A stretch of DNA of 64,000 nt. It comes from Fuerstiella marisgermanici. GTDB lineage: Bacteria > Planctomycetota > Planctomycetia > Planctomycetales > Planctomycetaceae. Below the pieces are notes generated by a model that had not been told where the DNA came from, searched no databases, and saw only the letters and a program-made list of their open reading frames with translations. A program made the position numbers and the translations under genes. Numbering within the stretch: the stretch's first letter is position 1; the number at the start of each line of letters is the position of its first letter. The stretch is from NCBI RefSeq assembly GCF_001983935.1, contig NZ_CP017641.1, positions 8,172,001-8,236,000 of the forward strand, read 5' to 3'. Shown here piece by piece: positions 1-64,000 of the stretch.

Positions 1-1418
1 GGCGCGGAGGTCAGGCCGACTTCAAGTTTCAGTCGATCAAACAGACTGAATCCATCCTGCTGCCACGTCATGACCTCGGCCACCACGGAACTGAGCGTTG
101 GTGTTTTCAGATGGAGATTCAGCGATTCCAGGACGCTTGTAAGAATGCTGCGGCGACGGGCTCCCTTCGATGTTTTGCTCGTTCGACCTGTGCGACGGTC
201 CATGGCCGCGCCGCGAAGACTGCGTTCCGCTTCGTTGTTCGTTGCTGGCGCGGCCGGGCTTGTCACAAAACAAAACAACTCCTCTTCCGTCATCAGCCGA
301 ATCAGTTCTGAGACCAGGTTGTCAAAATCCTTGCCGAAGTCGGCCGCCCGAACATCGGAATCCTCGGCGCAGTAACGCACCAGCAGAGCCGCCAGCGTGT
401 TATCAAGTTCATCGACCTTCGCCGCACGACCGGCATCGCCAAGACGACCATCGGCGGCGTGGCGTTTGGCCGCGTAGAAAATTTCCAGCAGGCCGTCGAG
501 CAGTCGCTGGTACTCTTCGTTGTCCGGCTTCAGCAGCGTCAGACGGATGGCCTTCCGCAGCAGGTGAGCCCAGCATTTCTGTGCGTGACTGAAACCTCGG
601 TACACGGCCGCATCGTCCGAAACAAGCACGCCTCCAAACAATTCTTTCGACAGGATCTGAGCCAGTGTGTCGCCGTCTTTGCGGCATCCGAAGATCAGCA
701 CGCGCGCCTTCTCCGACAAAAAAGCCCACACGCTGTTGATACTCCAACTGGTTTCGTCTGCATGCACAATCGCACTGAACGCCATCAGGTCACACAGAGA
801 TTCGAATTCCTGTTCCCAACGCCGTGCCAGTTGATTCAACAGAGCGTCCGCCTGGGATTTGCCGAGCGGCAGATTCCAGAAGAATTCAATCAATGCACAC
901 GTCTTGTCGATCGACAGTCCCGTGATGGTCACAATGCGAGCCAGCGCGATATGAACTTCAATGCCGAATTCGGACCGCGGCCACACGCCCGGAATTTCGG
1001 ATTTCTCGCCGTTGGGGCCGTGATAGATTTCATAGACGACCTGCACGGCTTGGCCGTTGATCACTCTCCAGACGAAACGTTCCCGAACGAAACGGCACTC
1101 TGCGACGTTGTAACCTTCCGGCAGAATGAGTTCGCGTCGTTCGGCGTTGTCCGCTTTCTGCTCGGTTGTGCGACGACCGCGACGCGCCGAGGATTGTTTT
1201 TTGCGACCTTTTCGGCGGCCCGTTTCAGCGCGGCGTCTCTCTTCCGCCGTCACCGAAAACGCCTCGTCGAGTCGCTCTGTGGGGTTCTTACCTTCGAGCT
1301 CTTCAATCCGATCACGCAGCCGCCGGTTCTCGTCCCGCAGCTCCGCAACCTCACGCTGCAGGCTAAGCACAAGCTGCTTCACTTCCACAGCGATGATCTG
1401 ACTGACATCCGTGTCCAT
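1..1418 (-). CDS. IS66 family transposase, C-terminus beyond the window
   Basis: The reverse strand is open from an ATG at 1418 to the left window edge, so the gene is partial here; an AGGTGG Shine-Dalgarno sits just upstream of the ATG. About 472 residues are visible. They start with a short coiled coil rich in Glu, Arg and Leu (about residues 10-45) and a basic linker (65-90), as in IS66 TnpC-type transposases. The DDE residues are readable: D221 in HADETSW, an Asp in SDDAAVYRG (about 268) and E398 in NNEAERSLR, the strongest IS66 signature. CWAHLLRK follows the second Asp, also as in the family. No IS66 accessory ORFs are seen upstream. The right end of the element must lie between this ATG and the next gene at 1543, but I could not identify its inverted repeat. 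Confidence 0.93.
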   Translation of the reverse strand, partial: MDTDVSQIIAVEVKQLVLSLQREVAELRDENRRLRDRIEELEGKNPTERLDEAFSVTAEERRRAETGRRKGRKKQSSARRGRRTTEQKADNAERRELILPEGYNVAECRFVRERFVWRVINGQAVQVVYEIYHGPNGEKSEIPGVWPRSEFGIEVHIALARIVTITGLSIDKTCALIEFFWNLPLGKSQADALLNQLARRWEQEFESLCDLMAFSAIVHADETSWSINSVWAFLSEKARVLIFGCRKDGDTLAQILSKELFGGVLVSDDAAVYRGFSHAQKCWAHLLRKAIRLTLLKPDNEEYQRLLDGLLEIFYAAKRHAADGRLGDAGRAAKVDELDNTLAALLVRYCAEDSDVRAADFGKDFDNLVSELIRLMTEEELFCFVTSPAAPATNNEAERSLRGAAMDRRTGRTSKTSKGARRRSILTSVLESLNLHLKTPTLSSVVAEVMTWQQDGFSLFDRLKLEVGLTSA

Positions 1419-1542
1419 CCACCTGTCGTATCAAAATCTAACCGACAGAAAAAGACCAGTCTCCAAGCTGAAATGGACAGCTACTGTTGGCGGTACACGT
1501 TGCTGAAGTGTGGGCTGAAAAGTGTTTTCAGCGGGGAGTGGT

Positions 1543-1788
1543 ATGATGATACAGACATTCACAAGTGTGGCGTTTCAATGGCCGGTGGTCAGGCGGTCAG
1601 TGATCATTGCTGCCGTCGTCGGCACAGTGCTGGTCGCTATCAATCATGGCAGTTGTTTGCTGCACGGTGAGTTCAACGTCACTTGTGCTGTTCAGTCCGG
1701 TTTAACTTTGCTTGTTCCATATTGCGTCTCGACCGTCTCCTGTGTACTGACCGTGGCGGATCGGCAGAACGAAACAAGACGGCGGTGA
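1543..1788 (+). CDS. nrtS: NrtS-like small nitrate/nitrite transporter
   Basis: This 81-residue protein has two membrane segments. The first is built around AAVVGTVLVAINHG and the second around LTLLVPYCVSTVS. The paired motifs VGTxLxxINxG and VPYCVST are the hallmark of the NrtS family, tiny membrane proteins reported to act in nitrate/nitrite transport in cyanobacteria and marine bacteria. The ATG at 1543 is chosen because GGGGAG lies five bases before it; a GTG at 1522 would add seven residues. No nitrate or nitrite reductase is nearby, so the gene is an orphan. Its neighbour is an IS66 transposase, which fits lateral spread, though codon use is not obviously different. Confidence 0.72.
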   Translation: MMIQTFTSVAFQWPVVRRSVIIAAVVGTVLVAINHGSCLLHGEFNVTCAVQSGLTLLVPYCVSTVSCVLTVADRQNETRRR

Positions 1789-1836
1789 TGGCATGTCCTG
1801 GCGGTCGTATCACAAAAGCAAATTCGAGTTGACAAT

Positions 1837-2349
1837 ATGAATCGCATACTTGAGTTCTCGGTTATGCCCATCATTTGGGGAGGAATCGTGCTGTCCGCCC
1901 TTTCGATGCACGACATGCGGGGTTTCGGCCAGCATTCTGTTTGCGGCCCCTGGGGATGTGGGCCGCCGACGAATGCTCTGCTGGCCATCCACATTGGTTG
2001 GGCTGCCGCCATCTGGCCTGCGCTGTTTTATCTGCCGTGGCGTCTTTCTTTCACTCGGAATACGGTGAAGACAATCGTCCTCTCACTGACGGTATCCGGG
2101 TTGATCGGCTTGCTGACGATCACCGCATGGCAATGGATTGTGTGGTTACCGAACGCTTCGGAGTGGGCACGATCCTACATCTGGCACCGCTGCGGTTTCG
2201 CGATTCTCACGGCAGCCGACTGGCCGTTTCTGCAACTATTGGGCGGAGGGATTCTGCTGGGTGCATTGCAGCTGCCCGCTTCACACGAGTCCCCTGGCCA
2301 TTCCGCTGGCGTGCCTGTCAACGGTCGTGAATCTGCAACCACGGTCTGA
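1837..2349 (+). CDS. Multi-pass membrane protein of unknown function
   Basis: The 170-residue product has about four hydrophobic segments (roughly residues 5-25, 48-68, 78-100 and 128-150). Between the first two is a Cys/Gly-rich loop, HSVCGPWGCGPP, whose paired cysteines look like a conserved external feature. I do not recognise a named family. It follows the nrtS-like gene by 48 bases on the same strand and could be cotranscribed with it. The tail is hydrophilic and rather disordered. A real gene is supported by the regular hydrophobic pattern and by the absence of a better frame on either strand. Confidence 0.6.
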   Translation: MNRILEFSVMPIIWGGIVLSALSMHDMRGFGQHSVCGPWGCGPPTNALLAIHIGWAAAIWPALFYLPWRLSFTRNTVKTIVLSLTVSGLIGLLTITAWQWIVWLPNASEWARSYIWHRCGFAILTAADWPFLQLLGGGILLGALQLPASHESPGHSAGVPVNGRESATTV

Positions 2350-2522
2350 ATCGAATCCGTGAGTTGCTTGCGGCAAGCGGCGTGTGTGAATCGCTCGGGG
2401 AGACTTCGTTGAACTGATGCACGAGCGAAACCTCGGGACTTATCGCAGCGAACCGCCAATGAAAATGGCTGCGTCCTGCAGCCATGCTTCTCGCCAAATT
2501 CGAACATGCCGAACGTGCGAAA

Positions 2523-2951
2523 TTATCGACCGTAGTAGCCACCGCCACCAACGTGACCATGATGACTCACGCCGGAACCGTAACCTACCCGGTAACCCGC
2601 TCCGTACTTACTGCCGTATCCGGGATAGGTAGATCTGCGAGTATAAGAAGGGGCGTATCCAGTCGAAAGGTGGTGATTCGATGTCGGACGGTAGCCCGTG
2701 TTGTACCCGCTATTGTGGTAGCTCGGATTGCGGTAGCCTGAGTTTCCATAGTTGCTCTGACCGTAGTTGGTGTATCGAGTGGAAGGTCGACTGCCGACAA
2801 ATAAATCGAACAGCCCCGCGGTCTGAGTGCCCGAGGAACGATACGAATCGTGAGCTGCACGGCTTGCGTTATGCTGGTAATCACCTGCGTGCAGCAGACC
2901 AGCGCATGAGGTGGCGAAAACCAAAGTTGTGAGTTTCAGGGTATGCATCAT
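2523..2951 (-). CDS. Secreted Tyr/Gly/Ser-rich low-complexity protein
   Basis: The protein has about 142 residues from the ATG at 2951, which has an AAGGA Shine-Dalgarno at good spacing; an in-frame start further out at 3017 would spoil the signal peptide. The N-terminus is a clear export signal (MMHTLKLTTLVFATSCAGLLHA, cut after LHA). The mature part is dominated by Tyr, Gly, Ser, Asn and His in loose repeats such as NYGQSNYGNSGYRNPSYHNSGYNTGYR when read in short units, and it ends in HHGHVGGGGYYGR. Such composition suggests a disordered surface or envelope protein, possibly metal binding through its His residues. No family is recognised and the function is unknown. Confidence 0.6.
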   Translation of the reverse strand: MMHTLKLTTLVFATSCAGLLHAGDYQHNASRAAHDSYRSSGTQTAGLFDLFVGSRPSTRYTNYGQSNYGNSGYRNPSYHNSGYNTGYRPTSNHHLSTGYAPSYTRRSTYPGYGSKYGAGYRVGYGSGVSHHGHVGGGGYYGR

Positions 2952-3810
2952 AGTAGCGATTCCTTTCCCGGAAGTCTGAGTCGATTGTGCGACAGACAAT
3001 CCATCGCGACTGACCAACTAACGATGCACGGCGTGTGCCAAAGCCGACTTGTGAATTGACTCACACCACGACGGCTCCCATCTTCCCTGAACTGCGTGAA
3101 CCCTGCTTCGACCAGATCCAAGCGATACGCCGCGCCATAGATCTGACGACGAAGTTCACCCTGTGACTGACTTCCCAGGATCTGCTTCGCCTTCGGTCTA
3201 CTGCAATCGAAGGCGCTACCGCGAATCTCGCTGCCTTGTGGCCGCGGAGCAAGCGTTTTCGACGATGAGAGCTGTTTCCCACGAGCCCGAACCGTCCACA
3301 ACAACAAGGAAACTGCTCTACAGCGACTTGAGTTACTCAAATTTATTGGGCAACGAAATCGCCTCCGGAAAATTTTGCCGACTTGTTGTAAGGGAAATAA
3401 TGGTGTTTGCGTCTCGAGAGAACGTTTGCTGTTGGCGAAGACAATATGCGTGATTGCACACATACGACTTCAGCCGGACCGGCGATTTGCGTGAGTCAGC
3501 TCAAAGTGAGTGCCAGTCCATCAACCGCCGTCAGAAAATCGTCTGACGTCGAGCACCCCACTGATTCCGTCGGTTTGGAAAACGAAGAGCCTTCAATGAT
3601 TGATCGTCCTGGCCAAACCTGCGTGGGCGGCTATTCGTTTCGATTCAGCTATGCGCTGTCACGCATGGCGTACTCCAGTGGATCGTCGTCGCTACAATTC
3701 AGTCCGAGCGGCTGATTCAGATTGCCCTCGGTTCTTCAACTTTGGCTTTGTCGCGTGAGTTTTCGCCGCGTTGCTCTACCATGAGTCGCCGGCAAGCGAG
3801 TTCATAGATC
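2952..3810. other. Gene-poor stretch, about 860 bases
   Basis: Frames here are short, overlap on both strands and lack convincing signals, domains or Shine-Dalgarno sequences. The longest (2948-3463 on the minus strand, 3407-3715 on the plus strand) have compositions typical of untranslated frames. No RNA gene or repeat is recognised. It may hold the promoter of the minus-strand secreted protein. Confidence 0.4.
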
Positions 3811-3816
3811 TTGGGG

Positions 3817-4371
3817 ATGGATTTTTTGAAGCACCACACAAACAATAATTTTATGCGCCGTTGGCGAATGCCATTGATAGCCGTGACGATGGTTTTGGCA
3901 GCCGTTCGGATCGCGGTCCTGGCCGTCGGTGCGTCTGGGAAGAACTCGCTGGAATCTGTGGACACACTTTACGAGACCTATCGTGAAGACTTTCCCGAGG
4001 TTCGTGATGTTTCTGTCGTCAAGCTGTTGCAGCAGAACCTACAGAACGTTGTTTTGGTTGACGTCAGGGATTCCGTCGAGCGCGAGATCTCATCGATCCC
4101 CGGCAGCATTTCGCAGGAAGAATTTGAGCGGCGCCCACAGCGGTCGGATGGCGAACTCATCGTGCCGTTTTGCACGATCGGCTATCGCAGCGGCCTTTAT
4201 ACGCAAAAGCTGATGCAACAGGGCCGAAACGCTCGTAACCTGCGAGGCGGCATTCTGGCTTGGTGCCACGCTGAGCAACCGGTTGTCGCAAACGATAAGC
4301 CCACCCACCGTGTACATGTTTACGGCCGGAAGTGGAACTTGTTGCCAAGTTCGTATGAAGGCGTCTGGTAA
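3817..4371 (+). CDS. Membrane-anchored rhodanese-like protein
   Basis: The protein has about 184 residues with one N-terminal hydrophobic anchor or uncleaved signal (MPLIAVTMVLAAVRIAVLAVGA), then a single rhodanese domain. The domain shows the substrate-binding strand VVLVDVRDSVEREISSIPGS and the active-site loop FCTIGYRSG, whose Cys would carry the persulfide. LRGGILAW near the end is the conserved C-terminal rhodanese helix region. Such proteins transfer sulfur or act as redox sensors; the anchor places this one in the envelope. The start is uncertain: ATG at 3817, TTG at 3811 and ATG at 3853 are all possible and none has a strong Shine-Dalgarno. No sulfur-metabolism genes adjoin it. Confidence 0.8.
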   Translation: MDFLKHHTNNNFMRRWRMPLIAVTMVLAAVRIAVLAVGASGKNSLESVDTLYETYREDFPEVRDVSVVKLLQQNLQNVVLVDVRDSVEREISSIPGSISQEEFERRPQRSDGELIVPFCTIGYRSGLYTQKLMQQGRNARNLRGGILAWCHAEQPVVANDKPTHRVHVYGRKWNLLPSSYEGVW

Positions 4372-4646
4372 CACTTACCCACAATTGTTGACATCACTGA
4401 TGCAGCTCTGCGTGCTTGAAGTGCTTGAACGGACTGCCCGCCGTCGCCTCGCGAATGCTTTGAAGGCGACCGCCAGAATCCGCAGGCTTCCAGTTGTGGA
4501 CGCGTCGACGGATTGAGTTCCGTCCGAATCATGTTCGCCCCCGCACCCCAAGCCGACAATGCTCAAAGTTCTCTATGAACGTTGCCGCAGTTTTGAGGTA
4601 GATGACCTGCCGGAATTGTGCTCGATTTTGGTAGTCGAGGGCTTAG

Positions 4647-6695
4647 CCCAACTTCCCCAGCAGCGGCACAAAATGTGGTTGCAGAGAATTTATTCGGCGT
4701 GTTTTTGTTATCGAAGTTTCAAAAGTCCAGCGTTTGAAATCTGAAACACGATGTAGTGACGACCTCTGATCTGGCCGGTCAGAGATCGATCGGTAGCATT
4801 TGCGATCATGTTCATTCGCCAATGCCATCGAATCAAAAACGGTCGTCGCCACGCCTACTGGGCGCTGGTCGAATCGTATCGCTCGGCCAGTGGGCCGCGG
4901 CAGCGGGTGGTCGCGTGGCTGGGGAAGCTTGACGAAGCCGGTCGACTGGGCGTCCATCAGGCGGCGGAAGTTTTGGCCGGTAGCGATGAGGTTGCACCCG
5001 GTGTCACCGCTGATCAGTCACAACCGCTCAGTCGACAGATGCGATTCGAGTTCGATGATGATGCGTCTGCCGTGACTCCGCGATGGGTCGAAGTCAACGC
5101 CGCCGGAGTTCGTGTGGAAAACCTGCGACAGTTCGGCGGGCCGTGGATGGCTCTGCACCTGATTCGCACGCTGCAACTGGATACGTTCCTGAGCAACGCG
5201 ATCCCTGAAGGTCGTGAACTGGTCGGCTGGGATGTGAGTTCGCTGATTCTGATCATTGCGCGGCTGCTCGAACCTGCCAGCGAACTCTTCACCGCCGAAC
5301 AATGGTATCCGAAAACGGCACTGCGGGATCTGCTCGGCGTGAGCGAAGAACGTGTGAACGATAATCGGCTGTACCGCACACTCGATCAGCTGCTGCCGCA
5401 CAAGGACGCATTGGAAACGCATCTGAAGAATCGCCTTGGCCATCTGTTCGATCTCGAATACGACCTGCTGATGTATGACGTCACCAGCACTTACTTCGAA
5501 GGTCAGGCCGAACGCAATCCGCTGGCTCAGCGTGGCTATTCGCGCGATAACCGCAGCGACTGCAAGCAGGTCTGCATCGGGCTGGTGGTGTCTCGATGCG
5601 GAATGCCGCTGGGATACAAGGTGTTTGCCGGCAATACGGCCGACGTTACTACCGTGGAACACATCGTCGAAACGATGGAAGCACGCTACGGGAAAAGCGA
5701 TCGCATCTGGGTCATGGATCGCGGCATGGTGTCGGAAGACAACATCGAATTCCTGCGCGAAGGCGGTCGACGCTACATCGTCGGCACTCCCAAATCGATG
5801 CTGAAGAAGTTTGAACACGAGCTGCTGAAGGAAGACTGGACCAGCATTCGCGATGGCCTGGAAGTCAAGGTCGTGCCGTGGCCCGGCAGCGACGATCCGG
5901 ATGAATCGGAAGACTGCAACACATCGCCGGAGACATTCATCCTGTGTCGCAGTCGCGATCGATCAAAGAAGGAAGAAGCGATCACACAGCGCTTCGAAAA
6001 GAAGATCGAAGAGTCGCTCATCCGCATGACGGCGCGGTGCGATAAACAGAAACGCGACCCGATGAAGGTCGAACGTGAGATCGGCCGGCTGCTCGGAAAG
6101 AACACTCGAGCGGCAAAGCTCTTCGACGTGAAAGTCACGAAGACAGATGACGGGGCCGCACGCATCGAATGGTCAAAGATCGAAGCTACGCGTGACTGGG
6201 CGACTCTGAGTTCCGGATGCTATCTGCTGCGAACGAATGTCAGCGACTGGTCCGACGAAGAACTTTGGAAGGCGTACATCCAACTGACCGAAGCGGAAGC
6301 CGCGTTCCGAATCCACAAAAGCGATCTTTCGATCCGCCCGATCTGGCATCAGAAGGAGGACCGTGTTCTGGCACACATCTTCGTGTGTTTTCTGGCGTAT
6401 GTGTTGTGGAAGACGCTCGGCCAGCTGTGCAGCAAAGCAGGGCTGGGCGACGAACCGCGCCGTGTGCTTGCGGAGCTGTCGGAGATCCGTTCGATGGACG
6501 TCGTCCTGCCCACTCGCACCGGCCCGGAGATCCGCACCCGCTGCGTGTCAAAGCCCTCCGACCATCAGCAGATTCTTCTGGAAAAGCTGAGCCTCAAACT
6601 GCCCTCAAAAATAATCCAAAAGCAAATGTAGTGGAAACTTCTGGCCGCTCACCCCACAAAACACTGCCTTCGTGACTCGAGTTGGGGAAGTTGGG
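4647..6695 (+). mobile_element. IS1634-like insertion sequence, 2,049 bp
   Basis: The left end reads CCCAACTTCCCCA (from 4647) and the right end carries its reverse complement (to 6695), giving terminal inverted repeats of about 13 bp. TTAG directly abuts both ends (4643-4646 and 6696-6699), a likely target-site duplication, though a 4-bp match is short and this family usually makes 5-6 bp. The element holds one full-length transposase gene and no passenger genes. Intact ends plus an intact ORF suggest a recent, possibly active insertion. It sits in non-coding sequence between the rhodanese and a minus-strand operon. Confidence 0.85.
4808..6631 (+). CDS. IS1634 family transposase (DDE_Tnp_1)
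   Basis: The 607-residue protein fits the long IS1634/IS4-superfamily type. An N-terminal region with [13 protein letters not shown] and [11 protein letters not shown] precedes the DDE core. Catalytic residues are readable: D224 in [11 protein letters not shown]304 in WVMDRGM, and E497 in the YREK-type signature (Y490, E497, K504) in [12 protein letters not shown]. The insertion between the second Asp and the Glu is rich in charged residues, normal for IS4-like enzymes. The ORF is uninterrupted and lies entirely between the inverted repeats. No obvious Shine-Dalgarno precedes the ATG, so the exact start is provisional. Confidence 0.93.
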
Positions 6696-6769
6696 TTAGC
6701 GCTATTTGACGCTGTCGTAAAAGGCTTCGATGTATTGAAAAGGGCCGCGGCGTTCAACACGCGTGGGAC

Positions 6770-7609
6770 TCAGCGATCGTCATAGCGGACCAGGAACCAA
6801 CGGTCAGCGATTTTGTCGTGGCGGATCAGCCGGTGGGTGTTGAGTAGCCCGCCAACGAAGTATGCCGGTTGCTGGCCTGGCGGATGCCATTCCAGCCAGT
6901 CACCGAATTCCGTGCCCGAGAGTTGAAAACGCAGCGCGCCGGTGGGGGCATGTTCGACAACGCACACGGTAATTCCGCCATCTGAAATCTGAGGCGGTGT
7001 CAGCAGGATCAGTGTGCTGGGACGACCAACCGGATATGCCATGAAGGATCCAAGTGCCGAACGGTTGCCGTCTTCTTGCGGCCAATGATCTCGCAGGTCG
7101 GCGGCTAGTTGCTCAAGTGTGCCAATCGACGACAGGGCTCTTGCCTGTTTGCCGTGCCACGCCACATTGGATTGATTGAATGCCACCGCTATCCACAAAG
7201 CGAGCAAGCTCCAGTAGCCCGATTGCGCTCTGACGCCGCTGTAACCTGAGTACCGACCATAAAGGCCGCACGTCAACACCGCAAAGGATGCCATGCCGCA
7301 GTTAGCAATTGTCAGCAGCAACCCCAATCGCCACATGAAGTCGCTGTGTTCCGTGAAGCTGTGGAGTTGTTCGACGCTGCGCACTTGTAGGAACAGGTGG
7401 CGACGAGCGAAGAACAAATCCACGCCGGGGTCGATCGCAAACCATGCGGCCAACACCATCATCGCCGATAGGTTTAGCCCCCAAATGAATCGCGGATACC
7501 TGCCCGCACCAGCCATAAACGATCGCAGCAGACTCGGCAGACGCCGGCGATTTGTGTCCGTCGTTGGCGATGTGAACACTCGGTTTTCGACGGGTAACGA
7601 GTGGCTCAT
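6770..7609 (-). CDS. Membrane protein of unknown function
   Basis: This 279-residue protein has a basic cytoplasmic N-terminus and about four hydrophobic segments (roughly 42-62, 92-115, 130-150, plus a weaker one). A soluble C-terminal half follows with LTPPQISDGGITVCVVEHA and a Trp-rich stretch. I recognise no named family. The ATG overlaps the stop of the upstream squalene-cyclase-like gene as ATGA, so the two are almost surely translated together. Being last in the ABC transporter run, it may serve the same envelope function. Confidence 0.7.
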   Translation of the reverse strand: MSHSLPVENRVFTSPTTDTNRRRLPSLLRSFMAGAGRYPRFIWGLNLSAMMVLAAWFAIDPGVDLFFARRHLFLQVRSVEQLHSFTEHSDFMWRLGLLLTIANCGMASFAVLTCGLYGRYSGYSGVRAQSGYWSLLALWIAVAFNQSNVAWHGKQARALSSIGTLEQLAADLRDHWPQEDGNRSALGSFMAYPVGRPSTLILLTPPQISDGGITVCVVEHAPTGALRFQLSGTEFGDWLEWHPPGQQPAYFVGGLLNTHRLIRHDKIADRWFLVRYDDR

Positions 7610-8754
7610 TTGTCGCCTTCGTCATTGCAGTATGACAGGGCGAGCAACGCAAAGCTGGTGGCGAGATTCTTGTCACCTTCGAACCAGCGTTCGTTTCTGT
7701 TGGACCATGATCCGTCTTTGTTCTGGCGGCGTGCGAGTTCCTGAACGAGGTCTTTCCGCCAATCATGAGTTTTCCCGTCCTTGTCTTTCACGGTTTCTAT
7801 TTCTGCGGTCTTCAGCGATGCAGCGAAGGTGTTAAAGTAGTAGTACAGGCCGGCCGACCCCATGCCTGGATTCTTGTCGACTGCGTATTGCTTTTGAATC
7901 CATTCGACGGCCGCTGCGACTCGAGGATCGTCCTTTGTTAACCCTGCGTAGATCATGCTCTTAAGTCCCGCATACGTCATTGTGCCGTAGCTGCGGATGC
8001 CTCCTTCGGGAGTGAACCGTTCGGGCGATGTGCTGGGATCGATTTTGGTCGTAGGGATTTCATAGTAGAACCCACCGTCGTTCACGAGTGCCGCGAATTC
8101 TGTATCATTGCCGTGACCCTCCAGGTTCTGGCAACGCGACACAAACGCGATGGCCTGCTGAATGGCGTCGTCGTTTTCTTCCGAACCTGCGGCGCGCAAC
8201 GCTTCAATCAAATAGCTGGTGTTGGAAAGGTCCGGACGTTCTGCACCGCTATAGCCGACTCCACCGTACCACACGTCTGATTTATTCTTGCCATTGGCCT
8301 TCCCGTATTGAATGCCGGTGACGAACGATTTCGCGCGTTTCAGAATGTCGTCAAAGCGACCATCTTTGTTGGCTTCTGCGAAACACACCATCGCGACACA
8401 CGTTTCGTAGTTCTTCAACCGGCCACTGCCATAGATGCCGCCATCGGGCTTGACGAAGCCTTCCAGTGCCTTCAGCCCCTTCTTCACGATCGGATCATTT
8501 AGCGTGGAATCGTTTCGTAATGCTGCGGTGACTGCCAAAGCTGTGATGCCAGCCCCCGCTTTGGCCGTGAACGTTCCGTCTTCGGCCTGTTCCTGAGTCG
8601 CCAGCCAGTTCAGGCCTTTGTCCACGACTTGCGACCGTTTGACGTCCGTTGATTCAGCCTTCTGCTCGTTTGTTTGCTGAGCGACAGCAGACGCGCTTAA
8701 TGTGGCGACCAGCAGAGTTGCTAGCACCATTCGGCTTGTGAAGTTGATTTCCAT
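7606..8754 (-). CDS. Secreted prenyltransferase/squalene-cyclase-like repeat protein
   Basis: This 382-residue protein has a clear signal peptide (MVLATLLVATLSASAVAQ). The rest is an alpha/alpha barrel of the squalene-hopene cyclase/prenyltransferase repeat type. Repeat signatures include GLNWLATQEQAEDGTF, LEGFVKPDGGIYG, GVGYSGAERPDLSNTSYLIEAL and RRQNKDGSW. A catalytic DXDD motif of true cyclases is not seen, so it is probably non-enzymatic for terpenes. Planctomycetes carry many such exported repeat proteins of unknown role. It lies 121 bases downstream of the FtsX permease and overlaps the following membrane protein gene. Confidence 0.8.
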   Translation of the reverse strand: MEINFTSRMVLATLLVATLSASAVAQQTNEQKAESTDVKRSQVVDKGLNWLATQEQAEDGTFTAKAGAGITALAVTAALRNDSTLNDPIVKKGLKALEGFVKPDGGIYGSGRLKNYETCVAMVCFAEANKDGRFDDILKRAKSFVTGIQYGKANGKNKSDVWYGGVGYSGAERPDLSNTSYLIEALRAAGSEENDDAIQQAIAFVSRCQNLEGHGNDTEFAALVNDGGFYYEIPTTKIDPSTSPERFTPEGGIRSYGTMTYAGLKSMIYAGLTKDDPRVAAAVEWIQKQYAVDKNPGMGSAGLYYYFNTFAASLKTAEIETVKDKDGKTHDWRKDLVQELARRQNKDGSWSNRNERWFEGDKNLATSFALLALSYCNDEGDK

Positions 8755-8875
8755 GTGATGTCCTTTTGAATTTATTCAGCACTCTGTTTGAGTGTGAAGT
8801 GGTTGAGTTTGCAACATTCGTTTCAGCGACGAGTCGGGCCCGACGCGGCCACGTCTTGGTAATTCAGCCAGCCAT

Positions 8876-11797
8876 TCAGCCGGCCTGCAGAAGTTTGAGT
8901 GGTTCAGCCCGTCCGATTCGCAGTGCGGGAAGGACGGCGGCCACCAGACAGAGCGCAAGAGTCGCCGCGAATCCGAAGGCAAGGTGAGTCCAGGGGATGA
9001 TCAGGTTTGGGTCGCTTTGAAAGAAGCTCCAACGGCTGTAAGCCGCCATCCCGACACCGCACCATCCGGCGATCAACCCGAAGGCCAGACTCAACACACA
9101 AGCGGCGAAACCAATCAGAAGCGTTTCGCCGAACACCAATCGCACGAGTTGAAGACGGGAGGCTCCCACAGCTCTCAGGATGCCGAATTCCCACTGGCGT
9201 GATCGAACGGAAGCGATGACCGCATTCACAACCGCCAGCGACATGATGAACAATGTGATCAGCGGAAGCTGACTCATCCCCCAGATCATATCGTTGGCGC
9301 GAATGGTGATGGCACGGCGAACGGTTTGCGTCGCGGTCGTCCGCGCGAATGGTCGGTAGGATGTGATCTCGCCAATGCCCGACGCTTCAAAGTTGCCGAC
9401 GGCAAACTCTTCTGCGATTTCCTGCATTTCCGTTTCGATGGATGTTAAGTCTGCTCCCGGCTGCAGATTCATCCAGCAGAACTCCGGGCGGGCCAGATGA
9501 AAGTCCTGCATCACGTTTTGTCGGTCTGCAAAAATCATGCACGCCGTTCGCACGAAGTGCCGTCGTACACCAGAGAATTTGGTGATCCAGTGCCAGCCTG
9601 GTAGACGTACGATTCCAGCAATCTGGTATTCGACTCGCTCTGCTTCCGCATTCGGAGGAATCAATACCAATGTGTCGCCAGTGGAAACGCCGGCAGACAT
9701 CGCAAAGTCTTCTGAGATCACGCATGAATGATGTATTGCCAGATTCTGAGCCACAGATTTCCGGTCACCCTCGACGAAATCGAGAGCAATCAATGGATCC
9801 GTTCCGGAAATGGTCTGTGCTGGGTCCAAACCGAAAATGACCGCGTTGTCGTACTTCAATCGCGCCGGCGCTTCAGCGTTGCCCCAATCGAATTTGGCCT
9901 GTTCGATCGCCAGCGGTGCCACACTTTCGGCAGCGACTCCTTTTGTGTTGCGCACGGCATCGGTACCAGCTTCGTCCAGTCCCTGAGGATTGAACGACAC
10001 AAGCACATCAGGCAACCATGTGCCTGGCAGATACGGTTGCAACATCGAATAGCCCCACGTTTGTGTGGACGCGTAAAGGACGAGTCCGACGGACAGTGCC
10101 AGAGTTGCTCCGATTGTTCGCCACAGATTGCTTGAAAGCTGTGTTGTGAGTAGTCGTGGATCAAGAGCGAACAGGCGTGCGATCGCAACACCCAGAATGC
10201 GTTCGGTTAAGACGACAACGGCAGGTGCCATTAGTGCCATGCCGATCAGAAGTGCGGGATAGGTGACGATCGAATAACACCAGATTCGCCATTCATCCGG
10301 AAGCGGCAACACAAACACAGTCACAGGAGCAGACAACGCCAACAGCAGGCCCACAGCAGCAAGTCGCCATTGACTGGTGAAAGTTGGAGCCACCATGCGA
10401 GCAGACGCCATCGCTTCGATCGGCTGAATGCGAGTCGCTTTCCATGCCGGAATAATGGCAGCAGCCAGCGCACCGGCGAAGACGGTCATCGCCGTTAGCG
10501 ACAGACACGTCCAACCCAGTTTCGCGCCGCTGGCAAACAGACTCGGCATCCATTGGCCACCGATCACAATCAATAGATAGCCGGCAATCAAACCTCCCAA
10601 CCAACCGACGACGGCAAGCACAAGACTTTCAGTTACCACCACCGCGGCAATCTGAAGTCGGTTTAAACCGATCGCCCGCAACAGAGCAAATTCCCGCGTC
10701 CGTTCGCTCACTCCCATACTCAGCAGCGAAAAGATAATGAACACTGACGCCAGAGCTGCGAATCCTGATGCGGCGTATGCCTGAGCACGTTGTGACAAAA
10801 CGCTGCGGCTGTTTTTAAGGCCAGCCCGCACACGACTGAAGTCAACGATGTTCAAGGGCGGCGAATTCTGCCCCAATCGATCCTGCCATGCTTCAGCAAA
10901 CTGTTCGGCGTCGACGGTGTCTCGCAAGGCCAGTTGTACCAGTGTCGGTCGAGCCACAAATCCAATCACGTGAGCGGCTGGGGCAGGACGCATATAGACG
11001 GCATTCGTTGCGACACCCTGAACATAGGCAGACGGCAGGCCGATTTTGGGAGTGCCCGGTCGATCGGGGGTGGTATCCAGACGATCATCACCTCGTTCCG
11101 GCCCGCTTTGTTTGCCATCTGACTGATCGCGGGGACTTCGTCCCTTCCTGCGTGGCCTGGGGCCGGTCTGCCCAACCAGCGATGGAGCTTCCCGTGCCTG
11201 CTGGACGATTCCTGCCACTCGAAATTGACGCTGATTCGCGAGCGTCGTGACCTGAACGTGATCACCGACTTCAACACGAAGGCTATCAGCGGCACCGGAA
11301 CTTAGCACAACGGTGTCGTCATCGATCCATGACCCATCCACGAGTTCATACGGTGGATCGCTGGCTGCCGTTGCCACAAGAATCGGGGCGATGGGTGGAG
11401 CTCCGTTGACGGGAGGCCGCGAACCAACCACAAGTCCCAGCGATGTTTCTTCTACATCGCCGTCGCCTGGCGTGGCAACTCGCGTCACGGTGACACGAGA
11501 TTGATGAATCGGATTCACTTCCAGAATGCCGACATCCGTGCGAAGGCTTTCGATCAATTCGTCGTTGACGAAGGTCAGTGCTCCTGGCGGCCCCTGCGGA
11601 ATCAACAATACGTCGTAGCGGCCCAGATACTTTCCGGCGTTGTCGTCAAACTGAGACACCAGGGCGTCGTAACCGCTCACCACCCACACGACCGCACAGG
11701 CCGAAGCGACGATGCCCGCAATAGTAACGATCGCTCGTCCAGCAGCGATTCGAAGTTGCTGACTCACCAGTTTGAAGATTAGGCGAACACTTTTCAT
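8876..11797 (-). CDS. ABC transporter permease with two FtsX units
   Basis: This 973-residue protein combines two FtsX/MacB-type halves. Each half has a first membrane helix, a large periplasmic domain and three C-terminal helices. Half one includes SVFIIFSLLSMGVSERTREFALLRAIGLNRLQI when read in parts; half two includes SVRSRQWEFGILRAVGASRLQLVRLVFGE, both matching the coupling-helix region of the family. These permeases work mechanically on lipoproteins, peptides or cell-wall enzymes. The ATG at 11797 (MKSVRLIFKL) is preferred to one at 11842 because it begins right before the first helix. The ATPase gene lies 51 bases upstream on the same strand. Confidence 0.9.
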   Translation of the reverse strand: MKSVRLIFKLVSQQLRIAAGRAIVTIAGIVASACAVVWVVSGYDALVSQFDDNAGKYLGRYDVLLIPQGPPGALTFVNDELIESLRTDVGILEVNPIHQSRVTVTRVATPGDGDVEETSLGLVVGSRPPVNGAPPIAPILVATAASDPPYELVDGSWIDDDTVVLSSGAADSLRVEVGDHVQVTTLANQRQFRVAGIVQQAREAPSLVGQTGPRPRRKGRSPRDQSDGKQSGPERGDDRLDTTPDRPGTPKIGLPSAYVQGVATNAVYMRPAPAAHVIGFVARPTLVQLALRDTVDAEQFAEAWQDRLGQNSPPLNIVDFSRVRAGLKNSRSVLSQRAQAYAASGFAALASVFIIFSLLSMGVSERTREFALLRAIGLNRLQIAAVVVTESLVLAVVGWLGGLIAGYLLIVIGGQWMPSLFASGAKLGWTCLSLTAMTVFAGALAAAIIPAWKATRIQPIEAMASARMVAPTFTSQWRLAAVGLLLALSAPVTVFVLPLPDEWRIWCYSIVTYPALLIGMALMAPAVVVLTERILGVAIARLFALDPRLLTTQLSSNLWRTIGATLALSVGLVLYASTQTWGYSMLQPYLPGTWLPDVLVSFNPQGLDEAGTDAVRNTKGVAAESVAPLAIEQAKFDWGNAEAPARLKYDNAVIFGLDPAQTISGTDPLIALDFVEGDRKSVAQNLAIHHSCVISEDFAMSAGVSTGDTLVLIPPNAEAERVEYQIAGIVRLPGWHWITKFSGVRRHFVRTACMIFADRQNVMQDFHLARPEFCWMNLQPGADLTSIETEMQEIAEEFAVGNFEASGIGEITSYRPFARTTATQTVRRAITIRANDMIWGMSQLPLITLFIMSLAVVNAVIASVRSRQWEFGILRAVGASRLQLVRLVFGETLLIGFAACVLSLAFGLIAGWCGVGMAAYSRWSFFQSDPNLIIPWTHLAFGFAATLALCLVAAVLPALRIGRAEPLKLLQAG

Positions 11798-11848
11798 GAA
11801 AACGGATGACTCTCTTTCGCGGCAAACACAAGACAACTCCAACTCGCG

Positions 11849-12670
11849 CTACGCCGAACGCAATAGGTCTTGATAATGAGCGGCCAGTTCGGTGGCGTTG
11901 TTGAATTGTGCCGTTTCAAATTCCGATACCTTGCGCCCATCTTTCAGCACGACGACTCGCCCCGCCGACATCGCGACGTCTGGTGCGTGAGTGACCACCA
12001 CAATGGTGCAGCGGTGTTCTTGCTGCAGTTTGCGCAGCAGATCACAGGTCTGTGCTCCCGTGACGGAATCGAGATTTCCGGTGGGCTCATCTGCCAGGAT
12101 GATCGACGGATCAGAAATCAAAGCTCGAGCGATCGCAACACGCTGTTGTTCTCCGCCACTAAGTTGATCGGGGCGATGGTCGCGACGGTCTGTCAGACCG
12201 ACCTGTTCCAGCACCTCATCAACCGTCCGATGCCCCTGGCGACCTCCGGCCAGCACTGGCAGCATGACGTTGTCAACAACCGACAAAGCCGGGACAAGGT
12301 TATGCGCCTGAAAGATGATCCCCAGTCGCTCGCGACGAAACCGAGTCAGCCCAGGATCTTTGAGCGTCGTGACGTCCACGCCATCGATCGTGATTCGCCC
12401 TGAATCTGGTGAAGTCAAAGCGGAAATCAGATTCAGTAGCGTGCTCTTGCCAGAACCGCTCGCTCCCATCACGGCGACGAAATCGGAAGGAGAGATTCTT
12501 AGTGACACCTCCTTTAATGCTGCGACAGCACGACTTCCGCGACCGAACGTCTTGCTGACATTGTCCAGAGACACACCTCCGGATGTCGTGTCGTTGTTGG
12601 AAGCTTGAGTTCTCTGTGAGCCTGATTGATTGTGTGGAAGTGTCGTCTGAGCAGAAGTTGCAATGGTCAT
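11849..12670 (-). CDS. ABC transporter ATP-binding protein, LolD/MacB type
   Basis: The 273-residue protein carries all ABC ATPase signatures: Walker [11 protein letters not shown]-loop in IIFQAHN, signature LSGGEQQR, Walker [13 protein letters not shown] and switch His in VVTHA. The order and the TGNLD tail are typical of the LolD/FtsE/MacB subfamily, which pairs with FtsX-type permeases such as the product of the next gene. An extra N-terminal stretch of about 30 polar residues precedes the domain; a later start is possible. Together the two genes encode a complete exporter or mechanotransmission complex in the inner membrane. Confidence 0.93.
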
Positions 12671-12939
12671 CGGTTGAAAACTATTCCTGAGCAGTTGGTG
12701 AGAATGCCGTCGGAATCTGTTAGCAATTCAGATGCCAGTTTTCGCCGTCAGAGTTTCCCGGTGCTGACGCTTGGCTGCCTGCCTTCCGCTGACGGAAGTT
12801 CCGACTTCGTTGCCGGGAGTTCCGCCACCGTCTCTTGCCGTTCAGCGCGCGGCGAGGTCAGATGATGGAACGCGCGGTGGAGGCGTCTGACGTTGTCGTC
12901 GTTGCGTCAGTATCAGGGCGCTCAGCAGGATGGCTTGAC

Positions 12940-13926
12940 TCAATCCGTAACGGCCGGCGGCACGCTGAGGGCAAACTTCATGCCCAGAGCGGCGGCCGGA
13001 AGTTCGGCAGAACCGTGATGCGCGTCGAGCAACTCGCGGAATTCGACCTGCATCCCTTGAACGCCAGCTTCCTGAAGTCGTTCACTGACCTGCTGTGCGT
13101 TCCCGAGTTCGGTTGTCATGCGAAAAGCTGGTGGCTTCTGCCTGTCGCGTTTGTCAGGGGGCGAATGCTCTTCCTCTCCTACCGTCAGCAACAGCCGAAC
13201 TTTGAGTTCTTGATCAGCGAAGCGTTCACGAAACTTTCGCTCCTGCTCAATCAACGAACCCGCGTTCCACCACAATGATGGGCTGGAAGCGATGTACGTT
13301 TGAAAGCAATCCGGATGAGTCAAAAACGTGTGGAGCGTAAAGAGTCCGCCGAACGAATGTCCGAACAAAGTTTGACGGTCTTTGTTGATCGGGAACCGCT
13401 GTTCAATTTCTGGTTTTAGCTCATGGACCAGAAACGAACGAAACTGATCACAGCCACCCGTTTTCAGATCGGCAAATGGACGAGCCTTGTTCTTCAACCA
13501 CTGTGGATCAGCCAGCGTGGTCAAGTCGAACGTCCGTCGTTGGCGCCGTGCGGCGGCACTCGTTTCCGGATAGCCAATGCCCACAACAATCGCGGGGCGA
13601 TCGTTTCTGGACTGCCCTTCAACCGCCGCGATGAGAACGGGAAAGCTGGTGTTTCCATCCGTGTGATAAACAACCGGCCAGCCATTTTCAGGCTGTTCGC
13701 CGGTCGGAGTCGCCACAAAGATTCGGTAAACCAATCCCTGTCGGGAACGCATGTCGAATTGAAATGTGTTCGTCAAGACAACAGGTGTGGATTCAGATTC
13801 CGCGATCACACCGCCAGTTGACTGCGCGGAGGTCGGGGCATGTGATTCTGACGTTTGTGCTGAAACCGGTCGTAGCTCAACGAATGGAATCAGGGCAAGC
13901 AAAAGAATCGCAGACTTGGTTACCAT
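12940..13926 (-). CDS. Exported Fes/IroE-like alpha/beta hydrolase
   Basis: The 328-residue protein has a signal peptide ending near VSA-Q. It continues with an esterase D-type alpha/beta hydrolase: an oxyanion strand VVYHTDGN, PAIVVGIGYP, nucleophile S191 in GHSFGG and a putative catalytic His in LLDAHHGS near 304. This layout matches IroE/BesA and other esterases that cleave trilactone siderophores, although the family also includes carbohydrate esterases. It lies 68 bases downstream of a DUF4198 gene and close to a DUF2271 gene, families often seen with iron uptake, which favours a siderophore-linked role. That role is inferred. Confidence 0.82.
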   Translation of the reverse strand: MVTKSAILLLALIPFVELRPVSAQTSESHAPTSAQSTGGVIAESESTPVVLTNTFQFDMRSRQGLVYRIFVATPTGEQPENGWPVVYHTDGNTSFPVLIAAVEGQSRNDRPAIVVGIGYPETSAAARRQRRTFDLTTLADPQWLKNKARPFADLKTGGCDQFRSFLVHELKPEIEQRFPINKDRQTLFGHSFGGLFTLHTFLTHPDCFQTYIASSPSLWWNAGSLIEQERKFRERFADQELKVRLLLTVGEEEHSPPDKRDRQKPPAFRMTTELGNAQQVSERLQEAGVQGMQVEFRELLDAHHGSAELPAAALGMKFALSVPPAVTD

Positions 13927-13994
13927 CAGTTCGCTTTGTTGGAGTCAGGTGCCAGTTTGTGGACTGCACCGAAACAGCGATGCGGAGACGGACT

Positions 13995-14801
13995 TTATTC
14001 CGGCAGGACTTCCAGCGTGGCGGAATACATCAGGAAGCGAACTTTCGCTTCAGGGCTAGACGTTTTCTCATCCTTGCCGGAAGTGGAGAGCCAATACATT
14101 CCGGGCTTGTCCCAGGTCACGCTGAATTCACCTTTCGCGTTCGTCGTAACTTTCTGCTCTTCCAGGTTGTTGCGATAGCGAGTGCCGCCGCGGACGATTG
14201 TCAGTTCCAGGTCTTTGCCAGGTTCGCCGTTAACAAGCATTTTGAAAGTCGCCTCTTCACCGACATACAGATCGTTCGGATGAGTGACCGGAATCATTTC
14301 CATGCCGTCGCCGGTGGGTTTGATGGCGTCGGTGGTCGGGTCATTTTTTGTCACGAAGGTTTCCAGACGTCCGAGGCTCTCAGAGACTTTCAGCCCCTTT
14401 GCATCTGCCGGCATTTCTTTGGCGAGTTCATCAGCTAAACCTCGCCATCGGCGCGGCTTTCCGTCTTCTTCCCACGATGCGAAAACGAACTTCGACATCA
14501 GGGCAATGCGATATGTTCCGTCCTGAGTCAGTTCCAGATCGAAAACGCTGCGGTACTTGCCCATCGATTTGTTGACGGCTTCGGCTTTGGTTCCGTCCGG
14601 CGCAACGATTGCCAGATACTGCAGCGGCAACGGGACATGGTTGAAGTAGAACAGGTCGTTTGAGGCACACGCGTCGACAGTTACCCAGGAGTCGTTGCCG
14701 GAAAACTGCGTTTGAGACGGCAGCACCCAGAGCTTATGTGCAGAACAGGTGTTTGTGACAACGGCAAACAACAGTGCGGCTGTAATCGTGTGTCGTAACA
14801 T
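13995..14801 (-). CDS. DUF4198 periplasmic protein
   Basis: This 268-residue protein has a signal peptide cut before HKLWVLPS, a mature start typical of DUF4198. The body is beta-rich and ends with a CNA-B/transthyretin-like domain: GEEATFKMLVNGEPGKDLELTIVRGG, then TTNAKGEFSVTWDKPGMYWL. DUF4198 proteins are periplasmic, often next to TonB receptors and metal-uptake genes, and the exposed N-terminal His may bind a metal. It follows the DUF2271 gene by 35 bases and precedes the esterase, suggesting one operon. Confidence 0.85.
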   Translation of the reverse strand: MLRHTITAALLFAVVTNTCSAHKLWVLPSQTQFSGNDSWVTVDACASNDLFYFNHVPLPLQYLAIVAPDGTKAEAVNKSMGKYRSVFDLELTQDGTYRIALMSKFVFASWEEDGKPRRWRGLADELAKEMPADAKGLKVSESLGRLETFVTKNDPTTDAIKPTGDGMEMIPVTHPNDLYVGEEATFKMLVNGEPGKDLELTIVRGGTRYRNNLEEQKVTTNAKGEFSVTWDKPGMYWLSTSGKDEKTSSPEAKVRFLMYSATLEVLPE

Positions 14802-14836
14802 GAAAAGTTTTCCCGTGGAATTGAGTCCGCTGAAAA

Positions 14837-15439
14837 TCAGTCGGCGCGTGGTGGAGTAATTTGAAGCGAGACCTGACCAAGTTCCGTCTTTCCAGACACT
14901 TTTTCCTGATCTGCTTTGGTGGGCGGCCAGGAAAACGGAAGGCGAACAAGTTCACGCCCGCCGACTTCTCGCGATGCTTCGACGACGATGTTGTACTTTC
15001 CGGGCTTCAGCTTGCTGAGCTGCTCGTTGGTCACTCGAATTCGGTGCTGGCCTACAGACCGAGTCGCCCCGGACACGGCGTCAACAGAGTCATCCATTTT
15101 TCGACCACCTCGACGCCACCATTGCCGCAGGTCGGGGAGCCACTTTTCTCCGTGGCCCTCTTCATTTTTTCCCTGCTGGTACCAAACAGCGACGTGCTGC
15201 ACCAACTCACGAGATTCATCTTCAACCCAGACGGCGACATAAGGCCGATGGTACTCGCGCACTTTGATTCGAGGCAGTTCCAACGCCACCACAAGCGGAA
15301 CGGAGTCCTTCGTTTTTGATTCATCTGCGAATGCCTGAACGGCAGATTGATGGCAGATGTTCGGGCCAAACAGCATCAACAGGCACAGTGGCGGAAATGC
15401 ACACCGCCGCAACGTTGGTCTCTTGCTGAGATCACTCAT
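14837..15439 (-). CDS. DUF2271 periplasmic protein
   Basis: The 200-residue protein has an N-terminal export signal and then a DUF2271 domain. Diagnostic stretches are RPYVAVWVEDE, WLPDLRQWWRR and DAVSGATRSVGQH. The C-terminal part (LKPGKYNIVVEASREVGGREL) is the FlgD-like half of the family. DUF2271 genes usually sit beside PepSY membrane proteins and DUF4198 genes in Fur-controlled clusters; here it heads a run with DUF4198 and the esterase. The exact biochemical function is unknown. A second, truncated copy of the family lies at 23092-23427. Confidence 0.85.
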   Translation of the reverse strand: MSDLSKRPTLRRCAFPPLCLLMLFGPNICHQSAVQAFADESKTKDSVPLVVALELPRIKVREYHRPYVAVWVEDESRELVQHVAVWYQQGKNEEGHGEKWLPDLRQWWRRGGRKMDDSVDAVSGATRSVGQHRIRVTNEQLSKLKPGKYNIVVEASREVGGRELVRLPFSWPPTKADQEKVSGKTELGQVSLQITPPRAD

Positions 15440-15626
15440 GTGTCATCCTGAAAATAGAAGTTATCCCAGCGCGAGCCAGGTGAAGTTTGAAGAATGAGGT
15501 TTGTATGCGAGCGAATAGGCAGGCGGTGCGATTGCGATGGTGCAGTGCTAAGGAACCGTGAAGCTGACCGCTGACGGCGAGTTAGATCTTCAGCGAACCA
15601 CTTCCCTTCTTCCCTTTCGAATTTGT

Positions 15627-15905
15627 TCAGGTGTATTTAATCGCCCCTGGCTGTTGCTCGATCTTAATCTCGTATTCCGTTCCTTTGGTGTCGGTCCCCT
15701 TGCCTTCAAAGTTACCGCCACCGGTCGGAGTCAGTTCGACTGACGAGAGCTTCAATTCTTCCGTGATGAAATACTTGACCTGTATTTCTTTGCCAACGCC
15801 GGCGGCTGCCGCTTCGAGATCAGCATCTGTCTCGGGCGCGACGTTCGTCCCGTCGCAGCCGACGTTCAACACGACCAGTAAGAGCGTCCAGAATACTTTT
15901 GCCAT
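15627..15905 (-). CDS. Small putative lipoprotein
   Basis: This 92-residue protein starts with a lipoprotein signal, VFWTLLLVVLNVGC, with Cys at about residue 17 followed by Asp. The mature part is short and charged, with VELTPTGGGNFEGKGTDTKGTEYEIKIEQQPG forming a likely small beta domain when read in sections. It lies between the DUF2271 gene and a DUF1559 gene on the same strand. In planctomycetes small lipoproteins often accompany DUF1559 genes, so it may be the partner of the gene ending at 16069. No family is recognised. Confidence 0.65.
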   Translation of the reverse strand: MAKVFWTLLLVVLNVGCDGTNVAPETDADLEAAAAGVGKEIQVKYFITEELKLSSVELTPTGGGNFEGKGTDTKGTEYEIKIEQQPGAIKYT

Positions 15906-16068
15906 TTGAATATCCTCGCGCGCGACGGTCTGTCCATGACGTCACAACTGATGGAAATGTGCCGACCAAAGAAACCGAATTTCAGTCGCTCGATTTCCGG
16001 GCAGCAGCTGAAGGGACTGTTGATCGCTTGCAGGACGCAATCGGATCGGTCGCATCAGGTTCCGGCTC

Positions 16069-17079
16069 CTAGAATTCCCCGATCACTTCGCCGCCGCGTG
16101 CTGTCCAGAGTGCTCGGTAGGTTCCCTGGTCGACCGAATCACTGACACTGCGAACGCTGCCGTCCATGAGCAGCACGTTGGCGATGCCCGTGTGATAGCT
16201 GCGCGTCGCGGTGAGTTTGGATGACCCGTTGACGGCATCGGGAATCGGGCTGTTGGGCGTTAGATAGCCATTCATCACAGGCCCGAAAGGCACGACACCG
16301 CGAAGCCACGATGTCAGACGGTGGCCTTCGGTGTCCGCGTATGGTGCGGCGGCTGCAACTTCAGGATACCCGCCCGTCATGCGGTACAGCCTCACGTCAT
16401 TGTCTGTTCCTGTGACCACGTTGCCTGGTCCTCGCGTTGATTCGCCGAAGGCAATTGTGTTGGTGGTTCCGTCTGTGCAGTCACGAATACGAGACTTGGC
16501 GCCGCACCAGAACAGGCCGTTGCCAGGGTAGATCGGGTGGATCTGGCTCGTCGGCGTTTCTGTACCATCACTTTGATTTGCCGCGTAGTTGCAGCCAGCG
16601 TATTCAAATGTGCTTTGATACGGTTCGATTGCCACCGATGGAGCCGGGTCGCTGGGGCACATAAACATTGGGATGACGGTTCTTGCGACTGGCACCATTT
16701 CAGGTGGCAGTGGCTGAAACGCTGGGTGTCCGAGGTGAAGATTCCAGTCGATCAGATTTTGGAGATTGGCCTGATCGAGGTAAGGAAGCAGTCGAGCCAG
16801 CGGCGAAAAGTCATCCGGGTACCCGCCCGTGAGCGTGTTTCCCGCACTCGGCAGCACTTCCTGATAAGTGCTCATGTAGTTGTGCAGCGCCAGGCCGAGC
16901 TGCTTCATGTTGTTCTTGCACTGGGTTCTGCGAGCAGCCTCGCGAGCCTGCTGCACAGCCGGCATCAGCAGAGCGATGAGGATCGCAATAATTGCGATCA
17001 CGACGAGCAGTTCAATCAGCGTGAATCCGCGGCTGGGGGAAGACGTGCGAATTGAGCGCGAAGCGGTAGCAGGGGGCAT
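16069..17079 (-). CDS. DUF1559 pseudopilin-like protein
   Basis: This 336-residue protein has a type IV pilin-like N-terminus: [20 protein letters not shown] with the Gly/Phe processing site, followed by [15 protein letters not shown] and the C-K-N-N motif of DUF1559. The C-terminus has YHTGIANVLLMDGSVR, the H-X9-DG signature, and ends in GGEVIGEF. DUF1559 proteins are hugely expanded in planctomycetes; they are presumed envelope or extracellular filament components processed by a prepilin peptidase. A Fur-box-like motif lies about 95 bases upstream. Confidence 0.95.
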   Translation of the reverse strand: MPPATASRSIRTSSPSRGFTLIELLVVIAIIAILIALLMPAVQQAREAARRTQCKNNMKQLGLALHNYMSTYQEVLPSAGNTLTGGYPDDFSPLARLLPYLDQANLQNLIDWNLHLGHPAFQPLPPEMVPVARTVIPMFMCPSDPAPSVAIEPYQSTFEYAGCNYAANQSDGTETPTSQIHPIYPGNGLFWCGAKSRIRDCTDGTTNTIAFGESTRGPGNVVTGTDNDVRLYRMTGGYPEVAAAAPYADTEGHRLTSWLRGVVPFGPVMNGYLTPNSPIPDAVNGSSKLTATRSYHTGIANVLLMDGSVRSVSDSVDQGTYRALWTARGGEVIGEF

Positions 17080-17173
17080 TAGCCAGACTCCTTGGTATCA
17101 GGAATTCATCGTAGTTCGGGCGGTCGAGAGCGTGGCTGGAGTGAGTCTGGCTGGGCTCTCTGGTGACTGAGAG

Positions 17174-17188
17174 TGAGACTCAGTCGCA
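17174..17188 (-). promoter_or_regulatory. Fur-box-like 7-1-7 palindrome upstream of a DUF1559 gene
   Basis: On the plus strand the site reads TGAGACTCAGTCGCA, two 7-base arms with one mismatch around a central base. The sequence just beside it (GACTGAG at 17165-17171) makes a second overlapping inverted repeat with CTCAGTC. A near-identical copy, 14 of 15 bases, lies upstream of the DUF1559 gene at 24983-25858. The 7-1-7 layout and TGAGA half-site resemble Fur-family operators. Confidence 0.5.
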
Positions 17189-17307
17189 ATGCAATTTAGC
17201 ACTGAGTGAAGGACATTCAACCCTTGGTTTCAGATCTGGTGACAATTAATCGGTCGTCTCAAGTCAAAGAAAGCGAAGTCCTGCGGGCATCACGTGATTG
17301 GGCGACT

Positions 17308-18336
17308 TTAATACTCGCCCAGCACTTCACCGCCGCTGCGAGTTCCCAAGCCACGCCAGACTGACAGGTCGATGTTCTCTGAGATGGAGCGACATGAACC
17401 GTCTACCAGTGCTGCCTGCACGGTGCCGGTGTGATAGCTGCGTGACGTGATGATCGCGTAGCTGGGGCTGCCGCTGAGTCCGTCCTTGCCTTCCTGCCAT
17501 GAGTTGTAGTCGCATTCCTCGAAGACGGAGGTCCCGTCGGTGCAAAATGTTTTAGCGTTCGGCGGCATCGTGGTGGTGAATCCGTGGTGGTGCACGCGTC
17601 CGTCCGGCCATTCGGTATGGCCCGTGTTTTTGAACTGGCCGCCGCTGGCGATTGCCGCTTCCGCATCGGCAACCGTCGCGGGAACTGCTGTTGAGGCCGG
17701 GCCTCCGTTTCGCATATACGGGGTCCACGCTTTGACTTCGGCGGCCAGCAAAGTGTTGCTTGTTCCGTCGGTGAAGGCGGCCATTCGTAGCCTGGCGTTT
17801 GGATAGAATGCACCATCACCACCGCGTCCGGTCGTTGGATCGTAGACGAACCAGGTTCCAAAACTGAATCCGTAAGACGTCGGATACAGAATCACTTTTC
17901 CGCTACCAGGATCGCGAGCTTCGTCGCTGCGCGGATCGCTGGGGCACGCGTAGCCAGGGATTTTTAAGCCGTTAATGGCCTGTTGGAAATCCCAGCCGAT
18001 TGTGAGATCGACCGAGTTGTACAGATTGCCCTGATCCAGAAATGGCAGAATGCGGCCGTGAACGCCCCACGATCCATTGCCGGCAGTCGTCGCGGAGACG
18101 GGATTGATACAGGCACTCGGCGGCAGCACGGTGGCCACATCAATGTAGTTGTGGATCGCGAGGCCAAGTTGTTTCAGGTTATTCTTGCACTGTGTCCGGC
18201 GAGCCGCCTCTCGGGCCTGCTGAACGGCGGGCAGCAGCAGGGCGATCAGCACCGCGATGATCGCAATTACAACCAGAAGCTCGATCAGTGTGAAGCCGGA
18301 TTTTCGAAAGCGTTTGGGGTGGAGGGTATTGATCAT
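17308..18336 (-). CDS. DUF1559 pseudopilin-like protein
   Basis: The protein has 342 residues from the ATG at 18336 ([14 protein letters not shown]); an ATG at 18369 would add eleven. The prepilin signal [20 protein letters not shown] is followed by [21 protein letters not shown]. The C-terminus carries [17 protein letters not shown] (H-X9-DG) and ends GGEVLGEY. It is a tandem paralogue of the adjacent gene ending at 16069, on the same strand but with a 257-base gap. This gap and the lack of the Fur-like motif suggest separate transcription. Confidence 0.95.
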
Positions 18337-18369
18337 GAAACACTCATTTAGATGAAATGGAGACGACAT

Positions 18370-18680
18370 GTCCCGTGAGGCTGTTCAGTGGTTGCACATT
18401 TGGTGCCAGTAGAATTGCCTGAGAATTTGGCTCTCTCAACTCCCCTGCGTCCGTTTTGTGACGAACAATCCGTCACGCGTGGCGGAAGTTCCATCAATGC
18501 CAGTCGTGCTGATCACCACCCTGCTCCGCTGGTTTCAGGTTGACGGTTTGTGAATGCCATTCAGTCAGGTTGCTGTTTGCTCGCTTTGGCCGGAGAGGAG
18601 TGGAAGAGTCTGCTGACCACGGGGGCTTTGGTCAGTGAGTGGTGGCGGAGTGGGTATCGACGCAGCTACCATTGCACTCT
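18370..18680. other. Divergent intergenic region with a small hairpin
   Basis: This region separates the minus-strand DUF1559 gene from the plus-strand kinase operon, so it should hold both promoters. A perfect inverted repeat, GTGACG-N7-CGTCAC, lies at 18458-18476 and could be an operator. I found no convincing -24/-12 (GG-GC) sigma-54 promoter at the expected spacing. Confidence 0.45.
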
Positions 18681-20111
18681 ATGAGATCACCGTTTCGCAA
18701 TCAGATTTTTCTGCCGACCGCTGCCCTGCTGGTCTTCGCGGTGATCCTCTTCACCGGCGTCAGCGCGTGGCATGCGGTTGAGGTGCAGCGAAGCCAGACG
18801 GCTCAGCACATGGAAGCTGTGGCGAATGCCCTGGGAAGTGCAACCTATCCTTTGACGGATGACGTCGTCCGTCGTATCGGTGCCATGGTCGGTGGCGATG
18901 TCGTCGTTTTTGATGCCGACGGACAGATCGCAGCGTCAACGATGGAGCCGAATGAGACGCTGCGGACCGCGCTGGCCGACCTTCCAGGGGCCACTGAGAC
19001 CGCTTCTTCCCCGCAGGTACTTCGCTTGGAAACAGGGAGTTATCTGGTTTCGTCAATTCAGCGAACTCATGTGCGACGACCGGCCACGCTGTATGTCATT
19101 CTCAAGCAAAATGAGTTTCCTGTGGTCTGGCAGAATTCGCTGTGGCCTCCGGCGGTTGTGGCACTCGTGACTTTGTTGCTGGCGTTGTTGGTGGCGAGGC
19201 TGTTGTCGGGGCGGATTGCACGCCGCGTCGATCAGCTGAGTGCTTTGTTTTCGCGACTGGCAGAGGGCGATTTTCGACCAGTCGAACCGAGTGGTCGAGA
19301 CGATGAACTCCGGGATTTGATGGTGTCGGCTAATGTTCTGTCCGTACAGTTACGATCCATGCAGCAGGAATTGGTGACCGCCGAACGGTTGCAGTTGTTG
19401 GGCCAACTTTCCGGCGGGCTGGCTCATCAGTTGAAGAATTCTATTGCGGGGGCGCGGCTCGCGATTCAACTTCATCAGCGGCGCTGTACGACCGATGATC
19501 CTATGGTAAACACGGCATTGGCCCAGTTGGCGCTTACAGAAGAACAAGTGCTGGCGGTCGTGTCGCTGAAACCGGATTCCTCCAAGGCGTCAATGCCGCA
19601 GGTGAAAGAAACATGCGATTTGGCCAGCATGGTGACGGACGTCGTCGCTTTGCTGCAACCGCATTGCACGCATTGGAAGTCCGTAATCACGCTGGATATG
19701 CCTGCGGCACTGCCGATAAGCGTTGTGTCCGCTCAATCACTAAAAGGAGCATTGCTGAACCTCATGCAAAATGCGATTGAAGCGGCCGGTGTGGATGGGA
19801 CAGTTTCCTGCCATCTTAAAACAAACGAGCAGAACGTTGTTATCGACATCCGTGATTCCGGGCCAGGATTCGCAGACGACCAGCAACAACTGCTGACGGC
19901 CTTCCGCACAACAAAACCGGAAGGCATTGGCCTTGGGCTAACGATTGCTCAACACGCTGTCGATCAGGAAGGCGGAACGATGAGTCTACGACGAGTTGGC
20001 GATGAAACGTCGGTGGAGATCTGCCTTCCATTACATTCCGATAACAACGGCTCATCGCCGAATACGTCGTCACAGCGCAAAGTCAAATTGCAGAAAGCCG
20101 ACACTCCATGA
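18681..20111 (+). CDS. Membrane sensor histidine kinase, NtrB-like
   Basis: This 476-residue protein has a first helix (8-30), a periplasmic sensor domain (31-152), a second helix (155-175) and a HAMP region (176-228). The H-box is GGLAHQLKNSIAG with H249 as phospho-acceptor. The ATPase has N364 in LMQNAIEAAG, DSGPG at 392-396 and GIGLGL at 415-420. The ATG at 18681 is chosen because it begins shortly before helix one; an earlier GTG at 18639 adds fourteen uncharacteristic residues. The stop overlaps the start of the response regulator gene (ATGA), so the pair is coupled. The signal sensed is unknown. Confidence 0.92.
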   Translation: MRSPFRNQIFLPTAALLVFAVILFTGVSAWHAVEVQRSQTAQHMEAVANALGSATYPLTDDVVRRIGAMVGGDVVVFDADGQIAASTMEPNETLRTALADLPGATETASSPQVLRLETGSYLVSSIQRTHVRRPATLYVILKQNEFPVVWQNSLWPPAVVALVTLLLALLVARLLSGRIARRVDQLSALFSRLAEGDFRPVEPSGRDDELRDLMVSANVLSVQLRSMQQELVTAERLQLLGQLSGGLAHQLKNSIAGARLAIQLHQRRCTTDDPMVNTALAQLALTEEQVLAVVSLKPDSSKASMPQVKETCDLASMVTDVVALLQPHCTHWKSVITLDMPAALPISVVSAQSLKGALLNLMQNAIEAAGVDGTVSCHLKTNEQNVVIDIRDSGPGFADDQQQLLTAFRTTKPEGIGLGLTIAQHAVDQEGGTMSLRRVGDETSVEICLPLHSDNNGSSPNTSSQRKVKLQKADTP

Positions 20112-21508
20112 CAACCGCTTTGGTAATTGACGACGAACCTGCGATCTGTGCGTGCTTCGAATCTTTATTGCGTGATATGGGGTGCGACACCTGCGTGGCA
20201 GCCTCTGCGGAAGATGGTTTGAAGCTCGTCCGCCAGCAATCGTTTGACGTGATCGTGCTGGACGTGCGGCTGCCCGGGATGGACGGTTTGGCGGCAATGT
20301 CGATGCTGCGAGAATATTCTCAGGCTCCGGTGATCGTGATGACGGCTCATGGGAATCTGTCGACCGCAGTTGCGGCTGTCCAGGAAGGAGCGTTCGATTA
20401 TCTTCCGAAACCCTTCGAACTCGATCACGTCACAAGTGTGCTGCAGCGAGCGATCTCAGAATCAGCAGCAAGACCGCCGTCCGCCAGCGCGATGGCGGTT
20501 GGCACAACGGGCGGCGATCAACTTGTTGGTAACTCGCTGGCGATGCAGCACCTGTTCCGACAGATCGCGATGGCCGCTCAGCACAGTGCTCCTCTGCTGA
20601 TTACGGGCGAAAGTGGAACTGGAAAAGAGTTGGTTGCTCAGGCCATTCATCGCCACAGCGCTCGTAGTAACAACCCTCTGGTGGCCGTCCATCTGGCTTC
20701 GTTAAGTGAAGCGCTGCTGGAGCGAGAACTGTTCGGCCACACGGTGGGTGCATTCACCGGAGCTGATTCGGCGTCAGCGGGAGTGATCAATCAAGCAAAC
20801 GGTGGGACGCTGTTTCTTGATGAAATCGGTGAGACACCGCTGCACTTTCAGGTGAAGCTTTTGCGAACGCTTGAGTCCGGGGAATTTTATCCTGTGGGAG
20901 CGTCATCGCCTCAGAATTCGGATTTCCGCCTGATCGCAGCGACGAACGTTCCGTTGGATGTACTGCGCTCCGCTGACCACTTTCGCCAGGACTTCTTCTT
21001 TCGCCTGGCAACGATTCAGATTTCAGTTCCTCCCCTACGCGAACACGCCGAAGACATCCCGGAACTCGCACAGCGGTTTCTGCAACTGCATTCGCCGGAT
21101 GAATCACGTCACTTCGACGCCGAGGCCATATCCTGGCTGCAACAACAGCCATATCCCGGCAACATTCGTGAACTACGCAACATCGTCATTAGTGCCGCCA
21201 CTGCGTCATCCGAACACACCATCGGAGTGGCCGCGCTGACCGCTGCGACCAGCGCGGCTGCTGTTAGTCTGCCGCCGTCTGCGGAACCTCAATCTGCGTT
21301 TCAACAGGCCGCCAGGCAATGGGCCACGCACGCGATTGCTCAAAAACAACCAAACCCGCTGCAAACCGCGTCAGAAATCGTCGAAGCAGAACTGATCACC
21401 GCTGCGCTGAAAGAAACGAACGGCAACCGTTCGGCGGCAGCACAGCTGTTGGGAATCCATCGTGAGACTCTTCGAGACAAACTGTTGAAGCAAAACGTCG
21501 GCGGGTAA
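20108..21508 (+). CDS. Sigma-54-dependent response regulator, NtrC family
   Basis: This 466-residue protein has three domains. A receiver (1-115) has D52 as phosphorylation site and K101 as switch. The AAA+ domain has Walker A GESGTGKE at 167-174, the sigma-54 contact loop GAFTGA at 214-219 and Walker B GGTLFLDEIG at 232-241. A Fis-type helix-turn-helix at the end contains GNRSAAAQLLGIHRETLRDKL. It therefore activates RpoN promoters once phosphorylated by the upstream kinase. Its targets are unknown; the flanking DUF1559 genes are candidates by position only. Confidence 0.95.
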   Translation: MTTALVIDDEPAICACFESLLRDMGCDTCVAASAEDGLKLVRQQSFDVIVLDVRLPGMDGLAAMSMLREYSQAPVIVMTAHGNLSTAVAAVQEGAFDYLPKPFELDHVTSVLQRAISESAARPPSASAMAVGTTGGDQLVGNSLAMQHLFRQIAMAAQHSAPLLITGESGTGKELVAQAIHRHSARSNNPLVAVHLASLSEALLERELFGHTVGAFTGADSASAGVINQANGGTLFLDEIGETPLHFQVKLLRTLESGEFYPVGASSPQNSDFRLIAATNVPLDVLRSADHFRQDFFFRLATIQISVPPLREHAEDIPELAQRFLQLHSPDESRHFDAEAISWLQQQPYPGNIRELRNIVISAATASSEHTIGVAALTAATSAAAVSLPPSAEPQSAFQQAARQWATHAIAQKQPNPLQTASEIVEAELITAALKETNGNRSAAAQLLGIHRETLRDKLLKQNVGG

Positions 21509-21645
21509 TCATCGTGCGACTGTTTCGTAATCGGCTGGCGAGCTAAACTCCTGCAAATCATCCGACGACTTCCAGATCCCGTGCCGCGCGATTCTGCGAA
21601 TTACATTCACTGAACGAAGTTGCCAGCAAGTTACTGTACGAAACG

Positions 21646-22089
21646 ATGTTAACTCGAATTAGTGAAACGGCCCAAACCCTTCGATCCATTATTGAGAGCG
21701 CGAAGAGCGGCGATGCTGACATTCCGTGGCTGCCGCGGTTTCCCGAGAAGTGTTGTAACTTCGCTGCGAATCTTTTGCTGCTCGAGCTTTCAGACGCAGG
21801 AGTGGACGGACTTCGCAGAATGATCGGCACGGTTCAGGACGAACGCGGCGACGACCTCGCAACGCATGTCTGGGTGCAGGCAGGTGACGTCGTGGTCGAT
21901 ATCACCGCAGACCAGTTTGGGCAGCCGAAGGTGATTGTTGAGGAACAGCCCGCCTGGCACGCTTCGCTGGCTGATGTGAAGCCGTTCCTCCCGAAGCGAG
22001 ACCTCGCCGAGGGCGTTTCGGACGCTGAGATCACACGACTGCGGGAACTCTACCAAGACGCGCTGAGCAAACTTGCGTCGTTTCGGTAG
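21646..22089 (+). CDS. Putative papain-fold (transglutaminase/protease-like) protein
   Basis: The 147-residue protein has FPEKCCNFAANLLLLEL near residue 32 and THVWVQAGDVVVDITADQFG near residue 80. A Cys at the start of a helix, a His before a strand and an Asp after it form the Cys-His-Asp layout of papain-like or transglutaminase-like folds, and the DITADQF motif recurs in uncharacterised bacterial proteins of this type. No signal peptide is present, so it should be cytoplasmic. It follows the two-component operon by 137 bases and has no obvious partner. The fold assignment is inference from motif spacing. Confidence 0.55.
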   Translation: MLTRISETAQTLRSIIESAKSGDADIPWLPRFPEKCCNFAANLLLLELSDAGVDGLRRMIGTVQDERGDDLATHVWVQAGDVVVDITADQFGQPKVIVEEQPAWHASLADVKPFLPKRDLAEGVSDAEITRLRELYQDALSKLASFR

Positions 22090-22435
22090 GCCCTGGGAAG
22101 TTCCTGGATAGCTCAAACCAGTCTAATCTGCGATCTGCAACTCAACGCTGCATCACGAGCAGCTCGTTAGATTGCTGATGTTGCCCGTGGCAAATTCCTG
22201 GTCTTGATGTTCGCGTTGCCACAACGTTCCCACACCTGTGCGTCTCGTCGCTTGGCGTGAAGGGAGCGTCGTAATAGCTGTTTGGCGGAGGCGAAATCTC
22301 AGCGACGAACTCGATGTTCAACGACCTCGTACAGGCATGAATTCAGTGCACCGGCCCCCACTCCCTAACGTTTGACCTCCATGATTTTTGTGCTTGCGAT
22401 GGCAGACGTTGCTCGCGTTTTCCTCTTCGCGAAAA
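22090..22435. other. Intergenic stretch without a recognised gene
   Basis: This is convergent between the papain-fold gene and the PepSY gene. No frame has a domain, signal peptide or Shine-Dalgarno, and no strong terminator hairpin was found. Confidence 0.45.
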
Positions 22436-23095
22436 CTAGGGAACCCAGATCGCCCATGCTGCGACCAGCAGAATTGTGCCCGCAACTGCCGTCGCAATCC
22501 CTGTGACACGCCGCCGACGTATGTAGAACATCAGCGCGAAACCCGATGCCGAAAGTAGCATCGTGACGATGGCTGAAATGTCGATCACCCAACTCCACTG
22601 CAGGCCCGAATCGCGACCTTTGTGCAGGTCATTCATGACGGCCATGATGCCGCTGGTTGATTCCATCAGACTGTAGCTGCCCTCTTCGCGATCGATGAAA
22701 ATATCGGCTGCGTAGCCCGGTCCTTTAAACACGACCATAATTTCAAACTCATCCGCAGAAAATTCCTTCACAGCTCCCTTCAGCTGATGTTCGGCTCGCA
22801 ACCATTCTGCGATTTGCAGTTCATTGACTGCGGGGCGTTCTTCCTGCGCTGGCTTGCCGTCGGTTGATGATCGTGATGCCAACAGTTCTGCGGGGAATTC
22901 GCCGTTCAAATCACGCACAGATTGTTCGCTTGCACCAAACCAAGTCGGATGGTTAAGCGTAATTCCTGTGAACGCAAAGAACATCAGAGTCGCGAATCCC
23001 AGCATAGAAAGGTAAATGTGAATCCAGCGAAACGCAGCCGCACTGCTGGCGTACAGACTTCGTTTTCGGCGTACGACTGTTTCCTTCGGTGTCAT
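22436..23095 (-). CDS. PepSY-associated membrane protein
   Basis: This 219-residue protein has the PepSY-TM layout. Helix one follows a basic start and WIHIYLSMLGFATLMFFAFTGI with a conserved His, then LNHP. A periplasmic PepSY-like segment (about 90-155) and the motif MNDLHKGRDSG-W-W-V-ID lead into two more helices. Related proteins accompany siderophore receptors and ferric reductases and are thought to act in iron release or electron transfer at the inner membrane. Its start overlaps a truncated DUF2271 gene (ATGA), the usual partner order, so the pair was once a working operon. Confidence 0.85.
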   Translation of the reverse strand: MTPKETVVRRKRSLYASSAAAFRWIHIYLSMLGFATLMFFAFTGITLNHPTWFGASEQSVRDLNGEFPAELLASRSSTDGKPAQEERPAVNELQIAEWLRAEHQLKGAVKEFSADEFEIMVVFKGPGYAADIFIDREEGSYSLMESTSGIMAVMNDLHKGRDSGLQWSWVIDISAIVTMLLSASGFALMFYIRRRRVTGIATAVAGTILLVAAWAIWVP

Positions 23096-23427
23096 GGTTT
23101 CGATTCGGTTTCCTGACGGGCTGCTTCTGTAGCGCTCGACCTGACTGCGGGCAACTGTTTTGCGGTGGACGGCGTGTAGGCAGACATCACGGCGCCGACT
23201 TTGATATTGCCCTTCAACTTCTGCTTAGCAATCGGCTGCCTATTGGATTCCAGCTCGTGACGAATGAGCTGGCACGTGCCGCTCTTGTGGGCGGCTTCCG
23301 GGCATGGTGTATAGGTCCCTTCAGGAAGTGGTTCCCCAGCGCTGTCAGTTCCGTCAAAATGGGCTGTAAATTTCCCCTGCCCGCGGGGTGCTCCTGACAC
23401 CGTGGCGATAAGATTATTGGCTTCCAC
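23092..23427 (-). pseudogene. 5'-truncated DUF2271 gene
   Basis: The 111-residue frame matches only the C-terminal half of DUF2271: VSGAPRGQGKFTAHFDGTD, then GEPLPEGTYTPCPEAAHKSG and IRHELE, ending in KGNIKVGAVMSAYTP. The domain's N-terminal half and any signal peptide are missing; the frame is closed by a stop about 60 bases upstream. The only starts are a GTG at 23427 or weaker codons. Odd cysteines at normally conserved positions also point to decay. A complete paralogue is present at 14837-15439. It could still be expressed to drive translation of the PepSY gene it overlaps. Confidence 0.6.
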
Positions 23428-23598
23428 AAGCTTCCGCTTCGAGTCGTTCCACCCCCACCGCGCTAGTAAAACACATAACGTCGTGATTCATGTGCGTGTG
23501 AAGAATTGCGGTGTGGGCATGTTTTCAGTATTCGGCGGTCTCCACGTGGTGAAGTTTCCTGCGATAGGTTTCTGGGTGCCTGGATGGTGTGTTAACGG

Positions 23599-24363
23599 TT
23601 AACAAGGCCCGTGAGACGACCGGCTGTTCTCAATCAGGACCAGGTGCTCACGCCCCACGACTACGCGCCGGTAATCGTGAGCCTGTTCGTAAACGCTGAT
23701 GACGCGACGCAGGCAGCATGTGCAGGTGATCGAACGGATGTCGTCGTTGGAAAAATCACTGATGAATTCGTGAGCTTCCTTCGAGCGATCGTTACGAATC
23801 AGGAGGCCCGCCAGGCCGACTCGATAACGGGTGCAGTCCGGGGCGAGTTCAACGGCTTTGCGAGCCAACTGTTCGACCTCGTCGTCTGGTCCGCCGCAGC
23901 GACCGATGTAGTAGCCCATGTCATACCACGTTTGAGCGTAGTTCGGTTTCTTATCGGCAGCCTGACGGCAGGCCCGAATCGCCAGGTCCGGTCGATCGGC
24001 TTGATCCAGTCCGATTCCCACCTGCAACAGTAAAGGGACAGGAACGTCGGCGGTGTCCAGCAGTTCGGTCAGCAGGTCCGACGATAGCTGCAGCTTGCCA
24101 AGTTTTCCGTACCCATGAGCCAGGCAGACCTGAGCCGCCAGTCTTAGCGGAACGGCCATTGATGCGGATTCCAGACTGTCGACTGAATCCTGATACCGGC
24201 CCGCCGAGTACTGAATCAGGCCATTCAGTTCCAATGTTCTGGCATCGTCGCTGTCGATCGCCAGGCATTCCTGGATCAGATCCACCGCCTGCGGCAAGTT
24301 GCCTGATTCATAGTGTCCCTGACACAATTCGCGAAGCTGAGCGGCTTCTTCACGGACATTCAT
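23599..24363 (-). CDS. Tetratricopeptide-repeat protein
   Basis: This 254-residue protein lacks a signal peptide and is made of helical TPR units. Examples are GHYESGNLPQAVDLIQECLAIDSDDAR, LELNGLIQYSAGRYQDSVDSLESA and AQTWYDMGYYIGRCGG read as repeats of about 34 residues. The repeats cover residues 8-205; the C-terminal 50 residues contain CTCCLRRVISVYEQAHDYRRVVVG, also helical, with three close cysteines. It is probably a cytoplasmic scaffold with unknown partners. A 6-1-6 palindrome lies about 75 bases upstream. Confidence 0.8.
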   Translation of the reverse strand: MNVREEAAQLRELCQGHYESGNLPQAVDLIQECLAIDSDDARTLELNGLIQYSAGRYQDSVDSLESASMAVPLRLAAQVCLAHGYGKLGKLQLSSDLLTELLDTADVPVPLLLQVGIGLDQADRPDLAIRACRQAADKKPNYAQTWYDMGYYIGRCGGPDDEVEQLARKAVELAPDCTRYRVGLAGLLIRNDRSKEAHEFISDFSNDDIRSITCTCCLRRVISVYEQAHDYRRVVVGREHLVLIENSRSSHGPC

Positions 24364-24438
24364 TCCTTCGTTTCCTTTCCCTGCAGGTCAATTGCGGATT
24401 CGTTTATTGATTGTCATCAACACTACTAAGAACAGATG

Positions 24439-24451
24439 TTCGCTGAGCGAA
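24439..24451. promoter_or_regulatory. Short 6-1-6 palindrome
   Basis: TTCGCTGAGCGAA is a perfect palindrome around a central G. It lies between the stop of the gene at 24472 and the start of the TPR gene at 24363, so it may be an operator for the latter or a weak hairpin ending the former. Confidence 0.3.
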
Positions 24452-24471
24452 TGTTGCGGTCAGCAGTGCGT

Positions 24472-24981
24472 CTACTTTTTTGATGCCTGCCTGGTTGCCA
24501 GTTCGAAGTTGACATAGTTCTCTGTCGAATCGGCTGAAATCGTGGCGGTCAACTTCGACCGCACGTTGTACTTGGTCGGAATATCCATGGGCGTGACGTC
24601 GATGCGTTTCCGAACGTTGCCGTCGCGAGTGGCTTCGAACTGCTCTAATTCCAGTCCCACCGGATGGATTTCGACGCGAGCTTCGCCTTTCAGCGGACCG
24701 TTTTGATCAGTGAAGGAATACCAACCGTTGACAATCTCGGCTGCTGCCTTCACCTGCCCATCGCCTTGATCCGTGATGAAAATGATTCGCCCGGCCGGCA
24801 GCAGTTCACCGTTTAGCGTCACGCTGCCGTCAACGGCCACGCGAACGCCTCGCGAGTCTTCTCTGGCATCACCGAAGCCCAACGTTGTGACACAAAATAG
24901 CCCTACGGCAAATGTATAGACGCAGACATGCAGTCGTCGCAAGCTGAGGCTTAGGCGTGCAGCCATTGATGGGGCACTCAT
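24472..24981 (-). CDS. Secreted transthyretin-like small protein paired with DUF1559
   Basis: The protein has about 169 residues from the ATG at 24981, preceded by a good GGGGGAG. It has a hydrophobic export signal after a basic N-terminus. The body has VAVDGSVTLNGELLPAGRIIFITDQGDG, a beta pattern found in short carboxypeptidase-regulatory/transthyretin-like proteins that follow DUF1559 genes in planctomycetes (pattern GxVTLxGxPLxxGxIxF). Its ATG lies one base after the stop of the DUF1559 gene, so the two form a tight operon. The function is unknown but presumably linked to the pseudopilin-like partner. Confidence 0.8.
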   Translation of the reverse strand: MSAPSMAARLSLSLRRLHVCVYTFAVGLFCVTTLGFGDAREDSRGVRVAVDGSVTLNGELLPAGRIIFITDQGDGQVKAAAEIVNGWYSFTDQNGPLKGEARVEIHPVGLELEQFEATRDGNVRKRIDVTPMDIPTKYNVRSKLTATISADSTENYVNFELATRQASKK

Positions 24982-24982
24982 C

Positions 24983-25858
24983 TTAGAACTCCCCCACAAC
25001 GTTGCCATCAGCGCGAGCCGCTAGGTTGTCGAGCGTTTCTGCGTTAATGTTTTCACTGACAAATCGGCATGAGCCATCGCCGAGCAGGAACTGTGCGCCG
25101 CCGACGTGATCACTTCGCCAGGTCTCGCGGTTTGCGTTCAGGTTCACATTGAAGTCACCGGATGTGCTGCCGAGCCCGACGCCCGGATACCCAGGTGCCC
25201 AGCGATGGGCGCCCCATCGACTTTCACCTGCCAACGGCGGACAGGTGAATGCCGACCACAGGTAGTCTTCCAGTTGAAAATTAAACTCACCAACCATAAT
25301 CGTGTTTGTGGTGCCGTCGGTTACGTCGCGAATCCTGACCGGGCGGGGAGCGGAAAAGCCGTCGTAGCCTGAGAACATTCCATCACTGGCCGTTGCCGCG
25401 CCGTTGTGAGTTCCCATGGACATGCCATAGCTGCTGGGGGCACCCGGCTCGTCGCACACCTCTTCCGGCACGGCACGCTTCAACACCATTGTCGGGCACA
25501 AATAGGCGGGCACCATCGTGTTGATGGCGTCGCGATTATTTGCATGGGTGTAGTACACGTCGAAGTCGTAAAGGTCCTGCAGATTGGCCTGATCCAAATA
25601 CGGCAGAACGGCGACAAGTGGGCCATAAATCTGACTGTTGGCTCCCATCGGAAATGTCGTATAGACGTCGTGGTAGTTGTGCAGCGCGAAACCAATCTGC
25701 TTCAGATTGTTCTTGCACTGCGTTCGTCGAGCCGCTTCGCGAGCTTGTTGGACAGCTGGCAGCAGCAATGAAATGAGGATTGCGATGATCGCAATCACGA
25801 CGAGCAGTTCGGTGAGCGTAAAGCCGCGCTGGCTTTGAAAAGGGGCGCGCGTGCGCAT
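24983..25858 (-). CDS. DUF1559 pseudopilin-like protein
   Basis: The protein has 291 residues from the ATG at 25858, which has AAGGAAG seven bases upstream; a longer frame starting at 25957 lacks these signals. The prepilin N-terminus is [20 protein letters not shown], followed by [21 protein letters not shown]. The C-terminal signature is [17 protein letters not shown], ending NVVGEF. It heads a two-gene operon with the transthyretin-like gene. A Fur-box-like motif lies 162 bases upstream, matching the one before the DUF1559 gene at 16069. Confidence 0.95.
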
Positions 25859-26624
25859 GGCAGTCTTCCTTGTGTAGACAGACCAGATGAAAAGAACGCC
25901 ACCACACCGTGAGGTGGCGAAGTCTTTCCGAGCGTGGCTGGCTATACGTGGAAGCACGGGTGAACTGAATCACCACAAACTGGCTTGCTGCGGCCTCGGA
26001 CACGAGTCTCTGTTGATATTGAGACTCCGTCGCATCAGGTTAGCAGTGTCGTCAAAGCATGCAAGTCGAACTCCCAACAAATTACTGCAGTTCCGCCATT
26101 TGGCATCCACCCCACACCAGTTCGCCCTTCGGCCAACCTCGCGAGCAACAAACTATCACCAGTTAGTCGCGTCACATTCCTGCTTCAAATGCGACTCAGG
26201 CTCCGCTGCATCAGCACACGGGCTAGTCGATCTGGCTCCTGTGAACTGGCCCCAAGAATCAGGCATTCCAGTGGCCATGCAAATGCCGTTCGCGATTGGA
26301 AAGGCGAGCCCTTCTGCGGCTGTCGAGAGGCTTTGATGCGTGTCTCGATCTCACTGGACGGCACTCGTGCGCCTTTTGAAACGCCTGCTAACCGCCATTG
26401 CCTAACTTCATAAGGCTTAGATCGTAGCCCACCACCGCTCAAGCTGAACTCCAGCCTGTCGCCCGCAGCGGGAACCACGAGGGGCGTGGGGTTCTGGGAT
26501 GGCTCAGTACACTTACGGAGCTGGCTCGAGACGTGTAGATTGTTGGTCAATCGATTAGGTTTATCACAAACACGACGCTCGCCCTTTTAACCGCCCTCCC
26601 CTGTTTCATAGCAAGGCACGCCCG
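25859..26624. other. Long intergenic region containing the second Fur-like motif
   Basis: This stretch of about 770 bases separates divergent genes. Short frames on both strands show no domains or ribosome-binding sites. Recognisable structure is limited to the motif at 26020-26034 and a 7-bp inverted repeat beside it (GAGTCTC at 26004-26010 with GAGACTC at 26021-26027). Nothing in 26100-26600 resembles an RNA gene or repeat I know. Confidence 0.45.
26020..26034 (-). promoter_or_regulatory. Second copy of the Fur-box-like motif
   Basis: The plus-strand sequence TGAGACTCCGTCGCA differs by one base from the site at 17174. It is placed upstream of the DUF1559/transthyretin-like operon and overlaps an inverted repeat. 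Two close copies before paralogous genes suggest a shared regulator or a duplicated promoter region. Confidence 0.45.
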
Positions 26625-27683
26625 ATGTCCCTTCATAAAAAGACCGTTCCGGTTCTCGCCTTCTGCGTTCTTTCGACTGTCACCACCAGTTTTGGTTTTG
26701 CGGACGACGAGTATTCTGAAAATCCAGGCACTGAAGGCAACGGGGATTTTACGATCGGACCGGACTACCGTGCGGATCCGGATCTGACTGACAAAGGGAA
26801 CCCGAAGGGCAAGTCGTTTGAGTTCTCGATGCCGTTGGCAGACAGCAAGATCTATCGTGGCGATGATTCGACGCTCGACCCAAAGAAACCGGTGCGCAAA
26901 GAACGAAAGATCTTTGTTTACATACCGGCTGCCTACAAGGATGGCGACGAAGCACCGATTTTGGTGATGCACGACGGTCCGAGTCGCCTGAAGCTGGTGC
27001 AAAACGCTTTGGACAATCTGACGATTTCCGAAGACGCTGATCGCAGGTTGCCCGCATTTATTGCGATCGCTGTTCAGAATGGTGGGAACGACAGCTACGG
27101 TAGCCAGCGAGGTCTTGAGTACGACACGATGTCTGATCGACTCGCCCGCTTCATCAACGATGAAGTGTTGCCGGCCGTGCTCAGCAATCCTGCCATTAAG
27201 ACGGCTTATCCAAAGATTGCCTTTACCAATAATCCGTGGGGCAAAGCGGCCATGGGATGCAGTTCCGGAGGCGCCGCAGCCTTAACGATGGGATGGTTTC
27301 GTCCCGATCTGTTTCGACGGTTGATTACCTATTCGGGAACATTCGTTGATCAGCAGGACGACGACGCGGCCGAAGAAAAGACTTATCCTCTTGGTGCATG
27401 GGAATATCACTCCAGCATGAGGCTGATCGAAAACACGGACAAGAAACCGCTGCGAATTTTTACTCACGTATCCGAACACGACAACCGGGCGAAAGATCCC
27501 GAAAGCACCTATCACAACTGGGTGATGGCCAACAAGCGAACGGCCGCTGCACTCAAGGCAAAGGGATACGACTACCGCTTTGTATTCAGCAAGGCAACAC
27601 GACACTGTGACGGTAAAGTGTTCGAACAAACGCTGGCCGACACACTGGTCTGGATGTGGCGCGGGTACCACGCCGACAAGTGA
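26625..27683 (+). CDS. Exported esterase D-type alpha/beta hydrolase
   Basis: This 352-residue protein has a signal peptide ending at about GFA-D. It then has an alpha/beta hydrolase of the Fes/esterase D group: KIFVYIPAAYKDG, PILVMHDGPS, a nucleophile S213 in GCSSGG and a C-terminal ATRHCDG holding the likely catalytic His. Family members cleave siderophore lactones or feruloyl/acetyl groups on polysaccharides. It is followed 61 bases later by a beta-lactamase-like hydrolase gene on the same strand. The substrate is unknown; in this genomic setting a polysaccharide ester is as likely as a siderophore. Confidence 0.82.
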   Translation: MSLHKKTVPVLAFCVLSTVTTSFGFADDEYSENPGTEGNGDFTIGPDYRADPDLTDKGNPKGKSFEFSMPLADSKIYRGDDSTLDPKKPVRKERKIFVYIPAAYKDGDEAPILVMHDGPSRLKLVQNALDNLTISEDADRRLPAFIAIAVQNGGNDSYGSQRGLEYDTMSDRLARFINDEVLPAVLSNPAIKTAYPKIAFTNNPWGKAAMGCSSGGAAALTMGWFRPDLFRRLITYSGTFVDQQDDDAAEEKTYPLGAWEYHSSMRLIENTDKKPLRIFTHVSEHDNRAKDPESTYHNWVMANKRTAAALKAKGYDYRFVFSKATRHCDGKVFEQTLADTLVWMWRGYHADK

Positions 27684-27744
27684 TCATTACGTTCGATTGA
27701 ATGAGTACCCGTCGCGAAACACACTCTACAGAGAAGCTCAACCA

Positions 27745-28842
27745 ATGAAGCTCCAAATCGTTCCAAGATACATCCTGAAGTTCGTCCTCTGCATGCCGAC
27801 GCTTTCCACTTATGTGTTGGCACAATCAGATCCGTTGCCGCGGAGCACGCCGGAAGCTCAGGGAGTTTCTTCAGCTCAGATTCGTGAATTCATTGAAGCG
27901 GCGGACAAGCAGGTGGATTCGATGCACAGCTTCATGCTGGTGCGGCAAGGGCACGTTGTGGCGGAAGCATGGTGGGCTCCGGAATCTGCCGACAAACCGC
28001 ACGTACTTTGGTCGCTTAGCAAGAGCTTCACATCCACCGCTGTTGGATTGGCAGTGGAAGAAGGAAAATTGAGTATCGACGATCGCGTGCTGAAATTCTT
28101 TCCGGAAGATGCCCCGGCGAAACCATCGAATAACCTGAAGGCGATGCGCATCCGCGACCTGCTGACAATGAATGCCGGTCACCAGAATGAACTCAATTGG
28201 CGCGAAGCTGATCATTGGGCGAAGGCTTTTCTGGCTCATCCCGTGCCACACAAACCGGGCACGCACTTTCGCTACAATACTCCGGCGACGTACATGCTGT
28301 CCGCAATCGTGCAGAAGGTCACCGGAGAAACAGTGCTCGACTACCTGACGCCGCGCTTGTTCGAACCGCTCGGTATTCAGAAGCCGAAATGGGACACCAG
28401 CCCGCAGGGAATTTCGATTGGCGGTTACGGTTTGTATCTCCGCACCGAAGACATCGCAAAGTTTGGCCAGTTGTATCTTCAGAAGGGCCAGTGGAACGGG
28501 AAGCAACTGATCCCCGCCGAATGGATTGAACAGGCAACTTCGAAGCAGGTATCGAACGGCAGCGATCCCACCAGGGACTGGGACCAGGGTTACGGTTTTC
28601 AGTTCTGGCGATGCCGGCACAACGCTTACCGAGGCGATGGGAAAGACGGGCAATTCTGCATTGTGTTGCCCGATCACGATACAGTGATCGCCATCACTGC
28701 CAACACCCGCGACATGCAGGGCGAACTGAATGTCGTGTGGGATAAACTGCTGCCCGCATTCCGCGACCAGCCTCTCGACGACGCCCCCGACCAGTTGGCC
28801 AAACTGAAAGCAACGATCGCAGCACTCAAAGCGACGCGCTAA
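27745..28842 (+). CDS. Secreted serine hydrolase, beta-lactamase class C family
   Basis: The protein has 365 residues from the ATG at 27745; an earlier in-frame start overlaps the esterase gene and would bury the signal peptide. After a signal ending in VLA-Q the domain shows the S-x-x-K motif (S90-L-S-K93) in VLWSLSKSFTS and the Tyr motif Y177 in FRYNTPA, with DYLTPRLFEPLGIQKPKW typical of the family. These enzymes are esterases or peptidases rather than resistance beta-lactamases. It is probably cotranscribed with the esterase upstream. Confidence 0.88.
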   Translation: MKLQIVPRYILKFVLCMPTLSTYVLAQSDPLPRSTPEAQGVSSAQIREFIEAADKQVDSMHSFMLVRQGHVVAEAWWAPESADKPHVLWSLSKSFTSTAVGLAVEEGKLSIDDRVLKFFPEDAPAKPSNNLKAMRIRDLLTMNAGHQNELNWREADHWAKAFLAHPVPHKPGTHFRYNTPATYMLSAIVQKVTGETVLDYLTPRLFEPLGIQKPKWDTSPQGISIGGYGLYLRTEDIAKFGQLYLQKGQWNGKQLIPAEWIEQATSKQVSNGSDPTRDWDQGYGFQFWRCRHNAYRGDGKDGQFCIVLPDHDTVIAITANTRDMQGELNVVWDKLLPAFRDQPLDDAPDQLAKLKATIAALKATR

Positions 28843-28969
28843 TCTTTCTTCGGGTGATGTATTGCCTTCTCGCGAAGGAAAATGTCGCGACGTTGGCTAT
28901 GCTATTGATCCCTGAAACTGGTCTGCCAAATTTCTCGCGCCCTCCCCACCCGCCTTTTCGAGTCCCGCC

Positions 28970-31900
28970 ATGATCTATCGTCACGCATTCGTTCTCATAT
29001 TTTTGTCGCTATTTAACGCGGCCACGCTGTCCGCGGACGACTTTCCAAAGCCATTCAACACTGAAAAATCGCCTGCCAAACTGACGACTCCACAGGATGC
29101 GTTAAACGGGATGACGGTTCCCGAAGGCTTCGAAGTCAGTCTGTTTGCGGCAGAACCGGATGTCAATCAGCCGATCGCGCTGGCCACCGATGACCGTGGA
29201 CGGCTGTGGGTCGCAGAGAACTATACATACTCAGAAAGTGCGACCAACTACGACGATCAGATGCGAGATCGAGTCGTCATTTTGGAAGACGCGGACGGTG
29301 ATGGCAGCTTCGACAAACGAACGGTGTTCTGGGATCAGGGACGGCGTCTGACCAGTGTGGAAGTCGGCCACGGCGGAGTTTGGGTGCTGGACGCGCCGAA
29401 CCTGTTGTTCATTCCTGACGCCAACAAGGACGACGTGCCTGATGGTGAACCTGTTGTCATGCTTGACGGCTGGGACGACAACGCCGCTCGGCACACGATC
29501 GTGAACGGTTTGCGGTGGGGGCCCGACGGTTGGCTGTACGGTCGCAACGGCATCATGGCGATTTCAAATGTTGGAATTCCGGGTGCGACTGCCGATCAAC
29601 GGACTCAAATCGACTGCGGCATCTGGCGGTTTCATCCCACGCGCCGAAAGTTCGAAGTCGTGTGCGTCGGCACAACCAATCCGTGGGGCATGGATTGGGA
29701 CGAAAACGGTCAGATGTTCTTTATCAACACCGTGATCGGCCATCTATGGCACGTCGTTCCGGGAGCTCGATTTCGCCGAATGTACGGCGAGCATTTCAAC
29801 CCGCACACGTACGGCATCATTGAACAGACGGCCGACCATTTTCATTGGGACACCAAAGAGCTGTGGCACGACATCCGCAAAGATGGCAAAACGATCATGA
29901 CGAAAACGACTGATCAGGCTGGCGGCGGACACGCTCATTGCGGAATGACCATTCTGCAGGGGCAACCGTTTCCTGAGGAACTTCACGGTTCTGTTCTGGC
30001 GCTGAACCTGCACGGTCGGCGAATCAATCGAGACACGCTGCATCGTCACGGAGCCACCTATACGGCAAAGCATGCTCCCGATTTTTTGAAAGTTGCGGAC
30101 CCGTGGTACCGCGGTGTGGAAATCATCTGTGGGCGAGTCGGCGAAGTCTTCATCGCTGACTGGTCGGACGTCGGCGAATGCCATGAGAACGACGGAATTC
30201 ACCGGACCTCGGGACGCATCTACCGCCTGACCGTCGCAGGCGACCCATCAAAACATCGCCCCAACGTTGGACCAGCAGATCAGCTCACTAGTCAGCAACT
30301 GGCGGAACTCGTGGCATCCGATTGGGAATGGCTGTCGCGCAAGTGTTTGCTGGAACTGGCCGAACGAACGGCCGCCGGCCAGGACATGTCGACAACGCAT
30401 GACTACCTGACAACGAAATTCCATTCGAACGAATCAGAACAAAGTCGGCTTCGGCGGCTGTGGGCTTTGAACGCGACTGGTGGAACCAATCAGCAACTGC
30501 TTCTCGATAGTCTCGACGATACCAGTGAGCACGTCCTCTGCTGGGCGATTCGCTTTCTGACGGAAGATGAGTCTCTTGCAAAGTCCGCTCTACCAAAGTT
30601 CGCCTCTATGGCTAAAAACGACGAATCCGGTTTGGTGCTGACATGGCTGGCGTCCGCCCTGCAAAGTCTGCGACACGAAGACCGCTGGCCGATCGCGCAG
30701 GCTTTGGCCAGTCATGGTAAATACGCAGATGACCGAGTTCTGCCACTCATGGTGTGGTACGGCGTCGAACCAGCCGTGCTGGCGAATCCCGATCAGGCGA
30801 TCGAACTGGCGCTGTCGAGCAAGCTGCCGATCGTGCGAGAGTATATTGCTCGCCGAATCACGCTGGAAATCGAACGGCAGCCGACCATCATCGAACAATT
30901 GCTGCAGCGTTCTTCGCAGCAAACCGTCGATGATACTGCCGTGGCAGACATACTGCGCGGCATGACGGAAGCGCTGCGAGGCTGGCGAAAAGCAACGCCC
31001 GTGAAAGGCTGGGACACGTTTGCGAAGGCCAACTCAAGTAACGGCAATGCGGAAGTCCGCCGGCTAAACCGCGAACTTTCGTTGGTCTTCGGCGACGGTC
31101 GAGCTCTGGACGAACTTCGCAAAATCGCTGCCGACGGCGGTGCTGATTTGTCTGAACGCCGCGCGGCGATCCGTGCACTCGTACTTGCGCGAGACAAAGA
31201 CGTCGTGAAGTTGCTGCAGGCGTTGCTGGGAAATCGGGACATGTCGCGAGACGCCATCAACGGTTTGGCGGCGTTCGGCCACGAAGAAACACCCCAACTG
31301 CTGGTCTCAAAATTCGGCAGCTTCAACGTCACCGCAAAACAGGCAGCCATCACAACGCTTGTGTCGCGGCCGCAGTTCGCCAGCGTACTGCTGGATGCGG
31401 TCACGGATGGAAAGATTGACCGCTCGCAGCTGTCAGCATTCCAGCTTCGTCAAATGCAGAATTCCGGCAATAGCGGACTCAGCCAACGAGTTGCCGACAT
31501 GTGGCCGGAATTGGCGGAACAATCTAAGGAGAAAACAGCGCACATCGCGGAACTCAGAACCATGCTGACTGCGGACACGATTGCCAAAGCAGACACTTCT
31601 GCGGGACGCGCTTTGTTCAACAAGTCGTGTGCCAGCTGCCACACGCTGTTTGGCGAAGGCAAAAAAATCGCGCCGGATCTCACCGGGGCTCAAAGAAATA
31701 ACCTGAACTACTTGTTGGAAAACATCGTCGATCCCAGTGCGACGGTATCAAAGAATTTCAAGCTGACCGTCGCCCTGCTGGAAGATGGCCGCGTGCTGAA
31801 CGGCGTCGTTGTGGGGAATTCCGAAAAGACGCTGACACTGCAGACCGCGACTGATCAGGTTGTTGTGCAACGTGATGAAGTGGAAGAGCTGATCGAGTCG

Positions 31901-32008
31901 CCCGTATCGATGATGCCAGACAAGCTTTTGAACGTGCTGACTGATGAGCAGGTGCAAAACCTGATCGCCTACCTGATGTCACCGACTCAAGTGCCGCTGC
32001 CGGAGTGA
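28970..32008 (+). CDS. PVC-type heme-binding CxxCH protein (beta-propeller, HEAT, cytochrome c)
   Basis: This 1,012-residue exported protein has three parts. After the signal peptide comes a beta-propeller of the membrane-bound dehydrogenase type (about 45-420), with PEGFEVSLFAAEPDVNQP, NGLRWGPDGWLYGRNG and TTNPWGMDWDENGQMFF. HEAT-like helices follow (430-850). The C-terminus is a cytochrome c with CASCH near residue 887 and downstream APDLTG. This architecture is a hallmark of Planctomycetota and Verrucomicrobiota and is thought to be a periplasmic dehydrogenase acting on sugars or alcohols. It appears to be a single-gene unit. Confidence 0.93.
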   Translation: MIYRHAFVLIFLSLFNAATLSADDFPKPFNTEKSPAKLTTPQDALNGMTVPEGFEVSLFAAEPDVNQPIALATDDRGRLWVAENYTYSESATNYDDQMRDRVVILEDADGDGSFDKRTVFWDQGRRLTSVEVGHGGVWVLDAPNLLFIPDANKDDVPDGEPVVMLDGWDDNAARHTIVNGLRWGPDGWLYGRNGIMAISNVGIPGATADQRTQIDCGIWRFHPTRRKFEVVCVGTTNPWGMDWDENGQMFFINTVIGHLWHVVPGARFRRMYGEHFNPHTYGIIEQTADHFHWDTKELWHDIRKDGKTIMTKTTDQAGGGHAHCGMTILQGQPFPEELHGSVLALNLHGRRINRDTLHRHGATYTAKHAPDFLKVADPWYRGVEIICGRVGEVFIADWSDVGECHENDGIHRTSGRIYRLTVAGDPSKHRPNVGPADQLTSQQLAELVASDWEWLSRKCLLELAERTAAGQDMSTTHDYLTTKFHSNESEQSRLRRLWALNATGGTNQQLLLDSLDDTSEHVLCWAIRFLTEDESLAKSALPKFASMAKNDESGLVLTWLASALQSLRHEDRWPIAQALASHGKYADDRVLPLMVWYGVEPAVLANPDQAIELALSSKLPIVREYIARRITLEIERQPTIIEQLLQRSSQQTVDDTAVADILRGMTEALRGWRKATPVKGWDTFAKANSSNGNAEVRRLNRELSLVFGDGRALDELRKIAADGGADLSERRAAIRALVLARDKDVVKLLQALLGNRDMSRDAINGLAAFGHEETPQLLVSKFGSFNVTAKQAAITTLVSRPQFASVLLDAVTDGKIDRSQLSAFQLRQMQNSGNSGLSQRVADMWPELAEQSKEKTAHIAELRTMLTADTIAKADTSAGRALFNKSCASCHTLFGEGKKIAPDLTGAQRNNLNYLLENIVDPSATVSKNFKLTVALLEDGRVLNGVVVGNSEKTLTLQTATDQVVVQRDEVEELIESPVSMMPDKLLNVLTDEQVQNLIAYLMSPTQVPLPE

Positions 32009-32157
32009 AATGATGGCAGTCAGGCCACTCCTCGATCGATTCCCAACCTTTGTGCGAGGGGCGTCGATCGTGTCGGACTCAAGTTCGAGGGGAAGTCTGG
32101 CACACTGTTTGAAACATTCCCCACACCGGACAGCCAAGGACGTTAACCCAATTCTGA

Positions 32158-32358
32158 ATGAGAACCACCCTTGTCTGTTTTAGCCTGACGTTATTCGCGT
32201 CCGTTGTTCAAGCTCAGAGTATGAAAAGCAACATTCCGTACGGCGACGCGCACGAGCGCCAGGTACTGGACGTCTATGCTCCGAAAGGCCCGAAGGGTTT
32301 GCCGGTGATTTGTGGATTCATGGCAGAGGCTGAACTACGCACAAGGAATGTGTCTTAG
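32158..32358 (+). pseudogene. Frameshifted remnant of an exported alpha/beta hydrolase
   Basis: The frame opens with a good signal peptide (MRTTLVCFSLTLFASVVQAQ). It then reads SNIPYGDAHERQVLDVYAPKG, the standard start of a planctomycete esterase/lipase. The next strand should be LPVxxWIHGGGW. Instead the frame gives VICGFMAEAE, while the frame shifted by one missing base reads WIHGRG (32313-32330) followed at once by TGA. So a one-base loss plus a premature stop have destroyed the gene, and the rest of the hydrolase is gone. The remnant lies 149 bases after the PVC-type heme protein. Confidence 0.75.
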
Positions 32359-32751
32359 GTCCGCTTGCCCGTCATTAATCGTTTAAAGCGGATGGCTTGG
32401 GACTCAACAGATCTCTGAGATGTCTTCGTCGTTGTAAGTGTCAGTGTTGTCTTTGGTGCGAACTTAATTCTTTGGGCGTGGTCTGAGGAACAGGACGAAG
32501 AGATAAGTAACGGCCTCTGTCGTTTCGCTCGATTTCAATAGTTCAGCGATGAGCCAGTTGGCTGCCTTACGTGACCGTAATCGATGGAATTAGGCAGCGT
32601 TCAATCCGTCGGTCCGGCAAAGCTGTCCTCAACTCCTGTAGCATTTTATCGTCACACATCAGCTCACGTCGTCTGCCATTTGTAGCTTCAACTTGTGATT
32701 CGAAAAATCTGTGAACCCGACCATCGACCGCCGGGACAGAACGGAATCTGG
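32359..32751. other. Degenerate intergenic stretch
   Basis: This follows the broken hydrolase. No hydrolase fragments were recognisable in any frame. A 62-codon minus-strand frame (32567-32755) overlaps the stop of the gene at 32752 as ATGA, but it has no domain or typical composition, so I do not call it. Confidence 0.4.
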
Positions 32752-33807
32752 TCACTCAATCGGCTGGCCGCTCGCTGATTTTTCGATCGGCGTGGCGTCC
32801 TGTTGAGGCAGCGCGTGCATGAGAGCGAGTGTTGCCCAGCAGGCGGCGGTTGTGGAGATGAATTGATCCTTTCCGTGCGGGTACCCGGTTTCGAAGTAGA
32901 TTTGAAACGGTTTACTGCGCGACTTTACGTGCCATGACCCGTCGTCCAGTTGATGTTTGAGTAGGTACTCAAGGCCGTCACGATACACGGCATTGCTTGA
33001 CTGAATCCCGCCCTCGGACAGCGCGTATAGAACGGTTGCCGTCGCGTAGGCATCGCTTTGCATTTCCGGAAGCTGCGCCCAGCCGCCGTCGGCCCGCTGT
33101 TGCGCGATAAGCTCGGCGGTCAGCTTCTCGGATCGATCATCCAGACCAACGTAAGGCAGCGAAACTAGCCGGAACACACGATCTTCAGTGTCTTCCGGCT
33201 GAGCGTTTTCGAACCACTTTGCCGCGTTCGCCCTGGCTGCGGCCACTCTCGGTTCGTGCGCGTCTCGGCCAAACGCCTCGATTACTCGGAGGGCCAGATA
33301 GCTCGCCGCGAAGTCGCTTTTTTCGGATGGAGGCCTGTTGCTGGAGCACGGCCACATGCCGTTTTCGTTCTGCTTGCCCAACAGGTAGTCGACGACTGGA
33401 TCTGTGATGTCATCAGCTTTGCGTTCGCCCGCTTCCAGCCCCCATAGTGCCCACCCGGCTGTGTCGACCTGGCCGCCGGTCCCCCGGCCGTCAGCAAACC
33501 GTTTCCTCGAGCGCTTTAGCTGGGCGTAGGTGTGGTCGAGTTGTCGGTTCAGGTTCTCACTGTCGATGTGAAAACCGTGCTTCAGGGCTTCTGCAAACAC
33601 GACGGCGGGCATCGCGTGGCCGTGACACGTGAAGCACCGGCGCTGTCGTGCGGTTTCGGCCGATGCGGTCTCAAGCAGCGGCAAAGCTCGTTCGACAGCA
33701 CTGTGAACGCGGGCCGAGAAGTCCGGTGTTTCTTCGGCCAACAGGCAACGGTCGCCGGCGCAGAAAAAGCCGAAGCTCGCAATGATGACGGCGACTGTTC
33801 GAAACAT
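32752..33807 (-). CDS. Secreted squalene-cyclase-like repeat protein with an N-terminal CxxCH
   Basis: The protein has 351 residues from the ATG at 33807, which has AGGAG six bases upstream; an ATG at 33888 is less likely. After the signal peptide, RRCFTCHGHAMPAVVF (58-62 is CxxCH) looks like a heme c site, with a Met shortly after as possible second ligand. The remainder is prenyltransferase/squalene-cyclase repeats: VDTAGWALWGLEAGERKADD, KQNENGMWPCS, QRADGGWAQLPEMQSDAYATA and HQLDDGSWHV. A heme site on a barrel of this type is unusual outside planctomycetes. It differs from the paralogue at 7606, which lacks CxxCH. Confidence 0.82.
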   Translation of the reverse strand: MFRTVAVIIASFGFFCAGDRCLLAEETPDFSARVHSAVERALPLLETASAETARQRRCFTCHGHAMPAVVFAEALKHGFHIDSENLNRQLDHTYAQLKRSRKRFADGRGTGGQVDTAGWALWGLEAGERKADDITDPVVDYLLGKQNENGMWPCSSNRPPSEKSDFAASYLALRVIEAFGRDAHEPRVAAARANAAKWFENAQPEDTEDRVFRLVSLPYVGLDDRSEKLTAELIAQQRADGGWAQLPEMQSDAYATATVLYALSEGGIQSSNAVYRDGLEYLLKHQLDDGSWHVKSRSKPFQIYFETGYPHGKDQFISTTAACWATLALMHALPQQDATPIEKSASGQPIE

Positions 33808-33913
33808 GCTCAGCTCCTGCGTTCTGGTTTCTGTCTCAAGCCCTTTGACCGTCGATGGAGCACGCTGAGTGTTCCATGTTGAGTCCACACGCCCAGAACC
33901 GTTGGCTAACGGC

Positions 33914-35191
33914 TCACCCGGCCCAGAACGTTGACTTGTTCGGTGCCTTATATCGTACTTTCATGTCCGGCGTTGCGAACGGCGCCTGACCCGCATGAAG
34001 ACTCTCCACTCCTCCGATCACCATCCCGGATGTCAGCAGTGTTCGTTCAATAGGGTACGGCGTTTTCTTTTCGATGACTGTCGTTTCGATGTGATTGGCG
34101 AGCGGGTTGAAGAAGTCTGCGGTTGTCGAACCATGTCCTGGCATCGGCAGGTACATCTGACACGAGACGATCTCGCCGCTCTCGAGCATGCCCGCGTAGT
34201 TGAAATCACGAATGCCGGTCAGCAGCATCGTGGTACGGAAGCCGTCAAGGTGCTCAATGATGTACCCAACGGCCTGCGGGAACACGTTGCGAGCCCAATC
34301 AAATGTTACGCGATCCGCGGGGAAACCTGTTTCCACGGGAAGGTTGTGGCTTCGTGTTAAAGCGGACACGATTAGCTCGCGCGTGGTCTCACAGTCAGAT
34401 TCACTAAGCCGTGCCCAGAGCTTTTCGTCACGCAATGCATGCACCTGTTTGATGCCGGTTTCACCGCCGCGTCGGCGTTCGGACATGCACTGCGCGGTTT
34501 CCAGTGCGTGAATGTCGTAGCTATCAATCCCGCCATAAGCGACGGAAACGCTTTCCTTCAGCGCGGCGTTATATGGCATGTCGATGGATGGCATTCGGCG
34601 AGTCACCGGCAACGACGATCCGGCAAGGAAAGCGAAGTCAAGGCGTTTGGAGTCTTCGACCATTTCAACGCACTCATCCCATTTTGTGGATAGGTGCTTA
34701 TCGTTGAAGACGGGAACGCTGCGTCCGCTGTCTGCGAAAACCTTCACCACCTGCTTAAACCAATCGTAGCGAGGGTATCTTTTTTGCCCTTTGTCGTTGG
34801 AAGGGTAATCGCCGTGTTCGCCAATAATGACGACTCCATCAACGGCAAGTTTTTCTCCACCACAAGTGAGCGCTTCTGCGATAGATGGATATTGCTTCAG
34901 TTTGTGCCGAGCAATTCGACCCATGGCGAGATCGTCTTCCGGGAATTGATCCACGTATACAGAAGCGACCTCGATGCGAGGTTCCTGCCAACCGCCGTTC
35001 CATGTGTAGCCGAGGGTATGGCGATCCAGAAAATGCTGGGCGTGTGAGTGTTCTTTGACAACGGTACCCAAAAATGCAACTCGGGGTTTCGCTGATCTTT
35101 GCTGCGTTGTGACCGCGTGCAGCGGGTTGGTCACCATCGTGGCGGCCGTGCCTGCGGCAGCGGCAAGAAAATGGCGTCGATCAAGTTTCAT
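33914..35191 (-). CDS. Tat-exported protein of unknown function
   Basis: The 425-residue protein begins MKLDRRHFLAAAAGTAATM, a twin-arginine signal (RRHFL). The mature part opens with a Rossmann-like strand, PRVAFLGTVVKEHSHAQHFLD, and DGVVIIGEHGDYP, recalling oxidoreductase-like scaffolds, but no cofactor motif of Gfo/Idh/MocA proteins is clear. Several planctomycete proteins of this kind exist without assigned function. It lies 51 bases downstream of a creatininase gene on the same strand, suggesting an operon. Confidence 0.75.
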   Translation of the reverse strand: MKLDRRHFLAAAAGTAATMVTNPLHAVTTQQRSAKPRVAFLGTVVKEHSHAQHFLDRHTLGYTWNGGWQEPRIEVASVYVDQFPEDDLAMGRIARHKLKQYPSIAEALTCGGEKLAVDGVVIIGEHGDYPSNDKGQKRYPRYDWFKQVVKVFADSGRSVPVFNDKHLSTKWDECVEMVEDSKRLDFAFLAGSSLPVTRRMPSIDMPYNAALKESVSVAYGGIDSYDIHALETAQCMSERRRGGETGIKQVHALRDEKLWARLSESDCETTRELIVSALTRSHNLPVETGFPADRVTFDWARNVFPQAVGYIIEHLDGFRTTMLLTGIRDFNYAGMLESGEIVSCQMYLPMPGHGSTTADFFNPLANHIETTVIEKKTPYPIERTLLTSGMVIGGVESLHAGQAPFATPDMKVRYKAPNKSTFWAG

Positions 35192-35242
35192 GGTTTCAAT
35201 CCTGTTTGAATTCGTTTGCGTAAATGCGAGCGCTGAGTCCGC

Positions 35243-36001
35243 TCACCCTTCCCACGCAGATCCGTCCCACGCGATGACGCGGTCCAGCATACTGGTGACA
35301 TCTTTTGCGAAACAGGCTAACAGCCCGTCGCCTTTTTTGACCGTCGCCGCAGATGGGATTCCGACGTGTCCCGGTTTAGAACGGTCCGGCATAATCCAGC
35401 CTCGATTGGCCGGAAGGAATGGATTCCCTGGCATGACGTCGGCACAGTCCTGATAGTCACCGACCAAATGGGGCGCGATGGACAGCATCATTGATGTTTC
35501 CCATTCCCCGGCATGCCCCATCTCTTCCTGTTGCAAGTCAGCAACGAATTCTCGCGGCTCACTGCCGAGCAGCCAGTATGTGCCGAACAACAGCAGTAGA
35601 TCAGAACGGTCGCGGTAACGCTGTCGCAATTCAAACACCGCCTGGCGGCCCGGGACGTCGTTTCCGCCGTGCCCATTGATGAACACGATGCTGGTGAATC
35701 CGTGAGTGATGAAGTTGTCCGCCAGGCCGCACAATAGGTCGAGATACAAACGGGGATCGGCAGATACCGTTCCGGGAAAGTCCATGTGGTGATGCGAATT
35801 TCCCAGCCACATCAGCGGTGCGACCAATATCTTGTCGCCCAGCGTTTCGTGGGCTCGCTGCACAACTTCCGTTGCCAGCATGCTATCCGTGAACAGTGGC
35901 ATGTGATGTCCATGCTGTTCCATCGCCGCAACGGGAATCACGACTGGCGTGTTCCGGCTGAGATCACGAACGTCGGGCCATTTAAGTTCGGCAAGATGCA
36001 T
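35243..36001 (-). CDS. Creatininase family amidohydrolase
   Basis: This 252-residue protein matches creatininase/FAPy deformylase-like enzymes, metal-dependent amidohydrolases. Ligand motifs are present: E28 and H30 in AAMEQHGHH, D39, H111 in NGHGGN, and the Glu of HAGEWETS at 163-170. The length equals the usual 240-260. Creatininase relatives hydrolyse cyclic amides or formamides; the real substrate here is unknown. It is divergent from the oxidoreductase at 36302 and shares a 300-base promoter region. Confidence 0.9.
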   Translation of the reverse strand: MHLAELKWPDVRDLSRNTPVVIPVAAMEQHGHHMPLFTDSMLATEVVQRAHETLGDKILVAPLMWLGNSHHHMDFPGTVSADPRLYLDLLCGLADNFITHGFTSIVFINGHGGNDVPGRQAVFELRQRYRDRSDLLLLFGTYWLLGSEPREFVADLQQEEMGHAGEWETSMMLSIAPHLVGDYQDCADVMPGNPFLPANRGWIMPDRSKPGHVGIPSAATVKKGDGLLACFAKDVTSMLDRVIAWDGSAWEG

Positions 36002-36301
36002 GGCAATGTCTTTGTCTGGAGAATTTGTCGGTCACCGAGTATGTCAGAAACGCTGCAAAAACCAACTCCGCCGATCCGGAAACGCGTCGGGGAATCCTGT
36101 CGCCGGCACGACGCGCGTCTATGAAAAGGTCTTACGCGTGACATGGCACCGGGCGAGAGTAAGATAAGTTTGCCGATGTGCAGCACCTTTGCCGACGGTT
36201 GGCATTTCGTTTTGCACAATTGGGTAGACGGCGTTGGTTCCGTCACGTGACATTGATCTGAGCGTTAATAATATCCCTCGTCAATCTTATCGGAGATCGC
36301 C
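36002..36301. other. Divergent promoter region
   Basis: This separates the minus-strand creatininase and the plus-strand Gfo/Idh/MocA gene. The plus-strand gene has a good GGAG Shine-Dalgarno eight bases before its ATG. No clear operator palindrome or RNA structure was seen. Confidence 0.4.
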
Positions 36302-37597
36302 ATGCAAGAGTCCGCGACAAAGGCTACTCGCCGTTCCTTTCTTCAGACGGCCGCGACCACTGGTGCCGCAGCGATGGCACCGATGTTTATTCCCGCATCG
36401 GTACTTGGCCGAAATGGTGCGGTGGCCCCGAGCGAGCGAGTGATCGTGGCGGGCATTGGGATCGGTCGACGCGGTGGCTATGACCTCAGCTGCTTTCTGC
36501 CTCAAAAAGATGTGCAGTTTGTGGCTGTGGCAGACATCAAAAAGAAACGCCAGGGCGAAGTGAAGGCGATCGTCGACAAGCACTACGGCAATGAGAAGTG
36601 TGAAACCTATCGGGACTTCCGCGATGTTCTCGACCGCAGCGATATCGATGCTGTTCTGATTGCGACCGGGCCGAACTGGCACGCCACAGCAGCGATGACC
36701 GCTGCCAAAGCTGGTAAGGATATGTACTGTGAAAAACCGGTCACGAAAAACATCAGCCAGAGTCTAATTCTGGCAGACACGATGCGTCGTACCGGTCGCA
36801 TCTTTCAGGCGGGCACTCAGCGCCGCAACCTTCCTCACTTCGCCTTTGCCTGCGAATTGGCTCGCACAGGAAAACTCGGGAAACTGAAACGAGTGTACGC
36901 TCACCCTGCCGGAATGCAGGCTTTGATGAGTGGCTGGCTGGTGCCGGAAACCGCACCCGACCCGGATGTCGTCGACTGGGACATGTATCTTGGGCCTGCG
37001 GCATGGCGTCCATACAACCCCAAATTGCTGGACGGTTTTAACTTCGAAAAGGGGGGCGGTTTTGTTGGCGCGTTCAACGGTGGCGGAGTGCTGGAATGGG
37101 GGTCGCACTGTGTCGATCTTTGCCAGTGGGCCGTCGACGATTGTTTGCCTCCCGTGGAGTACAACGCTCCGAAGAACGGAGAATTGATGGCTCGGTATGA
37201 AAACGGCACGGAGCTGATCTTCCGCGAAAAGGGATGGATTCCACTGGGTTCCTGCCCCGTGCGATTCGAAGGAGAAACTGGCTGGGTGGAAGCCGGAGAC
37301 AGCGGCAAGATGGTGTTAAGTTCGCCGGAACTGCTGGCCGGTCGTGACGTGGAAGAAATCGGCGGCTATCCCGCGACCTTCCATGTTCGTGACTTCCTTG
37401 ATTGTGTGAAGACGCGTCGGCAGCCCAGAGGGAATGCTCAGGCCGCCTGCAACGCCCACATTGCCTGCCACGCCGCGAACATCGCGCTGACGCTGGATCG
37501 TACGGTGAACTTTGACAACGCGACAAATTCCTTCGTGAATGATGAGGCGGCGAATCGTCTGAGATCAGAAGCATTGCGAGAACCGTGGCGGCTGTAA
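36302..37597 (+). CDS. Exported Gfo/Idh/MocA family oxidoreductase
   Basis: This 431-residue protein starts with a Tat-type signal, ATRRSFLQTAATTGAAA. A Rossmann domain follows with a degenerate nucleotide motif GIGIGRRG, then VAVADI, ATGPNWHA and the hallmark EKPVTKNI. The C-terminal domain has VLEWGSHCVDLCQWA, matching the family's substrate domain with its conserved Asp. Members oxidise or reduce sugars with NAD(P); exported planctomycete forms are probably glucose-fructose oxidoreductase-like with tightly bound cofactor. Confidence 0.92.
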   Translation: MQESATKATRRSFLQTAATTGAAAMAPMFIPASVLGRNGAVAPSERVIVAGIGIGRRGGYDLSCFLPQKDVQFVAVADIKKKRQGEVKAIVDKHYGNEKCETYRDFRDVLDRSDIDAVLIATGPNWHATAAMTAAKAGKDMYCEKPVTKNISQSLILADTMRRTGRIFQAGTQRRNLPHFAFACELARTGKLGKLKRVYAHPAGMQALMSGWLVPETAPDPDVVDWDMYLGPAAWRPYNPKLLDGFNFEKGGGFVGAFNGGGVLEWGSHCVDLCQWAVDDCLPPVEYNAPKNGELMARYENGTELIFREKGWIPLGSCPVRFEGETGWVEAGDSGKMVLSSPELLAGRDVEEIGGYPATFHVRDFLDCVKTRRQPRGNAQAACNAHIACHAANIALTLDRTVNFDNATNSFVNDEAANRLRSEALREPWRL

Positions 37598-37651
37598 TCG
37601 CGAATTTCGGTTAGACCCGCGTGCTTCGTGATCCATCCATCTCAACAAACT

Positions 37652-37668
37652 CAGGGGCCAGGCCCCTG
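37652..37668. repeat. Compact GC-rich palindrome
   Basis: CAGGGGCCAGGCCCCTG forms a 7-base stem with a 3-base loop between two same-strand genes, 20 bases before the next ATG. It could end the upstream message, be a REP-like unit or affect translation of the HEAT protein. No T-tract follows. Confidence 0.4.
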
Positions 37669-37688
37669 CGCCGTCATAGGAATACACA

Positions 37689-39827
37689 ATGAACAAGATT
37701 CAATATTCAACCCTGCTAATTGTCTTCATCGTTGCTTCGGTCGTTGCCGTAAATTCGGCGCAGGCCGATGAAGCGCCTGCGAAGGAAGCTGAATTTTTGG
37801 CCGTACTTCGATCTGATGTTGCAGATTCGGAAAAGGCGTTGGCCTGTAAGAGCCTGGCGATCTATGGATCGGCGGCGGCCGTGGCCGATCTGGCCAAACT
37901 ATTGCCACACGAACGGCTTTCATCGTGGGCTCGAATCGCCCTGGAAGCCATTCCCGGTTCAGAATCTGACGCTGCACTGCGAACGGCAGCCGGTTCTTTA
38001 AACGGTCGGCTACTGATCGGCATGATCAATTCCATCGGTGTGCGCGGCGACGCTGACGCGGTTGATCTTCTGGCTCAACGATTGAAGGATTCTGACGCTC
38101 AAGTCGCTTCGGCGGCGGCTGTTGCTTTGGGAAAAATCGGAAACGCGGCCGCAACTCTGACCCTGCGAACGGCGTTGGCAGGCGCGCCGGAAGAAGTTCG
38201 ATCTGCTGTTGCCGAAGGTTGCGTGTTGTGTGCTGAGCGGGCGCACAATGCTGGTGAGTTATCGGATGCCGTGGAAATCTTTGACGAAGTGCGCGCTGCC
38301 GATGTGCCGTTGCAGCGAGTTATCGAAGCGACTCGAGGGGCCATTTTGGCTCGACAGCAGGACGGGATTCCTTTGCTGATGGAGACACTGAATTCGGACA
38401 ACAAGAGTCTGTTTCAATTGGCATTGGGGACGGTTCGTGAATTTCCAGGAGCAGAAATCGACAAGGTGCTGGCGAAGTCATTTAGCCAGGCTGCTCCAGC
38501 GCGAGCCGCCTTGATCATTCAGGCGATGTCGGATCGTGTCGACACGGTCGATCTGACTGTTGTTTTGCAGGCTGCAGAAAACGGAAACAACGTTGTACGC
38601 CTGTCTGCCATCGATGCTCTGCAACGCATCGGTGATGATTCGTGCCTGGAATTGCTGCTGAAGATCGCGCTGAATGATGATGAGGAACTGGCGAACGCTG
38701 CGAAGGAGACACTGGCTGTTCTGCCGGGAGAAAGTGTCGACGGGGAAATCGGAGTTAAGCTGCCGACGGCTTCCGGCGAGCGTTACAAGCTGCTACTGCA
38801 GTTGGTGGCTCAGCGTCGAATCGTTTCTGAAGTGGCTGAGGTGGAAAAGGCCCTCGAACATTCTGACGCGTCTGTGCGGCAAGCGGGTTTTGAGGCTTTG
38901 GGCGAAATCGTTTCGCTGCAGAGATTGCCAATTTTGGTTTCGCAGGTCGTCCGTCCGTCACATTCAGAAGACGCGGACGTCGCGGAACTGGCACTAAAGA
39001 CTGCCAGCGTCCGCATGCCTGATCGAGAAGCGTGCGCCAGTGAGCTCGCGAAAGCACTCGGTTCCGCACCGTTGGTTGCGAAAGTGAAATTGCTGGAAAT
39101 CATCAGCAACGTCGGCGGCAAAACGGCGTTGGCAACTTTGGCGTCGACCGCTGTTGATAAAGAGGACGCTATGCAGGACGCCGCCAGTCGACTTCTGGGC
39201 AAATGGAACGGCGTGGAAGCCGCACCTGTTTTGCTGGACCTGTCGAAGAACGCACCGGCCGAAAAGTACCGCGTGCGCGCACTTCGCGGCTACATCGGCC
39301 TCGCTCGGAAGTTTGCAATGCCGGAAAAGCAAAGAGCGAAGATGTGCGAGAACGCGGTGACGGGAACCAATCGAACGTCTGAACGCAAACTCGTTCTTGA
39401 CGTGCTGAAGTTGCATCCGAGTATTGATGGGTTGGAGTTGGCGACCAGAATGAGCCGACAGTTGCCGAGCCTGAAGACTGATGCTTCCGCTGCTGCTTTG
39501 GTGATTGGTCAGAAACTGGAGGCCAAGGGCGTCGATGTGTCTAAGCTGATGAGTGGTGTCGGTTTGGAAAAGGTGAAGCTTGAAATCATCAGTGCGACAT
39601 ATGGGGCCGGAAATCGGCAGAAGGATGTTACTGACGCAATCCGCAAACTTGCGGGAGACCTTCCGCTCATTACGCTGACCCACAAGAGTTACAACGACAG
39701 CTTTGGAGGCGACCCGGCATCTGGCGTGGTGAAGCAGCTGAAGATTGAGTATCGCATGGACGGGAAAAAGGGGACGGCGTCGTTCCCGGAGAACGCTTTG
39801 ATCGTGCTACCTGTGCCGAAATCGTAA
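37689..39827 (+). CDS. Exported HEAT-repeat protein with a DNAJC11-like C-terminal domain
   Basis: The 712-residue protein has a signal peptide cut near AQA-D. Some 560 residues of HEAT/PBS-lyase-like helices follow, for example LKDSDAQVASAAAVALGKIG, NNVVRLSAIDALQRIGDD and HSDASVRQAGFEALGEI. The last 85 residues differ: VKLEIISATYGAG, DVTDAIRKLA, GGDPASGVVKQLKIEYR and FPENALIVLP resemble the DUF3395 domain from the end of the eukaryotic DnaJ homologue DNAJC11, a domain also seen in planctomycetes. It likely scaffolds a periplasmic complex. Confidence 0.85.
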   Translation: MNKIQYSTLLIVFIVASVVAVNSAQADEAPAKEAEFLAVLRSDVADSEKALACKSLAIYGSAAAVADLAKLLPHERLSSWARIALEAIPGSESDAALRTAAGSLNGRLLIGMINSIGVRGDADAVDLLAQRLKDSDAQVASAAAVALGKIGNAAATLTLRTALAGAPEEVRSAVAEGCVLCAERAHNAGELSDAVEIFDEVRAADVPLQRVIEATRGAILARQQDGIPLLMETLNSDNKSLFQLALGTVREFPGAEIDKVLAKSFSQAAPARAALIIQAMSDRVDTVDLTVVLQAAENGNNVVRLSAIDALQRIGDDSCLELLLKIALNDDEELANAAKETLAVLPGESVDGEIGVKLPTASGERYKLLLQLVAQRRIVSEVAEVEKALEHSDASVRQAGFEALGEIVSLQRLPILVSQVVRPSHSEDADVAELALKTASVRMPDREACASELAKALGSAPLVAKVKLLEIISNVGGKTALATLASTAVDKEDAMQDAASRLLGKWNGVEAAPVLLDLSKNAPAEKYRVRALRGYIGLARKFAMPEKQRAKMCENAVTGTNRTSERKLVLDVLKLHPSIDGLELATRMSRQLPSLKTDASAAALVIGQKLEAKGVDVSKLMSGVGLEKVKLEIISATYGAGNRQKDVTDAIRKLAGDLPLITLTHKSYNDSFGGDPASGVVKQLKIEYRMDGKKGTASFPENALIVLPVPKS

Positions 39828-39872
39828 TCGGTTGACGGCGGGCATCATCGTTGGACGCTGTGTCGAACCAGT

Positions 39873-41294
39873 TTACGAAAGAATCTCCTTTACAACGTGT
39901 CCGTGGACATCGGTTAATCGGCGATCGATCCCGCTTTGCCGAAAGGTCAGGCGTTTGTGGTCGATGCCCAATAGATGTAAGACGGTTGCGTGGAAATCGT
40001 AGCAGTACGTTTTACCTTCTTCGGCCTTGTAGCCCCAGTCGTCGCTTTGGCCGTAGCTGGTGCCGGCTTTGATTCCAGCTCCGGCCAGCCATGTGACGAA
40101 GGAGCCGCCGTTGTGGTCTCGCCCGTCACCTCCCTGAGCAAACGGAGTGCGACCAAATTCGGTGGTCCAGATTAGCAGCGTGTCTTCGAATAACCCGCGA
40201 GCTTTCAGATCTCGCAGTAGTGCGGCGATTGGTTGATCGACGGAAGCCGCGATGGGGGGAAGTTCTTTGGGAATGCTGCCGTGATTGTCCCAGTTACCGG
40301 TGGCTCCCTGCGGACCGCTCCACACCTGGACGAAACGAGTTCCTCGCTCCACAAGGCGTCGAGCCAACAGGCAGCGTCGCGCAAAGTCTTCGGTAACCGG
40401 ATTATCGGTGCCGTATGCTTTGTGAGTTTCCGCTGTTTCTTTGTTCGTGTCGAAAGCTTCCGGCGCAGACAACTGCAGCTTTGCGGCAAGTTCATAAGAT
40501 CGAATGCGCGATTCCAGCTGAGAATCATCGGGGTTGATCGCAGCGTGTTCGGTGTTCAGCTTATTGAGCAGTTCGAACCCCTCAGCGTCAGCTTCGCGAG
40601 TTGCAAATGCGTGTTTTGGATCCGGGAAGAGGTCACGCACTGTCTTATCACCGTTGGCTTGAATGACGGTGCCCTGGTGCACGGCGGGCAGGAAGCCGGA
40701 TGAAAACGGTCCTTTTTGGTTGTACGGCAGCCCCTTCGCATCGGGTAGCACAACGAACGTGGGCAGGTTGTCGGTGAGATTTCCCAGGCCGTATGAAATC
40801 CACGCTCCCATCGATGGAAAGCCGGGCAGCACGAATCCCGAATTCATCATATACGTCGCGGGGCCGTGTACGTTTGTCTTCGATTGCATGGCCATCAAAA
40901 AGGCCATCTCGTCCACGACTTCGGCCTGATGCGGAAACACGCTGCTGACCCATTGGCCGCATTCGCCATGTTGCTTGAACGCAAACGGACTCTTCATAAT
41001 GGCGCCCGCTGGTGCAGTGAAACCTTCGGGCTTTTCTTTGGGGCCGAGTTTCTGCCCGTGCAGGCGTTCCAGTTCGGGTTTGTAGTCAAACGTGTCCATG
41101 GGGCTGGCGCCGCCTGTCATGAACAGTTGAATAATTCGCTTTACCTTGGCCGGGTGATGCAGGCCTCCGTTGAATTCCTGTGTCGGCTGAACACTCTGCG
41201 CTGACACGGCATCCTGAGCAAGCATCTGCGCGGCGGCGAGACCACCGAATCCGCCACCGATGTTCCATAGAAACTGCCGTCGCGGGTGTTGCAT
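39873..41294 (-). CDS. DUF1501 protein (sulfatase-like fold)
   Basis: The 473-residue protein has an N-terminal export motif RRQFLWNIGGGFGGLAAAQML, then the DUF1501 pattern: KRIIQLFMTGGASPMDTFDYKP, HGPATYMMNSGF, LLARRLVERGTRFVQVW, NWDNHGSIP and WTTEFGRTPFAQGGDGRDHNGG. The fold belongs to the alkaline phosphatase/sulfatase superfamily, but the activity is unproven. It starts 39 bases after the DUF1549/DUF1553 cytochrome gene, the standard planctomycete two-gene unit. Confidence 0.95.
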   Translation of the reverse strand: MQHPRRQFLWNIGGGFGGLAAAQMLAQDAVSAQSVQPTQEFNGGLHHPAKVKRIIQLFMTGGASPMDTFDYKPELERLHGQKLGPKEKPEGFTAPAGAIMKSPFAFKQHGECGQWVSSVFPHQAEVVDEMAFLMAMQSKTNVHGPATYMMNSGFVLPGFPSMGAWISYGLGNLTDNLPTFVVLPDAKGLPYNQKGPFSSGFLPAVHQGTVIQANGDKTVRDLFPDPKHAFATREADAEGFELLNKLNTEHAAINPDDSQLESRIRSYELAAKLQLSAPEAFDTNKETAETHKAYGTDNPVTEDFARRCLLARRLVERGTRFVQVWSGPQGATGNWDNHGSIPKELPPIAASVDQPIAALLRDLKARGLFEDTLLIWTTEFGRTPFAQGGDGRDHNGGSFVTWLAGAGIKAGTSYGQSDDWGYKAEEGKTYCYDFHATVLHLLGIDHKRLTFRQSGIDRRLTDVHGHVVKEILS

Positions 41295-41333
41295 GGTGTT
41301 CGGGCATTCGTTGCTGAAGAGCGGAGATGGAGA

Positions 41334-44300
41334 TCAATCCACAAACATGAACTCGTTACTGTTGAACAGAAGCCGACACGTGGCGGCGAGTCCGTGCTTG
41401 TTTGTGTATGTGAGTAACATTTCGCGTTCACCTGATCGAGGCTCTCGCAGGTAGACCAACCGGCACGCCTCGCGAATTTGATCGCGACTCGTTGAAAATT
41501 TCGCTGATAGTTTATTTGCCAACACTTCACTGTGGTGGAGTACGAAATCGTTGTTAAACGTGGCCAACGCTTGCAGGGCTGAAACAGAATGGCTGCGTTT
41601 CGGGGCAAGAAGGCCAAGGTCCGGAAAATCGAGTGACTCCATAAACGGATCCGCGATGCCTCGCCAGACAACGCGGTAAATATTGCGTCGAGCAGCCACC
41701 TCAGACGTCCAGTCAAAGGCGTCATAGTCCAGTTCCGGGGTGGCCTGAGCTCCTTTCGACTGCGTGAATTGCTGAATTCCGGGGCCGTACATCGTTAAAT
41801 CGATACGCCCGGAAATCTGCAGCACTGCATCGCGAAACGATTCAGCGTCCAGGGAATGTCGATTCATTCGCCAGAGCAATCGATTGTTTGGATCGCGGTG
41901 TCCTGCCTTTTCATGTAACTGGCAACTCCGCTGATAGGTCTGCGACGTCATGATTAAACGATGCAGTTCTTTCACAGAACCGTTAGCGTCATCGCGAAAC
42001 CACACCGCGAGCCAGTCAAGAAGTTGCGGGTGAGACGGTTCGCCGCCCATGCGTCCGAAGTCGTTGAGCGTGTCGCAGATGCCGCGACCGAAGTGTTTCG
42101 CCCACACGCGATTCACGACGCTTCGCCGCGTTAACGGATTTTCGCGAGCTGCCAGCCAGTCGGCCAATGCCGCTCGCCGAAACGATTCGTTTTGAGCGTC
42201 GGACAGCTCGAACCGGCCCGGCAGCGTTGGGATGGCCGACAGAGAGCCCGGCGAAGCGACCTCTCCCGGCTGGTCAATGCTTCCTCGATTCAGCACGCGG
42301 ACCACTTGGGGAGTCATCGGCTGTGTGAGTTTCGTTGATCGGGAATACCACGGCGAAGCCGCATAGACGGATGATTGTGGCGGCAGTGCCTTCAGCCTTT
42401 GTTCAGCAACCGACTTCACTGCAAAAGACAGCACCGCGTTGTGTTGTTCGGGAGTCCGTTCGGATTTTGGGACCTTCATCGCTGCGGCAACGGCTTGGGG
42501 TACAACTTTCGCGGCAGCTCCGTCCGCATCGGTCGCATACATTCGGCAGCGACCAATCAGGTGGGATCCTCCGTGCAGTTGCTTTAACACCACGGTAACC
42601 TGACTGTCCGCTTTCAGCTTTGCTGCCTCTTCGAGCTCAAACACGGCGTGATGAGCTTCGCCCACTTTCGGATAAATTCCCCATGCGGTCTTCACGTTGG
42701 AATCCAGCGAATGGTCGATCGTCCAGCCTTCCTGGTCCCAATCGGCCACCGCACTGCGAATGTTCAGTCGGCGCGATTCGTTGTCGTTCAGATAGATTTC
42801 CACTTCGTTCAAATGAAGATTGCCATTGTCACAACGGCCCGGACCTTTTGCCGGAAGACTTTCGTCGGGCAGGACTTCAAGGCGAAGGGCCGTTAGAGAA
42901 TTTAAAGCCAGCGGTGCGCTGATGGTATACGTGTCGGTATCCGGTCGATGACCAGTTGCCAGCAGTGAATCATCATCAAGGCGTTTTAATGTGGCGCCAC
43001 CTGACGATACAAACACAGTGGGGCAAAGCGTCGTCCACAAGGCGGGTTGTTCGGCAGCAGATGCTTCCCAGCTTTTCGCGAGGTTTGCAATTTCTTTGGA
43101 CTTGTCGTTGGATAGCTCACCTCGATCGGCCCGATCGATCAACGCGGTCCAGTGTTGACGTTGGGCTGCGATTTCCGGGGAAGCGTCAAATTCGATGTCG
43201 CCTTTGCCGATGCCAGCAAATACCGCCTGCAGCGAGTAATAGTCTTCCTGGGTGATCGGATCGAACTTGTGATCGTGACAGCGTGCGCAATTGGCTGTCG
43301 TGCTGGCGAATGCGGCCATCGTTTGGGTCACCATGTCGTCGCGGTCGAGATAGTCGAACGTCACAGGTGCCGTGCTGGCGCGGCTGAGTTCCAGCGGCCC
43401 GGCTGCAATGAATCCCAACGCCGGAGTGAGATTGGTTTGTTTCGGAAAGAAGTGATCCGCGGCAAGTTGTTCACGAATAAAACGGGGCCACGGTGTGTCA
43501 TGGTTGAAGCTGTCAATGACATAGTCGCGATAGCGCCAGGCGTTCGGCCGAAACACATCGTGTTCGCAGCCGTGTGTGTCGGCGAAGTGAACGGTGTCCA
43601 GCCAGTGGCGAGCCCACCGTTCCCCGTACCGTGGTGAATTCAAAAGGCCGTCGATGATTTTTTCCCATGCTCCAGGGGCCGCATCATCGGCAAACGCTTT
43701 AACATTGTCTGGTGTCGGCGGCAATCCGTGTAGATCGAAGTAGGCGCGACGGATGAGCGTTCGACGATCTGCAGGATTCGTTGGAGTCAGTTCCGCTGAT
43801 TGCAGCTTGTGCTGCACAAACGCGTCGATGGGGTTTCCCGGTTTGTTTTGGCCATTCAGTGACGGGACTTCCGGACGAACCAACGGACGCAATGACCACC
43901 AATCGAGTGGGGCGCCGGGCGATTTACCTGGCGTCACCGGCTTGCGAGGATCGACGGCCCCTCGTTTGACCCATTCGACCAACAGTGCGACGGTTTCCTG
44001 CGACAGCCTTTCACCGGGAGGCATCTGTAACTCTTCACTGTCGCGACGCACCGCCTGGATCAGCAGACTTTCGTCCGGCTTCTTCGGAACAATAGCCGGC
44101 CCGTGGTCGCCTCCCGTTGTCCAACCGTTCCGGGAATCCAGCGTCAGGCCACCGCTCATGCTATCGGATTCATGAGAATGGCATTCGAAGCAATACCGTT
44201 TCAAAATCGGTTCAATCTTTTCCGTGAAGAAAAGATTGCCCGCCGTGGTCGTCGCAGCCTCCTGTGCAGGCGAGTTTCGGCTCAGCAGCAGCAGTGAAAA

Positions 44301-44339
44301 TGCGGCTATGCAGAAAAGGATTCGGCAGGATGGACTCAC
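41334..44339 (-). CDS. DUF1549/DUF1553 cytochrome c-like protein
   Basis: This 1,001-residue protein has a signal peptide, an N-terminal planctomycete cytochrome c domain with CFECH at residues 50-54, then DUF1549 (AFVQHKLQSAELTPTNPADR and the RRAYFDLHGLPPTP motif), a middle beta insert with discoidin-like features (430-600) and C-terminal DUF1553 (RRSVVNRVWAKHFGRGIC, DFGRMGGEPSHPQLLDWLA). It is presumed to be a periplasmic electron-transfer protein working with the DUF1501 partner in breakdown of complex carbohydrates. Confidence 0.95.
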   Translation of the reverse strand: MSPSCRILFCIAAFSLLLLSRNSPAQEAATTTAGNLFFTEKIEPILKRYCFECHSHESDSMSGGLTLDSRNGWTTGGDHGPAIVPKKPDESLLIQAVRRDSEELQMPPGERLSQETVALLVEWVKRGAVDPRKPVTPGKSPGAPLDWWSLRPLVRPEVPSLNGQNKPGNPIDAFVQHKLQSAELTPTNPADRRTLIRRAYFDLHGLPPTPDNVKAFADDAAPGAWEKIIDGLLNSPRYGERWARHWLDTVHFADTHGCEHDVFRPNAWRYRDYVIDSFNHDTPWPRFIREQLAADHFFPKQTNLTPALGFIAAGPLELSRASTAPVTFDYLDRDDMVTQTMAAFASTTANCARCHDHKFDPITQEDYYSLQAVFAGIGKGDIEFDASPEIAAQRQHWTALIDRADRGELSNDKSKEIANLAKSWEASAAEQPALWTTLCPTVFVSSGGATLKRLDDDSLLATGHRPDTDTYTISAPLALNSLTALRLEVLPDESLPAKGPGRCDNGNLHLNEVEIYLNDNESRRLNIRSAVADWDQEGWTIDHSLDSNVKTAWGIYPKVGEAHHAVFELEEAAKLKADSQVTVVLKQLHGGSHLIGRCRMYATDADGAAAKVVPQAVAAAMKVPKSERTPEQHNAVLSFAVKSVAEQRLKALPPQSSVYAASPWYSRSTKLTQPMTPQVVRVLNRGSIDQPGEVASPGSLSAIPTLPGRFELSDAQNESFRRAALADWLAARENPLTRRSVVNRVWAKHFGRGICDTLNDFGRMGGEPSHPQLLDWLAVWFRDDANGSVKELHRLIMTSQTYQRSCQLHEKAGHRDPNNRLLWRMNRHSLDAESFRDAVLQISGRIDLTMYGPGIQQFTQSKGAQATPELDYDAFDWTSEVAARRNIYRVVWRGIADPFMESLDFPDLGLLAPKRSHSVSALQALATFNNDFVLHHSEVLANKLSAKFSTSRDQIREACRLVYLREPRSGEREMLLTYTNKHGLAATCRLLFNSNEFMFVD

Positions 44340-44512
44340 AGCATTTCCACCGTCTTGAAGAAGCGTATTACAGTTCGGGCACGCAGGTTTTGTCAGGCGT
44401 TTCTAATTGAATACCCACAGGCCATGCTAAACATACTTGTTGTCGCCGGGGCAGGCATAATCTCACTGGTCGTTCGGCATCGCTGTTTCGTGTGAAAGAT
44501 TCCGCGCTGCGG

Positions 44513-45688
44513 CTAGAGCAGGCTCAGCGCGTTTTCGCGTTGTACGAGTGGGAAGTAGACCGTTTTGCCTCCTTGCCGGTGAGATTCGAAAACGCCGCAG
44601 ATCATTTCGACGGTGACAGCACCGGCATGGGCGTCGCAAAGTGGTGCGCGGTTGTTGTCGCAGGCGTCGATGAGGTCTCGCACGGCGAGGACATGGTTGT
44701 GTACGCTGGCAATGACGTCTTTTTGGTTCTCTGGCAATCCAACGGCGGCCGTTGAAATCGGAATCCACGGGCGAGGCTCAGCGGTTGGCTGGTACGGATT
44801 TCCGGGGGTGAAGTGGGCCACGGGATCTCGATCGATGTGAATGGTCACGGTGCCTTTGCTGCCGATGAGTTGCATGCAGTAGGCGTTTCCTTCTGTTCCG
44901 TCGTTGGCGATGGAATCGTAGTAGGCGACGATGCCTTTCTGCGTTTCGTAGCGAGCGTGCACTTCGTTTGCAGCCAGCAGTCCAAGCCCTTCTGCTCCCG
45001 GCTTGACGTCCTCCGCCGTGATGCGACGACCACCCTGAAGCATGATCGCAGAACATGATTTCGGTGCGCCAGCGAAATAGTGGATCAGGTTGACAATGTG
45101 ACTGCCAAGCACCCACAGATCTTCGCCCCCGCCACGACGGTCGCCTTTGCCGCGTCCGCGAATCTGCAGCAGTTTTCCCAATTCGCCATCTGCAATTAGT
45201 TTGTCGATCTGAGCCAACGTCGGGTGATAGCGGTTTCGGTGCGCCACTGCGATCGTCGCGCCGTGCTTCTTACAAGCCGCAATCAGAGCGTCTGCTTCTG
45301 CGGGCGTGCGACAGAATGGCTTTTCGATGTAGAGCCCTTTTACGCCCGCTTCAATTGCAGCCAACGCCATATCATGATGCTGATCTGCGTGACGCGGGCA
45401 CACGGAAACAAATTCGGGCCGCGTTTCCGACAGCATCTTTCGATAGTCTGTATATCCCCGATCGATGCCCAGCTTTTTCAGTTCGTTTGCGAGGCCCGAT
45501 TCATTGCCGTCAGCAACCGCGACGATTTCTGTGTTCGCGATCTTCTGCCAGACGGTGTCGAGTCCATGCCCATAGTTGCCTCGCCCCGTGTGTCCAATCA
45601 CGGCGACGCGACGCTTCGGCTGGGGACTTTGAGCAAATCCTGATGCAACGGTTGCAGAAGATGCGATAAGGAAGGAACGGCGTTTCAT
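44513..45688 (-). CDS. Exported Gfo/Idh/MocA family oxidoreductase
   Basis: The protein has 391 residues from the ATG at 45688 (MKRRSFLIASSATVASG, a Tat-like signal); a longer start at 45742 is less likely. The Rossmann part has VAVIGHTGRGNYGHG, VAVADGNESG, VSVCPRHADQHH and IEKPFCRTPAEA (EKP motif). The substrate domain has GSHIVNLIHYFAG and ISTAAVGLPENQKD. It probably acts on a sugar or cyclitol in the periplasm. It is transcribed in the same direction as, but 206 bases from, the SGNH fusion gene. Confidence 0.9.
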   Translation of the reverse strand: MKRRSFLIASSATVASGFAQSPQPKRRVAVIGHTGRGNYGHGLDTVWQKIANTEIVAVADGNESGLANELKKLGIDRGYTDYRKMLSETRPEFVSVCPRHADQHHDMALAAIEAGVKGLYIEKPFCRTPAEADALIAACKKHGATIAVAHRNRYHPTLAQIDKLIADGELGKLLQIRGRGKGDRRGGGEDLWVLGSHIVNLIHYFAGAPKSCSAIMLQGGRRITAEDVKPGAEGLGLLAANEVHARYETQKGIVAYYDSIANDGTEGNAYCMQLIGSKGTVTIHIDRDPVAHFTPGNPYQPTAEPRPWIPISTAAVGLPENQKDVIASVHNHVLAVRDLIDACDNNRAPLCDAHAGAVTVEMICGVFESHRQGGKTVYFPLVQRENALSLL

Positions 45689-45894
45689 AACAACGAAGCC
45701 TGCTGATGCGGCCGCAGACGTGAGACGCGGCTGAAAGGTCAACTATTGCTCAACGTGAATTATGCATGCTAACGCGACCAGCGTGAATCTTCTATTCAGC
45801 AGACCATGTGGTGACGGTTGTTGCTGGCGGTGTCCCGGTTGCAGTTGTGTGCGACTGATTCGCAAGGCATTTTTGGAAGAGCGTCTTGCAAAGA

Positions 45895-48800
45895 TCAGAA
45901 ACCGGTGTTTGGATACCAGCGGCTATAGTGGTTGTTGCCAAGACGCGTTAGAGGAGTGGTGACGGGCTTGTACAGAAGTGATCCATCGCGGACCTTCTGG
46001 CGATGCCCCAGTTTGGACACCAGGGGCCAATAGGGATTCTTGCCACTTTGCCATTCGACGAATTGGTTAGGGTCCCACACGGCAATACCGTCCGCTCCGT
46101 CGTCATAGTTGGTGGCGACTTTGCTCAGCAAGTCTGACGCACTCTTCATTTTCCACCCGACATAAAACGGATAGATCGTCACGTCGGTGCCTTCAGTGAT
46201 GCGAGCGTAGTAGGCCGTGTCGCCTGATTTCGTTTTTAGTCCGCTGGTGTAGTAGGCAAACCAGGCGATGCCGATCTGGTCGATCAGCTTTTCTTCAATC
46301 CACTTTTCCACATCGATCCCGAATTTTCGATTGTCTGCAGCCGTCGCAAACGTTGTTACCGCCAGCTTCAATCGAAGGCCCGCTCTGCCCTGCTTTTCTG
46401 CCGTTTCGTCCAGCAACTTACGAATCTTTCGCATGAAGCCGGTCACAATTTCCGCCCTCATTTCGAAAACCCTTGGATCGTCTTCCGCAAGTTTCCGCGG
46501 GTCTTCGCCAAATTTTTGGATGAATCGTTTACAGAATGGTTCCTCCCACAGAATCATTGGCATGCCTCGGTGGAACATGAACCCTGCTCCATCCGGTTCG
46601 CGCTGCAGCACTTCGCGGTAGACGTCCAGTAGGTGATCCTGAACTTCTTCTGCGGCGTAGCTCATGTGCATCGTGGGCGTTCCGTCGTGATCGACACAAC
46701 GCCATTCCGGGTGAGCCTCGTAGAATTCGCTCATGAAGAACTCTTCCCACGGCGGCGCGCCCTTCCAGCCAGCAGCTCGCAAGCAGACAAGAATTTCCGC
46801 GTCCTGCGCGTGAGCCTCTTCGACCGCAACTTTCAGCGGATCAATACCCTGCTGCAGCAAGTGCCGGACGGACTCGACGTATTCGCGATCTACGGATCGT
46901 GGGAAGGTGTCGAGGTGGCCTCCCATCAGATTTCCAACTTTGGTGGGATGATGCACAAGGTCCGCTCCACCGACCTGAAACCACCACGTCTTGAAGTCGC
47001 TGTCGCGGTAGCCAGAAAACGTCGCCGCAAGGTCCGCTCGGTTTTGCGGCCGAAACGGGTGGATCCATGTGAATCCGTCGAACGTTGCAACCGAGGTTTT
47101 TGTCGCTGTTTGTTGACGGTCTGCCAGCACTTCGGCGACTTCTGATTCGGTAAGCGGGACTGTCTTTACATAGTGAATTCGCGCTGGCATTTCGTAGACC
47201 GTCGAAAAGTGCAGATCGTTCCCTGTTAAGTCTGCCACACCCAGAAAAATTTCTTCCAGCACGTCCCGCCGCCTCGATCCCAGGTCAAGCCGGTTGCTGA
47301 GACGCGTGTAGGCGGGATCGTTTGTGAGTTTCACTTCAACATTGTTTTTGTCCGGCCGGACCAGATCCGTGATGGTGCTAAGTCCAACGTAGACGGCGTG
47401 CCAGCCCTGCTTGCCAAGCTTCAGTGTCAGGTCGGGAGCCGACGATTCCCGGCCGACGGAAACACACTTCCCGGAGAAGTCTGCGGTTTCGTATTCGAAT
47501 ACTTTCCACTTCGCATGCTCACGACGCTTCGACAGACCGTCTGCAGGCGTGCAAGCAGTCATGTCCGTCATTAGTTCCGCCTTTGCGGCGTTCTGCCACT
47601 GAGATGAGTGCGCAAACGGAATCTGTTCATTCAGTGGCCGGCTGACGGTTTCGCTACTTACCTGGAAGCCAGCGAAACTGAAATCCGGTTCCTGCGGATG
47701 CATGACTCCACCGACGACGAAATATCCAGAACCCGAATGTTCGACGACGAGTTTGTGGATCACGGATTGTGGTTTTCCGTTAAGCAACGCCCTGCAATCG
47801 ACTTCGGATTCAATTCCACGACTGTTCGGATTCGGCACGGCACTTCCGGACGCCAGTGTCTTGCCTGAAATGTCGTGAAGGCTGTACCGGACATTTCCGC
47901 CTTTCAACGACGTCCCGGTGATGCGAAAGGCGACACTCGAAACAGTGGCAGCGCGTCTCGTGTTTGTAGGGGCGACGAACCGAAAGATAAGCTTGTCAGC
48001 CCGAGGATCTGCGCAATCGACCTGCGAACTTGGATCGTAGAAGCCCACGGTGTCGGAGGAACTTTCGATCAGCAGACCGACGGGATCAGGCAGCGGCGCA
48101 ACAGTGGTGTTTGCAGCCGTTGGCTTTGTGAAGCCTGTAAATGGTACATCAAATGTGCCGACCCAGGCCTGGACTGGTTCGGTGTGTTGAGGCGGTGGAT
48201 TAGACACGTAGTCTTCAAAACGTACAGTCGTCGCACCGGTCATCGGTTGGCGAATGCTGGAGTCTGCCGGGTTATCAAGGACTCTAATTTCGACGGCAGA
48301 TTTGCTCACGCGACTATTCAGTGCTTTCAGCTTCTGCAGTTGAGTGATCAACTGGTCCGCGACGATGCGATGGCCATGCTTGTTGGGATGAATGCCATCC
48401 AGCAGAAGGTCGTCGATGCTGTTCCCATCAGTTTCGCCGTAGTGTTCGAAGCTGCGATAAATGTCGATCAAAGGCACCATCTCAGCTTTGGCCAGGTGCC
48501 TGACTGCTTCGGCGTATTCCTGCAACTTAACGTTGAATCCGTTGGGTTCGTCGGCAAGGTAAGGTGGCTTCCCATACATCTCTCGCATCTTTGGCGTCCA
48601 CCGCAGCGGGTTCGGTGTCATGAGAACGACCTGCACTTTGCGAGCTTTGAGTGTGCCGACAAAGTGACGCAGGTTTTTGACGTAGCGGTCCATCGGCACA
48701 CGCGGCGTTGTCGCGGGAGGATCTTTCCAAACGTCTACAGCAGCATCGTTAATGCCGAATTGAATGACGACGATGTCTGGGTTGTGGTCAAGCACATCCG

Positions 48801-49050
48801 TCTTAAAGCGGGCTTGCGCGTGATCTGTGTTGTGGCCGCTAATGCCAGCGTTCACAACGCGAACCGGCAGTCCCGTTTGAGGGAGTTCTCGTTGAAGGAT
48901 TTCGGCGTAGATCTCCAGATCGCCGCGCTTCGCCGTTGTCGAATCGCCAAAGGCGACCAGCACTGCTGGTTCCTGGGAGTTCGCGACGTTGGCGGACGAA
49001 ACGAACATCGCCAATATCAGAAGTTGCAGTCGAACATTGGTTATGGACAT
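45895..49050 (-). CDS. SGNH hydrolase fused to a GHL10-like barrel
   Basis: This 1,051-residue exported protein starts at the ATG at 49050. Residues 30-240 are an SGNH/GDSL esterase with all blocks: S37 in FGDSTT, Gly in NAGISGHNT, N101-D102 in FGINDAA and the D218/H221 pair in DGIHPNKHGH. A beta-rich middle (250-650) includes two adjacent sandwich-like parts. The C-terminal 380 residues resemble a GHL10/family-10-like TIM barrel: GGHLDTFPRSVDREYVESVR, EEAHAQDAEILVCLRAAG, PWEEFFMSEFYEAHPEWRC, and IYPFYVGW. It looks like one enzyme removing acyl groups and cutting the same glycan. Confidence 0.85.
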   Translation of the reverse strand: MSITNVRLQLLILAMFVSSANVANSQEPAVLVAFGDSTTAKRGDLEIYAEILQRELPQTGLPVRVVNAGISGHNTDHAQARFKTDVLDHNPDIVVIQFGINDAAVDVWKDPPATTPRVPMDRYVKNLRHFVGTLKARKVQVVLMTPNPLRWTPKMREMYGKPPYLADEPNGFNVKLQEYAEAVRHLAKAEMVPLIDIYRSFEHYGETDGNSIDDLLLDGIHPNKHGHRIVADQLITQLQKLKALNSRVSKSAVEIRVLDNPADSSIRQPMTGATTVRFEDYVSNPPPQHTEPVQAWVGTFDVPFTGFTKPTAANTTVAPLPDPVGLLIESSSDTVGFYDPSSQVDCADPRADKLIFRFVAPTNTRRAATVSSVAFRITGTSLKGGNVRYSLHDISGKTLASGSAVPNPNSRGIESEVDCRALLNGKPQSVIHKLVVEHSGSGYFVVGGVMHPQEPDFSFAGFQVSSETVSRPLNEQIPFAHSSQWQNAAKAELMTDMTACTPADGLSKRREHAKWKVFEYETADFSGKCVSVGRESSAPDLTLKLGKQGWHAVYVGLSTITDLVRPDKNNVEVKLTNDPAYTRLSNRLDLGSRRRDVLEEIFLGVADLTGNDLHFSTVYEMPARIHYVKTVPLTESEVAEVLADRQQTATKTSVATFDGFTWIHPFRPQNRADLAATFSGYRDSDFKTWWFQVGGADLVHHPTKVGNLMGGHLDTFPRSVDREYVESVRHLLQQGIDPLKVAVEEAHAQDAEILVCLRAAGWKGAPPWEEFFMSEFYEAHPEWRCVDHDGTPTMHMSYAAEEVQDHLLDVYREVLQREPDGAGFMFHRGMPMILWEEPFCKRFIQKFGEDPRKLAEDDPRVFEMRAEIVTGFMRKIRKLLDETAEKQGRAGLRLKLAVTTFATAADNRKFGIDVEKWIEEKLIDQIGIAWFAYYTSGLKTKSGDTAYYARITEGTDVTIYPFYVGWKMKSASDLLSKVATNYDDGADGIAVWDPNQFVEWQSGKNPYWPLVSKLGHRQKVRDGSLLYKPVTTPLTRLGNNHYSRWYPNTGF

Positions 49051-49153
49051 TGGGTTTGAATCAAAGTGAGGTTGTGGCTGATCAGTCGGGGGACACACCG
49101 TGCACTGCGGTCACAGCGTCGAATCCGTGTGCCCGTGTCTTCTGAATACTTCG

Positions 49154-51511
49154 CTACGTCAGGCGTTTGAATCCTGTATGTTTGACCGGGCTACCGATCC
49201 GTCCAGCGACATCTCTGGAATCGATCGCTTCTTTCAGCTCGGAAAATACTTCATCCAGTGCCGAAAGGTAAGCTGTGACGTGTCGCGGCTCGTGGGCGAA
49301 TGTCGCGTTGAAGGCTGCGGCGGTCAGGTAACCTCGATCGAGCATTCGAACCGTCATCAGTGTGGTCAGTGCTGCAGCTTCGGGGTGATCGAAGGCCAGC
49401 AACGCCAATTCAGGACGGCCGGGCGTTTTGATCGGCAGCCCGTGCTTCTGTCCAAGTTGCTGCCAGCCTTCAATGACAAGCGAGCCGATTTTTCTGAGAT
49501 GGCTGGGGACATCGTGGTCCATCATTTTGCGGAGGCACGCGACTGCTGCGGCCGGGCCAACGCCTTCGGTCCAGAACGTACTGGAAATGAATGAGGACTG
49601 CGCCGCCTGCATCGTTTGGCGATTGCCAATGATGGCTCCGATTGGAAAGCCGTTGCCGAGTGCCTTTGCAAACACGGCGATGTCGGGGTTCACGCCGTAT
49701 TTTAGGTGAGCTCCTCCGAGTCCCAGACGCCAGCCGATCGATATTTCGTCGAAGATTAATGGCACGCCAAGGTTGTCGCACCGCTCGCGGACGCCTTCCA
49801 GAAAGCCCGGCTGTGGTTGCGTCTGACGAGTGGGCTCCATAACGATCGCTGCCAATTCATTGCCATGTTGCCTGATCAAGGCGTCCAGTTCGTCGAGGTT
49901 GTTGTAATGAAAAGTGAGCGTGTTGCCGGCAAGGTTTGATGGCACGCCACGCGGTTCCAGGCCGGGTAGAAGATGTCCGACCAACGCATCTGAGTTCTCG
50001 TCGTCGCCTGCGGCAGTTAGGTTGGCGGCCAGATACCAGTCGTGCCAGCCGTGGTAACCGCAGAGAGCGATCTTGTCTTTCCCGGTTGACGCTCGCGCGA
50101 TGCGGACAGCGACAGCCATCGATTCACCACCGGCTCGAGTAAATCTCGCGTTGTCGGCCCACGGATGAATCTTCAGCAGCAGTTTTGCCAGTTCAACCTC
50201 GTCGTAGGTTTGCAGAGTCGACATTGATCCGAGGCTGACGCGGCGCATCACAGCAGCATTCACATCCGGGTCGCTGTAGCCGAGAATACAGGCAAGAATG
50301 CCGCCCATGCTCATGTCGATGAATCGCCGGCCTTCGATGTCGATTACTTCGCAGCCACGAGCTTCCCGATAGTAGGCGGGCCATTTTTCCGGAGCGAACA
50401 TTTCCGGACGTTTGCTTAACAGTTGCGTGCCGCCAGGAATGATCTCAGTTGCGGAACGATACGCTTCCTGCACGTCGGGCATGACTCGAGGCAACGGCAG
50501 TTCCAGCAAACGCCGAGCTGCCAGGCAGAAGATTTCTTCCACATCGCCGTCGTTGAGGTGCTGATTGCGGCACGCCTGCTTCAATGCCAACAGAGATTCG
50601 ATCCCCAGAAATGTTGGTCGAGCAAATCGAGACTTGCTGAAGTCGGCTCGGATTTCATCAAGCCACAAAAAGCCGTCCGCCAAATCGACGCAGCGACTCT
50701 TCATTTCCGTGACGCAAAAATCGGCTCCGTACAGCAATCGCGTGGGGCCGAACACTTTCAGAATGGCTTCGAAAGCTTCTGGTTCGCAGACGGCAGACGT
50801 GTCAAAGAAGACGTTGTCGAGTCCTCGGAGTGCTGCAATGCCTTCGACCGTGTGCTTGCCACAGAAACCTCGTGCTGCGTGAGCGAGAACTAGTTTGGCG
50901 CCGGGATAGCGTTCACAGTGTTGGCGGATGTATATCTGATTCTGTGTTTCGGCAAGGGCTCGCGGAAGCACCATGTGCAGCATGATGACCAGACCGTGTT
51001 GATCGGCCAGTTCCCACGCCCATTCGGGGATGAATTCTTCCGTGGGGGCGAATAGATTGTCTTCACGTTCGGCGAACAGATGGTAGACCTTGAAGCCCAC
51101 GAAGTGATCGTCTTTGATCTGCTGCTCGACATCCGCTGCGTTCTGCTGCGGAGTGAGAATCATCAATCCGCGTGAATTCGGATCGTTCTTCATTTCGTCC
51201 GCGAGGTGCCGATTGGCCCCATCGACGTCTAATGCCCGTGTTGGAAACGGAAAGAACAGTCCCCCTGTCGGACATCGGTCCGGCATCCACATCGACAGTC
51301 GTTCATCATAGACCGCGCGAGTCACGACTTCAGGGCCAGCTGCCGCCAACGCCGGGGTTGGAACTCCAAGGTCAGTGACCCGCCAAAGGTGAGCGTGGGC
51401 ATCGAATACATCGGGCGGGACGAAGTTCCTGAGGTGCCGATCCCACAAATCCAGATCGTAGTCTTCGACAGGAGCCCAGACATACGGGTTTACTTCGGCG
51501 TCGGTGCTCAT
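49154..51511 (-). CDS. Amidohydrolase fused to a class-III PLP aminotransferase
   Basis: The protein has 785 residues from the ATG at 51511, one base after the previous gene's stop. Residues 30-350 are an amidohydrolase-2 (TIM barrel): DAHAHLW metal site at 37-41, KVYHLF, HMVLP, LVLAHAARGFC and YGADFC. Residues 365-780 are a class-III aminotransferase like glutamate-1-semialdehyde aminomutase: IIPGGTQLLSKRP, ARFTRAGGESMAVAVRIAR, GYHGWHDW, FDEISIGWRLG and Lys616 in FAKALGNGFPIG as Schiff-base lysine. No signal peptide, so cytoplasmic. Fusion implies the two steps are sequential. Confidence 0.9.
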   Translation of the reverse strand: MSTDAEVNPYVWAPVEDYDLDLWDRHLRNFVPPDVFDAHAHLWRVTDLGVPTPALAAAGPEVVTRAVYDERLSMWMPDRCPTGGLFFPFPTRALDVDGANRHLADEMKNDPNSRGLMILTPQQNAADVEQQIKDDHFVGFKVYHLFAEREDNLFAPTEEFIPEWAWELADQHGLVIMLHMVLPRALAETQNQIYIRQHCERYPGAKLVLAHAARGFCGKHTVEGIAALRGLDNVFFDTSAVCEPEAFEAILKVFGPTRLLYGADFCVTEMKSRCVDLADGFLWLDEIRADFSKSRFARPTFLGIESLLALKQACRNQHLNDGDVEEIFCLAARRLLELPLPRVMPDVQEAYRSATEIIPGGTQLLSKRPEMFAPEKWPAYYREARGCEVIDIEGRRFIDMSMGGILACILGYSDPDVNAAVMRRVSLGSMSTLQTYDEVELAKLLLKIHPWADNARFTRAGGESMAVAVRIARASTGKDKIALCGYHGWHDWYLAANLTAAGDDENSDALVGHLLPGLEPRGVPSNLAGNTLTFHYNNLDELDALIRQHGNELAAIVMEPTRQTQPQPGFLEGVRERCDNLGVPLIFDEISIGWRLGLGGAHLKYGVNPDIAVFAKALGNGFPIGAIIGNRQTMQAAQSSFISSTFWTEGVGPAAAVACLRKMMDHDVPSHLRKIGSLVIEGWQQLGQKHGLPIKTPGRPELALLAFDHPEAAALTTLMTVRMLDRGYLTAAAFNATFAHEPRHVTAYLSALDEVFSELKEAIDSRDVAGRIGSPVKHTGFKRLT

Positions 51512-51512
51512 G

Positions 51513-53114
51513 CTAATTGCTTTCCACGTACAACGAGTACAACCTGGCGTCGCCGCCTTCCGGCCAATGGACTCGTACTGCAAACGGCCTGTTGGCGGGG
51601 ACGGCTTTTGACCAGACAACCGGAGTGCGCGTGCCGTCGTTGGAAACTCGCGCCGCGTTCTTACCGGAATAGTCTGGTAGTGGCTGATCAAACTCGTCAA
51701 CCAGTTCCACGGTCAACGGCGTTTCTGCGCTGACCGCGTCAACGTTCGCAAAGATCTTTGGAGCAGTCGCTGCCACGACGGGCGCCGTTACGATGTGAGC
51801 TCGGGACCCCGACACTTTGCGCGACAGGTAGCCGAAGCCGTCTCGTCGCATGGTTGCCAGTCCGATTTCCATGTTCTGCAGCTTTCCGCCGGTGTCCCAG
51901 TGGGAGTACCACATCATCGTCTGGTCGCCAGCATTTGCAAACGCGTGTCCCTGAAGCAAAGTAATGTTGTCCCATTCATTGTCGGTGCCTCGCGCGATGA
52001 CCTTGTGGTCTGGCACTGGTTCGCGGAAATGAATTCCGTCGTTGCTGACAATCAGTCCCAGGTCAATCGTCACGCCCTTGTTCCAGTACTTGCCGTCGGC
52101 CGGTTTTTTCTCCGCATCCTGCCACATGCCATGTAGCCCGACCATGACGTTGCCGCGATTCCACAAGCCAGCTCCCATATGAGTCTGCTGGCCCTTGATC
52201 GGCGTTGATGTCAATTGGCCTGTTCGAGCGAAAGCGGTTGCCTTGGCACTTAACCAGTTTCGGAAATCCGGCGAACGGTAAGTTAGCATGACTCGACCAA
52301 TGCGACTGCCGTCCATCCGCCACGACCACGGCGAAAGAAGTTGCCCTGGTGCGTAGTAAAAGTTTCCGAAACGATACAGCCCCGAAACTTCGAAGCGTTC
52401 TCCGCCCGAGTTCATTGGTCGATCGCCTACAACCTTCCAACTCAGTCCGTCAGCACTGGTCGCAGCGACAAAAGCGCCCCACCGGCCTTCGTCGGGACCG
52501 ATGCCACTTCGTCCACCGCGGACATCATCAAAGGAAGGGTGTGCGATGTAGACGCACTTGTAACGTTGCTGTGGGTCAGGGGCGTCAGGTTCATGAAGGA
52601 CAGACAGGAAGTCATTGACCTTCGCAAGTGATGGTACTTCTGACGTGATCTGGCAGATGTTGTTCTGTTTATTCCCGTTAAAGTCGACGAGTCCCAGCTT
52701 TGGTTTCGTCCAGTGAATTCCGTCGTCACTTTCTGCGTAGCACATCGGCCGCCACCAACCAGGAGCCTGGCCGGATTCAACTTTCGCTTCGAACATCCCC
52801 AGGTACCACATCCGAAACTTTCCGGCTTCGTGCAGCACCGTGCCATACAGAATTGCGTGCCCGTGATCAGGGCTGCCTTCCGGCCCGCGGCGCAGCACGG
52901 GATTGGCTGGATGCTTCTCCGCAGTGACCGGAGTTACCACAACATTATCACGCCACGGGATGGCATGGTCGTCGAACGAAAACAAAACCGCTTCACTGGT
53001 TTGCGGTCCGCCGTCGACGGAAACCTGGCCGAAAGCGTTTATGGACAGTGTGACGGTCACCGCGGTTGTAATCAGCAAGTTCCAGATGTGCCGTGCTGCG
53101 TTATATGGCGTCAT
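51513..53114 (-). CDS. Secreted beta-propeller hydrolase-like protein
   Basis: The protein has 533 residues from the ATG at 53114; an upstream extension to 53306 is rejected because it overlaps the previous gene and precedes the signal peptide. After the signal comes a five-bladed-propeller style domain, with GTVLHEAGKFRMWYLGMF, CYAESDDGIHWTKPKLGL and GLIVSNDGIHFREP, repeats found in GH43/GH32-like proteins of planctomycetes. No catalytic triad could be assigned. A C-terminal beta domain ends VHWPEGGDARLYSLYVE. It parallels the next gene upstream, suggesting an old duplication. Confidence 0.8.
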   Translation of the reverse strand: MTPYNAARHIWNLLITTAVTVTLSINAFGQVSVDGGPQTSEAVLFSFDDHAIPWRDNVVVTPVTAEKHPANPVLRRGPEGSPDHGHAILYGTVLHEAGKFRMWYLGMFEAKVESGQAPGWWRPMCYAESDDGIHWTKPKLGLVDFNGNKQNNICQITSEVPSLAKVNDFLSVLHEPDAPDPQQRYKCVYIAHPSFDDVRGGRSGIGPDEGRWGAFVAATSADGLSWKVVGDRPMNSGGERFEVSGLYRFGNFYYAPGQLLSPWSWRMDGSRIGRVMLTYRSPDFRNWLSAKATAFARTGQLTSTPIKGQQTHMGAGLWNRGNVMVGLHGMWQDAEKKPADGKYWNKGVTIDLGLIVSNDGIHFREPVPDHKVIARGTDNEWDNITLLQGHAFANAGDQTMMWYSHWDTGGKLQNMEIGLATMRRDGFGYLSRKVSGSRAHIVTAPVVAATAPKIFANVDAVSAETPLTVELVDEFDQPLPDYSGKNAARVSNDGTRTPVVWSKAVPANRPFAVRVHWPEGGDARLYSLYVESN

Positions 53115-53203
53115 GGGCTCCTCAATTCTGTATGCAAGTATGGCAACGGAAAATGGGCTGGTGCCGATGTCGGATACATCGAACGCTGTCTGGAATTTGC
53201 GTG

Positions 53204-54679
53204 CTATTCGTTGAACTTGAAGGAGTAAAGGTCTGCATCCTTCATTACGAATCGAAGCCGTACCGGTTTGCCTGCCAGAGCAGCAACGTCGCTGCCACCT
53301 TTCCATGTGACGGTTCGAGCAATCTCGTTGCCGATCTGTTCCGTTGCGTCAGCTAGTGAGAACCCCGGAATTGCTTTCCCGCTGGCATCCTGAATCTCAA
53401 CACGCACGCTGCCGGCAGCAGACGTGCCGAAGTTGATGCTCAGTTCACCGCCCTTAAAGGTCAGCGGTTTTGTCGTGAGTTCGCCACCAGCGTAGGGAGC
53501 TTGTGCAGATGCGAATCCATCCAGCCGCATTGAGTATCTGTGTAGGTGCGATGTGGGCTGAGCGTAGTCCTGGTTCAGGTACACAGACATTTCCGTCGGC
53601 CCGGTCTGAACAATATTCAAAGCGGGATAGTTCGTCCGCGAAACCCAGTTGCGCGCACCGATGCCTGGTCGAATGAATCCGCCGGGGAACGTTCGATCAT
53701 AGAATGAACCACCTCGGGAGGTCATAAGCACAGCATCGGACGTGTCTTTGAAGTACTTCGGCGACACATTGATAGCCTTCGCCTGTTCGTCAGTCAGGAC
53801 CTGACGCTTCGGCATGAATCGAGCGGCCACCGAAACATATAAATGCGGAGCTCGAAAATAGGCATGGGTCTGGTTGGTGTAGAGCTGCTCAATGGGACCA
53901 TCTTCGCCGAGATGGCGATACTCCATCAGGACCGGTGCTGACCACGTAAGAAAGTCGTCGCTGGTTGTCCGAGCGATGCGGCGGATTCCGTCTTTGAATA
54001 CTCGGAAAAAGCACACGTATTTGTTTTCCAGAGCGGACCAGAAGGCCAGGTTCTGCGAATCGAACATGTATTTGTACGGGACCATGCTTGTCGGGATCAC
54101 CGGTTCTTCACGCAGCTTTTTCCAACGGATTCCGTCGGCCGATACCAGAGCGACAAGGCCACTGTGCATGGTTCCGCCGATCGCTTTGTAGCGTTGTTCG
54201 GCAGGAACGCCGGGGCGAGTGTCCAGCATCGGGCTGAAGTTGTGAGTGATGGGGGCCGCGTTCGCCAGAATGATGTTGGTCTTTGGGTGACCTTCCAGCG
54301 GAAATAGGTCCAGTTCCGGCTTTGTCCACTGAATGCCGTCTTTGGACTCCGCATAACAGTAGACTTCATCGGGACTCCCGTCGGCGCCAACGCTCGGTCG
54401 GCCGCGGTAGTAAAGCCGATACAGGTCGCCGTCCTTGATGACGGTGCAATAACCGCAAAACAGCCCTTCCCACGGCTTGTCGAACTCCATGGCGATGCCT
54501 TCATCGCGGGGCCGATTTAGCGTCAGTTGCACGTTGTCCAGGTTGTCGATTAGGAAGTGGTCAACAAACAATTCCCGCCGGCTGCCAAGTTCAATAACGT
54601 CGTCGGCACAGACGAAAGTTGCGTTGATCGTGGCTAGCTGAATGGCAACGAGGGTTGAAAATAGAGTGATGTGGCGCAT
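53204..54679 (-). CDS. Secreted beta-propeller hydrolase-like protein
   Basis: This 491-residue protein has a signal peptide (ending near VCA-D). The propeller domain carries ELFVDHFLIDNLDNVQLTLNRP, CTVIKDGDLYRLYYRG, CYAESKDGIQWTKPELDLF, VSADGIRWKK and a C-terminal beta domain ending in LRFVMKDADLYSFKF. It shares layout and the YAES-DGI-WTKP-L-L motif with the 51513-53114 product and is a distant tandem paralogue. Relatives are annotated as glycosyl hydrolase family 32/43-like; the substrate is unknown. The ends of both paralogues (LYSLYVESN and LYSFKFNE) are alike. Confidence 0.82.
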   Translation of the reverse strand: MRHITLFSTLVAIQLATINATFVCADDVIELGSRRELFVDHFLIDNLDNVQLTLNRPRDEGIAMEFDKPWEGLFCGYCTVIKDGDLYRLYYRGRPSVGADGSPDEVYCYAESKDGIQWTKPELDLFPLEGHPKTNIILANAAPITHNFSPMLDTRPGVPAEQRYKAIGGTMHSGLVALVSADGIRWKKLREEPVIPTSMVPYKYMFDSQNLAFWSALENKYVCFFRVFKDGIRRIARTTSDDFLTWSAPVLMEYRHLGEDGPIEQLYTNQTHAYFRAPHLYVSVAARFMPKRQVLTDEQAKAINVSPKYFKDTSDAVLMTSRGGSFYDRTFPGGFIRPGIGARNWVSRTNYPALNIVQTGPTEMSVYLNQDYAQPTSHLHRYSMRLDGFASAQAPYAGGELTTKPLTFKGGELSINFGTSAAGSVRVEIQDASGKAIPGFSLADATEQIGNEIARTVTWKGGSDVAALAGKPVRLRFVMKDADLYSFKFNE

Positions 54680-54936
54680 CGAATAGCATTCCTTCGAAAA
54701 GACTGGCGACGGAGGCGGACACGAGACTGGAAGTTAGACACGGTATGACCGAGCCATTTCAAGTCATCAGGTGGGAATCACAAACGGGACGGCATTTCGG
54801 GTCGGTGTGGGCAGGCAAGTGACGTATGGCTGGCCTCGAAAATTAGGCTCACAAATATCTGAGGTTGACGTTCTGTTCGGGGTGGGTTTGCAGGGGGCGA
54901 AGCAAGAAAGTCGTGTTCGTGGTTGTTGTGGATGGT

Positions 54937-55812
54937 CTATTTCGCTGTAGATTCCAAGGCATCTGTCTTGGGGAATTGTTGCAGAATCCATTCTGCCGCT
55001 CGTTCGGCGCTGTGGCGGGGTGTTGTGTGTCCGCGTGGTTCCGGCATGATGTGCAGTTCAATGCGGCTGTCAATCTTCTTATTGCGCGAACCTGCGGTGA
55101 CAGCCTGGGCGAATTCAATGGCGCGATCGGTCCCCACGCGATCGTCCTGATCTCCGATCACGACCCAAACGGGCCGTCCGGCTAACTGGTCCGCTTGATG
55201 CGTCAGGCTTACTTTTTTTACGAGCGGATGGTCGGCATTGGCAACGAACTCCCTGACCACGGCCGGATCTGTCACCGGCGCAAACGCCGCAGCGCATTTC
55301 ACGCGTTTGTCGAAAGCTGCAAAGTGGATTGCCAGAAAGCCGCCTCGTGATGTCCCACAAGCGGCAATTCTGTTTGGGTCGGTTATGCCTTTGTCAATGA
55401 GATGATTGAGGACTTTTGACAGCCGGCCATTGCATTCCGCGACGATGTCTTCGTTATTGGCCAATCGATGGCTCCATCCCTGAAGGCCGGATGGTTCGCC
55501 ATCAATGGCCTGCTTGCCGTGACACGGGAGGTCGATTGTCACACACAGCCAGCCCTGTTCGGCAAGTTGGTTGCCGCACTGACGAAAGTACTTGTCGCCG
55601 AGCGTCTCATCAATTGAGCTGGCGAGGACGAACAACGTCGGAGCAGCCTCCGTTTGTGAAGTCGCGTTCCACAGACCGTATTCGACTCCATCCGGCGTTT
55701 CGGCATGCTCGACAACCGGAGCTGGCTGTTGGGCAATCGCGAAAGAATTCGCAGCGACAAACAGGCTGCACGCCAGTGCCTGAATGATTCGACGACTAAA
55801 CACAGCCTTCAT
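54937..55812 (-). CDS. Exported dienelactone hydrolase-like alpha/beta hydrolase
   Basis: The protein has 291 residues from the ATG at 55812, whose first bases overlap the end of the PhyH gene. After a signal peptide (ending AIA-Q) an alpha/beta hydrolase has GWLCVTIDLPCHGKQ, nucleophile Ser in ACGTSRGGF, PVWVVIGDQDDRVG for the acid and EPRGHTTP for His. The family includes acetylxylan and other carbohydrate esterases. The overlap indicates translational coupling with the dioxygenase gene. Confidence 0.87.
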   Translation of the reverse strand: MKAVFSRRIIQALACSLFVAANSFAIAQQPAPVVEHAETPDGVEYGLWNATSQTEAAPTLFVLASSIDETLGDKYFRQCGNQLAEQGWLCVTIDLPCHGKQAIDGEPSGLQGWSHRLANNEDIVAECNGRLSKVLNHLIDKGITDPNRIAACGTSRGGFLAIHFAAFDKRVKCAAAFAPVTDPAVVREFVANADHPLVKKVSLTHQADQLAGRPVWVVIGDQDDRVGTDRAIEFAQAVTAGSRNKKIDSRIELHIMPEPRGHTTPRHSAERAAEWILQQFPKTDALESTAK

Positions 55813-56551
55813 ACTCCTGTCCTCGCAGCAGCGCATAGTGCGGTTTTTCTGCGGAGGGGGCTGTCCACCGCGAGCGTGAGGACATGTAGTGAACCGCCAG
55901 GCCGCGCCGAGGTTGGTCGGTTTGGTTGGGGCCGGATCGGTGTAACAGCATGCTATGGTGAAACGAACAGCTTCCGGCTGCCAGTTCATTGGGAACCTCA
56001 CGAGCCAAGTCGATCTGTTCCGCGCGGACCTGCATGTCAACTCGGTCGCCCACCTGCCAGGGCTGATCGTGATCGAGTAGTTCGCCATTGTGGCTGCCGG
56101 GGATCACCCACAGGCAGCCATTGTCGATGGTGGCGTTGTCGAGAGCCGTCCAGCACGTCACGATTTCTCGTGGTTCAATTGTGAAGTAAGCAGAGTCCTG
56201 ATGGTAAGGCTTTTCCACCCCACCCGGCGGCTTCATAAAACACTGGCTGCCGAAGAGTTTGATGTCCGGTCCAATCAATGATTCTACGACGTCGAGGATT
56301 TGGGGATTTGTTGCATGTGCCATAAAGACTTCGTCATGCTGGGCACACTGATTAATCTTCCGAGCGACAGAAGATCCAGGTTCGTATTCGATGTTGTCTT
56401 TTGGGAACGACGGCACCTGCCCCGCCGAGATTTCGGTCATGCGGTCTCTGAGTTTTTGTAGCTCAGCCGCCGAAAGAACTTCATTCACGACGACATAGCC
56501 GTCGTTTTTGTATTGCGTGAGAGTCGTTTCATCTACAGCGGGCATATTCAA
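55796..56551 (-). CDS. Phytanoyl-CoA dioxygenase family protein
   Basis: This 251-residue cytoplasmic Fe(II)/2-oxoglutarate dioxygenase has the iron ligands H117 and D119 in PYHQDSAYF and distal H204 in LLHRSGPNQ, with R216 placed to bind 2-oxoglutarate. DNATIDNGCLWVIPGSH is the conserved strand between. Bacterial PhyH proteins hydroxylate small metabolites, including ectoine and amino acids, so the substrate here is open. It starts 18 bases after the aldolase gene stop. Confidence 0.9.
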   Translation of the reverse strand: MNMPAVDETTLTQYKNDGYVVVNEVLSAAELQKLRDRMTEISAGQVPSFPKDNIEYEPGSSVARKINQCAQHDEVFMAHATNPQILDVVESLIGPDIKLFGSQCFMKPPGGVEKPYHQDSAYFTIEPREIVTCWTALDNATIDNGCLWVIPGSHNGELLDHDQPWQVGDRVDMQVRAEQIDLAREVPNELAAGSCSFHHSMLLHRSGPNQTDQPRRGLAVHYMSSRSRWTAPSAEKPHYALLRGQEYEGCV

Positions 56552-56569
56552 TAGTCTTTCACTAATGGT

Positions 56570-57337
56570 TTATTGACTTGCCTGGTCAACTGCGGCGGTG
56601 ATCGCCGAAAAACGCTGAACCAGCAACCCTGAGACAGTACCAATCCACAGAAAAGAATCACCTTGAGCTCGCAAAGCCGGGGCATCCGTCCCGATCCACA
56701 GCTTCTTTCCAGCAGCCGTGGCCGCTTCTCGAATTCTCTGGATGGCTTGTTGGTGTTCAGCGTTGTCTGGATCCCAACAGCAACCCAGATCCGCCGATAG
56801 ATCGTATGGTCCAAGCCCAACAGCCGTCGTCAGCGGGTGGGCCGCAATGGAATTGACATTGTCAACACCCACTCGCGATTCGATCTGCGGGATCACAATG
56901 AAGTGATCTTCAAACTGGTCTCGCCAGCTAGTGTAGTGGAAATCGCTCATCCAAAAATTTCCCATCCCGCCGGGGCGACGCTTTCCTCGCGGCGGCATCT
57001 GAATGGCGTCGCGGACCGCGTCGAGTTGACTTGCGGATTCGATATTGGGCAACAGCAATCCGCAGGGCCCGAGATCGATCGCTCGACGGATTTCTGAAAG
57101 CTCACAGGAAACCGTTCGCATCAGCACGGGGAAGTCCGCCAGCCTCGCGACCTGACAAACCTGTGCGACTGTTTCGTCAGTGTGGCACCCGTGTTCGCGA
57201 TCGAGCACCAGGTAGTCCAGTCCGCCGAGTTTGCAGATTTCAACCAGCAGTGGCCAGACATGGTCTGTGGCCATCACACCGATCACCGGCTCAGTCGTGG
57301 CCAGTTTCTCTCGAAGTCGAATCGCGGGAGTGAGCAT
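56570..57337 (-). CDS. HpcH/HpaI-type aldolase
   Basis: The 255-residue protein matches class II HpaI aldolases, which reversibly cleave 2-keto-3-deoxy sugar acids or 4-hydroxy-2-keto acids into pyruvate and an aldehyde. D46-R-E48-H49-G (LDREHG) contains the catalytic His; GLLLPNIES and IPQIESRVGVDNV include the metal and phosphate/pyruvate loops; LGPYDLSADLG supplies the metal Asp. It has no signal peptide. It lies between the sialidase-like gene (15 bases) and the PhyH gene, strongly suggesting an operon. Its presence points to a deoxy-keto acid in the pathway. Confidence 0.9.
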   Translation of the reverse strand: MLTPAIRLREKLATTEPVIGVMATDHVWPLLVEICKLGGLDYLVLDREHGCHTDETVAQVCQVARLADFPVLMRTVSCELSEIRRAIDLGPCGLLLPNIESASQLDAVRDAIQMPPRGKRRPGGMGNFWMSDFHYTSWRDQFEDHFIVIPQIESRVGVDNVNSIAAHPLTTAVGLGPYDLSADLGCCWDPDNAEHQQAIQRIREAATAAGKKLWIGTDAPALRAQGDSFLWIGTVSGLLVQRFSAITAAVDQASQ

Positions 57338-57352
57338 GAAGTTTGCTTTCAG

Positions 57353-58513
57353 TTAATCGATTTTGCGATTCGGCTTTGTCGTGGCAGGGGCCGTCCAGAT
57401 TGTCACACCCATGTGGTAGCCGTCGTGGTCGGGAGTCTGTTTGGAATACCACGCCGTGACAATTTTTCCATCGGGGCGCTGCACGCTTGATGGGTAGCCA
57501 CAGTCGGCATTACCAACGGTGTGAGCCAGACGGACCGGTTCACTCCACGTAAGCCCTTCGTCGCTGCTCAACTTCGCACAGACTCCGCGCTGACCGCTTA
57601 CCCGCACACCGTAGCTCAACAGAAGCCGCCCGTCCTGCAGCCGATTCAAGTGTCCGTTGATTTCATTTCGTTCCGTGACAGACTTGGGTTCGCCCCAGGT
57701 TTTACCGTTGTCGTCGCTGCGGAACAGCTGCATGTTGGTAATACGAGCGGCTGCCAGCCATGACTTGCCACCCAGAGGAAAGATATTGGTTTCGTTGTGA
57801 TCTGGGCCGATGATCGAATCTGCTTTCCAGGTGTGGCCGTCATCGTCGCTGCGGAAGTGCCACGATTGCCATCGATCGGCCTTATAGGTCTTTGTTGAAT
57901 CCTGGTAGTGTCCGTGATAGCAGGACGCGTGCAATGCGCCGTCTTCTCCCGCCCAGATATCGCCGAACGGAACGTACTCATTCCATCCGGTTTCCGGCGC
58001 CGGAAATGCTTCCTGCTTTTCCCATGTGTGCCCGGCGTCTTTCGATCGCAGCACCCACGTACGCACTATGGCATCTCGATACGGCATCTGCTTCGGGCGG
58101 TCCGCTTGCTTTTCGTTCGTCCAGCCAGCGCAGAGAACGATGATATCGCCATTTTTGGCGAGACCGGCGGCACAATTCATGCGGATTGTGTTTGGTTCGT
58201 GCTGAGTGACCGTGCTGCGTCGTTCCCACTGCTCACCGTCGGAACTCACCCAGCAATCAATATCACCTTCGGTCAGTCCATGACTTGGCTTATTGAAGAT
58301 GAAGGCCGCGATTGTGCCATCCGGAAGCAGTGTTAGATTCGGCCAGGCGCAGACATTTTCGACAGCGACAATCTGCTGCCAGCGACTGCTATCGGTGTGC
58401 TCAACATTTTGTTGCTCATCTGCACCGGCGGTCGCGGCACTCGTAAGAATGAACATCGCAATGCAATGACGCAGCGGAATCGTGCGAGGCGTCGTCAGCG
58501 TATTAGGTGTCAT
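57353..58513 (-). CDS. Secreted sialidase-like Asp-box protein
   Basis: The protein has 386 residues from the ATG at 58513; the earlier start at 58588 reaches into a different upstream frame. A signal peptide (ending AGA-D) precedes a six-bladed sialidase-type propeller with four Asp boxes: SKDAGHTW, SDDDGHTW, SDDNGKTW and SSDEGLTW. The family covers exo-sialidases and many planctomycete proteins lacking sialidase activity; an Arg triad could not be firmly assigned by eye. It heads the operon with aldolase, PhyH and hydrolase genes. Confidence 0.88.
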   Translation of the reverse strand: MTPNTLTTPRTIPLRHCIAMFILTSAATAGADEQQNVEHTDSSRWQQIVAVENVCAWPNLTLLPDGTIAAFIFNKPSHGLTEGDIDCWVSSDGEQWERRSTVTQHEPNTIRMNCAAGLAKNGDIIVLCAGWTNEKQADRPKQMPYRDAIVRTWVLRSKDAGHTWEKQEAFPAPETGWNEYVPFGDIWAGEDGALHASCYHGHYQDSTKTYKADRWQSWHFRSDDDGHTWKADSIIGPDHNETNIFPLGGKSWLAAARITNMQLFRSDDNGKTWGEPKSVTERNEINGHLNRLQDGRLLLSYGVRVSGQRGVCAKLSSDEGLTWSEPVRLAHTVGNADCGYPSSVQRPDGKIVTAWYSKQTPDHDGYHMGVTIWTAPATTKPNRKID

Positions 58514-58575
58514 AGAGATCTCGTTTTCGTTGCGTGTTCGACGTGGTTTTGGTTTCGGCGATGGAACTGAGTAGA

Positions 58576-59319
58576 TCAAGCGGTGCACAGTTTCCGGCTT
58601 CGTACCTTTCGGTTGTCTCGGCCGGATAGACGGATTTCATTTGTGGACAGATCGCCGGGCCAGGCAGGGTCACTGCGAGTCTCAACGCCTCGGTATCCCG
58701 CTCGATTTGTTAACGGTTTGTGTTCCGACCTATGTGCTTCACGTCCAAACGCTTGATTCGCGTGGTTTTGTTTAGACCTAAAGAAGCCAGCTTCTGCCGA
58801 AGTGGGCATTACGCCAGTTCGGTGTGCGCGAACGGTGTCACGATCATTCGCGATGATGTATTGGCTTTCGGCCGAAGTGTCGGTTTGTCGAAACCTGAAG
58901 TCGCAGCGGTTGATGAAGCCCTCGGTGCCACAAACATCGATATTGAAGTTTCGCATGCTCGCCAGACTGTCGATTCCCGCGGTCGCGATCACTTCTGGAC
59001 ACGCTGCGGCAGCGAAAAGTTTGCTGAAGCAATCCTTCGGAGTGCACCCATGGCGGGGCTGGCTATCGACGTGTAAAACGTTCCGCACTGCCTGAGTGGT
59101 CGCTGATTCCGCTTCGTCGCGTTGCATTTCAAAGCGGCTGGGATCGCCGTAGGTATCACTACCAGGCAAACGGCGGTCAGGTTGACGTGTGACTGTAACT
59201 CCGCCGGTTGGCCCGGCATAATTCAGCCGCTCGGCCAGCACAGCCGTGTCGTAAGTGGCCGGCTGCAGCAACGAATTATCCCGATCGTTGTGATTCGATT
59301 TGCTGCTGGCGTCCTTCAC
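58576..59319 (-). CDS. Possible ORFan, unassigned
   Basis: A 247-codon open frame runs toward the sialidase-like gene. It resembles no family I know. The first 85 codons have codon use like real genes here, but the rest has many Arg/Asn/His codons and a competing plus-strand frame (58720-59076). It has no signal peptide or Shine-Dalgarno. It could be a decayed gene, a leader region or a chance frame in the 965-base region between divergent genes. Confidence 0.28.
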   Translation of the reverse strand: MKDASSKSNHNDRDNSLLQPATYDTAVLAERLNYAGPTGGVTVTRQPDRRLPGSDTYGDPSRFEMQRDEAESATTQAVRNVLHVDSQPRHGCTPKDCFSKLFAAAACPEVIATAGIDSLASMRNFNIDVCGTEGFINRCDFRFRQTDTSAESQYIIANDRDTVRAHRTGVMPTSAEAGFFRSKQNHANQAFGREAHRSEHKPLTNRAGYRGVETRSDPAWPGDLSTNEIRLSGRDNRKVRSRKLCTA

Positions 59320-59416
59320 GGTATGCTCCCAACGCTTGTTTTCAGGGCTTTTCGAATATATGGTATTTATTCAGGGGGCGGCGTCAATTGACCTCGATCA
59401 ATACAGCGTTCTCGGG

Positions 59417-59434
59417 ATTAATTGTCAAATTAAT
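59417..59434. promoter_or_regulatory. AT-rich palindrome upstream of the GntR gene
   Basis: ATTAATTGTCAAATTAAT has two perfect 7-base arms around GTCA, 45 bases before the ATG at 59479. It sits in the AT-rich promoter area. GntR/FadR regulators bind short palindromes near their own promoters, so this is a likely autoregulatory operator. Confidence 0.5.
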
Positions 59435-59478
59435 TCATTGGACAGGCACGGTCGCCACGTACTAAGGCACTAAATACG

Positions 59479-60210
59479 ATGGCGGCAGACGCTCAATCAA
59501 ACGGAACTCAGGCAGAAGGTCTGGCCGCAACGCTGCGGCGCGAAATTCAGGAGTCGCCATTGGAAGATGGTGATTTCTTTATGACCGAATCTGACCTCGC
59601 AGAAACCTACGGTGTTTCGCGAACCGTAGCGCGGGAGGCCGTCGGCCGCCTGAAGTCGCTGGGGATGCTGGAAGGACGAAAACGCAAGGGGTTGATTATT
59701 CGTCGCCCCGATCCTCTGAAGCTGCTGACGCAAACATTACCGTCTCTGGTTTCGAACGAGGATGACCTTCGAGAGTTAGGAATGTTGCGTTACGCGCTGG
59801 AGGTTGGTTCCATCGAATTGGCGATTCGGAACACAACGGAAGATCAAATCCAACAGCTGTCTGAGGTCGTTAGTCAAATGGAAGTGGCTTTCGCTGACGA
59901 GAACGATGTCGAAAATTTTGTGGAACTCGACGTGCAGTTTCACGCTCTGATCCTGGCAATGACAGGGTCACGAATGATTTCCGGGATGAGAAAACTACTT
60001 GTAGACTTCTTTATTAAAGTTCCGCGTCGAGGCGATCTGGTGGCTGCGGCCGACCGAATGATCTGGGAGCACCGCGAACTTTACGAGGCCATTCAAGCCC
60101 GCGATGTGGAACGGGCACGAACAATGATCCGCATGCATTGCACGGAATGGTTTCGAGACTTACCAGATGACACGTCGCCCAATCGGGACGATCGAGGAAC
60201 GAAAATATGA
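59479..60210 (+). CDS. GntR/FadR family regulator with FCD domain
   Basis: This 243-residue protein has a winged helix (residues 12-75; MTESDLAETYGVSRTVAREAV contains the recognition helix) and an FCD ligand domain (90-225). The FCD metal site is complete: D151, H155, H198 and H220. FCD proteins bind small carboxylates such as sugar acids and usually repress neighbouring transport and catabolic genes. Its stop overlaps the symporter start as ATGA, so regulator and transporter are coupled. It is divergent from the catabolic operon on the minus strand. Confidence 0.93.
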   Translation: MAADAQSNGTQAEGLAATLRREIQESPLEDGDFFMTESDLAETYGVSRTVAREAVGRLKSLGMLEGRKRKGLIIRRPDPLKLLTQTLPSLVSNEDDLRELGMLRYALEVGSIELAIRNTTEDQIQQLSEVVSQMEVAFADENDVENFVELDVQFHALILAMTGSRMISGMRKLLVDFFIKVPRRGDLVAAADRMIWEHRELYEAIQARDVERARTMIRMHCTEWFRDLPDDTSPNRDDRGTKI

Positions 60211-61973
60211 CGCCTGGCCTGCACTGGATCGACTGGCTGATCATTCTTGTCTATGCCGTGTTGACAATACTTCTGGGGTGGTTTTACAGCCGTCGTCAGA
60301 ATTCAACGGAAGAATATTTCGTTGGCAGTGGTGAAATGAATCCGCTGTTCGTGGGCGTGTCTCTGTTCGCCACACTACTCAGCACGATCTCATATCTGTC
60401 GATGCCAGGCGAAGCGGCTGGCAAGGGGCCCGTGACGCTGCTGGGAATGCTGACCTACCCGGTGATTTTCATCGTGGTGGGCTACTTCTTTATCCCGATC
60501 TATATGCGACAGCGCGCCACAAGCGCCTATGAACTTCTGGAGCAGCGATTGGGATTAAGCGTGCGTCTGCTGGGTGCCACGATGTTTCTCTCACTGAGGC
60601 TCGTGTGGATGATGCTGTTGGTATACCTGGCCGCCAACGCAATGACGGTGATGCTTGGAGCGGACTATTGGGTCATTAATACAGAGGCGTGGTCCATCGC
60701 TGCCGGGCAATTTAACGATGCCGATCCGACCACATTGCTGCCGGGGCTATACCGGTGGGAGCTATCCGAACTGCGAATCGCGGCTGTCCCTGTGATTGTG
60801 CTGGTCACCGGTGTGGTTTCCGTGACCTACACCACTTTGGGAGGACTGCGGGCCGTTGTGATGACGGACTTCATGCAGACGGTTCTGCTTTTCGGTGGAG
60901 CGTTAATGGTGCTGGCAACCGTCACATGGAAGTTTGGTGGCTTTGGTTGGTTGCCGACGCAGTGGCACGATAATTGGGATTCGCAGCCGGTGTTTAGTTT
61001 TGATCCGCGGACGCGCGTCACCATGGTTGGCACGTTCCTGAGTATCCTGACGTGGTACGTTGCGACGTCTGCAGGAGACCAAACGTCCGTTCAGCGGTTC
61101 ATGGCCACACGTGATGCGGGCACTGCTCGGCGAGCGCTACTGACGCAACTCTGCGTTGGTGCACTCGTGGTTATTACGCTCCATTTGGTTGGCATGGCAC
61201 TGCTGGCATTTTTCGAAACCAATCCGGAAGCATTGCCTGCCGGAATGGGGCTGAAATCGGACGCGGACAAACTGTTTCCTCGTTTCGTTTCCTTCGAACT
61301 TCCGATCGGGATCTCCGGACTTGTCGTGGCAGCGATGTTTGCAGCGGCCATGAGCAGCATCGATTCGGGTGTGAACTCAGTCACTGCAGTCGTGACGTCC
61401 GACTTCTTTGATCGATTAGGGCGAAAGCCAGACGCGGAAAAAGGCAGTCTTCGTTCAGCAAAACTACTCGCATTGATCATTGGTATCATCGTGGTCGTTG
61501 GCAGCACGTATATGAAATACATTCCTGGCAACATCACAGCGGTTACGAACAAGACAGCAAACCTGTTTACTTCGCCGATCTTTGCTTTGTTCTTCTTCGC
61601 CCTGTTTGTTCGGTTCGCTCACCCCATTGGAGTGTGGGTCGCGACTTTGTTTGGCACCGTCACAGCGGCAGCCATTGCCTTTTCCGGACCGCTGGTCGTT
61701 TTTCTGGCGACGAACATGGGCGTCGACCCGCAAACGTTCGGCGTGGAATTAATGACTGTGATCGATCCTGGTACCGGTGAAGAACTGATCCGGTCCGCCG
61801 TGCGTGAAATGAATCCGGAATCCGGTATGCTCGAACTTGTCGCTCGCGACCCGATCAGCTTTCAGTGGATTGGCCCGGTGTCTTTACTAGTGAATGTGGC
61901 GGTCGGAGTCGGTCTCAGCTGGGTACTGCCGCGAAGAAATCTGGAGCTGGACGCGGCTAACGCTAAGGCATGA
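60207..61973 (+). CDS. Sodium:solute symporter (SSS family)
   Basis: This 588-residue membrane protein has about 13-14 helices and SSS signatures: GWFYSRRQNSTEEYFVGSGEMN, FATLLSTISYLSMPGE, VSVTYTTLGGLRAVVMTDFMQ and DQTSVQRFMATRD. SSS carriers couple sodium entry to uptake of sugars, sialic acid, amino acids or carboxylates. The FCD regulator fused to it in translation suggests a carboxylate or sugar-acid substrate. It may supply the HpaI aldolase and aminotransferase pathway encoded opposite. A strong hairpin follows the gene. Confidence 0.94.
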   Translation: MTPGLHWIDWLIILVYAVLTILLGWFYSRRQNSTEEYFVGSGEMNPLFVGVSLFATLLSTISYLSMPGEAAGKGPVTLLGMLTYPVIFIVVGYFFIPIYMRQRATSAYELLEQRLGLSVRLLGATMFLSLRLVWMMLLVYLAANAMTVMLGADYWVINTEAWSIAAGQFNDADPTTLLPGLYRWELSELRIAAVPVIVLVTGVVSVTYTTLGGLRAVVMTDFMQTVLLFGGALMVLATVTWKFGGFGWLPTQWHDNWDSQPVFSFDPRTRVTMVGTFLSILTWYVATSAGDQTSVQRFMATRDAGTARRALLTQLCVGALVVITLHLVGMALLAFFETNPEALPAGMGLKSDADKLFPRFVSFELPIGISGLVVAAMFAAAMSSIDSGVNSVTAVVTSDFFDRLGRKPDAEKGSLRSAKLLALIIGIIVVVGSTYMKYIPGNITAVTNKTANLFTSPIFALFFFALFVRFAHPIGVWVATLFGTVTAAAIAFSGPLVVFLATNMGVDPQTFGVELMTVIDPGTGEELIRSAVREMNPESGMLELVARDPISFQWIGPVSLLVNVAVGVGLSWVLPRRNLELDAANAKA

Positions 61974-62019
61974 GGTGTCTCGGTTGTCGCCTCTGGATTG
62001 ACGTGAGCAGAAAAATGAG

Positions 62020-62054
62020 AGGGTGAACTGCTGGACTCCGCAGCAGTTCACCCT
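62020..62054 (-). terminator. Perfect 14-base hairpin between convergent genes
   Basis: A 14-base perfect stem (AGGGTGAACTGCTG and its complement) with a 7-base loop lies between the symporter and the minus-strand amidohydrolase. On the minus strand it is followed by CTCATTTTTC, so it is a typical intrinsic terminator for the amidohydrolase; it may also stop the symporter message, which lacks a T-tract on its side. Confidence 0.88.
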
Positions 62055-62071
62055 GTGAGCCATTCATCAGG

Positions 62072-63898
62072 CTACTGAAGTCCTAACAGCTTCTTAGCGT
62101 TGGCGTGGTAGATCTTCTCAAGCACTGGTTCAGGCAAAAAGATGCCGTAGATGTTCCAGAAGCCCTGTCGGTGGTGGGATTCGGCCGTGTCGAAGTATTC
62201 GTCATCGGTCTCCATGAATCGATAGTAAAGCCGGTAGGCGTCGGCTTTGGGCGTTGTGTCAGTGCCGAACAGAATGCGATCCTGGTACTTGATGAAGAAC
62301 CGGCGGCAACTGTACGGTTGTCGTCCAAGTTCTGAGATGCGAGCATCAATGTCGACGTAGAAGTTCGGGTACTTGTCCAGCCACTTACCCACAGCTTCTA
62401 GGTTTTCCGGGTTGTTGCCGAAGTGAGCTCCGATGAACGTCGTTTTCGGATGTCTGGCGATCGCTCGATTTCGTTGTTCGAGCAGTTCTTCGCGGGTCGG
62501 AAATTTGTCGCCATGAAATAACCAGTTGGGATGATCATTAAGTTCGTGCCAGCGTTCATTAAACCGATCCAGTGGGGTGAAAAACGCCGCCGGGTCGGAT
62601 GTGTGAATCATCACCGGACGATTCATTTCGCCGCACAACGCCCAGATTGGATCCAGTCGAGCGTCGTCAATCCCCAACAGCTTGCCATCCTTGTCGCGGT
62701 ATGAAAGCCCGAGCGACTTATGAAACTTCAGCCCCTTGGCGCCGGCCTGGAAGCTCTTGCGAAGTCGATTCGTTTCTCGTTCTGTCCAGCCTTCGGATTC
62801 GAAGTCGCTAAGATTGATTAAGGCGAATGTCAGGAAACGTCCTGGATGAGCTTCATCCAGTGCTGCCACGGTTTCTTTCAGTTTGTTATCCCAGCCACCG
62901 TCCAGGTTGACGACAGTTTTGACTCCCGCGTCGTCCATCTCTTTCAGGTAGCGTTTCACTCGCTCATCGGTCAGCGTTTTGGCTCCGCCACCAAGATGGT
63001 TGTGCACATCAATGACGGGAAACGCGGGCGTGTTCACGCGAGTGACCTTCGTTTTCATCATGGACTTTGGCTGCCAGTCTGCCAGTTTAAGCTGCCGGAT
63101 ATCTTCCTTCGCTTCCGGTTCTTCAACTTCTTTCCCAAAGACGATCGTGCCGTACTTTTTGTGCTCATGAAAGCTCGGCCCAACCCGCGCCCAATCCCAG
63201 GCCGTGACCTTGTCGTCGTCATAGTCGACGCGATAAAAGTTGGCTCGCCATTTCGTGCCTTCCTTGGGTGGCACATTCTGAAGCGGTTCGAGGACGGCGT
63301 AGGGAATGAATACTTCGGCACGCCAGCCAGTGACTTGCGACATCGATTTCTGCTGCCCGCCGGTCACTGAAACCTTCTTCTGAATCTTCTTGTCGCCTTC
63401 GTAGTGCCATGGTCGCCATCCCAGAAACTTTCCGTCCAGATTCGGAACCAAAATCGGCAATTCGAATCCGAGGGGCGAAATTTCGTACTCAAAATACATG
63501 GGGTGTTTTTCATTCGTCCAGAAAAAGCACTCGTAGACGTCTTCGTTCCACAGATCGAGGAAATCCTCCTTCATCGTCGCGGTGAGCGTCTTGTCTGTCC
63601 CGTCGAACAATACGTAAACGCCTTTGTCGGAGTAGAGCATCTTGATTCGAGCGGTGTAGTCGTGCTGGCCTTTGCCTCGCGTATTTAGAGGCGTCCAATC
63701 GACGGACTGCCACTGCTTAGCATCGCCTTGCCCATTCACGCCGAAGTCTTCGCACTTCTTGATAATTAGCTTCGGTGTTGATAGCTTGGCCTCGTCCGCG
63801 TCTACTGGCTGAGCGAGTGTCCACGAGAATATGAAAGCGGTAAGTGTCGCTGCTCTTAATAGACGATGGTGTCGCGAAAGGCTGAATTGCTGGACCAT
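62072..63898 (-). CDS. CBM9-like domain fused to an amidohydrolase, exported
   Basis: The protein has 608 residues from the ATG at 63898, with GGAG upstream; an ATG at 63994 is less likely. After a signal peptide (ending VDA-D) comes a CBM9/DOMON-like beta sandwich (residues 40-255), with ARIKMLYSDKGVYVLFDG and VYECFFWTNEKHPMYFEYEISPLG. Residues 285-605 are an amidohydrolase-2: FPVIDVHNHLGGG, LKFHKSLGL, PVMIHTSDPAAF, FIGAHFGNN and LFGTDTTP carrying the metal ligands. Such a sugar-binding domain on an exported amidohydrolase suggests hydrolysis or decarboxylation of a sugar acid. Confidence 0.88.
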   Translation of the reverse strand: MVQQFSLSRHHRLLRAATLTAFIFSWTLAQPVDADEAKLSTPKLIIKKCEDFGVNGQGDAKQWQSVDWTPLNTRGKGQHDYTARIKMLYSDKGVYVLFDGTDKTLTATMKEDFLDLWNEDVYECFFWTNEKHPMYFEYEISPLGFELPILVPNLDGKFLGWRPWHYEGDKKIQKKVSVTGGQQKSMSQVTGWRAEVFIPYAVLEPLQNVPPKEGTKWRANFYRVDYDDDKVTAWDWARVGPSFHEHKKYGTIVFGKEVEEPEAKEDIRQLKLADWQPKSMMKTKVTRVNTPAFPVIDVHNHLGGGAKTLTDERVKRYLKEMDDAGVKTVVNLDGGWDNKLKETVAALDEAHPGRFLTFALINLSDFESEGWTERETNRLRKSFQAGAKGLKFHKSLGLSYRDKDGKLLGIDDARLDPIWALCGEMNRPVMIHTSDPAAFFTPLDRFNERWHELNDHPNWLFHGDKFPTREELLEQRNRAIARHPKTTFIGAHFGNNPENLEAVGKWLDKYPNFYVDIDARISELGRQPYSCRRFFIKYQDRILFGTDTTPKADAYRLYYRFMETDDEYFDTAESHHRQGFWNIYGIFLPEPVLEKIYHANAKKLLGLQ

Positions 63899-64000
63899 TC
63901 GTATCTCCGTTTGTTTGGATGTATGTTGCTGGTCGACAGGTGTTGTGTGCAAGAATTTGGACAGCGTTCGATTGTGCTGAATCAGGCAACGCATTGAAAG

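Follow-up and report, generated by a model that had tools for sequence, protein, structure and literature searches.

The analyzed window, a 64,000-nucleotide stretch of the Fuerstiella marisgermanici genome, possibly carries one module of a catabolic pathway, dispersed over the genome but co-inherited, for a nonulosonic acid (NulO)-like or related amino-ulosonic acid. A Pfam and NCBIfam profile scan of the window genes confirmed that all gene families named in a preliminary description of this region are present where it had placed them, including three fusions: amidohydrolase–aminotransferase (AH-AT), SGNH–GHL10-like, and CBM9–amidohydrolase. Nine minus-strand genes, from a BNR protein (57353) to a Gfo/Idh protein (44513), are spaced by 1–257 nt with one 17-nt overlap, as judged by likely starts, and a GntR-SSS gene pair is divergent from them. 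Because of this tight spacing and orientation, one long transcription unit is plausible. The CBM9-amidohydrolase gene (62072..63994, minus strand; CBM9 and Amidohydro_2) looks, by its layout, like a separate unit, since it is convergent to SSS and its end abuts a 14-pair terminator-like hairpin (62054–62020). The total of the hairpin scan was 23, compared with 22.6 in shuffles, and promoter and terminator totals were likewise at chance level. Palindromes upstream of GntR genes and the AATASTATT motif in the window yielded no convincingly recurring operator site.

The AH-AT gene (49154..51511, minus strand; longest frame start 51700) encodes in one frame an N-terminal Amidohydro_2 metal hydrolase (PF04909) and a C-terminal class-III PLP aminotransferase with a HemL-like fold (PF00202, Aminotran_3). 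The same fusion is observed in 50 of 100 AT-bearing loci from several phyla. The window protein retains both the PLP lysine of the AT half and the metal-type residues of the AH half. In its predicted structure (pLDDT 95), the AH half resembles amidohydrolase-2 lactonases and decarboxylases (COG3618, the PDC hydrolase 2ffi, dihydroxybenzoate decarboxylases) in the fold and in the D-x-H-x-H..K..H..H..D pattern, but it is only 11–16% identical to them and no single one of their reactions can be assigned. The AT half shares the fold and PLP site of HemL (glutamate-1-semialdehyde 2,1-aminomutase) but is 31% identical to it. Two candidate assignments were rejected. The NCBIfam equivalog model hemL gives 187.9 bits against a cut-off of 527.3, compared with 623 for the HemL that this genome encodes at 65 kb. 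The best NCBIfam match, PRK06209 (NF004856), was dropped at 225.4 bits against 486; HemL itself scores almost equally (214.7), and thus this match says little about the AT.

The kinship of the window AT points to nonulosonic acids. Its sister group consists of stand-alone class-III ATs, 48–56% identical to it, that sit in pseudaminic acid or other NulO biosynthesis loci: NeuB, CMP-transferase, or PseB is encoded near the AT in 30 of 37 sister-group loci versus none of the 63 other AT loci. In one of the former (L057), PseB, PseC, and PseG score above the NCBIfam cut-offs. The AT tree was built with the genome's own HemL as the outgroup, excluding outgroup rows L083 and L084, near-duplicates L117, L124, and L125, and short sequences L016 and L032. 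The sister group forms one side of a branch with an SH-aLRT value of 99, and the window AT lies on the other side, outside the NulO-neighbour clade, in a tree whose very long outgroup branch leaves the rooting unsure. Sixty-five alignment columns are invariant in both AT groups, and none separates the groups at 85%; the genome's own HemL differs at 31 of these 65 columns. The NulO-locus ATs have [Gfo or AKR]-CTP_transf_3 and Pse genes as neighbours, whereas the window AT is instead fused to an amidohydrolase. Neither a specific family model nor an assigned reaction was found for the NulO-locus AT. A possible parallel to the [Gfo or AKR]-CTP_transf_3-AT triad is Kdo8N biosynthesis (dehydrogenase, aminotransferase, cytidylyltransferase); a literature search for this analogy gave nothing. 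The NeuB synthase (PF03102) has no match in the F. marisgermanici genome, while the control search was positive in 9 of 14 genomes. The initial suggestion of a glycan substrate containing keto or amino acids fits this kinship.

The comparison of neighbourhoods used the 80 loci with the most similar AT out of 586, supplemented with 20 regions of at most 20 kb from the 37 of 392 genomes with an AT match. Some species may be represented in both sets, and the AT often lies close to a contig end. Regions chosen via BP2, SSS, Gfo, or HpaI matches, or adjoining them, are a biased sample, and the partner counts contain self-matches because the partner queries were partly taken from the same loci. Related loci repeatedly combine AT and AH with secreted-looking propeller proteins (BP2, BP1, BNR), a transporter (SSS or MFS), an FCD regulator, HpaI, PhyH, Gfo/Idh, and SDR. 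One cassette (L132) contains AH, AT, SDR, PhyH, Gfo, HpaI, BP2 fused to BNR, SSS, and a GntR gene cut by the region's end; further cassettes are found in L140, L141, L146, L147, and L154. DHDPS-family genes occur in L023, L025, L030, L036, and L147. A SusD-family gene lies near AH-AT in L030, and its cluster covers five Bacteroidota loci; no SusC/SusD pair was found among the window genes scanned. A conserved beta-helix-like protein without a Pfam match was also noted and named by eye. Of the eleven genes previously assigned to a shared pathway, six are thus supported, as homologues of AH-AT, BP1, BP2, BNR, the FCD regulator, and the symporter recur together, in other phyla as well. The Gfo/Idh, SGNH-GHL, and CBM9-amidohydrolase genes have no such link, and HpaI and PhyH are linked at the family level only.

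The three propeller proteins are encoded on the minus strand. BP1 (51513..53114, longest frame to 53306) is a secreted-looking propeller-like protein without a Pfam match; homologues with 62–74% identity adjoin AH-AT in L002, L003, L028, and L115–L117. BP2 (53204..54679) is also secreted-looking and without a Pfam match, and its predicted structure (pLDDT 90) was classified by Foldseek as a five-bladed-type propeller with a beta-sandwich, similar to the GH32/43/130/137 fold. BP2 is probably a glycosidase, judging by this model, and so probably is BP1, whose propeller fold is suggested by a distant sequence likeness to BP2. Among well-flanked loci, the BP2 family is observed near the AT in 10 of 36 of the catabolic type versus none of 16 of the NulO type. 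The BNR/Asp-box protein (57353..58588; PF13088, BNR_2) is a sialidase-like propeller with homologues in L004, L025, L030, and L003 (54, 45, 44, and 29% identity, respectively). In a comparison made for the GH33 arginine triad and the catalytic Tyr/Glu/Asp, homology with sialidases was at the Asp-box level: only the Asp-boxes and short stretches align, and inspection by eye revealed no RIP-like motif.

The GntR/FCD regulator (59479..60210, plus strand) and the SSS sodium:solute symporter (60207..61973, plus strand; PF00474, SSF) overlap by 4 nt, a coupling noticed earlier. The best NCBIfam model for the regulator is the NanR subfamily, far below the cut-off; its homologues (45–63% identity) are encoded near the AT in L002, L115–L117, L123, L124, L126, L127, and L132. 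Relatives of the symporter accompany cassette genes in L132, L133, L140, L141, and L146. Its nearest solved relative is the sialic acid transporter SiaT (5nv9/5nva). Among the SiaT substrate residues, only Ser60 is identical, and the others are replaced (Thr63 by Ser, Thr58 by Leu, Gln82 by Met, Arg135 by Trp); an arginine three residues before the position of Arg135 is invariant in all eight aligned sequences, the window SSS and seven relatives.

The HpaI-type aldolase (56570..57337, minus strand; PF03328, HpcH_HpaI) belongs to a family typical of the cassettes but is not the cassette orthologue: it is 29% identical to the HpaI of L132, compared with 52–80% for other cassette copies, and is the last among six matches listed for the cassette HpaI in its own genome. 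No cassette-type HpaI was found in this genome at 1e-60, the best match being 39% identical. The best models for the window protein are the GarL/HpaI 2-keto-3-deoxy aldolases. Together with the mostly changed sugar-contact residues of the symporter and the presence of BT_0996 and BT_1020, which have a role in pectin degradation, among the Foldseek matches of BP2 (TM-scores 0.16–0.60), this would suit a shared carbohydrate pathway for another 2-keto-3-deoxy acid, e.g., the Kdo or Dha found in algal walls or in rhamnogalacturonan II, with the AT handling a different amine. We consider such a substrate improbable: the HpaI scores are far below the model cut-offs, and the AT family shared with pseudaminic acid and other NulO loci would be left unexplained.

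The PhyH-type Fe(II)/2-oxoglutarate oxygenase (55796..56551, minus strand; PF05721) is 23–32% identical to PhyH genes near AT or cassette genes. Its top NCBIfam model is methylphosphonate hydroxylase, and phnR_burk and PbfA are among the matches of other genes, as expected if PhyH were a PhnY-like hydroxylase, the AT a PbfA-like enzyme, and the FCD protein a phosphonate regulator in 2-aminoethylphosphonate degradation. This route was rejected as very improbable on equivalog scores far below the cut-offs (77.2 against 500 for PhyH, 112 against 525 for the AT with PbfA, and 61 against 271 for FCD), and no phosphonate-cleaving family is present among the genes scanned. The signal-bearing Gfo/Idh protein (44513..45688, minus strand; longest frame 44513–45742) is distinct from the cassette Gfo and has only family-level matches, in L014, L038, and L077. 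The single orthologue of the cassette Gfo in this genome is encoded at 2980522–2981493, and this Gfo+SDR pair matching the cassette, at 2.98 Mb, lies megabases from the window.

For three window genes, membership in the pathway is not supported. The SGNH-GHL10-like fusion (45895..49050, minus strand; longest frame to 49098) combines Lipase_GDSL_2 with a GHL10-like C-terminal half that scores 24.8 bits, below the cut-off of 27.9, and has only weak matches, in L118, L037, and L168. The CBM9-amidohydrolase has no match among the AT loci. Within the gene run, a secreted-looking alpha/beta hydrolase is encoded (54937..55812, minus strand; longest frame to 56088; PF00326/PF01738) that also has no match among the AT loci. 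None of the three is a conserved neighbour. The Peptidase_S9/DLH hydrolase gene had been overlooked earlier; L002 encodes a 1301-aa protein with a Peptidase_S9 domain.

The genes for AT, BP2, and SSS mostly lie scattered in the genomes of close relatives. In Planctomycetota, 24 genomes have matches to both AT and BP2, and in 20 of them a distance of more than 20 kb or a contig boundary separates the two (in one, G257, the distance is 22.7 kb, just outside this limit). The count used 31 of 40 rows, excluding two AH-only rows and seven AT rows that score below roughly 250 bits and whose genomes have no BP2 or SSS match. The scattering, named beforehand as grounds for refutation, therefore refutes a single conserved locus in most of the phylum, not the shared pathway. 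It would also be natural if large families (BNR, PhyH, HpaI, Gfo, SSS) met by chance in a hydrolase-rich planctomycete region around AH-AT as a lone enzyme, as would the 33–62 first-look Gfo candidates per same-family genome with a match and the 8 of 36 well-flanked catabolic-type loci without any partner. In particular, neither the closest locus by AT (L001, 88%) nor that of a Fuerstiella MAG (L009) has partners within the 7–10 kb available on each side. We nevertheless hold such an assembly to be unlikely, given the cassettes in several phyla, the proximity of AT and BP2, at most 10 kb apart in 4 of 24 genomes where 0.22 would be expected, and the co-inheritance of AT, Gfo, and BP2. Among 27 same-family genomes, Gfo and BP2 are both present in 18 of 18 with the AT versus one of nine lacking it (p 4e-6); when each genus contributes a single count per state, the ratios are 10/10 and 1/7 (p 6e-4). 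These values may be inflated, as larger genomes tend to carry all these genes. Co-inheritance was not significant for AT and HpaI within the family (p 0.09) or for AT and Gfo in the rest of the class (p 0.29). Presence was defined by hand-chosen thresholds at a single setting (1e-60 for AT, BP2, and HpaI, 1e-75 for Gfo, 1e-80 for SSS), with the best 2 AT, 4 BP2, 3 SSS, 5 Gfo, and 6 HpaI candidates scored per genome.

From the families, the fusion, its recurrent neighbours, co-inheritance, and the AT kinship, we infer every reaction, its direction, and the substrate of the proposed dispersed pathway. The secreted BP2, BP1, and BNR proteins would act on a polymer to release a sugar-acid monomer, which the SSS symporter would take up, and the FCD regulator would sense this monomer or an intermediate. 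Inside the cell, AH-AT would act on the amino-bearing sugar acid: the AT half may swap the amino group for a carbonyl, and the AH half may open a lactone or similar bond before or after this step. Redox steps could be provided by the Gfo/Idh and SDR encoded at 2.98 Mb, and an HpaI-type aldolase would split a 2-keto-3-deoxy acid into pyruvate and an aldehyde. We propose a nonulosonic (sialic acid-like) or related amino-ulosonic acid as the substrate, since the AT family also occurs in NulO biosynthesis loci.

The canonical nan cluster of sialic acid catabolism is defined by NanA/K/E, according to PMC10570557. The window resembles the nan system (NanA-NanK-NanE, SiaT/NanT, NanR) in having a propeller protein, an SSS symporter nearest to SiaT among solved structures, an FCD regulator with NanR as the best model, and pyruvate-aldolase superfamilies. 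It differs in the HpaI-type aldolase, the mostly changed SiaT ligand residues, and the added aminotransferase-amidohydrolase core. NanE (PF04131) has no match in this genome, with the control search positive in 8 of 14 genomes, and, as to a NanA-type lyase, no DHDPS-family gene is present among the genes scanned at 44–64 kb. A bolder and rather doubtful proposal is a new, NanE-independent route that breaks down amino-nonulosonic acids of the pseudaminic/legionaminic type, or similar amino-ulosonic acids, and mirrors the biosynthetic loci. Propeller glycosidases would replace CMP-transfer, HpaI/DHDPS cleavage would replace NeuB condensation, and the shared AT family would be fused to a metal hydrolase, in dispersed co-inherited modules of Planctomycetota, Verrucomicrobiota, Bacteroidota, and other phyla.

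Sugars of the pseudaminic and legionaminic types commonly occur on the surfaces of prokaryotes. No description of a catabolic route for them came up in literature searches that were partly aimed at this question and fell short of most subscription papers. If the proposal is true, the AH-AT fusion would be a marker gene for bacteria recycling such sugars, and the question of who degrades them would be testable with one purified enzyme. A pathway of this kind is missed by a one-locus view, as its modules lie far apart in close relatives and are gained and lost together. Bacteria with these genes may feed on sialic acid-like sugars.

All families named in the preliminary description are present at 44.5-64 kb of the window, part of a single-contig planctomycete genome of 8.92 Mb, as judged by Pfam and, for one propeller protein, by a structure model. 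Two secreted-looking propeller proteins, BP1 and BP2, lack any Pfam match, and one of them was recognized by that model; an alpha/beta hydrolase gene (54937-56088) had been overlooked. With likely start codons, the minus-strand genes from the sialidase-like Asp-box propeller (BNR) to the Gfo/Idh oxidoreductase are closely packed, with gaps of 1-257 nt and one 17-nt overlap. On the plus strand, the GntR-FCD regulator and SSS symporter genes overlap by 4 bases. The CBM9-amidohydrolase gene, convergent to the symporter gene with a 14-pair hairpin between them, is probably a separate unit. The left edge of the window carries transposase genes of IS66 and DDE types (3-1418 and 4808-6631), and a DUF1501 and PSCyt/PSD1 gene pair is located at 39873-44339. 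Such pairs frequently flank loci encoding the amidohydrolase-aminotransferase, BP2 or Gfo (L001, L002, L115-L117, L119, L130, L138, L148, L150, and L164). As these genes are common in planctomycetes, the flanking may be due to chance.

The minus-strand gene at 49154-51511 encodes a genuine fusion of an Amidohydro_2 half (AH) and a class III PLP aminotransferase half (AT). Among 100 compared AT-bearing loci (the best 80 of 586 and 20 planctomycete regions), AH and AT share one open frame in 50, are adjacent in 4, and lie near each other in 2. Fused proteins occur in Planctomycetota, Verrucomicrobiota, Bacteroidota, Spirochaetota, Lentisphaerota, Armatimonadota, and other phyla. In L132 and L133, AT and AH are separate adjacent genes, and in L140 an AH-type match adjoins AT, which fits the expectation for partners in one route. 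The AH pattern D-x-H-x-H, K, H, H, D is conserved at a level of at least 95% among 57 sequences. The predicted AH structure is an amidohydrolase-2 barrel (pLDDT 95), whose structural neighbors are lactonases, decarboxylases, and C-C hydrolases with 11-16% identity. AT retains the PLP lysine. Its assignment as HemL was rejected: the fusion scores 188 bits on the hemL model (cut-off 527), whereas the true HemL of the genome, at 65 kb, scores 623 bits and is 31% identical to AT. In the trees, verrucomicrobial AH-AT proteins (L003-L005) are nested near the planctomycete group of the window, within the planctomycete AH-AT clade, which suggests horizontal transfer.

One side of a branch in the AT tree (SH-aLRT 99) comprises 37 sequences that share 48-56% identity with the window AT and are, with few exceptions, stand-alone. 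NeuB, a CTP_transf_3 enzyme or PseB is encoded near AT in 30 of these 37 nonulosonic-acid (NulO)-type loci vs. none of the other 63, catabolic-type loci. The order [Gfo or AKR]-CTP_transf_3-AT is observed in 16 of the 30. This tight triad, found inside pseudaminic-type loci of many phyla including archaea (L041-L079), looks like a step making an amino-substituted ulosonic acid. Around the AT of L057, PseB, PseC, and PseG all exceed the NCBIfam cut-offs, and the NeuB/PseI-family synthase is below them (331 of 400 and 292 of 340). At 85% conservation, no alignment columns distinguish the two groups of AT; 65 columns are invariant in both, 31 of them differing in the single HemL compared. The simplest reading is that the two groups share one type of amino compound as substrate and would differ in the direction or context of the reaction. 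In a published Legionella O-antigen locus (PMC3694923), a gene annotated as glutamate-1-semialdehyde aminomutase adjoins PseG and acylneuraminate cytidylyltransferase.

A partner set, here called the cassette, recurs in other genomes. L132 contains AH, AT, SDR, PhyH, Gfo, HpaI, a BNR-BP2 fusion, and SSS, as well as a GntR whose visible part shares 63% identity with the window GntR, and L019 contains BNR, BP2, PhyH, AH-AT, SSS, HpaI, AKR, and SDR. Overlapping subsets are found in L140, L141, L146, L147, and L154. Among close planctomycete relatives, GntR, HpaI, and AH-AT occur together in L123, L124, L126, and L127, and together with a beta-helix-like protein and BP1 in L115-L117. In Bacteroidota, a SusD-family gene lies near AH-AT. 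With partner queries taken in part from the counted loci themselves, a propeller or beta-helix-like protein is found in 13 of the 36 catabolic-type loci having at least 7 kb on either side of AT vs. 0 of 16 NulO-type loci, and HpaI in 13/36 vs. 1/16; 8 of the 36 lack the searched partners entirely. Regardless of flanks, BP2 is near AT in 13/63 vs. 1/37 loci. HEAT-repeat proteins are encoded beside cassette genes or fused to BNR (L164:7791-9689, at 2.98 Mb of the genome; L132:12196-13104; L019:8915-9886). Deacylases of AstE/AspA type encoded close to AT or to cassette genes (L023:10621-11571, L133:16786-17847, L168:8348-9211) could possibly provide N-deacylation preceding transamination.

Genome size may confound the co-inheritance counts. 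In 27 genomes of the same family, cassette Gfo and BP2 are present in 18/18 genomes with AT vs. 1/9 without it, and are concordant with each other in all 27. When each genus and state is counted once, the AT-Gfo association holds (10/10 vs. 1/7, p 6e-4). SSS tracks AT less closely (16/18 vs. 2/9), and cassette HpaI not significantly (9/18 vs. 1/9, p 0.09). In other families of the class, the association with AT is significant for HpaI (5/5 vs. 2/8, p 0.02), borderline for BP2 (5/5 vs. 3/8, p 0.08), and not significant for Gfo (3/5 vs. 2/8, p 0.29). The single AT-negative exception, genome G105 (L146), has SSS-, PhyH-, BP2-, BNR-, HpaI-, and Gfo-type genes together but no AT match at 1e-60, which could reflect a different amine step or a substrate lacking the amine.

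The suggestion of a single conserved locus did not hold. At the thresholds we chose, matches among 392 genomes of the phylum number 37 for AT, 48 for BP2, 21 for SSS, 25 for cassette Gfo, and 18 for cassette HpaI. Of the 24 genomes having both AT and BP2, 4 have the two within 10 kb of each other (0.22 expected; 3/23 without the genome of the window, p 0.001); in the other 20, the distance exceeds 20 kb or the genes are on separate contigs. In L001, the nearest relative by AT (88%), none of the searched partners is beside AH-AT, which neighbors GT61, a GlcNAc-2-epimerase-like gene, and ABC transporter genes. The window Gfo/Idh, proposed as a pathway member, is not the cassette Gfo; the cassette Gfo and SDR orthologs (54 and 60%) adjoin each other at 2.9797-2.9815 Mb of the contig, accompanied by genes for a HEAT-BNR protein and an aldehyde dehydrogenase. 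Measured along the contig, this site and the window are about 5.2 Mb apart, or 3.7 Mb the other way if the contig is circular. The window HpaI is only 29% identical to cassette HpaI, the weakest of six matches in its genome.

A shared pathway is nevertheless likely. Secreted propellers would set free a sugar acid, SSS would import it, AH would open a lactone-like bond, AT would remove or swap the amino group, and Gfo and SDR would adjust the oxidation state. Pyruvate would be released by HpaI or, in certain cassettes, by a DHDPS-family enzyme. A NulO-type substrate is a more tentative proposal. SiaT is the nearest solved protein to the window SSS (176 bits vs. 108 for the next), but Arg135, Gln82, and Thr58, ligand residues of SiaT with roles described in PMC5931594, are replaced. 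Similarly, NanR is the best NCBIfam model for the regulator, but at 79 bits vs. a cut-off of 260. Thus, transporter and regulator may hint at a sialic-like substrate by nearest relative only. NanE, part of the NanA/K/E set that defines the classical nan pathway (PMC10570557), and NeuB were not found in the genome, ruling out, respectively, that pathway and self-recycling of a NeuB product.

Our literature search found no published description of the AH-AT cassette. Glycan catabolism in modules is already known, and the cassette is a variant of it. The AH-AT fusion family merits a biochemical test.
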